64,000 bases of DNA from Siphonodentalium dalli (taxonomy: Eukaryota; Mollusca; Scaphopoda; Gadilida; Siphonodentaliidae). The notes under the pieces are model-generated. The model searched no databases and was not told the DNA's origin. It worked only from the letters and a program-made list of their open reading frames with translations. The position numbers and the translations under genes are program-made. The stretch is taken from contig CP136065.1 in assembly GCA_032622095.1 (NCBI GenBank), forward strand, positions 242,153,530 to 242,217,529. The letters run 5' to 3'. Shown piece after piece: positions 1-64,000 of this stretch (positions within the stretch are counted from its first letter, which is position 1; every line of letters begins with the position of its first letter).

Positions 1-290
1 ACCCCACGTTGGCCCAAATTTTCAATAGTTAGAATGTTCATAACCGACACAACATCAATTGGACATTTATGGCCAGATATACGTTGAAATCGTGATAGTT
101 TCACGTTCCAACCAGTATTTAGTGTGAAATATCTTCTTATTTTGGCTGATTTTGGTCAAATATTGGCACTGAATGACCGTTATTCAGGTTGGAGATTTCC
201 AATATTTGGAACGCTTGAAGTATCATTTGGAAAATTCCAGTGGGTGTTATGGTTTGGGGGGGGGGGAGGGGGGGGGGGGGGGTGCAGATA
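1..290. repeat. Dispersed repeat ending in a poly-G tract
   Basis: Phrases such as GACACAACATCAATTGGACA and TTTCCAATATTTGG recur in altered form near 17580-17910 and 19220-19460, so this is a copy of an old dispersed family. It ends in a long G run (about 257-282) followed by TGCAG. ORFs across it are only poly-Gly or poly-Pro translations. Confidence 0.5.
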
Positions 291-313
291 TAATTTCCCG
301 AACTTGGGATTTA

Positions 314-824
314 GTAGATCATGCCATGAGTCTCTACTCTGGCTAACGCCCACAGAGTGCAACACAGTGCAAAACCTGGCAACTTTTTTGACAGGGAACT
401 TATAAAGTCGAAAAAATAACGGCGGAAATATATTTCTAAGTTAATACCTGTTCCTTAATAACGTACTTCACTGTGTGTGATGGACCTAACTCGAAATTTC
501 ACGATTCAAGTGACTTTTTTTGTGAACGATTTTGCTTTGCGTCGCTTACAGTTATGGAATTTCTCCTGGGTAATTTATTCAATGTTTATTGCGATATTGG
601 CTCACAAACGTCACAGAAAAGCATGCAAGTTCGAGTTGGGACCGTCACCTGCAGTGAAGTACATTATTAAGGAACAGGTAATAACTAAGAGGTATATTCC
701 CTGCATTATTTTTTCTACTTTATAAGGTTCCCTGTTAAAACTTCAAAATGTTCCCAGGTTTTGTACCGGTTGAATATGATCTCTACGCGCGTTAGCCATA
801 GTAGAGAGTCATGGCATGATCTAC
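314..824. mobile_element. Foldback element with about 160-bp inverted arms
   Basis: GTAGATCATGCCATGA at 314 returns as its reverse complement at the right end, and the match continues through AACCTGG, ACAGGGAAC, TTATAAAGT and ACCTGTTCCTTAATAA. The spacer (about 471-650) has no coding potential. This is a MITE-like foldback with no transposase. Confidence 0.75.
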
Positions 825-1468
825 CCCACCACATGGTGCAACAACGTTACGCGTGCGGCATTGTTGAATCGTGTGCGGTCGCATCAAGTAATCGGTTGGA
901 ACAAAGTGATCACTGTTACAATTACACAATAGGACCTTGACTAAAATGCATATTTTGTATGGGAGTCGGAAATCCACACCAAACTGCCATCAACAAAATT
1001 ATGAAAATTTATTGAATTTATTCATTTTTAATTATTAATAACATTCCAATAATGATATTTCGCATTTGAAACCCGTTGTTATAAACATATGTTATAATGG
1101 AATTACCGATTAATGTGCAAAAAGTCCAATAAGAAACCAAAATTTAATCAAAACTTGACGGTAAACATTGAAAAAGCATTGAAAAGTATTGTGAAAATCA
1201 TATTCAGAGTAAACGATTTGAACTTAATACGGTTAGCGATGTTTGTTGACAATTTATCACGACAACAGTTTTGTTTACATAACAATGGTTTCAACACACG
1301 AAATATCGTTTTTTGGAGAACTATGCAATAATGAATAGAAGAACGAAGTATATGTATTTCTCCATGTTCTTCCAAGTGGAGATGTTTTAACAGACTGTTA
1401 TATTTTTGCACATATACCCACGGTGAGTGCCTTGTGTTCCTTTACATGTGACTAGATTCGCTTTTCAG
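825..1468. other. Gene-free stretch upstream of the IPT exon
   Basis: AT-rich; the ORFs here (1113-1331 plus, 1148-1411 minus) overlap each other and show no recognisable domain. It is most likely intron of the Mesh-like gene, ending in a pyrimidine-rich tract and CAG at 1466-1468. Confidence 0.5.
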
Positions 1469-1729
1469 CATCAGTTCGGCCTCTGGTGGCTTATCCGGAG
1501 AATGCTGGCTCTTTTGGAGGTGCTGTTGTTGTGGTTCAAGGAGTCTGTCTAGAGCCCAGTGACGATATCCAGTGTGATTTTGGTGGAGTTACAAGTTCGG
1601 GTTCCTACTCAAGCCAAACCAAGGCGTTTTGCTTTGTGCCCAGGCTTTCTACGGCTGGAATAATTGATCTAACTGTGTCTGTGAAACGTAATAGACGAAC
1701 GCACACCACAGCCACCAAATTCACGATAA
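1469..1729 (+). CDS. mesh/SUSD2-like: Exon: IPT/TIG (E-set) domain
   Basis: This 261-nt exon follows CTTTTCAG and ends A|GTGAGTATG, phase 1 at both ends. It encodes about 87 residues typical of an IPT/TIG fold: PENAGSFGGAVVVVQG (the G-rich start of the sheet), DIQCDFGG, a second Cys in AFCFVPRL and the closing strand TATKFTI. The Cys pair is usual in the family. The same 3' junction is copied many times in the next intron (see array at 2658-4545). The IPT domain favours Mesh over vertebrate SUSD2 as the closest match. Confidence 0.85.
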
Positions 1730-4700
1730 GTGAGTATGTTAACCCTTTACCCAACAAACCGGCCAAAACCGGCCAAATAAAGCTTCAACAGCCTAAAATA
1801 TCTTCGGTCTGTCTCAATAGAACCATACACATATGGATATCATTGGAACCGGCTCCTTGGCCACATTGTGATAGTTACAGTTATACGCTGTGCCAATGCA
1901 TTCTCTTATATATGCGAGTCGACCATAGGTCGCCTCGCATACATAAGAGAATGCATTGGCCTAAAAAAAACCTTTTTTTAACACTTTTTACCATTTTTTC
2001 TTACACTCTTTAACAATTTTTTAATTTTTAATGTGTTAAGCCAATGCATTCTCTTATATATGCGAGGCGACCTATGGTCGACTCGCATATATAAGAGAAT
2101 GCATTGGCACAGGGCCCTTCTGTTGGGTAAAGGGTTAACTATGGAATCCTATTACGGCCACTTGCTAATGGCGCTTTCGGCGCTTTCGGCGCGATGCGCC
2201 GAAAGCGCCGAAAGCGACAAAAAGTGCGCCATTAGTAACGCGCCGAAAGCGCCGAAAGCGCCGAAAGCGACAAAAAGTGCGCCGTAACGGCGCACTATTT
2301 GTCGCTTTCGGCGCTTTCGGCGCTTTCGGCGCGCGCCGAAACAACGCTAATGGCGCACTTTTTGTCGCTTTCGGCGCGCGCGCCGAAAGCGCCGAAAGCG
2401 ACAAAAAGTGCGCCGATCGGCGCACATTTTGTCGCTTTCGGCGCTTTCGGCGCGCGCCGAAACAACGCTAATGGCGCACTTTTTGTCGCTTTCGGCGCGC
2501 GCGCCGAAAGCGCCGAAAGCGCCGAAAGCGACAAAAAGTGCGCCGATCGGCGCACATTTTGTCGCTTTCGGCGCTTTCGGCGCGATGCGCCGAAAGCGAC
2601 AAAAAGTGCGCCGAAAGCGCCATTAGCAAGTGGCCGTAATAGGATTCCATAGTTAACCCACAGAATGGACGAACACAGACCACGATAACAAAATTCACGA
2701 TAATTGAGTATGTTAACTGATACGTAATAGACGAATGCACTCCACTACCACTAAATTCACTATAAGTGAGTATGTTGACTGATCACCGTGATACGTAGTC
2801 CAAGTCTTCTCGTACTAAAACCAGCTAAGATACTGGGATGGAGATGCTGGTATTTAGTCCGAGATCGCCGCCATAGGCTTCTTATAACACGAGTTACGCC
2901 CAGGGTTTGTTGCGGGAATTCGTGGTGTATTTTACTCAATTTACCTCTCAAATCAATACATGATGCTATCAGAAAGAGTGACATATTATGGTCATAATGG
3001 TGTATAATAATCTAACTTTCATGTTAAATTACACATAGAATATTCCGGTTGATTGCCATTAACGTCGCTTTTTTGATATGTTTGTTTACGTTTTAACTGA
3101 AAGCCGAGTGTTCCGAAGAACTACGGCATTGTCCGGAGTTTGTTTTGGCGGAGACGAATTTCGATACAAGCAAGATGGCAGCCGCCATATTTATTCTAAT
3201 GCTCGTTGTGTTTACACTGTTTTAAACTGTGAGAGGGTTGTAATTCTCGTAATTTATTTAATGTATTACATTTATATCTTCAATATTTACTTAATCTATT
3301 TATTTATTTATTTATTGACACACATAATTACAATTACAATGGAGAATTCATCGCCATGTGCGTGGTTAGTCGAAAATCTACGGAATATTTTCACAGGAAA
3401 ATGCCGAACTCAGTTCGCGAGGTCAACTGAGTTCGCATACTTTTAAAAATATGTCAACAATGCGGTAAATGTCACTTTTCACATTAAATTACCGCTTTCA
3501 ATTCACAACTGATGTGGGTTTCAGATCAAATAATTGTGGTTTTATTTGAGCGAGTCACTAACGCTTAACTCGTGTTATAAGAAGCCTATGGCGGCGATCT
3601 CAGACTAAATACCAGCATCTCCATCCCAATATCTTAGCTGGTTTTAGTACGAGAAGACTTGGACTATGTTATACGTAATGGACGAACGCACACATCGACA
3701 ATTAAATTCACGGTAAAAGAGTAGTTAACCCATATAATGGACGAGCGCACACCACGATAACTAAACTCACGATAATTGAGTATGTTAACTGATCACTGTG
3801 ACACGCAATGGACGAACACACACTACGATAACTAAACTTACGATAGGTGAGTATCTTTACCCACATAATGGACGAACTCACACCACGATAACTAAACTTA
3901 CGATAGGTGAGTATCTTAACCCACGTAATAAACGAACGCACACCACGGACACATAATGGACGAGCGTACGTCACGTTAACTAAATTCACGATAATTTAGT
4001 ATGTTAACCCAGATAATTGACGAACGCACACCACGATAACTAAATTCACGATATAGGTGAGATGTTAAACCACGTAATGGACGAACGCACACAACGGACA
4101 CTAAATTCACAAAAGGTGAGTATGTTAACCCACATAATGGACGAGCGTACGTCACGTTAACTAAATTCACGATAATTTAGTATGTTAACCCAGATAATTG
4201 ACGAACGCACACCACGATAACTAAATTCACGATATAGGTGAGATGTTAACCCACGTAATGGACGAACGCACACCACGATAACTAAAGTCACGACAGGTGA
4301 GTATGTTAACCCACATAATGGACGAACGCACGTCACGTTAACTAAATTCACGATAATTGAGTATGTTAACCCAGATAATGGACGAACGCACACCACGATA
4401 ACTAAATTCACGATAGGTGAGATGTTAACCCAGATAATGGACGAACGTACACCACGGACACGAAAATCATTATAATTGAGTTTGTTAACTGATCACTGTG
4501 ACAGATAATCGACGAACGCAAACCACGATAACCAAATTATGTGCTATACTAAATGGATTTTCCCAGTCATATCAAACATGTACATCGGAATGGTCTATTA
4601 TTGATTTGGAGGGATGTTAATGTGATACAAACAGATCACAGATAAATACAAGTACCGAAGGAGTCCTTTTTTATAGAGGTAAATATGTAAATAATAATTT

Positions 4701-7700
4701 CAACAAACGACCTATTGTTGAAACTATTATCTGAACATTTCCCATGTGATAACTACTCATCAATGATGCTTTAGTATAGAAAGGGTTAACCTTATTATCT
4801 GAACATTTCCTATGGGATCACTGCTTATCAATGATGCTTTAGGATAGAAAGGGTTAAACTTATTATCTGAACATTTCCTATGTGATAACTACTCATCGAT
4901 GATGCTTTAGTATAGAAAGGGTTAACCATATTATCTGAACATTTCCTATGGGATAACTACTAATCAATGATGCTTTAGTACAGAAAGGGTTAAACTTATT
5001 ATCAGAATATTTCCTATGGAATCACTGCACATCAATGATGCTTTAGTATAGAAAGGGTTAAACTTATTATCTGAACATTTCCTATGGGATAACTACTCAT
5101 CAATGATGCTTTAGTATAGAAAGGGTTAAACTTATTATCAGAACATTTCCTATGGGATAACTACTCAGTAATGGTGCTTTAGTATAGAAAGGGTTAAACA
5201 TATTATCCGAACATTTCCAATGGGCAACTACTCAGCAATGATGCTTTAGTATAGAAAGGGTTAAACTTATCATCTAAACATTTCGTATGGGATAACTACT
5301 CGTCAATGATATTTTTTAGTATATAAAGGGTTATTCTTATTATTTGAACATTTCCTATGGGATAACTACTCATCAATGATGCTTTAGTATAGAAAGGGTT
5401 AAACTTATTATCAGAACATTTCCTATGGGATCATTACTCATCAATGGTTCTTTAGTACAACTGAAGGGGTCATTGTCGCCACATTTTTGGCGTGTTGGGT
5501 TCCCATCTTTGCGAAAAGGTATTTTGGGTACTCAGCTTGTCACTGACTGTGACTGTAAAGGTCGAACAGTTGGTGTTCATACGTTTAGTATGGCACGGGT
5601 TAGCAACTTGCAACTGATGAAGATCTTATTGACTTTTCTCTTTTCCTTCTTTGATGATCTCATTTATAAATTATAAATTTTAACTTTTGGTTTTATTAAA
5701 GGCACGTGAGGCCTTAGTTGTCGAAAATATTCATATTTGTTCTAATCACCGTAAACAGAAAAAACATTAAAACGCATACAGTTTCGTTCATATATACCAT
5801 GACCATCACGTAAACAGCATGCTATCATAAAGACCTACTATATTTTACCTAAGCAAGAGCCTGATAGCTGTTACAGAAGACAGCACAATGCTACTGGCTA
5901 ATCACACATAAATGGCATAAACGCTCTTTATTAGTTCCATATCAGGAATTCACCAACAAAGAACGCTCTTTATTTTTACCATCATAATATAAACAAACAC
6001 CAGAAAAGTAACTTTTTATGCTTTTGTTTACATAACAATGGTCAAACATTTGACAATAACATACTGTTTATGCGATATTTCTTATTTGTATACGGACAAA
6101 GTCTGTCTACATTTTGATGTTCTTTCTGTTTGTGGCGGTTTTTGACGGGTGGAAATATTTTCACAGGATACCCACCGCCAAGGCCAACCGTACCTTTAAT
6201 GGAGATATTTTTTTTTTTTTTTTTAATATTTTTATTGGGATCATAAATTATCATCATCTTCAACAATCACTTATACAGAAATGTATACATAAATCAGACA
6301 TAATTATACATCAATAGTTATGATATGTAATCAAATTGTTCCAATCGTTATATAAGCTTAGATTCATATAGTATATCTTCTGTAGTATATGTTAGATAGC
6401 ATAGTAAATAATCGGTCGGCCCGAGGCCGCATTTTTTTGTGTAGAACTACATTGTAAGTAAAAAGAGAGTAATAGTTACAGTATTTCAATATTAAAACAG
6501 TCTGTTCACTTCTTCCCATCTTTCTCTAAAATTAATTTCTTTTTTTGATTTGAACTTTGGCGGAGTGAAAGTTTCAATTGTTTTGTAATATTTTATATAT
6601 TGGACAAGCCCTTGGATACTTGGTGCATTGGCCTTTAATTTGCAATAATATGGATAACGCTTATATAATAAAATGCATATATCAATAATGTTTGAGTCAG
6701 TGGTGTTATTTCGCAAACCAAGAATGATGAAATCAGGAATAATTTCAAAAGTGATATTACATTTACTTTGCAGGAGGTCTTGGAACTGAAGGAGTAAGGT
6801 CTTTGAGACTGTGCACTCACGAAAGAAATGTAAATTTGTTTCTTTTGCAGTTTCACAGAAGCCACACAATTCAGTTTCTGATAAGTTACATTTATATAGT
6901 TTGGAGTTTGTGTAAATGATATCATGTGAAATTTTATATTGAAATGTTTGTAAACCAGTATCATCTGTAATTTGATATGGATTTGAGTAAATTATTTCCC
7001 AATCTGTATTGCTAATATGTTTTTTAAGACGTTCATCCCATTTCTTCTGTGTCAGTTCTGGCTTTATAGCGTTATTTTCTAAAAACTTTGGGTAGAATGT
7101 TTTACATACTTTTATTGCAGATTGCACAGTCTCAATATGTTGCATATTAATAGAGTCCAATTTTGTATTTGACCTCAAAATAGTTTTCCATTCAGATGGT
7201 ATAGCATTCAAAAGACCATGGTATGTAGTGAATGGGGTTTGAATACCATACATAGAGCAAAATGAGAAATAATCTAGAAAACCATTCCCGGTTTCATTCA
7301 TTAAATCATTAATGAAATATATTCCATGGCTAATCCAATTTTTATCAAAAAATTTCTTACGATTAACAGTAATATGTTTATTTAAATGTATTGGATGTGA
7401 CATGATGTCGACCGGGGCTGTGGTGGATTTTTTTTCTACTAAAGACCATGCATGTAGTACACTTTTCCAGAAATTGTTCATGTCTGAACTAACAATATCG
7501 AGTCCTTCTTTGTTCAAAGACCAAATTTTGTTTCCTCCATATATTTCTAAATCATCTATAAATATGGTTTTCCATCCAGTTATTAGTAAAGGGTCTAATG
7601 TTTTTTTAACCCATGATAATTTCAAAGCTTTATCAAATGAGTCAATATGTGGGAAATTTAACCCACCTAAATTTGTTTTATTAATTACAACATTTCTTTT

Positions 7701-10700
7701 AATCTTATCAATTTTTCCGGACCAAAGGAAATTGTAAAATTCGTTTTGAATCATGTCTTTTATTTCTTGAGATGGTGATGGGAGAACCGATAGACAATGT
7801 GTCAGAATAGGGAGTGCTAAAGTCTTTATGATAGTTGTTTTTCCAATGAGACTAAGTTGTCTAAATGACCAATCATTTAATAAGTTCTTTATTTTTGTTA
7901 TTTTGTCAATATAATTTTTCTTGATATAATCCTCGTTGAAAAGATTAAGTTCTATACCTAAGATCTTTACGGAACTATCATGGTTCCACAATATTTGTTC
8001 GTCAGTGTTTAGTTCCTCACCACAGCCCCGCTTCGATCCAATCCATAAAACCTGGGTTTTATCAAAGTTCACTTTCAGTCCTGATATTTTTGCAAATAAA
8101 TTAATTAAGTTTAGTGCTGTATTTAATGATTGTGTGTCATCCCGGAGAAAGAGGCTCAGGTCATCTGCATATTGAGTTAAAACATATTCCGAGTCATGGA
8201 TTTTAATTCCGTTGATATTTGGGTTAAATTTTAGTGCCGAGCTGAGGATCTCGACAGCTATGATAAATAAATAGGGAGATAGAGGGTCACCTTGGCGCAC
8301 CCCCTCTCAATATCTATTCTTTCTGATAAATGCCCGTTATTTATTATATAACTGTAGATATCATTGTAAAAAGTCTTAATCCAATTGATTATATCTGGGC
8401 CAAATTTGAAAAATACTAAACATTTTTCCAAAGCTCCATTCTACGGAGTCGAAGGCTTTTTCAAAGTCGAGCAGTGTGAGGATACCTGGTATATTATCTT
8501 CTTCACATTTGTGTATTAGATCAAATACTAATCTAGTTGATTCTCCAATGTATCGACCTGACAAGAATCCCAGCTGAGTATCAGAAATTAAGTTTGGCAA
8601 ATGTTTCTTTAATCGGTTTGCTATGACTGCCGATCCAATTTTAGCATCAACATTCAGTAATGAGATTGGTCTCCAATTCTTGATATAGTTTCTAGGTCTA
8701 TTCTGTTTTGGTATGCAAGTTATAATTCCACATCGTTGAGTTGTTGATAGTTTTTTTGATTTAAATCCATAATTGAGTGAATTAATTACAAATTTTCCAA
8801 GATCGTTCCAAAAAAACTTATAAAATTCAACTGTGTATCCATCTGAACCGGGCGACTTGTCATTTTTCATTTTTCTCAAGACTTTGCTACATTCATGGTT
8901 CAGTAGGCAACCTTCCATAGTTTCTGACTCTTCCACTTCCAAAAAGTTAAAGAATGGGTTATTTACATCCCAAAAAATGTCATCTACCACTTCGTCATTG
9001 GACAATTTTGAGCTATATAATTCTTTGTAAAAGTTATGTTGTTCACATAAAATTTCTGGGAAATCATTTGTTTCTGTTCCATCGCTTTTTATTAGACTGG
9101 GAATAGATTTTTCAATATAACTTCTTTTTTCCAGATTACAAAAGTATTTTGTCGATTTTTCTCCTTCAATTTTCCATCGAGCTTTTGTGCGAGTGATAAT
9201 TCCCTGTATTTTTTTATCTCTTATTGTCCTTAGATCTGTTTTGGCACTTTCTAGTTCATTTATTATAGTTGTATCACCTGCATCTAGCTTTTCATATAAT
9301 TGAACTAGTTTTAGTTCCAGTATCTTTTCAATATTATCTCTATTTTTTTTCAATTTGGATGAGTAAGCTATTGTCTCTCCTCTAATCATGATTTTTAAGG
9401 TTTCCCAAAGTAATTGATCATTAATATTGAAAGAGTCAGAGTCTATGGATGTTGTTTCTGCCTGATTGTTGATGCTATATTGGTCGACAGTTTCAGATAT
9501 TGTTTTTTTTATTAGGTCAATATATTCTCGGTCTCTTAGTAAGCTATTATTAAACTTCCATGTTCCCCTTCCCCTGGCATGACACACAAACTGTAAATTT
9601 AAGCTTATCGGACTATGGTCCGACTTATAGCTAGGCAAAATGTCTGATTTTTTAATAAAAAGTTGAAGATCTGATGAAGCTAAGAAGTAATCAAGTCTAG
9701 CCATTTTTTTCTCAGGACCCCTCCAAGTGTAGCGCCGAGCATCCGGGTTATGTAGCCTCCATACATCATGTAGGTCTATTTTATTTTTCCAAAGTTGAAT
9801 TTTTTGGTATGATTTTGTGTTATTTTCTTGCTTGTAATTTATCGTGTCATTTGCATAATTTTGAGGTACATTCCAGTCCCCAGCAATTAAAATTGAAGTA
9901 TTTTCCATTTCTTCTAGTTTCGTAAAAAAAACCTTCAAAGAAGGATGGCTCATCTTTATTTGGTCCATAAATAGCACAAAGGCTGAGTCTTTGATTTTGT
10001 ATCTCGATGTCTAAAATAATAAAATTTCCATTTGGATCTATTATTTTGTCATGAATTTTATATTGAATTGTGTTTCGGAAGAGTATAGCTACACCTCTTT
10101 TTGAACTAGAATATGAAGAAAAAATTGCATCATAACCCCACTCGGCTCTCCACTTGGACTCGGTTTCCTTACTACAATGGGTATCTACCAATAAAGTTAT
10201 GTCGAAATTTGTCCTACATCTATCAAAAATATCCCTCCGTTTTATTTGATCGGAAGACAGTCCTCGACAGTTTTGTGCAACAATTTTGATATTAGCCATT
10301 TACATAAGAAGTAATATTTTGATTGGAATAAGGACATATATATGATAATATTTTAAACATCGCGATGAATGATAAATTTACGATAATTTTTATTTTTGTA
10401 ACAATAACAAATGACATTCAGAGTGTGTAACAGCAATTGTCAGTATGGAAAACTAAAATTGTAAAACTTTAATTTTGTGTTGAGAAGATTTAGCTCCCAT
10501 TGTTAATTTTTGCATGTTTCTCCGTATATTTATTTGAAAGTAGGAAAAGTATAAAGGAAAACAAAACATTATATATATAGTTCCATGTATAACACAGTTA
10601 CTCGAGGAAATTGTAAACAAAAATAATATATGCATGTCAACGCTTGAACATGAATGTCCTCATTGAGTATTAGTCTTTTGTGAGAATAAACATTTATAAG

Positions 10701-13700
10701 ACAAAACATTTATAAGACTAGTGGGAATTTTATTGTTTGTTTACACAAAGATCATTTTCTTGCGTTGGGCGCGGTCTTTGGTGCAAGTTTTAAGAATGGT
10801 TCCTTTCTGAGGTACATCAGCCTTGTCTTTTTCTTTTCCTCTGCTGGGAGTTCAGCTCTTGTTTTGAGAAGCTGACCACGGAGTCGAGACAATGTCGGCG
10901 GAAGATCAATCGAGACACTGTAGTTGGTGTTTCTAAGTTTTTTCGCGCACTGCAATACAAAGTCGCGGTCTTGTAAAGAAGTAAAACGCACGATCACATC
11001 TGGCTTGTCGTCCTCGCCGGTCGGCAAACGATGACACGCAGCAAAATACATGTCGGAGGTCCTGTTTTGTGAGATGCCTAAGTCAGACGTGAAGGAGGCA
11101 ATCACCTTTTGAGCTGTTACTTGGGTAGATTCGGTTCTGGCGCCAGGTATGCCGCGGAGTAGCAGATTCCATTTTCTTCCCCATAAGTCTAGCTTGGTAT
11201 GGGCAAGTTCTAAATCAGAAATTCGCTTGACAAGGTCACTTACACTTTGTTCCGAAAGTAAACAACCATCGATTTTTTCGGTTAATTCTTCGTGGGTGTA
11301 ACTCATTCCAGTTGCAAGTTCGTCTAGCTTGTCCCCCTGTGCAGCAACATCTTCTTTTATACCTGGGATCGTTTCATCTATCAACGTTTTGAGACAGTTG
11401 GAGGTGTCTATAGTTTTTTGTTCGATTTGTTCTACCTTCGACGCAAGGGATTTCACTTCGTTCTCCACGTCACCTATTTTCGACGTAAGTGTTGTTTGCA
11501 ATTGAGAGAAACATTTGCTAATATCATCAAAATTTTTGCAAGTAAAAACCTTGTCTGCTTTCTCCTTCGCATCTTTTTCGTTTTTGGATCGTGTTTCAAG
11601 TCCCATTGTTGTAGTTTGATCGTTTTTTGGAGAAAAATAGTTTCGAATTTGTGGAGCTAAAAATTCACGTGTTTTCGAAATCGCTCACATACCGGAAGTA
11701 TGGAGATATTTTGATGCGTACGTTCAAAATTATTTTTCCAAATTTAGTAAAACCGCTCCGGACCACTGCTCACCGGCCTAAATTTATGACAAGTAAACGA
11801 GGAATCAGGTATCTGCACAAAATTGGGTCACTGTTCCATTATTTTCCCCCCTATTTCCATATGCTTTGCAGATTCCCTCTTCTTTCTCTTGTCATCCATA
11901 CACTTGGTACCAACTTCACTTTGTGATTAAATGTATATGACTAATTGGTTTCAGGCCATTTTTCTTTCAGCTTATCCTAATTTGACATATCAAAAAGCCT
12001 TCGGGCCGTCAGCCAGCATTTCATTTTGACTTTTTACTGTCATCCCGGGATGCTAGGTGTGATTTTCTCTAACCCTACATGATGTGTTACCTGGTCAGAC
12101 ACCCACTTACCACTTATTGGTTACCCATAAACAAAGTTATTTTGGGTACCCAACTTGTGACTGACTGTGTTTTCAGCACATACCGAAATCTTGCATCGGC
12201 CGATCACATGGCGCATGGATAGTCATCATCATACCTGATATTCCTGTCCCAAACATGCTCTTTTTATCGGCGATATAACGTTAATAAAGGTGATCATTTC
12301 TATAACATAAACCCACAAAGGTCAAGCTGGGTACCCAAAAACACCCTTTCCCAAACCTGAGTAACCAGCACACCAACATTTGGTGATACTGACCCCTTCA
12401 GAAATACGCTGTCAATGTTTACTATATTTTGTAAATGACACCGTGTACATAAGTTTTATGGTATTATAAACCCCCTGACGAGTGTAAATTTTCTTAATTC
12501 AGATTTATTTTGGGGGAGGTCGTGACCAAACCATTGGCAGCAGTCTTAATCAAAATTGGAATGTTTAATATTCAAAAATTTAACTTGTGTTTCACATTAC
12601 TCCTACTGTGCTACGTACACGGGAGTATACGATAAATTCAGTTCTGTAAATGGTGTTTTTCCATAGAACATAGAAAACGAGATCTAAACTTATTTTTTAA
12701 ACTTCATAAATAACCAATACAATTATCCAACCAGATTTCAATATCAGTGTGCATGTTTGTCATCCGTCTGCTTAATAAACAAAACTCGTATCACCCGAAA
12801 TCAATACACATGTCACACCAAAAACAAACAGAAAATATCTCTGCACATAATATTGGTATTTACTCATACCTTGGCATGATAATTATTCATGTTAAATTTT
12901 ATAAAAGAAACCCTTTCACGTGTATATGTCTCGATGAGAAACGCGATTTTATGGTATTATAGGACATTTTAGAAGTTACAATGAGTGAGGCTTGTAATAC
13001 GATATAACAGTTCCGATTATTTCTGCAGCTTGGATTAGTTTTTGGCGCACCGGATGAGGAGGAAATTAACATTGACATTTTTTACTGGAAAATAGCAGCC
13101 CCATTAGGTGGACTAGTGTTTACAATGAAAAACTGAAAACATACGAAAATATTTATGTATAGTCCAAAAAAAACAAAATCAAAAAAAAATAATGTTTCGA
13201 CCATGTGCCAAAATTTTGCCTAAGTTTCACATTGAAGGGTATTCACAAATATAAATAACGCAATTAATATGCAAGCTCCATCTAGTGTTCTGCGTGCTAT
13301 AGAGTCGTTGTTAACATGAAATTGACATGTAATTAAAGTCTTTTATCCACCACCTTTGTCGTATATATAATAGTACTATATAGATAGACGCTGCAAAATA
13401 AACAACAGCATTATTTTAGCAAGCAAGAATGGCTATTTCAACTGTCATAATAAAGGTACGTGCTCGGAACTACACCTGAAAATATTGCAATAGATTTAAT
13501 TGGTTCGAAGAAATTACCCATTAATTTCTTATTTAAAAAAAAAATAATAAATAGATTTTATCGACTTTTAAACAAGAGTTGGCGATGGATAAAACATACC
13601 CATATGTTTGAATTTAATTCCGTTACTTATTGCTTGTTTGAGTTTCAAAAAGTGGTCCAAAAATGTAAGTGGCCACCTGGGCAAAACAGATTGGGCCGAA

Positions 13701-16700
13701 CAGATTGTGGATCGATTTTTCTATTGACATTTTTCGGCCCAACTACTTCACTAAAGACGTTTCCAAAGTAATTTGCCACATTTTCCGAAATGTTCTAAAC
13801 CGAGAACAGCGGCAATTAATTTTCGGACCACCTTTTTAAACTCGACCAAAATTATTTCGACCCAACCTGTTTCGCCCGGGTGGACACTGACAAATTTGAG
13901 GTTGTTTCCCACCATTCTCGGATAAATTCGCGTTGCTCCCAAACCGGTACATATACCATTATTGAAGTCAACGACGCTTTGTTTTTCACAGACGTACAAT
14001 CTATTGTCGGCTTTGACCTGCGAGCGACGAACGACAACCAGACTGGTCCGGAGAACATCCGACTGGAATGGAACCCAGACAATCTGAGCCTTAACGATGA
14101 CGCTATGCTGGATCTCAACCTTTATGGCTACAGGGAGGGCGATAAGGTCTGAACATTCGAATTAGAATTTCCGAATAGCAAACGAATTAGGCTATGTGTA
14201 TATGCATTGCATTTGACAATGTTTTAAAGAAACCACGACACATTTTTTTTATCGCCATAACCTGCCATGCATAGAGGTCCTGTTTTCTACTGCATCAATT
14301 CCGCTGGGTACTCGAAACAGCTCCCAATATGATCTTGAATTACATTGAGTTATATAAAACGTCAGTACAATCATGGTGACATGTACGATTTCAGACCGAG
14401 CTGATGGTTCTACTTGACGAATATCTTCACGCCTCTATCGGAATTCAAGGTCTGTTCGTGTCCATGCTATCTTGATATATATCACGGTAGTTAATGCATT
14501 GTTGATAGCCTACTGCCCCCCTGTATACCTGGTGGAAACATCGGTCCCATCACCAACGCGTACACTCTGCAAAAGTAAACTTACACCAGCTATGAATAAA
14601 CAAGTAACATCACGTGTGAGCAACGGTATTAGGGTCGTCGAAGTGTTATATGCAAAACTGTTATAACAGTTTAGTAAACTTTTATACCAGTCTAGCATAT
14701 AACATTTCAATGACGCTAATACGCTGCCGCATCAGTCACCAATTACATGTCGTTTAAATATTCCCTAAGTAAATTTATATGAATCTTTCCAAACAACAGT
14801 CCACACCAGGGTAACTATCTAAATACATAATATTATGTGACTGATTGTAGTCCGATATTGGTAACCTGAACTATGGGTTAAAATTCAACAAAAATTGACA
14901 TTCACTGAGTTTGAATGACGATTAGTCAACTGAACAGATGAAAATATGTCATTCAGGGTACGAGTTGGTAAAGTAGGGTACGATGCCCTGGGATACGAGT
15001 TGACAACTGCTGCTTTCGATCTGGCGCAAGAGTTGTCCGACACAGACTGATGTTTTAGAATTAATGTATATTTTAGGAGGTCGATTGGAGTTTTGTACGG
15101 AATCTGGGGTCTGGCATTAGGAATGGTGACGGCCATTACGAATTCTCACCAGCAGACTATCGCTGCCATGGCAACACGTGCTCAGACTATGAAATTGGAA
15201 CCTTTGAGCTCATTGTTCAGAACAAGTCTCAAGCAAGCACATCTTAGTAAGTATAGCGACAGCTCGAAACGCCAGGAATTAAACGAGAGACTGTTGAGAA
15301 ATCAAACAGAAACTTCCATACTATCACGTTTTCAAAATCTAAGAAGCATATACATGTATATAGCTGTACGCATAGGTTATATATAGGAGCGAACAAACGA
15401 AAACCGACTATTAAGAACATCTATCCGCCTCCTTGACGGAATTGTAAAATTTCGTTCACACGATATGAGTGAACATGGAGAAGGACATAACACCATCGAC
15501 CACCAATCAAACAAATCTTGTTCTTATACCAATCATATATATCGCGTAAATCGCATGTCAATTTGATGATAGTACTCTGTGTTATGTACACAAATGCCAT
15601 GTTATGTAAATAAACAGTACGTAAATAGTATGCAATAAGCAAAATAATCAACACCGGGGACCCCACTATTTGAACTTTGGTTAGAAATGCCACAAAGTTG
15701 TTTACAACACACCGGTATAGCGCTCGCTAATCCTCGTCTCTATGATTTCAGTGTTGTATGGGTCACCGTGAATCACTCTCCTAACAAAAATCGCCACAGT
15801 GTTGAGTGTTTTGCTTATCGCTCACCAAATACGCGTTGTATATAAACAAACGCTCGCTCACACACAATTTGTGGATAATATCGCATTCATAATATCATTA
15901 TACTATACTATTAATATATTCTTGTCGAAATTTTCGTAATTTTGGTACCGCTAACTGTTATTTCAAAACCAATAACGAAGGCCATCCGTGTTTTAGCACA
16001 GGAAAGGCTGACAATAGAGGTCAAGCCTGCTGTCAGAAACAACATAAGTCTGAAGTAAGCAAGCGAATGAATGAATCTTTCCTAATGTGACATATTTTTA
16101 CGTCAACACATTAAAGGCACTGGCGGCGTTCGTTGCAGAAATATTCATATTTGTTCAAATTGCCATCAACAGAAGGAATATTAATAATAGTTCTGTTCAT
16201 ATGCCAAACATAATCAGCGCGTAAACAGTTTATTGTCGGCAAGACGTACGATTGTGTACGTAAACAAGAGCCTGCTCGTGTTACAGAAGTTGTGTTTCTG
16301 TTTACATAACACAGCACAATTATATTGGTTAATCACACAAAAATTATATAAACGCTCTTTATTATATATATGGTATAAGAACAAAGTCTGCCTATATTTT
16401 ACTATTCTTTCTGCTTATGACGGTTTTTGACGGAGGTGAATATTTTAACAGCATACCCACCGCCAACGCCGCCCGTATCTTTAAGGCTGAATTGATCATT
16501 GTCGCATGGTTTCGTGCGTAAAGCTACCGTAAAGTTACCATCATTCGCCCAGGATATCAACAGTGTACGAAACTGTGGCATTCGAACTGAAATTTCACTC
16601 GAAAATCATAAACAAATAATCTATCTAAAAGCAGTTGTCTGTGTCTGCTTATCTGTCACGATTTGGTGCATTTAAAAATACATCACCCTCATGTCCATAT

Positions 16701-19700
16701 CCTGAGGCACATCTTAGAATACGACACGCAAAAGGTCAGACCCAGAGTAACATGACACACGAAATGTCATGGGATAGGTGCCGTTGTCGTCAAATGCAAA
16801 AAAGAGACACTAATTATTACAATTAAAGAGCGTTTGTTTTATGAGCTTAAACTAATTATTCACACGATGTTTATGTATGTCGTGTTTGTTACCCGTCATT
16901 TTTGACGGACAATCCCCTAGTTATTATACTAAATAACAGACGAATAATTTAAAATCACGTTTCTGTGTGACTGTTTGTACATTTGTGAGATCTTGTGTGA
17001 CGATTTTCACGAAACCATGCGACGATGACAAACACATCCACATTAAGTGTATACATGTATACATCATTAGACCTATATTTTTCAGCGCTATCAGTAAATT
17101 AACTCCTTTCGGTTGGTTCGTCAACTCATATATGACCGAGAATTACGGAGCGGCATGGCCCTACGATAAGTGTGATGCGTGGTACCAGAAAGAAAAGGAA
17201 GACATGTCGTGGAACGCCGCACTCATCAACTGTCCGTGTACGCTCGATCAGGCCCTCCTCGACTTCGGTCGGTTTCAACCCGATCCGTCATGCAACATGT
17301 TTGCTGGGAGTGTATGTGCGTACCACAAAGGAGCCGTGCATTGCGTGCGCACAGTGGTTCCTCGGTGAGTTATAGAGACGCCGACAGGGACGTGACGACA
17401 GGGGTTGGGGTATCAACATTGCCAACAGTTTGAGGACGCCTGACATATATAAGATAATGCATTGGCCTGACAATATTTAACTTGAACTCGTTAGAAATAT
17501 TCGACTTTCGGTGTAAAAACTAATAGATTATTCCACTACTTTCAAATGACTTTTTTTGTTGGACTGAAATGCCATTTACGTAGTTGGAAACTTTTCAACC
17601 GCAGGTATGGTAGGTTGAGAAAGCTTGAGTTCATGGATACGGCGATATGGGTGGGGTTATGATGGATCAAACACTCCATCCCAACTTTATAGTTGTAAAT
17701 TCCATGCCTGATATAACATTAGTTGCAAATGTTGGACAAAATATATAATGATACTATTCTGATAGTTGTGTTTTCAGCAACCAATATTTTGTGCGATTTT
17801 TTAAAAACTGTATATAATCCCAAATTCGGTTAAATATTTGGACTCAATTTGCAATCAGTAGGAAACACCCTAACCATAGGAGGCGATCTGTTGGAAATTT
17901 CCAATATTTGGGGCCAACGAATTACGCTACTAACAGGCCATTGTCATTGCATCAGTGTTAAGTGGTCAAGCTCAACAGCGAACACCATGGTGTAGCGAAC
18001 GGTTCGTTGCTTGAAATGCCATGTCCGCTGTCATTACGTCATAATTATGATGTCCTGCGATGGCTTTCGAAAAACTTGTTTCAATTAAAACTGGTTGTCT
18101 TAATAATTTGTCTGATATTGACGGAATCAAGCAATTTTACTCGCCCAGCGGCCGGTTTTCGTTGCCCGACTTTTCGCCTTAGAGGCCAAAATGTCTAATT
18201 TTTACTGCCGCAGCGGTCGGTTTTCGTTGCCCGGCTTTTCGCCTTAGAGGCCGAAAGAGGCGCGTTTCAATCATATTTCCAATTTCCCGCTGTTTACTTT
18301 GTTGTCCCAAAGGAACGAAGATACTTCCGGGATAATCGCGTAACGATTCAGATGTTGCTATTAGTGAACAGCCATAATTCTGTACGAATGCGCTAGTCTG
18401 CGTAAGATCAGATGATTTTACGACAGCTACACCAGAGCCGTAATTTCGCTAAAATCCGGATTGAGAATCCAAAGCCGATTACGGGGGGCGGAGCTAATTT
18501 CGGATTCTAGGTCAGATTTTGAAATCCACGTGGTCTCCGAAAATCTCTCCCAGCGTCAAACATGGCTCATGTATTTGACAAAAGTATCATTTGTATCTTA
18601 TATTTATAAACTGCATGTTTGTTGTGAAATCATGCTTTTCGTCTATGTGTATATACACGGCACATAATTTGCTGCCAATCCGACTTAATCGCATCTTTTT
18701 TTTCAAGTTAAAGTGTGTTTATTGATGTTGGCAAGCATATCTAAACATGACAGCTCTAGGCCTCCTGAATCAAATTCCAAAGATGTTGTGAAGAACACAC
18801 GAAACTTGTCAGTTGAACAGGGACGTGACGACAGGGGTTGCTTGTGTGTCTCGACCCCCACCCCGATTTTTGGTACAATTTGCTAAGCTGTGCAGTCATT
18901 CATACGTGAGGAAAATCAGGATTATTTTGACTAACTGTTTCAAATAATGATACGTACAAGCCAACAAACGCAACAAACAAACAAACCCGATTTGAAATAA
19001 ATACATATACAAACTTATGACTAACTCGGGAGAGGGGGTCATGTACGTTGCTTTGCCATTACTAATTATTTATTTTTTCAGTGTAATAACATTTGGGAGA
19101 GGGGGTACCCTTAAGTGAGTCAGTACTTGTCCCCCAATTCCTTTGTATGTATAAACAAATGTATGTGTTATATATCATGTGTTATCTAAATTTGACATAT
19201 ATTTGAAATAAATATATCTAAACTAAACTTTGGTACATTCCAGCAGTCGGAAATTTCATGCATGACACAACATTAGTTGGACATTAATTTGACACCATAT
19301 ATAGGTTGGCATTGTTCTCATTGTTTGATTTTTTTCAACCAGTAAAAGTTGGTAATTTTCCAATCTTAGTGTTTGTCAGATTGGATATTTCCAAGGGGAG
19401 CAAATTGAAATCTGCGAACCTGTGAGATTGATGTTTGGTTCAAGGGGGGGGGGGGGGGGTGCAGTTGGCCGTAAATTTGAGGAAACTTCTAGCCACGTCC
19501 CTAGAACATGTGTCTGTTGTCTATACAGAGACTATTGTGCAAAATTTTGCATTAACGACTGCATTTAACGAAACAAAACATGTTAAACATGAAATTGCTA
19601 TAACATTAAGACTAGATGATAGTACATACGTGTATCTGATAATCCATCGATACCATATAATCCTACTATTTCTTGAATAAGAAGAAACATTATAATAACG

Positions 19701-22700
19701 AACACAGCAGAAGACATATCCATGCAGGTGCATATGAACTCGGTAAATGGTGACGTATCCGCCGAATTCGAAATCGACATGCGTTCGGGCGGTATTTTAA
19801 GGATGGAATTATGAAATGGACATATGAAAGTGACAATCAACAATGAATTGCAATTTCTTCGCCATCAACCGAAGTGCTCCCCCAGCGTTACTATCAATAG
19901 CGTTATTATTTGGCTAATTTCAGTAATATTCTCCCAGTTTACATTCAATAAAACAAATTTGTCTCCGCATTTAAAATTCTTTGATATAGATCGTTTATAT
20001 TCTGCAATAATTTGTACACAAGAGACGGATTCTTATCTTTTATTGTGTTTTTAAACTCTGAGGTGGCGAAATCTCGGTTTGTTTACATTACGAACATTTG
20101 AGTCCGTAATCGGAATCCGAATCCCTATCGGATTCCCACGAAATTAGGATTACGGTCTGTTCGTTTACTGATTCTGGAAATTTGTGGTCTGTTCTTTTGC
20201 CGAACCAAGTCGTACGGGGACAAATCTGTAATCTGAATCCAGAATCCAAATCGGATTTTAGCGAAATAACGCCTCTGGGCAACTGACCAATCAGCGCCGC
20301 GGAAATTGTATTTACCTGTTAGCAGAATGAATGAGTGAATTGGAATACTTTCTTTAATGTCGCCTATATTGTAACGACAGGAATATTTTATACATACGTA
20401 GTGGTATGGATATGCCTTATATGTAGTTATTTAGATGTATAGATGTATCAAATACCACGTTTTTATTTTATGAAATAAAAGAATTAATTGAATTGAAAAT
20501 TGTTATTTCACCATGCAGTAATAAGGCCGATAACTAGTGTTGTTATGTTATTTCACCATGCATGAATAAGGCCGGTAACCAGTGTTGTTATGTTATTTCA
20601 CCATGCAGGAATAGGGCCGGTAACCAGTGTTGTTATGTTATTTCACCATGCAGGAATAGGGCCGGTAACCAGTGTTGTTATGTTATTTCACCATGCAGGA
20701 ATAGGGCCGGTAACCAGTGTTGTTATGTTATTTCACCATGCAGTAATAAGGCCGGTAACTATATTGTTGTTATGTTATTTCACCATGCAGGAATAGGGCC
20801 GGTAACCAGTGTTGATATGTTATTTCACCATGCAGTAATAAGGCCCGTAACTATAGTGTTGTTATGTTATTTCACCATGCAGGAATATGACCGGTAACCT
20901 GTGTTGTTATGTTATTTCACCATGCAGGAATAGGGCCGGTAACCAGTGTTGTTATGTTATTTCACCATGCAGTAATAAGGCCGGTAACTATAGTGTTGTT
21001 ATGTTATTTCACCATGCAGGAATAGGGCCGGTAACCAGTGTTGTTATGTTATTTCACCATGCAGTAATAAGGCCCGTAACTATAGTGTTGTTATGTTATT
21101 TCACCATGCAGTAATAAGGCCGGTAACTATAGTGTTGTTATGTTATTTCACCATGCAGTAATAAGGCCGGTAACCAGTGTTGTTATGTTATTTCACCATG
21201 CAGGGATGGGGCCGGTAACCAGTGTTGTTATGTTATTTCACCATGCAGGAATATGACCGGTAACCTGTGTTGTTATGTTATTTCACCATGCAGGAATAGG
21301 GCCGGTAACCTGTGTTGTTATGTTATTTCACCATGCAGGAATAGGGCCGGTAACCTGTGTGGTTATGTTATTTCACCATGCAGTAATAAGGCCGGTAACT
21401 ATAGTGTTGTTATGTTATTTCACCATGCAGTAATAAGGCCGGTAACCAGTGTTGTTATGTTATTTCACCATGCAGGGATAGGGCCGGTAACCAGTGTTGT
21501 TATGGGGCTGATGGACTGCTGCGTTTTTCGGAGGATTCTTACCAAGGAAGCACGCCTGATAAGGGGCACACATGGGGAGCCCGTCCATATATGAAGCCCG
21601 GTTACGTTCCAAACTTCTCCCATTGGCTGGATGATGTTATAACCTTCTACTACTGTTGTTTGTGGGTTGATTATAAAGACTGTGACAAATATATGGAAGT
21701 GCGAGCTACGCGGGACTGCTCCGGGTATAGTCCCCCGAAAACAGGTCAGTATATATATATGACCCGCCATATCAAATCCAGTCATAAGTCGGGATTTTTT
21801 TTACCCTGTGCCAATGCATTCTCGTATATATGCGAGTCGACCATAGGTCGCCTCGCATATATAAGACAATGCATTGGCCTAACAGTTTTTACAATTTTAA
21901 TAATGTTTTCTTGTATTCTTTAACAATTTTATAATTTCACCCATACAGCGACCCAGACAAACGTGAGCAGACGACACTCTTCTATATGCTTCTATATATG
22001 TGTGGGGCTCCCTGCAGGGTAATGGATGTTTTTTATTTTATGTCCTAAAAATTGTAAGAAACATTTATTTAAAAAAAATGATTAAAAAATATTAGGCCAA
22101 TGCATTAAATCGGGGTTCACGATTCGATAGCGATTGTATTCAACCTGTGTAGCACGTGCCACGCGGTGAAACTTCAAAATGAGTATCCTGATTTAAAGGG
22201 GTACTCTACACTAAATCCGGCCATTTATGGGACCATCTACTTTTATACTCAGCATAATATATGCAACAAATGAATGAATCAGAGCCACGGATTAGTGTAA
22301 AATACACTTGTGTGCTCTATGAACGATGCTAACAACATGGAAATTATAATGAAAATGAATAAATGGCTGGAGTCATAAATTCATTTTCATTATAATTACC
22401 ATGTTGTTTGCATCGTTCATAGAGCACACGAGTGTATTTTGCACAAATCCATGGTATCAAATTCAATCATTTGTTGCGTATATTCTGCTGTGTAAAAAAG
22501 GAGATGGTCCCATAAATGGCCGGATTTAGTGTAGAGTACCCCTTTAATCGGAAGTGTGATAACCCAATATTGAGCATACTTTTGACTAAATAAATAACTA
22601 AAGGCATTGCTATAAGTTTCCCCAAATTTTTCATATACCGGACACGTTGGAATTCCACCTCAGATAAGTTTATTAACCTTTTCTCTACTAAATGTATATT

Positions 22701-25700
22701 CTTTAATCCAGTTTGAAGAGTTCATTTTATGTTGGAATCATTATTTTTAGAATATACAAATCTCACATTGTGGGTCAATTAACAAAACCATCAATGGTGC
22801 TGTTAATTTGTTCCGGTCATTTTGCTGGTCCCATGGTGTGAGTCGGTTCACGGAAAGATGAGTAAAGCAATTTCGAAGTAGAGTATAGCCATGGGGCGAA
22901 ATGTTTTTAATGAGTATTCACGTGTTAACTTCAAGAATATGTAATCGGCATGCACGTGAAACTAACATGCATTGGCCGTGCACAGGAAATTGACAACATG
23001 CAGACTGTTACGCCACTTTAGGTTACAGTGAAGTAATTATTTCCCATAGGCCTCAGTGTTAACATATAATGGCCTGCAGCCCTGACTATCCACGAATTGT
23101 GATAAATGAGTACATGGTCACCAGGATTGACATCTGCGCAAAGTTTCTGCATGAAAAAAATGATATCGTCGAGCATGGAATGTACCTTTAAATTTGGGAT
23201 TTATAATCGAGAGTCAGAATTGCATGAAAAAAATATTGACATTTTTTACCTCAAACCAAACAAATTTAATCTAGGAACCACGTGCTTTACAATGTGCCAA
23301 TGTTTTGTTTGGAGTCTGAAATTTCAAGAGGAGTGATTGCATGCATTTTATATGTTTAAATATCGAAACTACTATTAACCAACCAGAGCCCAGAATTTTT
23401 TTAATTCTCTCCTGCATCTTGGTCCAAAATCCGTTGGAGGGCGCTACCGATCGAATTACATCACTGTAACCATAAGGGTATGCTTGTGGATTCGGGGAGG
23501 GGGGCATAGTGTCGAGAGGAACTTGGCAATACAGCAAAGAGCGGCTATTTGAACTTTAGTGCTTAGTACAAAACGTACTTGTAAAGTACGTACATCGTGT
23601 GTGTAATTGTCTGCAGTAGATATGAACTGCATAATAAATGGTATGGTAAACTGATATCGTTATATTTATTTCGACAAAAGAGGGATTATAGATTAATTAC
23701 CACACGTACACCTCCGTTTGGTTTATTTCATCAAGGTGTGAACTATTAGCATTGCTTCGATATTATATTTGCTATTTGATATTGAAGTTTTATAATGGCT
23801 TCATTTACACAGTTTGATTCAACGTAAACATCGATCTTTGTTGGTTATCGGAAATGGCCTAACAATCACACCTGTTTTTTTGTTTAAAAACTGGTTCTAT
23901 TTTTGTTTATATCTAACGACAGTCACATATACAAGATGCATATATACACACATAGGTATCTTGAAAATCGTGAAATTAAGAAAGAAGCTATATTTTCTTG
24001 TTATATGGCGTTTAACAACACAGTCCGTTCTCATCGGAAGCCATTTTAGCACTGAAGAGATAGCGAAATTGAGATGGCTTGTGGTGCGTTGTAACAGTAA
24101 CCATGCAGTCTACAGGTGGGCGGGACGTACGGATAGGTCCATTGTCTGCAGTATATATGAACTGCATAATAAATGTTTGATTATTTGGTCAACGGTATTA
24201 GTATTGGTATAAAAAGGTCCAATAGGAACGTGTACGTCATACAACCGATTTACCTGTCATAACACCATTTATTGCACAACACGTTTTAATTGCAAATTAA
24301 AAACAATAATTATGCAAATGAGAAAACACCACAGTTCACGATTGTTACGAAAATGTGGGGTTTATAAAAGGAGTGTTTATGATACTATTAGAGAAATATG
24401 AAGAAATCTCTGCTCGTTGACTACTTCGTAGCTCCGTGTTTACTTGTTATCTGCACATTCCAATCAATGAATATTAATCATTGTAGTAGATAAACTATAT
24501 ACCATAGTTGATTCCTAAGCTAGATAATCATGATCCAGTGGGATTGTTTTTTGCAAATATATTTCCCGTCAAAATCTCAAATGACCGTTTCAAAACATCT
24601 TGTTTTTTAAATCTCTTTGTTGTTTACTGAATTAGAACATACCTCTCATATTGTGAGGGTGAACAGGTGTTGTTGTAGTACTATAAAATATATTGGTTGC
24701 TGATATTTTCCTTCAAATTGATAATTTGACATTGAGAATTTTTTTAATCCATGTACCTACACGTTCTCCATCCGCTGTTGCAAATGATCAAGTTGAGCGC
24801 CTTCATTACTTATATATAGAGTTTATAAATAAGGCTTCTCGTTTTCTGATTCAGCTGTGGCGTTTGGTGATCCACACATCGGCACCTTCGATGGAATTAC
24901 ATACAATTTCGGTGGAAAGGGAGACTTCGTCATTCTCCGAGCGAAGAGATTCGAGCTTCAGGGCAAATTTGTTCAGCTGACATCCGAGTGTGAGTGTATT
25001 CGTAAATACAGAACCATATATACTACTCATATTTTGGTAAGGATCACCCACATAAAGTAATATGATATTGCAAATGGCAATTCTATGACCGTCAACATAT
25101 CATATTGTAGTTGGTTTCATCCCATAATTATTCAACCGATGAATACGTGAACGGTGACGTTATTTTGTAACTGTCGACATTAATGACACCCCCCCCCCCC
25201 CAACAATCAAACATTGAAATTAATCTTTGGAATTATTGGAGACATTTTCAGATATCAAATGCCCATTTCCAATACTGGGTGTGATCTCTCCAACCCCTTA
25301 CCGCGAACCAATGTAATGCACACCTGCTGTATTACTCACAATTAGCAGAAGTAAAAACAAGAATACAGTTTAACTGGTTTGGCATGTTCTTCGTAGCGAC
25401 GATGGTTGTATACACGTTTATTATTTTTCATTTTACCCATTGCCAGTGCCGTATGTCCCTTTAAGTCATATTCATTGACAACTCTTTGCATGCAAATACT
25501 TCGAACTGACCTCGCATTTCTAACCTTCAGTCGGCACACGACAATAGACAGTCATAATTACCGTCACAGTTCTAACCTTCAGTCGGTAGTCGACAAAAGA
25601 CAACCATAGTTACCATCACATGATGACCTTTAGACGGCACACGACAACAGACAGACATAGTTACCGTCATATGTCTAACCTTTAGTCGACACACGACAAT

Positions 25701-28700
25701 AGACAGCCGTAAGTACCGTAACATTTCCAACCTTCAGTCTGCACACCCCAATCGACATCCATAGTTACCATCACATTTCGAAACTGCAATCGGCACACGA
25801 CAAGCGACAGCCATAGTTACCATCACATTTCTAACCTTTTGTCGGCACACGACAATCGGTAGCTATAGTTACCGTTAACTCACCTAACATTTCTGACCTT
25901 CAGTCGGCACACGACAATCGCTAGCCATAGTTACCGTTAACTCACCTAACATTTCTAACCTTCAGTCGGTACGCGCCAATCAACAGCCATAGTTGCCGTT
26001 GCCTTAACTGATCCAACAGACTCTAGCAGCGTCCTGGAATTCCGGATTCGGTCTGAGAATGCAGACAGGATGAAACGATCAGTTGATGTCCTGGTTGACA
26101 ACCGCTATGTTTATTTTGACAAACCTGGAATGGCATGGCAAGACTTTGATGGTAAGATGTGGTTTACCACGCATGGTTGCCTCAGTCTCATTTTGATTAT
26201 TTGACCACCATGGAAGTTACTCACACACACATATATATATTTCGAGCACATATAAGCGGGAATATATCTATATAGTTCGTTTTACTTCTTTGGTGTCGTT
26301 GATCGTTTTGTTTTTTTGTTTGTTTGTTTTTGTTCGTGTGTGTATTTTTGTTTGTTCATTTGCTTAAAACTTATTACTTGTTTCCAATCTGGGGATATTG
26401 TTGCATTGTAAATTGGGTGTTCTTTTGGGAATAAAACATTCTTTGATTGCACAAAAAACGAGATTCCAGCTGTACAGTCATTCCCGATCTCTTAATTTCG
26501 ACGAAGCCGTCTCTATCTCCTCGAAATGTCATCTTTACTGACCATGTATTCGAAGTAGTACGTGCTAATCCCATCGAACATAGGTTTCTGTGGATATTTC
26601 TCCAAATGTCCACTCCAGACGATAATGACCCGTCCATATACCACTGCAATGTATCTTTGAAGAACTATCAATTTCGACGCTTTGGTTGTGTATGGTCACT
26701 TTTATGAAAAGTAGCAAGACGTCCGAATCATTAACTGAATATCCATCTAGTCGAGGTATGATGGTCCCCAGCATATGCTGTTCGGTAAGCTGGGCACTGA
26801 TGGTCCCCAACATATGTTGTACTGTAAGCTGGGCGATGTACTATAAGATGGATTCTGCCCTGTAAGCTGGGTGCTGATAATACTGTTGAGTCCCTGCTAA
26901 AAAAAACGAAAATCAATCTGGACGAGTGATGTACATCATTTATGTGACACAGTCAGTATAAACCAAAAACGGTTCAAAAGCTGGATTTTGAAAATATACA
27001 TCAATGAAAAATATATCGGATTCTCGATTGTTTAGCTGCATAATATACTGAACTGCTTTTTAGATACTGAACCATTGCGTTGATGTTTTAGCGTGTTTTT
27101 CTGTGTGTTGAATTTTGAAAATTTCCGAATATTTATACTTCTAGACCAAAGTATAGTGCGCCTGTAATTTGCAGAATGAGATCCCCAGAGGGTAAATTTA
27201 GGGACGATACCCCGCATAGCGGGCTAGCATCACTAAATTCTGCTTAGGCCTCATCTTCTCTGGAAAGTTTCTTTATTGTCAATTTCTATAGAAACATAGA
27301 TTCTATATTTTTCTTAACTTCGTATCCCCAAATTGGCAGACGACACATTGCATATTCGAACTTCCCAATGGGTGTACATAACAATAATCACCATTTGGGA
27401 ACTTCAATCTGAGACTATGTCTCCCATAGCCATGCAGAATGAGGTCCTCAGAGAGTGAATTTGGTGATGCTAGCCCGCTATACGGGAAGGCGTCACAAAA
27501 TTCACCCTCTGAGGACCTCATAAATTCCCGTCATAAATTAATTTTCATTTTAATTACAATGTTGTTTGTATTGTTCATACGGTAAATGAGTGTATTTTGC
27601 ACTAATCCATGGCTCAAATTCATTCATTTGTTGCATATATTCTGTTGAGTATAAAAGAAGATGGTCCAAAAATGGCCGGACTTAGTGTACATTACCACTT
27701 TAACGTTAAACTTCCATTACAGTGATAGGAAAGGCTTGTTCAATTTAACGCCGAAACGAACGAGAACGAGGCAATGATCTATTGTGGTGATAAAGCTACA
27801 AACAAAAGATGAATTTACCCCTGGTCAAGCGGTGCTGCTAATATAATAATAATAATAATAATAACATTTGTATAGCGCTTATCCCCAATAAGCGGACCCT
27901 AAGCGCTTGACATAAACATAAACATGAAATATAAATATACACAATATCAAAGTCATTTTCTGAAACGCCGCGCAAACAAGTAAGTTTTCAATGACTTTTT
28001 AAAGTCGTCAAGAGATGGTGACTTTTTTATGTTCAATGGCAGAGGATTCCATGCATTTGGGCATGTTACTTTAAAAGATCGGTAGCCAACCGTGATCAAA
28101 TTAGCACCAGATGGTGTCAAAAGAAGTTTGTCCTCTGAACGAAGTGATCGGTGTGGGACATATGGAACAAAGATATCACTGAAGTATGCTGGACGAGCTT
28201 TTGAGTCATGGTTGCTTGATATGCATATGTAACAAGTTTATAAATAATTATATCTGTCACAGGTAGCCAATGTAATTCTTGCAACATTTCATCTATGTCG
28301 TCAGATCTTTTACGACACAGAACTATCCTTGCAGCAGTGTGTTGCAGACGCTATATCCAGCATTCCGATTGGTCGGCGCCCACGTGACTAGTTGCAATTA
28401 TTTCTCAGTGAACGCGCAAGAGGGTCATAATTGCAACCATAATTACATCGACGCGTCATTGATTTTGGGGAAGAAGAATGCGTAATGTTTTGGGCACATT
28501 GCACTCGCGCAGGATTGACTTAATAAAATTATCAGGTTTCAATATAAAGAGCCTCGTTTTGAAATTGTTCTTAGCTGGTTTCTGGTCTGGTGCAGATCAT
28601 ATGCTATGATGCTGGTGGTTCAGCTGGATTGCAATGACGCGGGTCTATAGGGCGTGTTTCTAAAACGACGTGAATAACCGTCTTGATTATAGTCGATTTT

Positions 28701-31700
28701 CAACAACTAATACAACCAGCATTTCGCAATAAATATGATTTTGAATGTTTGATACGCATAAGCTTTTCCTGGATATGTTGAGATTATCGGAACACCGCAA
28801 ACAAGACAAATTAAAAAATATAACGGTACTTTTTGTAACAGAATCAGAATTCAGCAGGGCACAACCGCATCATAGCATATCTAAAGTAAGGCAATTTATC
28901 TTTCTTTGAATTGAGGAGACTGGCACTCGTATAAATGCTATAGTATTATATGTATACAAAACAATGTCACATGCCCATAACCAAACGACGATGTTCTAAA
29001 ACACTACTACTGGCCCTTAATTATACGATTGTGTACTATAGTGTGCATATATTGTTTTTATGCCATATATATTGGCCGTACTTTTGAATATTATTACTTG
29101 ATACTGTTATTTCTGTTTCGCATACCACTATGTTCATTGTGTTTTTGACATCTACCTATTACTATCTTATCTTATCTAGCACATCAGCAGGACCACTTGA
29201 TCATGGGTGGAGTTGTATGGAACTTAATGCATTTAAAATGGGAAATTTTGGTGTTTTTTGAATGTTCACGTACGAGCCTCATAAAAGTAACGCCATGTAG
29301 TCCATATTTTACAGGATTTGTCGTCAGTTACGCAGACAGTCGGCGAATGCATTCGAATTTCACGGTGATGATGAATTCCGGCATAGGACTTCAGGTGGCT
29401 GAAACCAATGGAATGCTCCAAGTTAAGTGTAATGTTCCTCACGAATATATGGTAAGTTTAGGAATCATAAAGCATATTATTTTATCATTAGATCATATGA
29501 GTTTAGTCTCTTTGAAAAGCCGACGAAAATCCTAACGGATGTACGTCTCTATATTTTTTTACCCTGTGCCAATGCATTCTCTTATATATGCGTCTCACAT
29601 ATATAAGAGAATGCATTGTCCTAACAATTTTTTATCATTTTTTTAAAATAAATGTTTCTTACAATTTTTAGGACATAAAATAAAAGACATCCATTACCCT
29701 GCAGGGAGCCCCACACATATATAGAAGCATATAGAAGAGTGTTGTCTGCTCATGTTTGTCTGGGGCTCTGTATGGGTGAAATTATAAAATTGTCGACTCG
29801 CATATATAAGAGAATGCATTGGCACAGGGTAAAAAAATCTTACGACTGGATTTGATATGGCGGGTCACATATATGTCTCTAGATTTGTCCATTATATTTC
29901 ATTTCTACGACGACGCGGCATTCCCAACATGACGTAATAAACCGTTTCCAAATATGGAGTGCATGACTGACGTAGTAAATGTTCGTGAGAATCTTATTAT
30001 TTAGAAATAGTTATAAATACAATAAGATGCGAAGAATAATCAGTCATGAATATCGTTGACTGATAAAAACTCGAAGATGATGTGTCCTATATTGCGATAA
30101 TTAAAATTAATATTATAGATATATAGTCTGTATTCAGTTTTACAATAATAGTTGTGTTTGACAAAGCTTGGGAAAATTGTAAACACGCCATTGACCTATT
30201 ATATGATCTGTGACGTGATCTGTTATGCCATTAACCAATGGAATCGCGCGTATTCTGCGCCACTTTCCGATGAAGTGGAGGGAATCCCATCAACACAGAA
30301 ACTGATTTTAAATGACAAATCTAGATACGTACATCCGTTAGGATTTTCGTCGGCTTTTCAAAGAGACTGATTTGAGTTTAGATACGGAACAAAAAGACCT
30401 ATTAATAGTTTGAATCTTTAAATTGTATTACAGTTTAACCCCTGGTTAATATGGTGTTTGGGTAAACTGATGCTGTTTACAAAAAATAACGTTATATTAC
30501 ATGATCCTATCCTTATTCCATTCAATAAACCCGTTCTATAAATTGTGATATTAAAAGTTCATTGCATAATCGGAAATAGTACCAGTTGACCTTTGACTTC
30601 CGGTTTTCGTATGTTTACATTCCGTACGCCACATTTCAAAATACTATGGCTTCCATATTTTTTCAACAATCTCTAAATGAACGATAAGTTATATCATTAC
30701 ATTTACGCCATTAAATACGTCAAAGAGTCTTTATTTATCTGGGATTATTTTTTTACGAGGACATACAACGCCAGTTACGTGAAATGTCATCGCATGCCTC
30801 ATAAAAGCCGATGTTAGTTTCACGTGCCAGGTGTTGATTTAAGTATGTTTAATCAATGTTTTGGATCATGTAATAAATAAAATCTACAACTCGTCCCCAG
30901 TTTATAGCGGAATTTACAAAACGCGTCCAGTAAATTAGATCTGGGCGGCGGCAGAGCCTCACCAAAGGCTCGGTCCAGGCCTAATTTACTGGACTTGTTT
31001 TGTAAAATCCGCTATAACCTGTGGACTCGTTGTAGATCCACTATATGTTGAATATTTTAATACTGGTTGTATTAGTTGTTGCAAATCGACTACAATCAAG
31101 ATGGCTATTCACGTCGATTTGCAAACACCTGGGAGGCCACTATTAGAATTTTCAGAAATAGTTATGTAAATTGAACGTTTCATACATGGAATTTTCTCAA
31201 ATCGCTCGGATTAGCCAAACACCTCGAATATGACAACTCTAGAAATAAAAACAGCCGTACTTTTTCGTAACGGAATGAGGGACATGCCCGACCTGTAGTT
31301 CCTGGTTTATACATGTAGGTAAGGCTGTATAGAAACTAGTATGTCTGCATAGTGCGCAAGACAGAGTGAAATGATTGTATGCATGTTTATTAATAAATTG
31401 TTGATATTGTCTGCGTTCATATATATAATATGCTTCATTTTTATTCAATAACTAAATAAACTATTTGTGTGGTTCGTTGATCGCGATATTGTGATGTTCC
31501 TCACGAATACACGGTGTGTTTTATTTGTGTGGCTCGTTGATCGCGATAATGTAATGTTCCTCACGAAAATACGGTATGTTTGATTCGCTAACTTCTTGAT
31601 CGTGATAATGACGTTGCCACCATTAATATTGTGTACATAGCAACGGTTGCCCAATATGTGAACAAGGCTTATTATAGGCAAACAGAGATTTATTTGTGTG

Positions 31701-33342
31701 AGAAAAAGTTGTATGCACAACAACATATATATGTGCCTTACCCTGAACCATACAGCATGTCAGGTTTTAAAACGAATTACGTATTTTCATAAAATGCATT
31801 TTATAATTGATTTCATAGTCATAGTCGTTTATCGCTTTCTATACTGAATAGATTCTCACATTCGAGTGTACAAGTAAACATTGGAACGGTCTATAACTTA
31901 TTTGGAGGGATGTTTCGGTTATAAAAGCAGACCACAGACAGACGAAAAGATAATACAAATGCAGAAGGATCCATATTCATTGGTGGGAAATGTTCAGACA
32001 CTAAGTTCAACAACATGCCTTGGCCGTTTGTTGAACTTATTATATGAATAATTCCAGAGGGAACTACTCGTCAATGAGTATTTAGTAAAGAAAGGTTAAT
32101 CACATTAACTCGTCCATACATGTGACAGCTTGAATTTCTGAGTGTCGTCTGCTAACGTTTGTGAGAGGTTCCACAAGGGTAGTTTAACCCATCCATAACT
32201 GGAGTTGCATGAAATTTTTCGAAAACCATGTGCCAATGCATTCTCTTATGTATGCCATATGGATCCTCACATATATAATAGATTACATTGGCCTAACAAT
32301 ATTTACCTTGACCTTGTAAGCAAATGCATGCTCTTATATATAAGAGAGAATGAACCTGTACATGACAATACATGATGTATTAGCGCAGCTCCGTCATTAA
32401 CCTTAAGTCAACCGGCTGGCATTGCACCCTCTTCCTAGAGTTGAGGCCGTAGTACAAGCCCGGAATACAACAGACTAAGGCAACTGGATTCCATGCAAGC
32501 ACTAAGTAAAACAATATGTACAACTATTCACAACTCGAAACAATATATAAACATATCAACGCACAAAACTCAAACAGAGAAATCAAGGTAAGTCTTCTCT
32601 GCCGGTCCTGGTTCGGAATGGGGCCTATGGGGGTGTGGCTTTGCTTCTTGCTTTGGTGGCATCCACCTCATGCACAGTAGGCAAACACCTACTGTGCATG
32701 GGTATATATCAATCTCACAAACCCTACAAACGCTCTTCAGCGGAATTACGGCAATCAAACGTGGGTTGTAGGAGAGGGCCGACGGCCCTTTCAAATCTTC
32801 CCGGGTATCACCCCAAAACTCCTAACTTTCCGTCATTAACCGCCTGACATAGAAAGCTATTTTTTGACAGGACGACACGGATGGTTTGTTCGGAACATAT
32901 GACGACAATAAAGAGAACGAATTCACGACGAGTAAACGTCACGTCATACCCAGAAACTCAAACGATACGACGGTGTACAGGTCATTCGGACTGTCATGTA
33001 TGTATCACTGCTATTTAATATTCCATATCGCCTGTTCGGTCGGACTGTCATGTATATATCAGTGCTATTTACTATTCCATATAGCTTGTTCGGACTGTCA
33101 TGTTTGTATCACTACAGTTTAATAATTTCATATCGCTTGTTCGTTCGGACTGTCGTGTACGTATCACTGCTATTTAATAATCCATATCACTACATATCCC
33201 TTGGCATCGCGCCAAAATAATGACCGCGCCGCGTCTTTACATTGATTCAGGTGGATTAATACTATTTCGGAAAACCACGTATGACATCAACGCCAGACAA
33301 TGTAAAAATGATTGCTTTGTTCATAAAGTTAAATTATTGTCC

Positions 33343-33413
<71 letters not shown>

Positions 33414-33457
33414 CTCTCCCTCCCTCTCTCTCCCTCCCTCTCTCTCCCTCCCTTCCT

Positions 33458-33496
<39 letters not shown>

Positions 33497-36400
33497 CCCC
33501 ATGGACAAGACTGCGAATAATGGCCTTTGTTTAATTATAGCGGGTATTTATATGTTATATTTGTTTAATTACAGCGGGTATTTATATGTTATATTTGATG
33601 CATTTTTTCGGTCCGTAGCTTGAATATAGTCAGTGGCATTTATTTATTAAATATTGTCAACTGCATCTGTATAAAGACTCGGTGGTCGGTTATAATGTGA
33701 GATATAATGTCTATCATTTGGTGTGTTCGTTGAAAGTTAGTCCGGTTCTAAACGCTTTGTTGCAGCCCCATGGCGTAAGTAGGTAGGTAGGTTCAAGTCT
33801 GAGTTTAGTGTGCCTGTCATTTGCAGAATGAGGCCCCAGAGGGTGAATTTAGTGACACTATCCCGCACAGTGGGCTAACATCACCAAATTCACCCTCTGG
33901 GACCTCATTCTGCATGACCTCATCTGCTATAGATTCAGATTGAAGTTCCCAAATGGTGAATATTGTGATGTACGCCCATTGGGAACCTCGATTATGCAAT
34001 GTGTCGTCTGCCAATTTGAGGATATAGAGAAACTAAACTAAAAAAAGAAATAGAATCTATGTGAAGAAGTTTCTATAGAAATTTGATAATAAAGAAACTT
34101 TGCAGATAAAATGAGTCCTAAGCAGAATGAGGTCTCCAGTGGGTGAATTTATTGATGATAGCCCACTATGCAGGATAGCATCACTAAATTCACCCTCTGG
34201 GGACCTCATTATGTAAATGACAGGCAGGTTATTCTCAGGCATGGGTAGGTATAGTATGGATATTGTGTCAGTACGTTAGTACTGACACTGTATCCAGACG
34301 ACAGTGATGCTAATATACAAATTTATATAAACAATTAGATTCCGTGATAATATATCTGAATAGTGGTAGAGGGGTCATGTCGCAAGAGCTATATTCGACC
34401 TTCACCTCATAATTGGCAGTAGCGTTTTATTTAACTGATTAAATGGTCTTTTTCGGGTGGTTTCTAGAACACCAAAGTGGGTGGACCATCTTGATATATA
34501 AGTCAAATTGCACATGTTGGTGGGTGTAGTCGATTTGAGATTATAGATTCGCACCCAAGGGGTATACCATTGATCGAGGTCAAGGACGAATATACCTCTT
34601 GCGACATTACCCAGCTACTCTGAATAGTGATTGCATTCCTTTAATGTTATCATGCTTTTCGGGTTGCAGTCAAGGGGAGTCACTCTATCATATGCGTCAA
34701 TATGATGTCGTGCACAAATGATGACGCGCTTTATTCTCTTGATCCATGGTGCAACGATTAGATAATGAGAAGAGAGACTACGTGTATATATATAGAGATA
34801 GAGGATCTACAGTGATTCCTCAGTTTATAGCGATATTTATAAAACGAGTCCAGTAAATTAATTTTCTGGAGGAATTTTGTAAATTTTGCTATAAACTGGG
34901 GACGAGTTGTAGATTCTATTTAGTACTTGATCCAAAACCTCCATACAACATACTTAAATCAATAAATAGTGCGTAAAATTAACAGCTTCTTATATAAGGC
35001 GTGCGACAATGTTTCGCGTAACTATGCATTGTAATCAAATAGTCGCTGTATAGATAAATAAGGCTCTTTGACGTATTTAATGGCGTAAATTTAATGAAAT
35101 CACGAATCAGGTTTGCCAAACAATAATACACTTGGGTACACCTGCATGACACTATTACATGTTATGCAATGGCCGTTGCATATCATTATTAGAAAATGGG
35201 TTTAATGAATGGAATAAGTGGCTCATGGTCTGTCATCATCATCATCATCATCATCGTTGACGTCGTCGACGTCGTCGTCATCATAGCTGTCATCATAGCT
35301 GTCATCATCGTTTTATCACCATCGTCGTCTCCTTCATCGCCATCATTAGCATCATCATCATCATCGTCGATATCATCATCATCATCACAACCATAATCAT
35401 ATTCTTCAGCATCGTCGTCATCACAATAAGCATCATCACCATAGGCATCATCATGACCCGACGTTGAATAACATTTTTCGGAAATGACATTCATTTCCGG
35501 GTGGTAAATCAACGAATGAAACCTCTGTGGTCCGAATAATTTACATATTTCTTTCGCCAACGTACTTTCCCGACCAGGCCTGAAAATATGGTGCCGGACA
35601 TTTACAGAATGAGGTTCCCAGAGGGTGAATTTAGTGACGCTATCCCGCATAACGGGCTAGAATCACTAAATTCACCCTATGGGGACCTCATTCTGCTTGG
35701 CCTAATCTTCTGGGAAGTATTTATATAGTCTCAAATTAACATTGTTTTTAGTAACTTTTCCCCCTTCTGTTCAGTTTCTGTAACCCCCCCCCCCAATTTG
35801 CAGAAGATAACATGCATAATCGATGTGACTAATGTGTGAACATCACCAACTTCAACTGAGGAACTTCAATCTGATCCTAGGTCTCCCATAGCAGTTGAGG
35901 GTGAATTTGGTGACATTTGCAGAATGGGGTCATCAGAGGGTGAATTCTTTATAAAGTTTTTTTTCAGTTTAGGTTCTCTATATGACAACATTGGCAGACG
36001 AGACATTGCATAATCGATGTGTCAAATTGGTGCACATCACAATATTCACCACATGTTAACTTAAATCTGAGTCTAGGTGTCCAATAGCAGATGAGACCTA
36101 AGCAGAATGAGGTCCCAATATGATGAATGTGGTGACGCTAGCCCGATTTGCCGGGTTGCGTCACCAAATTCACCCCCTGGGGACCTCATTCTGAAAACGT
36201 CCGGCATGATCCGCATGAATCCAACAAGGGCGACCATCATGCTATAGACAAATTTGTCATAAAATACTTAGGCTAATGTTTATCTGTTTGGTTCTTTATG
36301 AATTTTGCTTGAGCGTACTTTCTGAAGTTCTCTGTTACGACCAATATATTCGTGTGTCCACCTTTACATGGTTCCATTGTGAAAACATCGACACAATCCA

Positions 36401-39400
36401 AGTTGAGAGGTTGACATATCAAGAATCAGTGTTCGAAACGGAAATATCGGGAAACTACTGAAATTCCCGATAGAATATCGGACAATGGTCTGTTCGAAGA
36501 TTTGAAATTATTCTGTGATATAATTTTATTAATTTTGGTTCATCTCTGGATTGTTTGTAGTGTCCATGAAATTAGAACCTCGTCTTCGAAATGTTTACTC
36601 TCTAGTGAGATTATGAATATATATGATTTGTCCCCACATCCGGTTGTAACTAGCAATCTGATTGGCTACAACGCCCCCCCCCCCCCGTTACGCCACGTTT
36701 AAATCACCATGTCCCCCGTCACCCTTGGCAGCGGGGTATAAGAGAACGTGCGCGAAACATCGGGGGTATATAAGCACGTGAAACATCTGGGGTATATGAA
36801 TGACCCTGAACTATCCGTTTCCACCAATCGTGCACATGACGATGCTCTCGCACAGCGATTTTGACGTCACCTGACGCCGGATCCTTAGTCGGCTACTGAA
36901 TACCTGGTATTAAATCTCTATGTACCCCACGATGTTCAAACGGTTGCCGAAGATAACTAATACTATATATCGGTCATCTCCTCCCTAATTCTGAATGTTG
37001 CAGTTCTTTATCCAAAAATGATGCGGTAACGTAGATTAAACATCTTGAAATGGCTACCATTATGAACATACCTGTAACTCGAGTTATTGTTCTTAAAACT
37101 TTTAATCAACGTGTTGATTAAATCCGAAATTCGAAATAAATATGCTGATTTTCCATTGTTGAGTACGCGTTGCTCAACCGCTGAATACAATTCGCTCAAC
37201 AAATTAACACTCAACGGGTTGAGTAGACACATAGTCAACCAGATTTCCCATTGTGTGGTGAAAATATATTGCATTTATTGGTTGATAATAACTTGATATA
37301 TCGATATAAATTTATCTGTTTCGCAGGGAAAGTTCAAGCTCAAGATGCGTCAAATTTCAGAAATTTTGATCCTGCCGACGAGTCATTCACACCAATATTT
37401 GAGCCAGATTCTATGACGTCACAGGGTTCTGTTAGCGCTAATAACGTGAAGGCAGTGTGTGGCGAAAACAAGCAATGTGCGTTCGACTTCTACGTAACTG
37501 GCGACAGGAAAATTGCAATGTCCTCTCGTGAGAGCGCTTCCTGGTTTTCACAAGCAGAAGCCAAGCTTCACGCCAGTAAGATTCACATCCAAATGTACAA
37601 CAATAGTATTTATTGTGTATTAATTACATAGAACATTCCCATTTTAGCTAGATATATCTAGGTATTTCTGTACAATTAATTTCATTATGGAAGTATATTG
37701 TTCTAATATTCTTATTCTATTATCTGAGCATTTTCCATGGGAGCTACTCGTCAATGAATATTTAGAATAGAAAAGGTTATAATTACGAAAAAGGTGCCCG
37801 CCCGCCACCAGAATCTCAGTTCGCACCCCCTCCATCCCGAATCTCAGCTCGCACTGATTTTAATGTCTAACATAATTCATTTTTCATATTTCTCATATCA
37901 ATGTGAAGTTTTATAATATAACGGCGACGTGACTGACCGGATTATGTTCTGGTCTCTGCTGATCCACAAACTTGAACATGAGATCCTAATGTGGAATTCC
38001 GTCTCACGTTTGTATTATTTCATTTGCAATTGCATTTTTATCTAATGAGCATATGCGACAACAAATCAAATCAAAATCAAAATAAATCACGGAACGAGTC
38101 TGACCGACTCTTAGTTCCAAGCGTTGTAAGCATGTATGCTTAAAAATCACAATACTTAGTCCAGATCACTTTCAAACTTGATGTCTGAAAAGTGAATATC
38201 TAACAGTTGTTTGAAAGTCATCATGTTTTCTGTGGAGACTATTTCTTCTGGTAGATTATTCCAGATGGAAATTACTCTCCTTGAAAAGAAGTACTTTCGA
38301 ACGTCTCGTGTACTTTGCAACTTTTGGAGTTTCCAGGAATGACCCCTTTGTTTGCTGATAATCTGCTTTTCTGAATAGTGAATATGGGTTGATGTTATAG
38401 AAGCCTTTCAGTATTTTGTAAACTTCTATCAAATCTCCTCGCATCCTTCTGTATTTGAGCGAATATAAATTTAGTATCATCAATCGATCACTATATTGAT
38501 ACTTCCGCAACCAGGGAATCAGTCTAGTCACTCTTCGCTGTATGTTTTCTAAAGCTCGCGACTGTCCTAATAGGTGTGGATTCCAGACGTTATGACAATA
38601 TTCTATCACCGGACGAACCATGGCTTTGTATAAGTGCACTAACATATGGCTTTTACGTGAAACTTCTCCAGTCGTTTGAAAAGTTCAACATAATTGATCT
38701 CTGCGTGGTTGTTAAAACATTAGCACAAGACAACTGTTAACAAGTGTCAACGTTTTATCAGTTAACATTGTTTATGTTCTTCCTATAAATGTAGCGATGC
38801 TACTAGCTCTTCCTATCATCAATAACAACAACAACAATATGAAAATATAATAGATTATATAAAATATTATTATCCATCCCTTAACTAACACTATTTCTGA
38901 TTGGGTAGACGCCGTCACATGATAATAGTAATATTTAGTCCGTGGGCCAATTCTCAGAAAGCCTCTAGTCTAGAAGTTAGCAAAGGCTGATGAGTGAGAC
39001 TTACGATTTACTGGGAGGTATTTTCTTATTTTGTGGCGAATTTTGTGACACTAGACACAATTGACGATATATACAGCATCGGACACTTCATATTTGATAA
39101 TTGTTTTAAGATGGCATCCAAAAACGGCCACCAACATTGAAGATTTTCAAACTTGCCAACACAAATTAAACTGGGTTCGTCATGTGGGGATAAGGGAAGT
39201 GTTCATTAAGAAATGCATTCACCGGTGCTCCTCAACCACCTAAAGAACTCTAATATAATGTACCAACTCATTTATTGTGATGAATAATTGATTGACGAAA
39301 ATGCCCAATAACCCTGCTCATCCTCAGGGTAGCCAGTTAAGTAAAAATTCGCACTACTTCGGTTATTCCATGCAGATATCCTCACATTTCATATACTAGT

Positions 39401-42400
39401 ACATCCTGACATGTCGGCGGCCAAATAACAATTCGCATGAATCATTGTAACCAATTGCAAATCGCAGTAGTTCTTTTACTGCATTTGAATATGGATGAAG
39501 TGCCATCAATGCGTTGTTGACGTGCAGGGCCGTCAATGAAAACCAAGCCCATATAATCCCATGCATCCATATATCTCATGCACGGTAACTATGCTTTCTA
39601 TACCGGTACTTCGGTTGCGGGGTCATTTTAGCCAGACCTATTTTCAACCTTGAAGGAGACAAGCAGAACTCCCATGGCTTGATTATATATTAGCGCCTGG
39701 GGACGGGTCGGGCCGCCCGGGGCGATCCGATACACTGCATGTCAAAAATTTCAGGATGTCAGGATTTTAGGAAAATATCTGACTCTGTTTAGCTGTTATG
39801 TTTCTGCCCAGCTTGTGGTTATATATTCTGGGTCAACTGAAATCATTTTGGTTTGTTAACAATCCGAAGATTATAATAATAGCACGGTGTTGATCTATGA
39901 TATGAACCCGACGGGCATGAAAGGGACAATGATGCGTCGAATGGATAACATTATTTACATGACACTCAAACGGGCATATAGGTAAAGGGACACCTCATGT
40001 CACTATGCCTAGTGTTGTCATATAACCATAAACATGTATATCGTGCACTATAGCTATGGCTATGGTTATATATGCCACACAACATAGGACTATGTATGGA
40101 GCCCAAGTTACATAGGGTTATAAGGACATGTCATTCCAAAATGGGTTGAGTTATTGTGTCAAGTAGTTGCTTGATAGTTAGCACGAAAAAAGTGTTGCTC
40201 AATTAGTCTGCAATTTTGTTATTGTTCTTGTTTAACAACAGGAGAACATTTATTATAATTCGTCGACTTGAATACATGTCGGCTTATCACATAAAGCACA
40301 TACAAATTATTGACAGGATGTAGGTATGTCATCATCGATATGAGTAGATTGCTGAAGTTGTTGCATAATATGATACATTGCAATTCTTTTTCAGAATAAG
40401 TCATTATGCTACCATTTTCCTGCAACCCGAGAATACAATCCTGGTATTCAGGCAAGGCTTCACAAATCATGTGTCCATTACACAGTTCCACGACAATGCC
40501 AAATATTTATCAGGTGGTGATAACAAAGACTCCTTGACAGGGTTCTATTTTTTTCGTGAATGGTCGAGTGCAGAATCTACATGTGTTTCAAAAACACTGA
40601 ATTATATGTTTGCCATTGGGTCACGAGATATGGTCCCTGAATGGCGATGTTCGCTTAGAGTTAATTCCTGATCTCGTGCTAGTATGTTACCACAAGGAAG
40701 CAGATACAGGTATACTGTTACAGCACGCCTCGATCGGAAGCTAGTTATTGTTTTTATTCCACTGACATACATGTCGAAATACTAGAATGTTATGTTTGTC
40801 AATGAATAGGAGCTAGGATAATTCTTCATACTGAATCCAAAAATAGGTCATGTGTCATTTCCGTGAACGACATAGCGGACAGTATTGTCCAATGTGGTGT
40901 GTGAAACCTTGCCTCTAATTCACGCGTTGACAGGCTACGACATTCACAAACACCTATAAAATGAATCCGTTTGACTTAATAGTCAAAAGCAGTAAAATAT
41001 GATGCGACTTTAAATTTGCATCAATTTGTGTAATCTATTAATGTTGACGATGATACTATATATCATACCAAGAGTGTGCATGTGGGCTATATTTTGGTGG
41101 GCCATAATGTCGTCTATTCAACAAATTAATGCACACGTTCTTATGTTGTATAACCGAACACTGGAACACATCTTCTACCCCCAGCAGCCACAGACTCCTT
41201 ACGAAATCACACCTTCGTGTGAACTATATCAGTGATTGGCACATCATACTAACTACCAAGCCTGGTGTACCATGTCATGACAGCCATGGCTGGTCACTCT
41301 GTGATTGAGTCCTACAAACCAGACGGATTATACTCCTCCAGATCGACTGTGACTACTGAGCTTTGGCTGCAAAGATTCATGTGAATCTGACACATGATTT
41401 TGTTTCTGCGCAGACTAATGATGTTACGATGTATGTGAGAATGTCTACAATAACCGAAATAGTGTAAATTTTGACGACTCATGGGATGAGTAGCGTGAGA
41501 GAACATTTAAGGACTATAGCTACTCAAATTATAGAACATGAAGTAGTAGCATGTCTTGAAAACTGTTTGGCAACACAATATTATATACTGCAAAAGTCAT
41601 TTCTTTATTGACAAAAAATCCTCTGTATAACAACTAATTTCTTTAATATAAAATATTTCACATGAGCACACGTTTACATCAGAGATAGGTAACTTGAAAG
41701 TAGAGACTGGTAATTTGGGCATACAATTTCAATTTTCAAATTATATAACTTGATATTACTTATCTAAACTGATCCAAAAGGCACATGTTAGTGATGATTG
41801 TTTTAATCTTTCTATACATTGATATGCATCAAGTATTCCCCCAATAAATGAGTTTCTATTGTCATTAAGACAACCATTTACTCATTAGCTTAAATAATTG
41901 AAAAAAATAGTAGGGTTATATGGTCTGTTTATGGTTACCAGTGAACTCATGATTTTCAATTCCCTTGTCCCCAGATAACGAACTCAGTTATGTTTGTGAT
42001 GGAAAGTGTGAGAAACTTCGATTGTGTTGGCCGATTTGGATGTCATCCTAAACGTATTGTAAAATATGGAGCGCATGTAATGCCGTATCTATTGTCAGTT
42101 GTGATCACTCTCCCGACATGCAGGCACAAATAAGAAAATACCGTTCTGTATAACGTAAGTCTCACTAATAAGCCTTTGCAGCCATATGTGTTCAGTTGAA
42201 ATATATATATATATATATATATATATAATCTTTCCATAAAAATTCAAGTCAAAATTGAAAAATATACGAAATAGTTGCCAGAAAGGTGATCGTATGAGGT
42301 TTTATGAACTTACTATTTCTAGACCAGTGTTCTCCTGAGGTTATTCCATAGCCTATCAAAATTTAATCAAAATGTTGTAAATTTTACAGAAATTAAACAA

Positions 42401-45400
42401 TTTTCATTTTAAACATTTAGTTTTGTTCAAATTTGAATATTAGATAACGTTCAGACACCGTTATTTATAATTCCCTTCATCACTCTTTACACTATTTAAT
42501 TTTATGCTTCTAAAACCAACTTGACATGCATCATTCTAAGTGTAAACTACATAAAATCGTTTTTCTGCAAAAGTTATATTTTAGGGGGTGGGTTAAGTTT
42601 ACGATCATATCACATTTTCACAACACTATTCTTGGCATTCCAGTATTAAAATCATTTTGAAATGTCATTGGGGCAATTTTTGAGCCATATTGCGGATCAA
42701 TAGCCCATGTGGTTCACAAGTTATAGCCATTTATATGTGACCATTGTTTTCAAAATCCAAGTAATTTTTCGCGATTTCAAAATATTTATCGCAATTTTTT
42801 CTAACTAGCTCATAAATTAGTCTAGTTCTGTACCTCGTGTAATTTTATGATCACATCTTATTAATATAAACTATATATTGTGCAGTTTGTAACCGCAATA
42901 TTTTGTTTATGCTCTGACACTTGTACTCAAGAAAAATTTTATTTTATTTTAGGGGTAAGAGTTGTCTTCCCTGAACAAATTATTTTGGGACATTTTCTGA
43001 AACGGGCAACAGCAACATCTGATGCGCCATATGATGACCTTTAATTTGATATGTAGAAACCTTTGTTGGAGGGGGGGGGGGGGTGCAGCCAACTCGAAAA
43101 ATATCTTGTTTGGCCCACGGACTAATTGGACTCGATTGACTTTTTTATCGGGACTCCGTGACGTCACGAAGTAACTCTATTGCTGAATGAATCGGTGTAA
43201 CTGTAATGAGCGCGCAATACTCTGGTGGATTTAGCAGACGTTTCACTACCACACTGTGTTTTCTTTTCACTTAAGTGCTTACTGTTCCAAATCATGCTTT
43301 CTGATTTTATACGGAATCAAGTGCCGACAAATACAAAACTAACCACAAAAGTTTTATTTCAAAAAGGTGGATAAACATACAGATGGATAATACAAATGTC
43401 ATTATACATGTACAATGTTGTGTACAGTATGAGTTTTTCTTGTACTCGTCCAGGTTTTGGTGAAAAGTCATATTGGACTCGACACTCCGTAATAACTATA
43501 TAGTACAAAATACCCACGTTTGTCTCACTTATATGTATTTAACAGAGAATTTATTAATAACAAGTCCCCAGTGAAAATAAGTATATTGGACGTCTTTTTG
43601 ACTCAAAGTATCGGGCGGTCCCGGTTGGTAATTAGTCACAACGCTCTTCACCACTTACAATTCTGAATGTTTTCGGAAATAGTTTAGCCTATTTTCGACA
43701 TATTTCACAGCCCAAAATTACGTCCAATTCACTGAGGACATTCCCGTGGTCATTTTCCACAATTTCCTATTTTTTTCCGACTAAGAAGAGCGGCTGCATT
43801 ATTGAAATGTTTGTCCTGTCAAAATATCAAATTACCCAGGGAATCCAAGAGCATGTTATCATATTACTATAATGATACAAAGGGTGGGTCACGATCTCAA
43901 GAATTGGAAAAAAACTTTGCCTTCCAAAAAGGGGATGGTGGGTACCCACATTATTGTTGACGCCTATTTTTCCACAAATGTGTTCCCGACATATCCTGGT
44001 TATTTAAAGTTATTTAGATTTTTAGTTTCCACAATTTTCTTTCAGCAAAATCGTGTGGGCTGCTGTCAGTTCCCCACAGTCTCAAAGACAACTATAACTA
44101 TTCATTGGGTAGCACTATTACAATCACCGGATGCCGCGATGGTTACACGCTCCAAGGTGGACAGAGGTCATACAAATGTGAATCGCTAGATGGTCAGCCT
44201 GCTTGGACACCGGCAGTGGACGTGGTATGTGATGGTAAGTTCTTTTTACCAACGTTTATAACCCACATTCTGTCATTCCATGTGCACTGTTATAGAATAA
44301 TGAGGCATTATATCTAGTTCATTCTATAATAGGGTCCTGCGAATTGGAGATTTTGATCGAATCGAATATCGAATCGAATTGAAGAATTCGAATCGAATAT
44401 CGAATCGAATATCGAATCAAATATCGAATCGAATATCGAATCGAATATCGAATCGAATATCGAATCGAATATCGAATCGGTTATCGAATCGAATTATACA
44501 TGTGTGTTGCATTCTCAATTAGGCATGTTTTGCCAACGATTATATGATGTTTGAAACGTTCTAATCTATAACTTTAGCGTGTATATAACAATGTTTACAT
44601 AGCCCGTCAGTGTTACACTAATTATGTTCGGTGATTGGTCAACTGCCAATTTGTTCACCCATTTCATGTCCCTATAAAACAGACCGTAAGATGATAATGG
44701 CGACACAGATTGTTGACCTAATCACTAATGGCGGTCGGCAGAATAATTGGACGTGCTTTTAAAAGTTCAGCGGAATATCTTCTGACGCCAGTTATTTTTA
44801 TCGATCACGTGATCGTTGCTATGTGCCTGAAAAATATTATATTGGGCTGTCTCAAAAGTGATGTCTGGGCCATTTTCAAATTATTGGACGCACGGTTTGC
44901 ATAAATCCAGCCAAAAATGGCAAGACATTTTCAACAAAGAATTGCTCTGGATCCATCTGGCAAAAAAATCTTGAAATTCACTTATTATCTTCATTGTATG
45001 TAGAATCTGAGCAATTATTAAGAGACAACAAAAACAATGGGTTTTAATACATTTGAGAGGTTGAACATTTAATTTTATTGTTTGCCCTTTCGGTACCAAT
45101 AACTACTCGAACAATTAATAATTTCAGACAAAACTCCAATAACAAAATACTTATTGTCTTGGCTCTATGAGAGGAGGCTTCATTTCTATCATAATGTTGA
45201 GTTAGATTTTTAATTGCGTAATATATCATCATAACCCCATATATTATAATGAAGAATAAAGCAGTCACATATATTCCGGCCCAATGAAAACAAATGTTGA
45301 TATGCAGTGTGGGCCACTCAACCAGGGAGCAATCAACTGGAATTAGACCACAGTGTTAAGAGATATGGTGGTCAGTTTTAACTTGGTTATGAACCCATTA

Positions 45401-47718
45401 CCCACAATTCATCTCAGCCCTATGGTTCATTTATCAACAGGCATGACATAAAAATCCTCAAATATAGAAATTGAATTATGGGTAGTTGCTTTTCTTACTG
45501 AAAATTATCATTAAATTTCACATATAAAGAATAATTAAGTCTCCTCTCATGATCTTGAGATATGATATCATGGATATATGAACTGCCCTTTTGAAAAAAA
45601 TATATTTTACAGAAGTTCTTGGTACCTGAAAACTGAAATTATAAATATTTGTCAAGCCATACAAATAAAGTAAATGAGGTTATAATATCGAATGGGTCGA
45701 TGGTTCTTAAGTCACAATAATCGCGTGTACCAAATTTCACAAAGACATTCGTCACAGATTTTGAGAAAATCCATTTTGAAATAGCAGGACATTTTGGCAA
45801 AACGTGCGTCTGACCCTTAAAACAAACATACCCGACTGACGTGCTGTAGGTCTGTACTAGGCCGACGGAGAACGTAATGCGCTGTTCTGATTGTTTTTCC
45901 CAGTTCCGAAAGGTGTAGACAACAGCGAGATCGCAATGATTGTTGGAATCGCCGTAGGATCCCTCGCGGCTGTGCTATGTGCTGTGGTCATGCTGTGTGT
46001 GGTTCGAAGAAGACTGAGGAAAAGGTAGTTGAGTTTTATCTTTGATTGGAGGAAACACATTGGGAATGGTGTGCTCTCTTGGATTTTGTCGTGAGTGTGA
46101 ATGCCTCACGTGTTAGCTTCTGCACACAGATCCCCTGGTACGACAACATATCTCCCCTGGTACGTCAACACTACAATGAGTATATACCTTACTACAATGT
46201 GTGTATATATCGGACCCATACTGAACATAGACTCATTTTCGATCAAAATATTTCAATATCCCCTGTGCATAAGATAATGCCACATCCCCAGCCATTGAGA
46301 CCATATTCGCACCTTTAATTTGGTGTATCTACTGCATCGATCCATATAAGGTCACCAAAGGTATATATGAATATGTGCACACTTTCGAAACCGAACAAAC
46401 CCTTGATAAGATTCCCCATCAAATATAGTATAGCACTACTGCAGAATTCCACGTGTCACTATGATGCACCGTGTGTGGTCCCTCTCTGTGTGACCTCATC
46501 AGTATAACTTATGCAGTGCTGCTATGCTATATTTGATGGTAGTCTCTTCAAGGGTTTGTCCGGTTTCGAAAGGGTGCACATATCCATATAAATCTTTGGT
46601 GATCTTACACATATCCGTGCGGGAGATACACCAAATTAAATGTGCGAATATGGTCCCAAGAACTGGATATGCAGCGTTATCTTATACACAGGGAATATTG
46701 ATGAATTTTGATAGAAAGTGAGTCTATGCTCAATATAGGTATTGTATTAAGGAATATACTCATGGCAGTGTTGTCGCACCATGGGACCTGTGTTTTTGCA
46801 TGATTAATAACTTAGCGCATCGCCTGTTGATCTAACTCAATGACGTGTAATTTCGTTTGCAGATTTACAACAACCAAATACTGGAAAAGTGCGATTTCGG
46901 GATTCCGATAGTGCATTGTCGCCAGATACGAAACTAATTCGACTTGGAAATTTGGGCTTCCTTGGTCTATGGATAATTACAGTTAGGGTTGCCTGGTTAC
47001 CACCAAACGTGGTTTGTGGCTGAATTTGCTCAAAATACAAATTGTTATCGAGTTGAGACTTTTACCGATAATCCAGACTCTGGTCGCTAGAATTATGAGC
47101 CTCTATAGAGTTGGTAGTTGTGGTTTTTGTTCTTAGATTTGTTTTCTGGGAGTCCGTCTGAATTTGAATATTTTTATTTTCACCATACTTTGAGGCAAAA
47201 AGGAAATGAACTTCTCCATGAACAATTTTGTTTCTCGAAAATACTGTCTGAAGTGTAATTTAAGGGGTTTCCACACCTCAGCTATATCAGGAGGTGGAGA
47301 GGTTTAGACAGACCTACAAAGAAAACTACGGTCAAACTTCCGGCTTGTCTTATAAAAGCGGATTTTAGTCACATTTAAGTATGTTTATGGATTTTATGGA
47401 GGTTTTCGATCAAGTAATAAATAGAATCTTCAACTCGTCCCCATTTTGAGCGAAATTTACTAAAATCGTCCAGTAAATTAGGCCTGGACTTACTTTAAAT
47501 TTAGTGGACTTGTTCTGTAAATTTCGCTATAAACTGAGGACTCGTTGGAGATACTCTGTATATACGATTTAAGAGAACCGCCCCTGTTGGATTTTCCAAG
47601 GACACATTACTACCAATTATATTATAATTTTAGTTCAAATAAAGATCCGATCGGTGATAAGCGAACATCAGAGCCAATAGTAACGTATAGAGATACAGAA
47701 CAAGAATCGACACCATAG
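1469..47718 (+). CDS. mesh/SUSD2-like: Mesh/SUSD2-like membrane protein gene, 5'-partial, about 14 exons
   Basis: Spliced gene: 1469-1729, 13992-14146, 14395-14449, (14957-14967), 15077-15246, 17086-17364, 21476-21744, 24855-24989, 25987-26151, 29315-29451, 32871-32997, 37327-37575, 44046-44234, 45904-46024, 47634-47718. Phases agree at each join once the 11-nt microexon is included. Domain order is IPT/TIG, a linker resembling the region before AMOP in Mesh, AMOP over two exons, VWD over four (GDPH at the start, GLFGTYDDN near the end), a Cys-containing linker, one Sushi/CCP, a transmembrane helix and a short basic then acidic tail. Known family members are Drosophila Mesh, a smooth septate junction protein, and vertebrate SUSD2; a cell-surface or junction role is inferred from that. 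The start codon, signal peptide and any NIDO domain lie left of the window. The span is inflated by mobile-element insertions in introns. Confidence 0.88.
1738..2137. mobile_element. MITE with about 19-bp TIR and two large hairpins
   Basis: It starts GTTAACCCTTTACCCAACA and ends with the reverse complement. Inside are two nearly perfect palindromes of about 70 bp (about 1892-1962 and 2039-2109) built of TGCCAATGCATTCTCTTATA, a GCGAGTCGACC / GGTCGCCTCGC centre and the mirror image. The same hairpin recurs near 21809, 29567, 50728, 51040, 51790 and 52078. It lies only a few bases after the exon donor, inside the donor-derived repeat. Confidence 0.75.
2131..2657. mobile_element. GC-rich foldback element made of short palindromes
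   Basis: Outer inverted repeats GGGTTAACTATGGAATCC (2131) and its reverse complement (to 2657) extend about 40 bp each. The interior is built of GCGCTTTCGG, CGAAAGCGAC, AAAAAGTGCGCC and their complements in alternating orientation, giving nested hairpins. Composition is far more GC-rich than the surroundings. Its ORFs (Ala/Pro/Lys and Ser/Leu/Ala repeats on both strands) are translations of the repeat and not genes. Confidence 0.75.
2658..2796 (+). repeat. Donor-derived minisatellite, first two units
   Basis: Two units resemble the last about 40 nt of the IPT exon plus the first about 12 nt of its intron (GACGAAC...CACC...AAATTCACGATA then GTGAGTATGTTAAC). The second unit (near 2765) keeps AAGTGAGTATG exactly; the first has ATTGAG and no GT. 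The array is cut off from the exon by two MITEs and from the main block by the element at 2797. Confidence 0.75.
2797..3665. mobile_element. TIR element, about 105-bp terminal inverted repeats
   Basis: Left end AGTCCAAGTCTTCTCGTACT and right end AGTACGAGAAGACTTGGACT (3646-3665) are reverse complements, and the match runs about 105 bp, including the GATCGCCGCCATAGGCTTCT block. The 650-bp interior has no transposase-like ORF, so it is non-autonomous. It sits within the donor-derived array, so it inserted after the array formed. No clean target duplication was recognised. Confidence 0.8.
3666..4545 (+). repeat. Donor-derived minisatellite, main block (about 14 units)
   Basis: Units of about 59-70 bp read (A)ATGGACGAACGCACACC, ACGATAACTAAATTCACGAT, AGGTGAGTATGTTAACCC. 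They match the end of the IPT exon (about 1690-1729) and the start of its intron. Over both blocks, of 15 units that reach the junction, 8 keep GTGAG and 7 have lost the GT (ATTGAG, TTTAG, AAAGAG). A higher-order duplication pairs about 3958-4075 with 4133-4253. Minus-strand ORFs 3708-3989, 3976-4170 and 4157-4411 are repeat translations. Confidence 0.85.
4546..5460. repeat. Dispersed element with an expanded 3' minisatellite
   Basis: 4546-4725 resembles 31840-32030 (GGTCTAT..ATTTGGAGGGATGTT, a CAGA..CACAGA stretch, then AACAAACGACC). From about 4725 about 11 tandem units of about 67 bp follow: TTATCTGAACATTTCCTATG, GGATAACTACTCATCAATGA, TGCTTTAGTATAGAAAGGGT. Single units lie near 32035-32100 and 37710-37780. 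The unit is not obviously related to any exon of the gene. Confidence 0.75.
5445..5600. repeat. Dispersed repeat, half-copy of the 12.1-kb foldback
   Basis: TGAAGGGGTCA, TATTTTGGGTAC and GTCACTGACTGTG recur in the foldback near 12120-12420 in both orientations. No coding signal. Confidence 0.5.
5696..6199. mobile_element. MITE with TTAA ends, copy 1
   Basis: Bounded by TTAAAGGCACG and CGTACCTTTAA. The interior matches 16111-16484: AATATTCATATTTGTTC, GTAAACA, AAACGCTCTTTATTA, GCGGTTTTTGACGG, ATACCCACCGCCAA. TTAA ends with short TIRs are typical of non-autonomous piggyBac-like elements; that superfamily is an inference. The LINE target duplication starts at its last base. Confidence 0.7.
6492..10299 (-). 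pseudogene. LINE ORF2 (endonuclease-reverse transcriptase), three frameshifts
   Basis: About 1,270 codons in pieces. 10299-about 9925 is the APE-type endonuclease start (VAQNCRGL, LLVDTH, LCAIYGPN). 9977-about 8430 continues it (LIAGDWNV, RRYTWRG, ARLDYFLAS, SDHSPISL) and enters the reverse transcriptase (KSPGSDGYTVEFYKFFW, NWRPISLLNVDAKI, LTLLDFEKAFDSVEW). A short third frame covers about 8430-8300. 8300-6492 holds RQGDPLSPYLF, the catalytic QYADDLSLF and a C-terminal region with a CGFC..H..C knuckle. Breaks fall near 9920-9930 (T8 run), about 8430 (A/T run) and about 8295 (G5 run). The active-site residues are present in the pieces. Motif LDYFLAS fits the L1/Tx1 clade. Confidence 0.88.
10752..11606 (-). 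CDS. LINE ORF1 protein (coiled coil plus RRM-like)
   Basis: 284-residue intact ORF. Residues about 30-140 are heptad-rich and predicted coiled coil (VENEVKSLASKVEQIEQK, ISDLELAHTKLDLWGRK). About 145-225 resemble the L1 ORF1p RRM-like domain (NLLLRGIPG, PDVIVRFTSLQDRDFVLQ), followed by a C-terminal domain (LPPTLSRLRGQLLKTRAELP). In L1 elements this protein trimerises, binds the element RNA and acts as a nucleic-acid chaperone in the RNP. The ATG at 11606 is about 90 nt inside the element's 5' end. There is no CCHC knuckle, unlike some Tx1 ORF1 proteins. Confidence 0.85.
   Translation of the reverse strand: MGLETRSKNEKDAKEKADKVFTCKNFDDISKCFSQLQTTLTSKIGDVENEVKSLASKVEQIEQKTIDTSNCLKTLIDETIPGIKEDVAAQGDKLDELATGMSYTHEELTEKIDGCLLSEQSVSDLVKRISDLELAHTKLDLWGRKWNLLLRGIPGARTESTQVTAQKVIASFTSDLGISQNRTSDMYFAACHRLPTGEDDKPDVIVRFTSLQDRDFVLQCAKKLRNTNYSVSIDLPPTLSRLRGQLLKTRAELPAEEKKKTRLMYLRKEPFLKLAPKTAPNARK
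11713..13991. other. Rest of intron 1, with a foldback at about 12110-12420
   Basis: No gene seen. TTTTGGGTACCCAACTTG (about 12139) and the near reverse complement around AGCTGGGTACCCAAAAAC (about 12324) mark an inverted pair related to 5445-5600. The rest is AT-rich. ORFs 13460-13771, 13751-13999 and 13852-14118 show no domain; the last two are antisense or frame shadows around the next exon. Confidence 0.5.
13992..14146 (+). CDS. mesh/SUSD2-like: Exon: linker between IPT and AMOP, part 1
   Basis: Follows TTTTTCACAG and ends GATAAG|GTCTGA (a weak donor). Starts in phase 1, joining the IPT exon through an AAC codon, and ends in phase 0. It encodes SIVGFDLRATNDNQTG, ENIRLEWNPDNLS (two potential N-glycosylation sites) and LDLNLYGYREGDK. 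The LxWxP and LYGYRE motifs are recalled as typical of the corresponding Mesh/SUSD2 segment. Confidence 0.8.
14395..14449 (+). CDS. mesh/SUSD2-like: Exon: linker between IPT and AMOP, part 2
   Basis: 55 nt after ACGATTTCAG, ending CAAG|GTCTGT. Phase 0 in and phase 1 out. It encodes TELMVLLDEYLHASIGIQ; the other two frames have stops. Short, and supported mainly by splice sites and frame. Confidence 0.6.
14957..14967 (+). CDS. mesh/SUSD2-like: Candidate 11-nt microexon
   Basis: GGTACGAGTTG lies between TCATTCAG and GTAAAGTAG. It starts in phase 1, as the exon ending at 14449 requires, and ends in phase 0, as the exon at 15077 requires; joining those two exons directly breaks the frame. It would add GYEL. 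A near copy, GGATACGAGTTG, follows at 14990-15001 without a GT. An alternative longer exon from 14977 is open to a TGA at 15048 but offers no phase-correct donor. Confidence 0.4.
15077..15246 (+). CDS. mesh/SUSD2-like: Exon: linker before AMOP, part 3
   Basis: Follows ATATTTTAG and ends TA|GTAAGT, phase 0 in and phase 2 out. It encodes EVDWSFVRNLGSGIRNGDG, HYEFSPADYRC and DYEIGTFELIVQNKSQ. The G-xG-Y-F-P pattern is recalled as typical of the strand-rich segment before AMOP. The longer ORF in another frame (15093-15386) is a shadow. Confidence 0.8.
15247..17085. other. Intron; MITE only
   Basis: No gene seen apart from the TTAA MITE at 16111-16484. Short ORFs (15421-15693 minus, 16635-16826 plus) show no domain. 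Confidence 0.5.
16111..16484. mobile_element. MITE with TTAA ends, copy 2
   Basis: TTAAAGGCACTGGCGG at the left and CCGCCCGTATCTTTAA at the right give 16-bp imperfect TIRs inside a TTAA duplication. The interior matches 5696-6199. It is the cleaner copy and defines the element at about 374 bp. Confidence 0.8.
17086..17364 (+). CDS. mesh/SUSD2-like: Exon: AMOP domain, first half
   Basis: Follows TTTTTCAG; ends CTCG|GTGAGT. Phase 2 at both ends. It encodes SKLTPFGWFVNSYMTENYG, WPYDKCDAWY, NCPCTLDQALLDFGRFQPD, PSCNMFAG, CAYHKGAVHCVRTVVPR. The spacing of cysteines and the CPCTxxQA and ALLDxGRFxPD motifs identify an AMOP domain, an extracellular Cys-rich module found in MUC4, ISM, SUSD2 and Mesh. 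Confidence 0.92.
17365..20501. other. Intron with old dispersed repeats
   Basis: No gene. 17435-17470 is a fragment of the TGCATTGGCC hairpin family. 18128-18256 is a tandem duplication (CGGTTTTCGTTGCCCG..CTTTTCGCCTTAGAGGCC twice). 17580-17910 and 19220-19500 belong to the poly-G dispersed family, the second ending in a G run at about 19446 and TGCAG. 18430-18545 and 20098-20275 share palindromic GGATTC/GAATCC-rich sequence. CAGGGACGTGACGACAGGGG occurs at about 17387 and about 18818. Confidence 0.5.
20502..21475 (+). repeat. Acceptor-derived minisatellite, 21 decoy units
   Basis: Each unit is TTATTTCACCATGCAG, then GAATAGGGCCGGTAACC, then AGTGTTGTTATG. This is the last 16 nt of the intron plus the first about 28 nt of the AMOP exon at 21476. 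CCATGCA starts at 20511, 20556, 20601 and so on to 21468 (the real site). Spacings are 45 bp (15 times) or 47 bp (6 times); the 47-bp kind carries TAACTATAGTG. CAG is kept in 20 of 21 decoys, the second unit having CAT. ORFs here (such as 20562-20897) are in-frame readings of the unit, AGNQCCYVISPCRNR. Confidence 0.93.
21476..21744 (+). CDS. mesh/SUSD2-like: Exon: AMOP domain, second half
   Basis: Follows CACCATGCAG, the last of a ladder of near-identical acceptors, and ends AACAG|GTCAGT; phase 2 in, phase 1 out. It encodes DRAGNQCCYGADGLLRF, GSTPDKGHTWGARPYMKPG, HWLDDVITFYYCCLW, DCDKYMEVRATRDCSGY and PPKT. These are hallmark AMOP C-terminal motifs (QCCY, the FYYCCLW core, C..Y..R..DC..Y.PP). 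The first nine codons are repeated throughout the upstream array. Confidence 0.93.
21750..22110. mobile_element. Hairpin MITE, truncated copy
   Basis: Starts GACCCGCCATATCAAATCCA, has one hairpin (about 21809-21880), the core AGACGACACTCTTCTATATG and CCCTGCAGGGTAATGGATG, then breaks off after TAGGCCAATGCATT. The full copy is at 51727-52189. Confidence 0.7.
22194..22547. mobile_element. Foldback MITE with TTAA ends
   Basis: TTTAAAGGGGTACTCTACAC at the left and its reverse complement at the right; arms of about 170 bp pair almost throughout (GGCCATTTATGGGACCATCT, GAACGATGC..AACATGG). Ends inside TTAA at 22194 and 22544. A half copy lies at about 27530-27702. Confidence 0.85.
22548..24854. other. 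Intron; nothing coding recognised
   Basis: AT-rich. TGAACTGCATAATAAATG preceded by TTGTCTGCAGTA occurs at about 23607 and about 24140, a 35-bp direct repeat about 530 bp apart. ORFs (23106-23336, 23814-24212, 24693-24980) have no recognised domain; the last overlaps the next exon in another frame. Confidence 0.45.
24855..24989 (+). CDS. mesh/SUSD2-like: Exon: VWD domain, part 1
   Basis: Follows CTGATTCAG; ends GAGT|GTGAGT; phase 1 at both ends. It encodes AVAFGDPHIGTFDGITYNF, GKGDFVILRAK, FELQGKFVQLTSE. GDPHxxTFDG is the signature start of von Willebrand factor type D domains. Confidence 0.92.
25189..25201. repeat. Poly-C tract
   Basis: A run of C following ATGACAC. Other homopolymer G/C runs in the window are at about 257, 19446, 35786, 36669 and 43070. 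Confidence 0.8.
25525..25986 (+). repeat. Acceptor-derived minisatellite, 8 decoy units
   Basis: Units read CTAACCTTCAGTCGGCACAC, GACAATCGACAG, CCATAGTTACCGT, CACATTT. They match the intron end (AACCTTCAGTCGGTACGC, CAATCAACAG) and exon start (CCATAGTTGCCGTTGCC) of the VWD exon at 25987. The outer units are about 52 bp; the two nearest the exon are about 62 bp and carry more exon sequence (GTTAACTCACCTAACA, resembling TTAACTGATCCAACA). AG is kept at the junction position in 6 of 8 decoys. Confidence 0.88.
25987..26151 (+). CDS. mesh/SUSD2-like: Exon: VWD domain, part 2
   Basis: Follows CAATCAACAG and ends GATG|GTAAGA; phase 1 at both ends. It encodes IVAVALTDPTDSSSVLEFRI, ADRMKRSVDVLVDN and YVYFDKPGMAWQDFDG. 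The first codon is completed by the T at 24989 (TCC). Hydrophobic strands and the loop fit the middle of VWD. Confidence 0.88.
27170..27530. repeat. Hairpin repeat (AATGAGGTC family), two hairpins
   Basis: CCCAGAGGGTAAATTTAG..GATACCCCGCATAGCGGGCT (about 27183-27235), then a fuller hairpin at 27437-27521 where GAATGAGGTCCTCAGAG pairs with CTCTGAGGACCTCAT around TAGCCCGCTATACGGGA. Related hairpins are near 33826, 34124, 35609 and 36106. Confidence 0.75.
27530..27702. mobile_element. Half copy of the TTAA foldback MITE
   Basis: Matches the right arm of 22194-22547 (TGCACTAATCCATGG, CATTTGTTGCATATATTCTG, AATGGCCGGACTTAGTGTAC, CTTTAA). Confidence 0.7.
27842..28355 (-). pseudogene. CR1-like LINE 3' end, copy 1
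   Basis: Minus-strand C-terminal reverse transcriptase remnant. 28355-28310 reads like TAARIVLCRKRSDDIDEML, then LQELHWLPV, with breaks later. Its 3' end is an (AAT)n tract at 27842, typical of CR1-type tails. It is nearly identical to 49990-50452 and extends further 5'. Confidence 0.8.
29315..29451 (+). CDS. mesh/SUSD2-like: Exon: VWD domain, part 3
   Basis: Follows ATTTTACAG and ends TATATG|GTAAGT; phase 1 in, phase 0 out. It encodes FVVSYADSRRMHSNFTVMMN, SGIGLQVAETNGMLQVKCNV and PHEYM. The NSGIGLQV and LQVKCNVP strands match the late part of VWD. Its last 20-odd nt recur at about 31491 and 31551. Confidence 0.9.
29545..29880. mobile_element. Hairpin MITE, rearranged copy
   Basis: Same family as 51727-52189. 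It opens TACGTCTCTA, TTTTTTTACCCTGTGCC and a shortened hairpin at about 29567-29620. The reverse-orientation core follows (ATTACCCTGCAGGGAGCCCC), then the end CTTACGACTGGATTTGATAT. The second hairpin has lost its left arm. Confidence 0.75.
30690..31040. mobile_element. Palindromic repeat family, copy 1
   Basis: 30882-31037 is a hairpin: TCTACAACTCGTCCCCAGTT, TCCAGTAAATTA, a loop, TAATTTACTGGAC, and the mirror end. Flanking sequence (TAAATACGTCAAAGAGTCTT, GTTTTGGATCATGTAATAAA) is shared with 34808-35110 (inverted) and partly with 47340-47560. Confidence 0.7.
31455..31590 (+). repeat. Small donor-like array matching the third VWD exon's end
   Basis: Two full units and degenerate flanking ones of about 60 bp: TTTGTGTGGCTCGTTGATCG, CGATAATG, TAATGTTCCTCACGAAAATA, CGGTATGTTT. 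ATGTTCCTCACGAATA (31494) matches the exon end at 29431-29446 exactly and GTAATGTTCCTCACGAA (31551) matches over 17 nt. Both continue into GGTGTGTTT or GGTATGTTT where the exon has GGTAAGTTT. It lies 2 kb downstream in the same intron and the same orientation. Confidence 0.65.
31840..32110. repeat. Dispersed repeat, single-unit copy
   Basis: Matches 4546-4800 with one tail unit (TTATTATATGAATAATTCCA, GAACTACTCGTCAATGAG, AGAAAGGTTAATC) where the 4.7-kb copy has about eleven. Confidence 0.6.
32225..32350. repeat. Degenerate hairpin-family fragments
   Basis: GTGCCAATGCATTCTCTTAT at about 32231, then ACATTGGCCTAACAATAT, and GCAAATGCATGCTCTTATAT at about 32321. Decayed copies of the hairpin MITE. 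Confidence 0.6.
32871..32997 (+). CDS. mesh/SUSD2-like: Exon: VWD domain, part 4
   Basis: Follows TTTTGACAG, phase 0 in; ends CTGTCAT|GTATGT, phase 1 out, the split TGG codon finishing in the next exon. It encodes DDTDGLFGTYDDNKENEFTT, HVIPRNSNDTTVY and RSFGLS(W). GLFGTYDDNxxNEF matches the GLLGxxNGDxxDDF motif that closes VWD domains, and FGLSW is typical of the family just after. Confidence 0.88.
32998..33195 (+). repeat. Donor-derived tandem repeat, 3 extra copies
   Basis: The junction TTCGGACTGTCAT|GTATGTATCACTGCTATTTA and the following intron, ending CATATCG..TGTTCGG, repeats directly. Junction positions are 32997 (real), 33051, 33101 and about 33156; spacings are 54, 50 and 55 bp. Donor hexamers are GTATGT, GTATAT, GTTTGT and GTACGT, so every copy keeps GT. 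Confidence 0.88.
33346..33500. repeat. CT microsatellite
   Basis: About 150 bp of (CT)n with CCCT interruptions. ORFs through it are poly Ser-Leu translations. Confidence 0.98.
33800..34230. repeat. Hairpin repeat (AATGAGGTC family), copy 2
   Basis: Two hairpins: 33826-33915 (AATGAGGCCCCAGAGGGTGA pairing with TCACCCTCTGGGACCTCATT) and 34124-34210. Between them lies shared sequence with 27300-27430 (CCAAATTGGCAGACGACACA in the other orientation). Confidence 0.75.
34808..35110. mobile_element. Palindromic repeat family, copy 2 (inverted)
   Basis: A shortened hairpin (CCTCAGTTTATAGCGATATT..AGTCCAGTAAATTA to CTGGGGACGAGTTGTAGATT), then GTACTTGATCCAAAACCTCC and TGACGTATTTAATGGCGTAA, the reverse complement of 30690-30880. 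Confidence 0.65.
35231..35460. repeat. ATC/GAT trinucleotide tract
   Basis: Imperfect (ATC)n. The minus-strand ORF across it (35189-35650) is poly-Asp and poly-Met from the repeat; I do not treat it as a gene. Confidence 0.9.
35600..36200. repeat. Hairpin repeat (AATGAGGTC family), copy 3
   Basis: Hairpins at 35609-35695 and 36106-36195 bracket shared spacer sequence (GGCAGACGAGACATTGCATA, TCTGAGTCTAGGT), the same layout as 27170-27530 and 33800-34230. Confidence 0.75.
37327..37575 (+). CDS. mesh/SUSD2-like: Exon: post-VWD linker
   Basis: Follows GTTTCGCAG; ends CGCCA|GTAAGA; phase 1 at both ends. It encodes KVQAQDASNFRNFDPADES, PIFEPDSMTSQGS, AVCGENKQCAFDFYVTGDRK and WFSQAEAKLHA. The CGxxxxCxFDxxxTG motif is recalled from the same position in Mesh/SUSD2, between VWD and Sushi. 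Confidence 0.87.
37640..37790. repeat. Dispersed-repeat tail unit
   Basis: ATTATCTGAGCATTTTCCAT, GGGAGCTACTCGTCAATGAA, AGAATAGAAAAGGTTATAA matches one 67-bp unit of the array at 4725-5455. Confidence 0.6.
38050..38645 (-). pseudogene. Non-LTR reverse transcriptase C-terminal fragment (CR1/Jockey-like)
   Basis: Minus strand. From 38645: LVHLYKAMVRPVIEYCHNVW, LENIQRRVTRLIPWLRKYQY, LKYRRMRGDLIEVYKIL. After a frameshift near 38330 it continues VRKYFFSRRVISIWNNLPEE and MMTFKQLLDIHFSD to about 38160. These are the thumb and C-terminal motifs of CR1/Jockey-type polymerases. An AAATC-rich tail follows at about 38056-38095. It is 5'-truncated and inactive. Confidence 0.87.
38646..44045. other. Long intron; no gene recognised
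   Basis: AT-rich, with a TA tract at 42201-42227 and a G run at about 43070 followed by TGCAG. ORFs at 40219-40491 (minus), 40378-40671 (plus) and 43872-44189 (plus) show no known domain; the last is another frame of the Sushi exon. An undetected small exon between 37575 and 44046 is possible but not needed, since the phases match. Confidence 0.5.
42201..42227. repeat. TA microsatellite
   Basis: Uninterrupted (AT)n of 27 bp. Confidence 0.95.
44046..44234 (+). CDS. mesh/SUSD2-like: Exon: Sushi/CCP domain
   Basis: Follows TTTTCTTTCAG and ends GATG|GTAAGT; phase 1 at both ends. It encodes SCGLLSVPHSLKDNYNYSLG, STITITGCRDGYTL, RSYKCESLDGQPAW and DVVCD. The four cysteines (C1 SCG, C2 GCRDGY, C3 YKCE, C4 VVC) and the Trp between C3 and C4 define a complete CCP module, as in Mesh and SUSD2 just outside the membrane. 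Confidence 0.93.
44356..44495. repeat. 12-bp simple satellite
   Basis: About eleven units of GAATCGAATATC, some altered. No coding potential. Confidence 0.92.
44496..45903. other. Intron; nothing recognised
   Basis: AT-rich with no repeat structure that I can see and no domain in the short ORFs (44881-45099 and 45044-45268, minus). Confidence 0.5.
45904..46024 (+). CDS. mesh/SUSD2-like: Exon: transmembrane helix and juxtamembrane basic cluster
   Basis: Follows GTTTTTCCCAG, phase 1 in; ends AAAAG|GTAGTT, phase 2 out. It encodes PKGVDNSE, the helix AMIVGIAVGSLAAVLCAVVM with LCVV, then RRRLRKR. A single hydrophobic span followed by basic residues gives type I topology with the Sushi and VWD modules outside. 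Confidence 0.9.
46123..46795. mobile_element. Large foldback element, about 320-bp arms
   Basis: CACACAGATCCCCTGGTACG at the left pairs with CACCATGGGACCTGTGTT at the right. The pairing continues through GACCATATTCGCAC, AATTTGGTGTATCT, TTCGAAACCG and TCAAATATAG..TAGCA. The spacer (about 46450-46490) is short. No ORF. Confidence 0.85.
46863..46911 (+). CDS. mesh/SUSD2-like: Possible alternative terminal exon
   Basis: CGTTTGCAG precedes 46863. In the phase set by the transmembrane exon it would read FTTTKYWKSAISGFR and stop at 46909-46911. Another frame is open longer and looks tail-like (GKVRFRDSDSALSPDTKL) but needs phase 1. It may be an alternative tail or a decayed exon. Confidence 0.2.
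47340..47560. mobile_element. Palindromic repeat family, copy 3
   Basis: GATCAAGTAATAAATAGAAT, CAACTCGTCCCC, CGTCCAGTAAATTAGGCCTG and the mirrored AATTTCGCTATAAACTGAGG match 30690-31040. Confidence 0.65.
47634..47718 (+). CDS. mesh/SUSD2-like: Exon: cytoplasmic tail and stop
   Basis: Follows TATAATTTTAG with one base completing the codon from 46024 (phase 2). It encodes SNKDPIGDKRTSEPIVTYRD then TEQESTP and TAG at 47716-47718. It is short, polar and acidic after the basic stretch, with Ser, Thr and Tyr that could be phosphorylated. No PDZ-binding end is evident. Confidence 0.75.
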
Positions 47719-48781
47719 CCAGCCGTGAAGGAAACGAAAGCTTATGAAGTTTGATGATAGATAACTACATGCCGATGTCATATCATGGATGGCGATGTGC
47801 GCCGATCAGGCTGCCAAGAATCTCGAGTTTCAGCGTTCAAAATTCATTACGTACACCTTCTGTGTGAGAATTAGCCAGGTTCAGCAACACGTACGTGTGA
47901 CTTGTAACGTATGTTGCCATTGAAAATTAAAATTTTATTAGCCAAATGAAAAAAACTTTGGCCAAATTAAAAACAAATTGGCCAAATTAATTCCTCATTT
48001 TCTCGGCGCTTCACAATTATTGACTAAAATATTTGTTTTAAACTTTTCATGTAAAGCATTAATACAATATACGGCGGGATTTCACATCCAACGATATGCA
48101 AAATGCCCGGTGAAAATTTTTCATAGCGGAGACGATGGACTGATATGCGTTGGCTATGGTTGTTATTTGTATTTCCTTCATGTTTTTACTCTCCTTCAAC
48201 ATTTGATCAGATGCACTATGGGAGTTGTTACCTGAAACGAAATTCGCAAACATTAAACTAACATTCTATGTAATTATAATCACATAGATTCGCGAAACCA
48301 ATTGTAATAACTCTATATCGCTGACACCATGACGGTCGCTAACTATTGCTTATCATACTAAGGTGATAACTGTTGAATATCTATTGTATTCAAACCTTTC
48401 ATGATGTGAAGCCAGGTGGATATTAGACGGGATGCAGTTTATGACACATTACACCATTGAGTTAAGAACTGTTCGCCTGTACATCCAATTCACACGACTC
48501 ACGTGATCATTTGGTCTACACGTACATGGTCAACCCATTTACAAGTGTTGTGTCCAACGTAAACGAAACTTGTAGCGAACATGAACACTATAATCTTCTG
48601 ATAACGGAAAGAGTGACCAACGCGATGCAAACAGAGATTATACTGCATGAAGAGATCGCAATTTGATTTAATATTGAACGTATCGCTGGTAGCATTGTGG
48701 CCAATTGTTGTCGCCGTCCGATTATTATTTGGAAGTTTCCATAGACGTTGGCTGATATCTAAAATGTAAGTTTGGCGTCGT
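47719..48781. other. Downstream of the gene; 3' UTR probably starts here
   Basis: No strong poly-A signal can be assigned; ATTAAA-like sequence lies near 47925. The minus-strand ORF 48499-48789 (96 residues) borders the next repeat array and matches nothing I know. Confidence 0.4.
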
Positions 48782-49235
48782 AAAATCATCTGTCTGTTCC
48801 CGCCATGTGTTTATCCATAGCAATATCATAGTAACGCACTTACATCTGTCTGTTCCCGCCATGTGTTTATCCATAGATTGTCATAGCAACGCACGTTACA
48901 TCTGTCTGTTCCCGCCATGTGGTTATCCATAGCAATATCATAGTAACGCACTTACATCTGTCTGTTCCCGCCATGTGTTTATCCATAGATTGTCATAGCA
49001 ACGCACGTTACATCTGTCTGTTCCCGCCATGTAGTTATCCATAGCAATATCATAGTAACGCACGTTACATCTGTCTGTTCCCGCCATGTGTTTATCCATA
49101 GCAATATCATAGTAACGCACGTTACATCTGTCTGTTCCCGCCATGTGGTTATCCATAGCAATATCATAGTAACGCACGTTACAAGTTACACATACATGTG
49201 TTTATCCATAGAATATCATAGTAACGCACGTTACA
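48782..49235. repeat. 60-bp tandem array, about 8 units
   Basis: Unit: CATCTGTCTGTTCCCGCC, ATGTGTTTATCCATAGCAAT, ATCATAGTAACGCACGTTA. Some units are a few bases shorter (CATAGATTGTCATAGCAACG). The 60-bp length keeps the minus-strand ORF 48938-49177 open as a 20-residue repeat; its reading is YYDIAMDKHMAGTDRCNVR. No exon of the known gene matches it. Confidence 0.9.
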
Positions 49236-49989
49236 ATTTACACGTACATGTGGCTGAACTTGGCTAATACATTGTCGAAAACCTGTGATTTATTCATGTG
49301 ACTGTTGCATTCTGTATCGCGTGACGGGGTCAGAAAATATATAGCATCACATAATATATGCGTATAGTACAGGGACGTGTGCAGATGGTGTTCGTTGTGG
49401 GTTTCCACCATGCAATTTCCAACTGCATCCCCTTCCACAAAATCTTCATTTGCACCGCTGATATTTCAAACTTTTAACTGGTTAGAAACGTTATAAACTT
49501 TCATGCTGCTGACATTTTCAGTCTCAATTTTTACTTCAAGTGAGTAAATACTCATTGATCTAAAAAGGATATTTTAAATTCTTTATTTGATATAACCAGC
49601 GTATAGCTTAATCCAAAAATGTATAAAATAAAGTACATCGTACATCAAGTCATAAATAGATGAATAAATGAAATTACATTGACTTGCATAGGCCTATAAA
49701 TAGGTTGCCTGCATATAGGCTTCCATGTTCTGGTTAAATCATCCTCTACCAAAATTTTGCTGATATTTATTGATATTCCATCAAGTTGTTCTTAATATGA
49801 GTATATATACCGTTATTCATTGATTTAATACATATTAATTCTACGGCATGTATGCGTTGCGAATATCTAGGGCGTCTTTGGTCAAATTATATATTTTCTT
49901 TGTTGGAGAGAAGATGTTTGGGTTCAGTGGCATCGCGGGGTTGTTAATGTTTTCACACATTTGAAATATGTCTTATGTTCTTCTCAAAA
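49236..49989. other. Gene-free, AT-rich
   Basis: Nothing recognised. Confidence 0.4.
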
Positions 49990-50452
49990 CATTATAATAA
50001 TAATAATAATATTTGTATAGCGCTTATCCCCAATAAGCGGGCCCTAAGCGCTTGACATAAACATCAGCATGAAATATAAATATACACAATATCAAAGTCA
50101 TTTTCTGAAACGCCGCGCAAACATGTAAGTTTTCAATGACTTTTTAAAGTCGTCAAGAGATGGTGACTCTTTTATGTTCAATGTCAGAGGATTCCATGCA
50201 TTTGGGCATGTTACTTTAAAAGATCGGTAGCAAAGTGTGATCAAATTAGCACCAGATGGTGTCAAAAGAAGTTTGTCCTCTGAACGAAGTGATCGGTGTG
50301 GGACATATGGAACAAGGATATCACTGAAGTATGCTGGAAGAGCTCTTGAGCCATGGGTTGCTTGATATGCATATGTAACAAGTTTATAAATAATTCTATC
50401 TGTCACAGGTAGCCAATGTAATTCTTGCAACATTTCATCTATGTCGTCAGAT
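49990..50452 (-). pseudogene. CR1-like LINE 3' end, copy 2
   Basis: Minus-strand reading from 50433: LQELHWLPVTDRIIYKLVTY, AYQATHGSRALPAYFSDILV, SLRSEDKLLLTPSGANLITL, SFKVTCPNAWNPLTLNIKES, SLDDFKKSLKTYMF. This is the conserved C-terminal tail of CR1-like polymerases, still open over 111 codons. It ends in (AAT)n at about 49993, like 27842-28355. Severely 5'-truncated. Confidence 0.87.
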
Positions 50453-50484
50453 TATACATAGGGATTTAACCCTTTCATGACTGG

Positions 50485-50550
50485 CGCCATGTGCCAATGC
50501 ATTGTCTTATATATATGGGTCTCCCATATATAATCCCATATATAAGATAC
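50485..50550. repeat. Degenerate hairpin-family fragment
   Basis: CATGTGCCAATGCATTGTCT, then ATATATGGGTCTCCCATATA; a decayed arm of the hairpin MITE. Confidence 0.6.
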
Positions 50551-50698
50551 ATACAATTGATACACCTTTATAGCATTGTGAAATTTTTATTCCACGAGCT
50601 TGCGACCCTTCTATGAATCTTTCTCCAGTTTAATGACAGTTTCTACCATTACACTTGGGAACGATACTTAGAATGGTCGGAAGCTCGTGGAATGATAT

Positions 50699-51115
50699 TT
50701 AACCCTTTACCCAACAGAAGGGCCCTGTGCCAATGCATTCTCTTATATATGCGAGTCGACCATAGGTCGCCTCGCATATATAAGAGAATGCATTGGCTTA
50801 ACACATTACAAATTAAAAAATTGTTAAAGAATGTAAGAATTTTTTTTTTCTTGTATTCTTCAACAATTTTATAATTTCACCCATACAGAGCCCCAGACAA
50901 ACATGAGCAGACGACACTCTTCTATATGCTTCTATATATGTGTGAGGCTCCCTGCAGGGTAATGGATGTTTTTTTTATTTTATGTCCTAAAAAATGTAAG
51001 AAACATTTATTTTAAAAAAATGATAAAAAATTGTTAGGCCAATGCATTCTCTTATATATGCGAGGCGACCTATGGTCGACTCGCATATATAAGAGAATGC
51101 ATTGGCACATGGTAT
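50699..51115. mobile_element. Hairpin MITE, copy with both hairpins
   Basis: Starts TTTAACCCTTTACCCAACAG as at 1738. Hairpin at about 50728-50800, then ATAATTTCACCCATACAGAG, the core CTTCTATATGCTTCTATATA and CTCCCTGCAGGGTAATGGAT, then the inverted second hairpin at 51040-51110. Confidence 0.8.
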
Positions 51116-51726
51116 AACTGTAACTCAGCACAAGTCTATAAATTGTTTCAATATTATTTATATGATCAATTCTGGAATTTTGTACGTCACATCTCCAGCA
51201 TATCAACCAATGCATTTGTCTAACAATATTTACCTTGACATTGTAAGCCAATTCATTACATATGGGAGACTCGAATATATAAGAGAATTCCCTGGTACAT
51301 GATTTTATGTTGCACCAGCGCAGCTCCCGTCATGAAAGGTTAAACTAAATTTTGGTTTGAAAATTAAACAACCACAATGTGTTCAGCCTATTATCGGTGT
51401 GAAATTCCCAACTGTCGATGATTCAATCATGAAATTTCCACCTGTTTAAAAGTTTGACAGTTGGAAGGGGTGAGACCCCTACCTGTCGCCAAAATAATTA
51501 AGTAGGATGTACATCAATAAATATATAAGAACTGTTTTCCAACGTTCTCAATTCGAATTGTACTTTATACCCTTTTAGAATTTAACAACATACATTATAC
51601 CATTCATAGTTTAGATTCATTGACTGATCATTAAACAAATATATATACACCATATTGTCCATTGTATATGTTGTAATCACCCTAGCATTGTCAGATGGGA
51701 GGTTTATATTGTAACGGATAAACTAT

Positions 51727-52189
51727 GTACGTCTCTAGATGTGTCCCGCCATATCAAATCCAGTCGTAAGTCGGGATTGTTTTACCCTGTGCCAATACAT
51801 TCTCTTATATATGCGAGTCGACCATAGGTCGCCTCGCATATATAAGAGAATGCATTGGCCTAACAATTTTTTACAATTTTAATAATTTTTTCTTGTATTC
51901 TGTAACAATTTTATAATTTCACCCATACAGAGCCCCAGATAAACATGAGCAGACGGCACTCTTCTATATGCTTCTATATATGTGTGGGGCTCCCTTCAGG
52001 GTAATGGATGTTTTTTATTTTATGTCCTAAAAATTGTAAGAAACATTTATTTAAAAAAAATTTATAAAAAATTGTTAGGCCAATGCATTCTCTTATATAT
52101 GCGAGGTGACCTATGGTCGACTCGCATATATAAGAGAATGCATTGGCACAGAGTAAAAAAAATCCCGACTTACGACTGGATTTGATATG
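51727..52189. mobile_element. Hairpin MITE, full copy
   Basis: Left end GTCCCGCCATATCAAATCCA, GTCGTAAGTCGGGATTGTTT; right end the reverse complement to about 52189. Hairpins at about 51790-51861 and 52078-52147. The flanks share the 25-bp sequence GGTTTATATTGTAACGGATA + AACTA on both sides (about 51702 and 52190). Confidence 0.85.
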
Positions 52190-54655
52190 GCGGTTTATAT
52201 TGTAACGGATAAACTATACCAACGTCTTCGATTTAAAAATTTAACGCCGTTGAAACACTTTAATTAAAACATGTGAGCTATTGACGCGTTTTAGATTATG
52301 TTTTAAAATCTAACAGTATGTCTCAATTTGAGACATAACACCAACGTAAATACGCCATATCACATAACGCGATTCATACCTCCGCGTTTGCGACCAAGGT
52401 GTTTAAATAGTGAAATAAGACACCACATTTTCACAAATTTAAACACCAACGTCTCAAAAAATAAAACATATTTATACGTTTTATTTTAAAACTTTTTGCT
52501 AAACACAACTTGATCTAACGCATCTTTTTTTAAACAGGGCTTTTTAGAGTGATTACAACGAATCCGCGGTATGTCGCTTGCTCCTCAATGATCATTACAC
52601 ACCTCTCCTGAGTACATACCAGCCTGACCCGTCCATTTGCAAACCTTATTACAAATCATTGCTGGCCGTCGAATGAATCCCATGTTGATCCGGTCCGCTG
52701 TCTATCGACGATATAATTAGCTGGAGGTTGGCCTTTGCATGCAAAAGTGGAACAGGCATATTCACTGTGTACATTCGATAACCGGAAGTGGAATAGGAAA
52801 AAGTGGAATATACGACTCGAAATATATACCAGCGTAAGTGTTTTTGCTTCTAATTATTCTCTCAGTACTATACATTTTTTATGAGATGGTATTTTGCATA
52901 GCATATATATTTCCTATCAAATACAGCAGACTAGTTTTATTTGATGTTGTCGAGAAAAAGAAAGCGAATGTATAAAAGCTCACATGTAAATAACGCTCCC
53001 TTCCATTTCACTGTGTATGTTCACATATAATACCTTATATTTGCGCACGTTTTGCACGTGGTGTATTTGCCCACTGCACTAGCGGTTCCATACGTATATA
53101 ACATGTTGCCACTTTGGCGACACTTGTCACTAAAATCGAGTTTGTTCTAGCATGTTGGTGTACGGCAGTATGATGGGAAGTGTACAGCAGTATGCGAGTT
53201 TAGACAATTACCAAGTGTACTGCATCATGTCATAATAGTTGCAATACAAACAATATGGGCGTCTATTGGCACAATAATTGTTCCTAATGAGGTATGCATA
53301 ATGAGTAAACGCCACATTGTTTCTCATTTCAGCCCGAAAGATATCCAACGGTGTTCAAATGGTGTTACTGTGAATACGAGGGAAATACATTTGGTGAAGC
53401 TTTTTGGCAATCCATAAGGAAACATCAAAATGAAAGCATCGAAAAATAAAACAACAAACAAACAACCACAGTACTATCATTTTCCATCATTCCCGAGCTT
53501 TGTCGTGAGCAGGGTCGTCGAATTACTGTAAATGATGACAACATAACTATCCACGTGTCGCGAGCTGACTCTGAACCAAAAGATTCGCCCACCAAGAATA
53601 TGAAAATTTCAGACTGAACTTTGACCAAAAATAGAAACATTTGCTGTGGTCTAACCGTGGTAAAAAAAAACATATTCCCCACTAATATTACTGGTTGGAA
53701 ATTAAATGAGAACAATTTCAACCTATACGTGGTGTAAAAAGTTTAACTGATGATTTTTTTTTTACCAAAATTGGGGGGTGAGGAACCCCAAACCACTGTC
53801 GCCACGTCCCTTATGCTCGTTGAAGCCATACCATGGTCCGCATGATTTTGATGAAACTGTATGAACTGCATTAATTTTGAAATAAATAAATTTGTTTCCA
53901 ACCAAAATTTAATATGAAAAATGGCTTTTACATCAGTGATTCAGTCATCATATTTTAGACAGTAAACTGAAATCGACTACTGATTTTGTTTTCCAACAAA
54001 TGTTTAAGTGGGTATAGTTGGAATATTTCGACAATTAGAGGCATTTTTGCTACTGGTTTATACGTGTACCTATATTTGTCGAAATATTTAAACTAAACCA
54101 CACGTAGAATGTGGTTGGAAAAAAATATATATTGAGCGTTTCTCTTGGTTAGAAATTTAGGTGTTCAATGGAGTGGGGTAACAACTCAAGATTGAACACC
54201 AAAATACAATAAACAAATCCACGTTCCTGGATATGTGTTGATATAAGAGACAATCCTTCTGTCAGTTAATCCCAACATGGTCAACCCCGTGCATGAGCAT
54301 AATCGTGACTATCAATTGAGAGATATAAAGAATAAATACTATCAAATGGAAACACTGTATTTGTGTATCAGTTTTTACATAGCGTTTCGTGTTTATTCAG
54401 ACTTGATCGCCATCTGTAACATTTCGTACATCTGCTGCACTGGTATCTGGGAGTTATATTTTGCTATGGGTGATGATGAATTTAATGGTAGATTTTGTCG
54501 AGCGATTAAAAACACACGCACAAAGGCAACCACATAATAGAACGATACAAATCAATTTTATCGGTGACTGGATTCAGTCGAACCTGTGAGACACAAATCC
54601 CATTGACTAACTCGATGACAACTAGCCTATATCAGGCGCTAATTAACAGTTCCAT
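52190..54655. other. Gene-free stretch with old dispersed repeats
   Basis: 53700-53815 contains the GGGACGTGGCGACAG-type repeat in reverse orientation (also at 17387 and 18818). The ORFs at 53425-53721 (minus) and 54277-54537 (plus) have no recognised domain. Confidence 0.45.
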
Positions 54656-54985
54656 TTGAACTGGAAAAACGATGTTGAGAAATCTACACGTGGTGAGCTG
54701 TACATTAAATTGAAACATCTACCTTCCCTATCAGCATATTATAATTTGCCCTTTAATATTTATATTAGCATACATAAATTAAGAACTGCTAACGACAGAT
54801 TGGCAATTGAGGTGAGCAAATGGAAAAAGAAGAAAAAGAAAAGCACAATACAAGCCGATAGTGGATTATGCCTTGCCTGTAAACACGAACACGGAGACGA
54901 ATTTCATTTTATAATGAACTGTATTAAACTGCATGAGCTAAGAACCAGACACATACTTGAAATTATGGAAAACTGGCTCCCATGA
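54656..54985 (+). pseudogene. Retroelement C-terminal fragment with RT-type zinc knuckle
   Basis: 109-codon open frame: LSAYYNLPFNIYISIHKLRT, NDRLAIEVSKWKKKKKKS, GLCLACKHEHGDEFHFIMNC, LHELRTRHI. The C-x2-C...DEFHF..NC..LHELR pattern is the knuckle found after the reverse transcriptase in many invertebrate non-LTR polyproteins. No polymerase motif precedes it. Confidence 0.6.
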
Positions 54986-55249
54986 AGCGTTTTATGACCT
55001 TCTCAATGACATGACACTAACGAGAATACAATGAAGAAACTGTCAATTTACATCACGAAGGGGCTTATGATCAATGAAATTAAATAACACCGTTTTATTA
55101 CTACTTATACTTGAAGTTGATTGACATTTCCTTGCAGGTTTACACTGGCATTTATGTACTTGCTTTCAGGTAGTGACTTAGGTAAAATTAAATTTATTTG
55201 TATTACTGTATAATTATGTGCACACAATCTTGTGTATATGTTATATATC

Positions 55250-55880
55250 TCATGTTACACATCTATGTGTCTGAGAATAAACTATTACAACAAGTTGGTG
55301 CATCCCCTTCTTGTGGTCTTTCACACTGAATTTGGCGGAAAACGTCCTAGAACAAACATCACAAGGGAATTCTGGTGCATCTGCAGCTGCATGGCACATT
55401 TTGTTGTGTCTACCCAAAGACCCCGGTGCCTTCAAGTTTTTCTTACATCTTTTACACTGGTCGATGGCGATTCCAGCGTGCGACGCTTTGTGATAACGTA
55501 AGTTGACGGTTGGCAGAACCCCTTACCACATACGTTGCACGTGTGCTCAACTGATTTGTGTGTTGCGATTTCTCATGCAGCTTTAGCGCATATAGCCTGC
55601 TGAACGATCTGCCACAATAGTCACACATGTGGGAGCTTCCTGGTTCTTCATCTTGATCCGGATTATCTGCAGCCATGATGTATGTGTTTTTATTTGTCAT
55701 CTCAGATTATACAGTCTCGTTGTGCTATGCGTACATTCCGAACATGTGTACTCTGTTGTCCGATTCGGAGCCACGTCCATCGATTCGCCCGACCATGACA
55801 TAACTACTATATGGCGACTGAACGACTGTATACATATAACAATAAGCGTGTCACACATAAAACTCAAGCTGGGCATCACT
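55250..55880 (-). pseudogene. C2H2 zinc-finger pseudogene (about 5 fingers)
   Basis: Minus strand. Pieces in order: YTCSECTHSTTRLYNL (55760-55697; stop, second His region decayed), HMCDYCGRSFSRLYALKLHE with KSQH, HTCNVCGKGFCQPST then in the next frame LRYHKASH, CKRCKKNLKAPGSLGRHNK, and FPCDVCSRTFSAKFSVKDHK with KGMH. Spacing C-x2-C-x12-H-x3-5-H. Single-base indels fall in the linker at about 55550 and within finger 3 at about 55503. It may be a pseudogene or an assembly-damaged gene of nucleic-acid-binding type. Confidence 0.75.
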
Positions 55881-56451
55881 TAAAGGATTACAATGCTCAT
55901 GAAACAACAAAACTCCATCGGAAAGCCACCTCTATTGTGATCACAATAATCCAAGTCCCATAAAAATCGGTTAATAAATAAGCAGAGAAATAAATAAATA
56001 ATACCGCCACCGACTGTCGGCTATCTCCGTCGCAAAACCTCGCATGACGTCAAGCGAGGTAAACTAATTAAAAACACAGAATCGGATTCGGAGTTAATTG
56101 TGTCTACCTATATGACGATGGAATATCCGGAACAGACATCAGCGCGTGAGCGTGATGGAATTGTTGCGGGGCATATCAATAGCATTGTGTACACATGGTT
56201 AATTGTCATCGCGCGGTGAGTTATATTCACTTGTGATTTGTCTTAAGCGCTGTTTGGAAAGTGATTATTTTGACAAAAAAACTATAGAAGGCCGAATGAG
56301 CGGGGTAGGTCACACTTTTGTGTCAAAAATAAAGCTTATAAAAACACGAGCAGGCATGTGAACTCTATTCGGGCGCGTGTTCACGATGTTATTTTAATTT
56401 TCCGTATATATGCCCCGGGTGTCCCGTATTTACAATCATTCATTCGTAACA

Positions 56452-56619
56452 ATGCCATATAAATGCAATGTTTTCGGTTGTGGCCGGTCTAGTGACTCTC
56501 AGTTAGGTATATTAACGCTGTATTCATTTCCAAAGGATGTTCGTTTACGTGACATTTGGCGGGATTTCTGTGGGAAACCCGTTGCGCAAAATCAGAAACC
56601 GATTACATATACCAAATAA
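56452..56619 (+). pseudogene. Truncated THAP domain fragment
   Basis: MPYKCNVFGCGRSSDSQ, LYSFPKDVRLRDIWRDFC and GKPVAQNQKPITYTK, then TAA. The start, the first Cys pair, the F.P motif and the Trp match the N-terminal half of a THAP zinc-dependent DNA-binding domain. The later C-x2-H is missing; the frame ends where an AATAAAGAGCG-type repeat begins. The start at 56410 is also in frame, but THAP proteins usually begin MP. Confidence 0.65.
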
Positions 56620-57450
56620 AGAGCGTTTAGCGTTAAGTCAGTCATGGTTAAGAATACATACAATTACAGTTAAAGTGGAGAGTATGTTGAATAATCCACG
56701 ATAACAACTATTCTAAGTCGATTCCCCATTTCCTTCACCATGGTTCAATAAAGAGCGTTCCATGTTAAGAGTTTTCCTAATATGGTACGAATAAAAAGAG
56801 TTTAATAAAGCGAAATTGCTATGACTTGGAAGGATATATAAAGCATGCGTATCGGAAGATCGTGTACATGTATTGACCTGTATTGGTGTAATCATTAACA
56901 CAATCACGATGACAACTGTTCTAAGTCCAGTCCCTTTACCTTGACGCAATAAAGAGCGTTCACTATTACGATATATTGCGAATAAAGAACGCTTGTATAT
57001 GTGCTTACATATTAAACCCGATTATTATCCCTCCTTCAAAAAGTGTTATATATGATTGGATGTTTAAACGAACCACGGCGAACGTTTATATATTTTATAA
57101 TCCTATTGTTATGCGTAATTGACACATAGAGGTTGAGTTATGACCTGCATATTCAATAGACCGCATCGCTAGAGTGTTAAGTTTATAGGCCAATAACCAC
57201 GCTTAAACGCAGTGATTTCATCAGTGACAGTCGGCAAGATAGTTTGGGGGTAGGGGAAGCAATATTCTGAAATATATATAAACACCATACTGCCCTAATA
57301 TATACATGATTCATAACCAAGAAAAATGAACTTATCATATCATATTGGTAATGAATGACTTGATTATAATTGATTAAATCAGACAGTAATAAACCGATTT
57401 TGTTTGTTTTACCGCGTTACGATAAATTAAAACGAAACGCTCTTTATTGA
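56610..57450. repeat. Repeats carrying AATAAAGAGCGTT
   Basis: The motif occurs near 56615, 56747, 56948 and 56980 (AATAAAGAACGC) and as ACGCTCTTTATT at 57437. 56690-56765 and 56895-56965 are roughly duplicated (ACAACTATTCTAAGTC / ACAACTGTTCTAAGTC). The motif is also within the TTAA MITEs at 5.9 and 16.3 kb. Confidence 0.6.
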
Positions 57451-58584
57451 CACAAGACAAAGGTCATCTGGAAATTGGAATGTTTAAGAGATGATAATTG
57501 CCTAATAATAGTCTTCGCATATATATATATATGCAATCTTTATATGAATATATAATATAACTTGGGACTATTCCGGTAACGAGAAAAAATATATAAACAC
57601 GAGCACGTGTTTATATAGATAAATGGGCGCAAAACTGAATAATATACGGGCATGGCTTTATAGTAACAACACATCGCGATACATATAATAATAATAACAC
57701 GATAAAAATATTTAATTACGAGAACCGTGATGTTTTCGGCAAAGTTTTGCATTCGTAGTGTGATAACGCGACAATCTTCAAAGGCCGCGATCGACTACAT
57801 GCAAACTTAAAATACTGCCGTAGCGTATCTATGCGTTGTCGATGGGTTACCACGTGATCGATCACGTGCTATGCTTCTGTTTACATGTGACAATCACGTG
57901 ATCGGGCCGATGATCACGTGGCTTCGTCTACAACAAAATCTTCGGCTAACTTCGGAATTTTTTATAATCGTTATAAAAATAACGAATGGCGGCCGAATAT
58001 TAGATTATATGCGCCCAATGGACATTATATATATATATTATCGGTATATTGAAAGAAAATATTACTGTTTTTTCAGCACCATATTCCTTTAACTCGCATG
58101 CTTTTTATTTTCCATAACCTGAATAGAAATTGTTTGCCGGAGTCACAGGCCTCTAATCAAATGTATGATATCTCATTCGCACTTGGACAGAATGAACACA
58201 AACTACGGTACAGTCAGTTACATGTGTATTACATAGGCATGCATATTCAAACAATAAACCGTCTACCATGTTATACATACGTGCAAATACATGAAGCCGT
58301 GCACACTGCAATCCCATCCACCACAACAAACACGCACATATATTAATTATATAATTGCTTTCACATTCTGGAATCAGACACATCTTTCTGTGGTCTGATC
58401 ATCTAATAACCATACAGTCGCATGCCAATGCATTCACTTCACAAAGGTGTGCCACAAAGTCTTATTAATCATGGAGAAACGAATGATTTATATGTCGTGC
58501 AAATAGAGCAATCTTTTGCTCAAATATGCTCAAAATCCACATCACTCGCTTTAGTGCGAAGTTCAATTCCCAGATACATGCCCA
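57450..58584. other. Gene-free stretch with a CACGTG cluster
   Basis: Palindromic CACGTG sites lie within 57850-57920. Otherwise AT-rich; the ORFs have no recognised domain. Confidence 0.45.
57850..57920. promoter_or_regulatory. Cluster of CACGTG E-box palindromes
   Basis: ACCACGTGATCGATCACGTG, ATCACGTGATCG and GATCACGTGGC give four CACGTG sites in about 70 bp, two in a larger palindrome. E-boxes of this kind bind bHLH-ZIP factors (MYC/MAX, USF, MITF/TFE). No adjacent promoter was identified, so a regulatory role is inference. Confidence 0.3.
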
Positions 58585-59561
58585 TTATATGCTTGGAGTC
58601 TAGTGGACCAAAATCTCAGCACAGCCCCGGAAGATATCCTATCCCAACCGATTCATTTAAATAAACATATCATAGTGGACAGGCATATGTTCATTAATAA
58701 AGAGTTGATAAAGAATAATATATTCTTTATAAATGATCTTATGAAAGACGACTCAGGATTCCTGGACTATGGTGAATTTTGTTGTAAATATAATTTACGC
58801 ACTCCTTTTACATATTACCAGGGACTTTTGAATGCAATACCATCTCAATGGAGAACATGTGTGAGGGGAAATAGGAAACTTAATCTGATAAAACAAATCA
58901 AAAATAGATAAGTTGGAAAACTTGACAAAAACCTGTAAAACATTTTATCCCATATTTCTGGAAAATATTGTTGAACAACCAACCCATATTCAAAACAAAT
59001 AGGCAAAAAGATTAGGAAAACCCATTAGTGGCTTGAATTGGAGTGAAATCTATAAACATCCATACCAAATTACAGATGATACAGGGTTACTTAATTTCCA
59101 ATTTAAGATCAATCATGATATACTGCATACAAATTCGAAACTATTCAAGTGCAAACTATCAGAAACAGAACTTTGCACCTTCTGTGGAAACTCAAGAGAA
59201 ACAGTTCTACATCTCTTCTATGAATGTTCCATTTCAAAAACTGTATTGCTTCAATTTCAACAGCTACTCAAAGAAAAATGTGCATTTTCAATAGATCTCA
59301 CCCCAGAATATACAGTGCTTGGAATGGGAGACACAGAAGCAACCATATTTGAAATATTGGATATTTTGTATATTACTTTATAGAAAATATATATATTTAT
59401 GTAAAATGAGGAAAAACAATCCTACTTTAACTGGCCTCATTGAACATCTTAAATACTACCAAAACATTGAATGTCTCAGTACAAGTCACTTGGAAGTCAG
59501 TAGGGCTCATCATCTTAAAACAAGATGGGAAGATTTGAAACCATTGTTAACATGTCAATAA
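58585..59561 (+). pseudogene. L1/Tx1-like LINE ORF2 C-terminal fragment
   Basis: Homologous to the C-terminal part of ORF2 in the 6.2-11.7 kb element: LSQPIHLNKHIIVDRHMF, FFINDLMKDDSGFLDYGEFC, YYQGLLNAIPSQWRTC, NWSEIYKHPYQITDDTGLLN, CTFCGNSRETVLHLFYECSI and LTGLIEHLKYYQNIECLSTS. Broken by frameshifts near 58905, 59380 and others. More diverged than the first element, hence older. Confidence 0.87.
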
Positions 59562-60157
59562 GTTAACAGAAAACTGGATATTTTTTTTTACATTACCATC
59601 AATTCCAAATTCAACTAATGTTTTTGCATACCAATTGTAGGGATGAAGATAAATGTAATTCACATGTACTCTCCACTGAGACGGAATGCCCCCTCCACCC
59701 CACGGCAATAATATATCAATAAACTAAACATTTATTTGTTTACTATAATTGAAAAACGTTTGGTACAAAAGCAATAATATATCAAACATACAATCTATAC
59801 TTTATGTTCAATAGAATAATCAACCATATTAATATATATATTAATATGTGTACACCTATTTATGAGATATACTTATCAGGATCCTAATAAAAATATTAAA
59901 ACAAAAAAAAGAATTTGAGAACTGTTGTGATAAATGTGGGCTCTCATAATACTGCTTATTTATGTGGGCAGTAGCCTCTATACGGGCGCCTGTGGCGCAT
60001 AAGATACTATGGGTGGCTCAATGGGGGTGGGTGGGTTCTCATAATACTACTTATTTATGTGGGCAGTAGCCTCTATACGGGCGCCTGTGGCGCATAAGAT
60101 ACTATGGGTGATCTATATAATATGTGACGGCCATGATATACGTAAGGGATTTCGAAT
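59562..60157. other. Gene-free; tandem duplication
   Basis: TCTCATAATACTGCTTATTT to TACTATGGGTG (59941-60013) is repeated at 60034-60110 with few changes, including GGGCGCCTGTGGCGCATAAG. The remainder is AT-rich. Confidence 0.7.
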
Positions 60158-60640
60158 TTATTTGAAACATAATATACTTTCGTCAAATTCTAATTCTTCC
60201 ATGCGTTTGTAAATGATGTGATCAGCTATATACACACATATGCCTCCTCCGTAACTGTTTCGATCTTTTCTAATAGATCCACACAAGTGTGGAATTTGGA
60301 TCAGATCAGAACTAAAGTAGGGTTCAAAGTGGGTTTCTGTAAAACAAATAATATCGTATTCGTTTATAGTAGTTAATATTTTATCTAATTTGTTCCTCAA
60401 ACTGCGAACATTCAAGTGGAAAATATTGAGAGTGTGTCCTCTTGTTTCCAGACCGGGACATGGAGGAATATCTTCACACATTAACACTAATATAGATGCC
60501 ATCAGCAAATTGTTTAGATTAGGATACCTCAGTTTAAGGAATTTGACAGAGTTTCCTGTTTTTGTCCACTTGCACAACTTTTCGTTGAATCGAAGAGACC
60601 AGTGGACTGTCTGTGCTGTACCAAGTCAGCCGACATCCCG
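60158..60640 (-). pseudogene. Non-LTR endonuclease N-terminal fragment
   Basis: Minus strand from about 60577: NLLMASILVLMCEDIPPCPG, TLNIFHLNVRSLRNKLDKIL, EYDIICFTETHF, IRKDRNSYGGGICVYIADHI. These are the first motifs of an APE-type endonuclease (N, E in TETH) in CR1/Jockey-like LINEs, preceded by the usual hydrophobic LLL..GD.P.PGP-like stretch. The rest of the element is missing. Confidence 0.8.
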
Positions 60641-60889
60641 GGGTGAGGAGTGTATTATGGTTCCTTTACATTGCTGTAGATCTGCATACAGATCTGCGTT
60701 AAGTCACGTGTCGCAGATTACTGTGATCACAGCATGATAATGAACGCGCGCTCATCAGTACTCTAGTAATTGACAATTCACTATGAGTCGTGTCAGTTTA
60801 GGCCAGATAAAACATGAATCAACTATCAGCAGACCAAAGAAGTTTATTCTTACACCAGTTAATAATGTAGGACTGCTTCATATGTTTAG

Positions 60890-61725
60890 AATGGATGAAC
60901 TAGCGATAACAATAATTTCAACCAAAAGCTCTACGAGAGCTCTGCTACCAACAAACGTGTGTTCATTCCCAAAGAGGATTACGAGCAGATAATTGGTGAC
61001 CTGCTGGAAGGCCCTCTTTACTTTGTTTATATAGAGGACATATATGATGTTATAAATCGTGCGCACATATCAACTGGTCATGGTGGCAAAGATTATCGAA
61101 CAACTCAGCAAGCAATACGCCAACGTCACACAAGAAGTACTCAACCTATTAAAGTCTGCCTGCCTTCAGTGCCAAAAGAAACGAAAGCGAGTAACGACCA
61201 AAGGTGTTATGTTGAAGCTCATTCTGTCAAAGGATTTTAGCTCTCGTGCACAAGTGGATTTAGTCGACATGCAATCAATGTGCCAAGGACAATTCAAATG
61301 GATAATGAACTATCAGGATCTGACCAAATTAAGCCTCTAACTTCCAAAAGAGCAGCGGAGGTAGCATTTCAGCTCCTCGACATATTCCTTCTGTTCGGTG
61401 CGCCTGCCATTCTGCAAAGTGACAATGGTTTCCGAAGTTTTTCATCGCAGTGAAGTCTGGACTATTGAACGGAAAGTACTCTCGAAATCAGTTTGATGTG
61501 TGTGCCACTGCTCTGTATAGTATTGGTGATGTTATTGTTGACAATAGTATGTCCCTGAGATCAGCTGTTCAAAAGGAATATATTAGTGGTGGTCAAGGGT
61601 TTGCAAAGTGCAATTGTTCAGGTAGCAAGCGATGTCAGACTAAGAGATGCAAATGTTTCAAAGCAGGACTTCTATGTAACTCACGATGCCACTCAAGTCT
61701 TGACTGTAAGAATAAGAACTGTTGA
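60890..61725 (+). pseudogene. KRBA2-like integrase pseudogene with Cys-rich tail
   Basis: Pieces in order: FIPKEDYEQIIGDLLEG, RAHISTGHGGKD and ACLQCQKKRKR (H2C2 zinc-binding N-terminus), KDFSSRAQVDLVDMQSMCQG and FKWIMNYQDLTKL (rve start with the first Asp), SKRAAEVAFQLLDIFLLFG and APAILQSDNG (second Asp), then a gap and GFAKCNCSGSKRCQTKRCK, CFKAGLLCNSRCHSSLDC. Frameshifts at about 61120 and 61340 and a deletion after DNG have removed the third acidic residue. The layout resembles Gypsy/Ginger-derived integrases annotated as KRAB-A domain-containing protein 2. Confidence 0.78.
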
Positions 61726-61924
61726 ACTATTACTACATGCTGTTTAAAGATGATTAAGATGTATTATAACGCAATATTATTGTTTGTCAAATGTTATTGA
61801 TGTAATTTGTGTGTGATTTTAATGTTTCAAATAAATATCTTATGGTTAATAAATATTTTGATGAACTCACACAAGTTGTTATTGTCAATTATCAAAATCA
61901 GTTAATATGTCTAATGAAACATTC

Positions 61925-62060
61925 CTAATTTCAGTTATTATGCATAATAACTGAACATTTCAGGTGGTATATATATTAACTGAGTGAATCAGGTAATATA
62001 CATAATAACTGAAAATTTCAGTTATTATACATAATAACTGATAATACATATTAACTGTAA
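61925..62060. repeat. Short palindromes around TAACTGAAA
   Basis: CAGTTATTATGCATAATAAC (about 61933) and CAGTTATTATACATAATAAC (about 62018), each followed by TG, are perfect 22-bp palindromes. They sit among scattered partial copies (ATATTAACTG). Confidence 0.75.
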
Positions 62061-62921
62061 CATATACACATCTAGAAATAGGGCTACTTCATCTACCAGT
62101 ACAGATGTTGTCGCTTACACATTGTGAAATACATGGGTTGAAAAGACAAAGAAAGATTAAGTGTGCACATTCGCCAAGCCCGAGTAACAATTAATCAAAT
62201 CAGATTTGCCTGTCGCAATGCCTCTGTGTTGACCGTAACTAACGGACACGATTTTTGCTCACACGAACGAATACCGTTTTCTTTCTGTGTGCATTTCTAT
62301 ATCAACCCGTTTACACTAGTATGCATGTAGAACTGGATACAGATCTACAGCAATGTAAATACACCCTTAGCCAAGCACAGACGCCCACATAGCCCGAGCG
62401 ATGCAAATTTAAATGCAAAAAATCCTATCCCTGCACCAACCATGAGATCGTCTGACATCACACGGCGACGGGCGTAGCAATGACATAAACAATATTATAT
62501 GTACAGCATTGTAACCGATCAGCTCCATCTGAATCACATCCTCACTTACCTAGACATTCTCACTTTCTCTCTCTCTCCCTCTCCATCTCTCTCTTCTCTC
62601 TCTATCTCTCTTTCTCTTTCTCCCTTGCCTCTCATGTCACCATCAATACTATATTATTATTATTATTATAATATTTCCATTCCTTCCCGTCCGACCCCCC
62701 TCTACACTTAAAGAAGAGTGTGCGCGAAACAAAAGGGGAGCAAACTTAACAAAATCAATCAACCAACTATATTATTCTATTGTATTGTCAAAACCTTTGT
62801 CAAATGTATATATGTTATTATGATTGGAATAAATATGTTTACACTAACCATGTGATGATGAAACATAAAACAGTTACAAATAAGCACATATACAAGAAAA
62901 TAAATATCATTAGAAAGTTAC
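62061..62921. other. Gene-free; CT- and ATT-rich simple sequence
   Basis: CT-rich tract at 62563-62632 and (ATT)n at 62653-62672. ORF 62499-62711 is a translation of these. Confidence 0.6.
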
Positions 62922-63050
62922 CTACTTTCGAGACAGGTTGACTGTATAGATCCTCACCCATGTCACATATTCCTCCAGGGACGCATATGATATTTTGTCC
63001 GGGCTCCGTAATATAATTTTGTTTCTCACAATCACCAGCAGATGTGTCTT
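62922..63050 (-). CDS. Possible internal exon of an unidentified secreted or membrane protein
   Basis: On the minus strand TTCGTTGCTTTAG precedes 63050 and AG|GTAACT follows 62922 (alternative donor GTAGGT at 62925). The open frame reads EDTSAGDCEKQNYITEPG, QNIICVPGGICDMGEDLY, SQPVSK. Three cysteines and a polar composition suggest an extracellular segment. If translated from the upstream ATG instead (63081), the hydrophobic MLLSLMFVAL would act as a signal peptide. Family not recognised. Confidence 0.3.
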   Translation of the reverse strand, partial: KTHLLVIVRNKIILRSPDKISYASLEEYVTWVRIYTVNLSRK

Positions 63051-64000
63051 CTAAAGCAACGAACATTAAAGATAATAACATTGTAGTAAAACAAAAAAAG
63101 AGATAATATTGTATACATAAACATTTGTACATAATGTACACCCGAGCTGGGTTTGTCCTTTATAGCATCGATGGGCTTCATTTATTTATTAATCTATTAA
63201 TTAATGTGCCAAGTTCATGTAACAAACATATGTTATATCATTGCAAGCTTATTTGGTTCGCTTTATTCAGTCTGAAACTCAACATCCAGATTTGGTCCAT
63301 ATAATTTATCTCACATTTATTGTTAATTGTGTTGTCAACAAATATACATATTTGGCTTTAAGATATTCTAACAATTTAGTATGCCATTTATGCTTGTAGT
63401 ATTAAATGTGTTGTCTGCCAGCATTTGGCATATACAAATGTTCTATCAAGGTTACAACCATTTATGCTCTACCGTATCACACTTTCAAATGTATAAGTGT
63501 TTCTAATCACCTACATAGATCATGACTGTCATAACATGGTCCAATATCTCTCATGTTATTTGTCGGCTGGAGCCATATTTGGAATTTATTCAATTTTATT
63601 CAAATATTTTTAATTTGTCGGCATCAGGTGTGTCATCGGTCAATCCAAAGTTTAAGTCAATATTAATTAGTAATCCTCCAAATCAGCATCCACACTGCCA
63701 GTATGGCTGTTATATCCACACCATCAATGCAGAACCCAACTCCGAGGGAAGAATGCCCAACCAATATCTAATATTTAATTTAATAATTGCACGTATAAAG
63801 TGTTTCAGTGAGGTAGTTAGCGAGGACAACTTCAAGCAAAAGAAGAAGGGAGGACAAAAATAAAAAATATATATTATAAATACTGAACAATTGTTGACTA
63901 GATATATATAATTATATAATCAAGTCAACAAATGTTATTTTCAAGCCTACTACTGGTAGTCACCAACAACACATTCAATTGCCGAATGATGATGGAATCT
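63051..64000. other. Right edge; unassigned ORF
   Basis: ORF 63522-63863 (113 codons, plus) contains PPNQHPHCQYGCYIHTINAE and a Lys-rich end. I do not recognise it and its codon use is not clearly coding. Otherwise AT-rich sequence. Confidence 0.3.

Follow-up and report, generated by a model that had tools for sequence, protein, structure and literature searches.

Mirage-like minisatellites copied from splice junctions at five introns of one gene in the scaphopod Siphonodentalium dalli

Five introns of a single Mesh/SUSD2-like gene of the scaphopod Siphonodentalium dalli carry tandem arrays whose units are copies of an exon/intron junction of that same intron, affecting three donors and two acceptors. 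The arrays lie in a stretch of 64,000 nucleotides (hereafter the window) where the initial annotation had located them, including a displaced set after VWD exon 3, and every unit spans its own junction, combining sequence from the exon side and the intron side. We interpret these arrays, with a probability of roughly 70%, as mirages of the kind described for amphioxus, that is, as products of rampant local tandem duplication that are tolerated when they straddle a splice junction.

The gene shows the domain order IPT-AMOP-VWD-Sushi (Table 1). When searched singly, 6 of 10 stretches pass the Pfam cut-off (TIG, AMOP twice, VWD exon 1, C8-3_MUC4, and Sushi by 0.1 bit), and no convincing Pfam match was obtained for VWD exons 2 and 3 or the 13.9-kb exon. 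The spliced frames AMOP1+AMOP2 and VWD1-VWD2-VWD3-VWD4-C8 are open from end to end and match Pfam AMOP over profile positions 3-143 (E=2.5e-44) and Pfam VWD over positions 3-154 (E=7e-15), respectively. Judged by these open frames and domain matches, the exon edges of four of the five arrays are well supported, and the IPT donor is placed provisionally, from the TIG match together with its GTGAGT, a good donor motif. Rfam searches at the gathering threshold gave no matches within the window. Searches for a mollusc haemocyanin family (PF14830) and an arthropod cuticle family (PF00379) returned no hit, and the control genomes had none either.

Table 1. Exons, junction-derived arrays and inserts of the Mesh/SUSD2-like gene (window positions).
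Feature	Position	Strand	Description
IPT/TIG exon	1469..1729	+	Pfam TIG E=8.6e-6; ends GATAA/GTGAGT (exon/intron), phase 1
IPT exon donor array	1684..4530	+	60-bp unit of ~42-45 nt exon end and 15-18 nt intron
Transposon-like inserts parting the IPT array directly after the exon	1741..2659	.	palindromic element whose 52-nt arms (2132-2183/2608-2659) match perfectly
MITE-like insert, second split of the IPT array	2793..3669	.	107-nt inverted arms, 96% complementary
AMOP exon 1	17120..17364	+	left edge approximate; ends in phase 2; Pfam AMOP profile 3-68, E=4.3e-19
AMOP exon-2 acceptor array	20501..21504	+	spacing 45 or 47 bp; unit of ~18 nt intron end and ~28 nt exon start
AMOP exon 2	21476..21744	+	Pfam AMOP profile 73-143, E=2.4e-22; exon start is the last array copy
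VWD exon 1	24855..24989	+	ends in phase 1; Pfam VWD profile 3-34, E=2.4e-5
VWD exon-2 acceptor array	25515..26000	+	~52-bp unit of ~16 nt intron and 36 nt exon; exon start 25966
VWD exon 2	25966..26151	+	no Pfam VWD hit of its own; within the spliced VWD match
VWD exon 3	29315..29451	+	phase 0 end, ATATG/GTAAGT (exon/intron); no Pfam hit of its own; within the spliced VWD match
VWD exon-3 displaced donor pair	31462..31585	+	two 60-bp units; exon end 29451; exon itself without adjoining copy
VWD exon 4	32871..32997	+	donor GTATGT at 32998; Pfam VWD E=0.005 alone, below cut-off
VWD exon-4 donor array	32985..33188	+	~54-bp unit of ~13 nt exon and ~40 nt intron; exon end 32997
C8-3_MUC4 exon, same gene	37327..37575	+	Pfam E=1.7e-11; no copies at either edge, the tested donor position being one base off
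Sushi exon, probably same gene	44046..44234	+	Pfam 20.8 bits against a cut-off of 20.7; edges without copies

The arrays differ in the exon share of their units (about 42 of 60 nt in IPT, 28 of 45 in AMOP2, 36 of 52 in VWD2 and about 13 of 54 in VWD4) as well as in copy number. The IPT donor array comprises about 16 copies besides the real one at exon end 1729, distributed over three blocks (1684-1749, 2652-2781 and 3672-4530) that are parted by transposon-like inserts; the first insert bases after about 1741 also match a stretch at -1543, upstream of the window (98% over 50 bp). The AMOP2 acceptor array has 22 copies including the real one at exon start 21476; 20 of the remaining 21 retain the AG. 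The VWD2 acceptor array has 9 copies including the real one, spaced by 51-52 bp except for the last two (62 bp). All four copies of the VWD4 donor array, again including the real one, keep the GT. In the displaced VWD3 pair, each unit contains a 32-nt match (24 nt exon and 8 nt intron) to the exon-3 donor 2 kb upstream; compared with 264 kb of sequence, the unit has its sole match outside the array at 29428-29459 (E=1.7e-4), and the search of the junction against the window returned the two copies at E=6.5e-6 and 3.4e-4.

A blastn comparison of junctions with the window recovered same-strand copies crossing the junction in the own intron for 5 of 17 edges of this gene (15, 21, 8, 2 and 3 matches), and no crossing matches for the other 12, two of which were placed one base off. 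For each of the five units, the own edge scores best among the 17 and none of 2000 dinucleotide shuffles reaches this score, which bears out the initial view that each unit resembles only its own exon edge. The units were also rightly described as unrelated to each other: the score of every one of the 10 pairs was attained by 28 to 286 of 300 shuffles, and a shared origin is rejected. Seven other arrays in the window have no convincing edge match (21 to 534 of 2000 shuffles reach the score). Elsewhere in the window, a 39-bp array at 26759 looks donor-like and a 34-bp array at 33526 acceptor-like, neither matching any edge; a 68-bp array at 4721-5457 is part of a dispersed element, and a small donor-like array lies upstream of the window (-9109 to -8998), not tied to an exon.

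If dispersed satellites had been captured by exons, the exon edge would be the derived copy, and the abundance of tandem repeats in this genome, and of dispersed elements that themselves contain arrays, offers some grounds for this idea. However, the units were not found in quantity at unrelated loci: a search of the genome's 9 contigs (2,226,750,531 bases), which skipped very common words and scored the best candidates alone, detected 28 matches to the five units, every one within the window gene, with no match at E<=0.01 outside it, and all 11 matches found for three mirage units sampled from other loci lie at their own loci. The exon edges moreover belong to full AMOP and VWD domain matches, and by our reading the equivalent position in an AMOP paralog on C9 is occupied by a phase-2 intron, without any local repeat; the AMOP2 array therefore came from the exon and not the reverse. 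We reject satellite capture as having next to no probability. The same paralog speaks against the gain of a new intron between duplicated signals in the AMOP case, and the VWD arrays are located inside introns of an open spliced frame. Chance resemblance or an assembly artefact is hardly conceivable either, given the shuffles and the junction search, the divergence of copies from one another inside arrays, and the recurrence of such structures at independent loci of C3, C4 and C8, including genes at 196.95 Mb on C3 and 79.43 Mb on C8.

The initial annotation stated that most copies keep the GT or AG, which holds overall (39 of 50 non-real copies) but not for the IPT array, where half of the copies lack the GT (8 of 16 keep it). 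This retention (20 of 21 copies in AMOP2) would fit selection for decoy or regulatory splice sites, as had been proposed, and so would a divergence of the sites below the unit mean in AMOP2 (0.023 versus 0.044), VWD4 (0 versus 0.106; 4 copies) and VWD3 (0 versus 0.056; 2 copies); the last two AMOP2 acceptors lie 45 bp apart, and use of the second-last would add 15 in-frame codons. Yet site divergence is about equal to the unit mean in VWD2 (0.111 versus 0.122) and above it in IPT (0.294 versus 0.134) and in the sampled array L062 (0.083 versus 0.044), so that the splice dinucleotides show no consistent extra conservation over the rest of the units across arrays. A frame filter on unit length, considered because 4 of the 5 units in the window gene are multiples of 3, was dropped since only 4 of 9 are when sampled tandem units are included. 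Amphioxus mirages are reported to leave splicing undisturbed (PMC3087553, PMC3902484). Selection for decoy sites thus finds no clear support, and we consider it very improbable.

Junction copies also occur in other genes. We sampled 54 exons chosen by hand from protein-family searches (12 of 85 myosin rows, 20 of 29 VWD, 20 of 48 ABC, 2 of 2 AMOP outside the window and 0 of 135 kinase), which yielded 104 edges (54 donors and 50 acceptors) after 4 of 108 had been omitted as uncertain (acceptors of L061, L073, L078 and L081). Splice sites were mostly set from a consensus score and in several cases by hand; the donors of L042 and L075 were set after the repeats had been seen (the automatic L042 site lies inside the exon and would not count, the automatic L075 site at 732 would, and the L075 donor used, at 738, is one base off). 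Considering non-dispersed repeats only, but with the paralogs L053 and L056, which are not independent, exempted from the dispersed filter, junction copies were found at 7 of 104 edges (6.7%; 95% CI 2.7-13.4%), compared to local non-dispersed repeats at 6.1% of intron points (bootstrap 2.4-10.3%) and 1.3% of exon-interior points. Under the stricter demand that a match reach at least 12 or at least 16 bases into both exon and intron, 6 of 104 edges remain. The affected edges (5 of 54 donors and 2 of 50 acceptors) all belong to ABC and VWD loci, including a VWD locus on C8 where 2.4 kb separate two donor arrays that probably belong to a single gene; none was seen at the 12 myosin exons or the 2 AMOP-paralog exons. 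Repeats near the donors of L041 and L064 are a dispersed element. At the sampled rate, five affected edges in one gene would have P of about 0.004, though the gene was picked because of them.

We propose that a mirage would be born when an ordinary local tandem duplication, probably by replication slippage or unequal exchange, straddles a splice junction by chance. Such a duplication would do little harm, since a single junction can still serve in splicing (here presumably the outermost one, meaning the first of the donors or the last of the acceptors) and the additional pieces of exon remain in the intron. The array would then grow, shrink, decay and be split by transposons in a neutral manner like any intronic minisatellite, and it would stay recognizable as a copy of the exon edge because purifying selection holds the exon copy still. 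Several observations favor this tolerance model: edges resemble introns in their coverage by local repeats and exon interiors are spared; breakpoints lie at varied distances from the junction, while copying from spliced RNA or a lariat would break at the splice site; splice dinucleotides decay along with their units; and unit lengths show no frame filter.

Besides decoys, the initial annotation had suggested that some process seeds exon edges with repeats, and here the evidence is divided. Coverage does not set edges apart from introns in the full sample, nor in a smaller one (5 of 81 edges versus 7.8% of intron points for all repeats, or 3 of 81 versus 3.6% with the paralogous pair set aside as dispersed), but counts of repeat families do. 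Among 14 local non-dispersed families in the sampled loci, 7 straddle an edge and 7 are intron-only (among the latter an exon-tail copy at L068 that stops short of crossing the junction), and the 7 at edges (6 if the paralogs count once) compare to 1.33 expected from the intron-only families (Poisson P(>=6)=0.0025), i.e., edges are about 4-5 times over-represented. Intron coverage also falls to 3.1%, half of the edge rate, when mirage loci are left out, and the window gene has copies at 5 of 17 tested edges, compared with 101 hits among 1310 intron points drawn at random from outside its arrays (7.7%; binomial P=0.008) and 218 among 1467 once the arrays are included. These figures, like the paired arrays on C8, would be expected if exon edges were true hot spots where some feature of the junction (e.g., R-loops, paused polymerase, nucleosome edges or the G+C step from exon to intron) raised the birth rate of tandem duplications. 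Against this, dispersed repeat makes up at least 34% of sampled intron and lifts the expectation to about 2.0 families, a value raised again by the slower decay on the exon side, and the sample is a small one selected by protein family. The family excess could be explained partly or wholly by the lasting recognizability of the exon half and by transposon-covered intron, and a pure tolerance model must invoke both of these as well as our choice of gene. We regard true hot spots as unlikely, if considerably less so than selected decoys, and hold similarly doubtful the wider notion that junctions stand several times above the intron background for duplication birth and that mirages arise from exon edges in general as a DNA-level by-product, well outside cephalochordates, and steadily supply material for new splice sites and introns. 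The contrast between edges, introns and exon interiors makes seeding versus simple tolerance directly testable by a whole-genome scan.

If about 7% of exon edges carry junction copies in an animal unrelated to amphioxus, mirages may be widespread and overlooked in large, repeat-prone genomes, where they can mislead gene prediction. They also constitute natural experiments in which the splicing machinery picks one among up to 22 near-identical junctions, and they provide the raw material demanded by models of intron gain by tandem duplication.

The initial annotation knew of no described class like this, which was mistaken: the mirages of amphioxus (PMC3087553, PMC3902484) are structures of this kind. 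They are known there from Adh3 (Canestro et al. 2002, via PMC3087553), the globins BflGb6 and BflGb9 (PMC3087553), and PGBD5 and troponin C (PMC3902484). They are described as tandem minisatellite-like copies across an intron/exon boundary, 5' or 3', in several unrelated genes, with units that resemble their own junction and with AG/GT kept in many but not all copies; the 45-62 bp found here fall within the span of their unit lengths (10-72 bp in Adh3, 60/108 bp in PGBD5). Our arrays likewise show boundary-spanning units, both boundary types, several unrelated genes with unrelated units and partial AG/GT retention. A further trait of the class is that array length is unstable, both from haplotype to haplotype and within somatic tissue; instability is reported for amphioxus Adh. 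Our arrays differ in that a single gene has them at five junctions, with up to 22 copies and with splits by transposon-like inserts, in that their rate is estimated at 7/104 edges, and in that they are read from one assembly; the genome is also larger, at 2.23 Gb against about 0.5 Gb in amphioxus. A single-gene splice-donor minisatellite similarly has repeated donor sites, which judging by the title of that report serve the transcript there, whereas ours are read from the DNA. In intron gain by tandem duplication in potato RdRp (PMC4974935) and in human internal tandem repeats at exon-intron boundaries (PMC2812944), the duplication takes in splice signals and changes or could change gene structure; in S. 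dalli no new intron appears to arise and the copies remain inside existing introns. Earthworm metallothionein genes, with intron-1 minisatellites and with exon-4 duplications that are absent from the final transcript and leave it unchanged (PMC12783039), are possibly related. What seems new here is the occurrence of mirages outside cephalochordates, together with a rough rate per exon edge.

In five introns of the Mesh/SUSD2-like gene, exon/intron junctions of the gene itself are repeated in tandem, as the initial annotation had claimed. Tandem Repeats Finder recovers these arrays, and on reading the sequence, the repeat units cross the junction at all five (see table). Same-strand junction-crossing matches are found at 5 of the gene's 17 edges (15, 21, 8, 2 and 3 matches) and at none of the other 12. 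When the units were aligned to all 17 edges and to shuffled controls, each fitted its own edge best, with a score reached by 0 of 2,000 shuffles. The five units are mutually unrelated (10/10 pairs within shuffle range), and seven further arrays of the window show no convincing fit to any edge in the same shuffle comparison. Two small arrays have donor-like and acceptor-like units that match no known exon edge; they may be remnants of exons that have since disappeared.

Exon edges are well established at four of the five arrays. The frame is open across spliced AMOP1 and AMOP2 (AMOP match over profile positions 3-143, E=2.5e-44) and across VWD1-VWD2-VWD3-VWD4-C8 (VWD match over 3-154, E=7e-15, plus a C8-3_MUC4 match). 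Among single-exon stretches, 6 of 10 pass the Pfam cut-off, while VWD exon 4 alone falls below it and three others have no convincing match. At the fifth array, the IPT donor, the probable exon matches TIG (E=8.6e-6).

Repeat arrays, inserted elements and gene clusters. The five arrays of the gene were placed by sequence reading; L numbers are sampled stretches around exons of other genes, C numbers contigs of the S. dalli genome (G000).
Feature	Position	Unit, spacing or arms
IPT donor array	exon end 1729	60-bp unit
AMOP exon-2 acceptor array	exon start 21476	45/47 bp
VWD exon-2 acceptor array	exon start 25966	52 bp
VWD exon-3 donor array	exon end 29451; displaced to 31462-31585	60 bp
VWD exon-4 donor array	exon end 32997	about 54 bp
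Small arrays	26759-26834; 33526-33597
Palindromic element	2132-2659	perfect 52-base arms, 2132-2183 and 2608-2659
MITE-like element		107-base arms, 2793-2899 and 3563-3669
LINE-type element	6495-11684, minus strand
Dispersed-element array	4721-5457; single copies at 32034, 37718 and upstream of window	68 bp
Upstream tandem array	G000:C5, 86.9 to 78.5 kb upstream of window start	31 bp, about 259 copies, 8.4 kb
L042, VWD locus, donor	C4	91-bp spacing
L053 and L056, paralogous ABC acceptors		one additional copy about 350 bp upstream
L057, ABC donor		exon-tail copy
L062, ABC donor		53-bp unit, six copies
L069 and L075, VWD locus, donors	C8	58- and 70-bp units, 2.4 kb apart
Myosin-head gene cluster	G000:C4:274219458-275508405	1.3 Mb
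Protein-kinase cluster	G000:C2:149826753-150603706	many frames spaced about 2-3 kb

A dispersed-satellite origin, under which the units would occur in quantity at unrelated loci, is ruled out by a search of the 2.23-Gb genome with dimers of the five units (skipping very common words and scoring only the best candidates), in which 28/28 matches lie inside this gene. AMOP is present at one other genome location, where by reading a phase-2 intron occupies the corresponding position between AMOP exons, and this 2-kb stretch is without a local repeat. The exon edge is thus the source and the array its copy.

Inserts break up the IPT array: sequence starting some 12 bases past the exon end has a 98% match upstream of the window, and the palindromic and MITE-like elements are further inserts. 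The palindromic element contains nested GCGCTTTCGG-type inverted repeats, and the intron also holds the LINE-type element, with endonuclease-like and reverse-transcriptase-like frames by eye. A distance of 2 kb separates the VWD exon-3 set from its exon. When TRF units of period at least 26 in 264 kb were compared with that same stretch, the single place matched by its unit outside the array was the VWD exon-3 donor (E=1.7e-4). Inserted repeats likely caused this displacement, because 29831-29874, between exon and set, matches sequence elsewhere in the window.

GT or AG is retained in 39 of 50 copies, real junctions excluded. Site columns are more divergent than the unit in IPT (0.294 vs 0.134) and in the ABC donor array L062 of another gene (0.083 vs 0.044), about equal in VWD2 (0.111 vs 0.122), and less divergent in AMOP2 (0.023 vs 0.044), VWD4 (0 vs 0.106, four copies) and VWD3 (0 vs 0.056, two copies). 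The suggested selection for decoy splice sites therefore finds no clear support: across these six arrays, selection neither in favour of decoys nor against them leaves a consistent mark. In several IPT copies the site is GGTGAG, which is closer to the donor consensus than the AGTGAG of the real donor. With 45 bp between the final two AMOP2 acceptors, splicing at the penultimate one would keep the frame and add 15 codons; one copy further upstream the frame would be broken by the spacing of 47.

Junction copies are not confined to this gene. A sample of 54 exons from outside it (12 myosin, 20 VWD, 20 ABC transporter and 2 AMOP-paralog), taken with about 500-600 bases per side, has 7 of 104 edges crossed by local direct repeats, with none at the myosin and AMOP-paralog exons. 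The units of L062, L069 and L075 match their own loci only (11/11 matches), and the latter two probably belong to one gene. By eye, sequence related to the 68-bp array sits between both junction copies in L053 and L056. A dispersed, internally repeated element containing CTAAATTCACCCTCTGGGGACC (in L041) lies near several sampled exons (also L064, L039, L047, L052 and L063). The myosin cluster comprises about eleven very similar genes with nearly identical exon limits; the kinase cluster, a giant tandem gene array, has over 80 frames that lack introns, are nearly identical and run to about 281 codons each.

The initial annotation also proposed a process seeding repeats at exon edges, and here two counts disagree. 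When families are counted, 7 of the 14 local ones lie across an edge, against 1.33 expected from seven intron-only families (P(>=6)=0.0025). By coverage, non-dispersed local repeats cover edges (6.7%, CI 2.7-13.4%) and intron points (6.1%, bootstrap 2.4-10.3%) similarly, and 1.3% of exon-interior points; intron coverage is 9.6% with all repeats and 3.1% with the junction-array loci left out. Earlier passes over 41 exons gave, with every repeat counted, 5/81 edges vs 7.8% of intron points, and 3/81 vs 3.6% with the paralogous pair treated as dispersed. At least 34% of sampled intron matches other sequence, and families located there were set aside as dispersed, which by our own arithmetic brings the expectation nearer 2.0; moreover, the exon half of a junction array, held still by selection, should stay recognisable for longer. 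For these two reasons we consider tolerance of random duplication the best-supported reading and edge hot spots for tandem duplication a less likely but live rival. The gene itself exceeds the sample (5/17 vs 7/104 edges, Fisher P=0.013; P=0.004 at the sampled rate) and its own random intron points outside arrays (101/1310, P=0.008; 218/1467 with arrays included), but this excess should not be taken at face value because the gene was picked out of a scan on account of this property.

In humans, going by a paper's title, an interferon-induced gene reportedly owes multiple splice donors to a minisatellite. Exon-4 duplications of a metallothionein gene in an earthworm are absent from the transcript (PMC12783039) and may be related to our arrays. 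Exactly such structures as ours are described in amphioxus as "mirages" in the globin genes BflGb6 and BflGb9, where regular splicing seems undisturbed and which were put forward as a source of new introns; the same paper cites mirages of Adh3, which are somatically unstable and have units of 10-72 bp (PMC3087553). Further mirages are found in PGBD5 and troponin C (PMC3902484). A limited open-access literature yielded none by that name outside cephalochordates, though other wording may be missed. The arrays are thus a real case of a known phenomenon rather than the undescribed class initially supposed, probably in a new lineage, as this genome has over four times the size of that of amphioxus, and they add to the amphioxus mirages a rough rate at exon edges and a sharper question on edge seeding.
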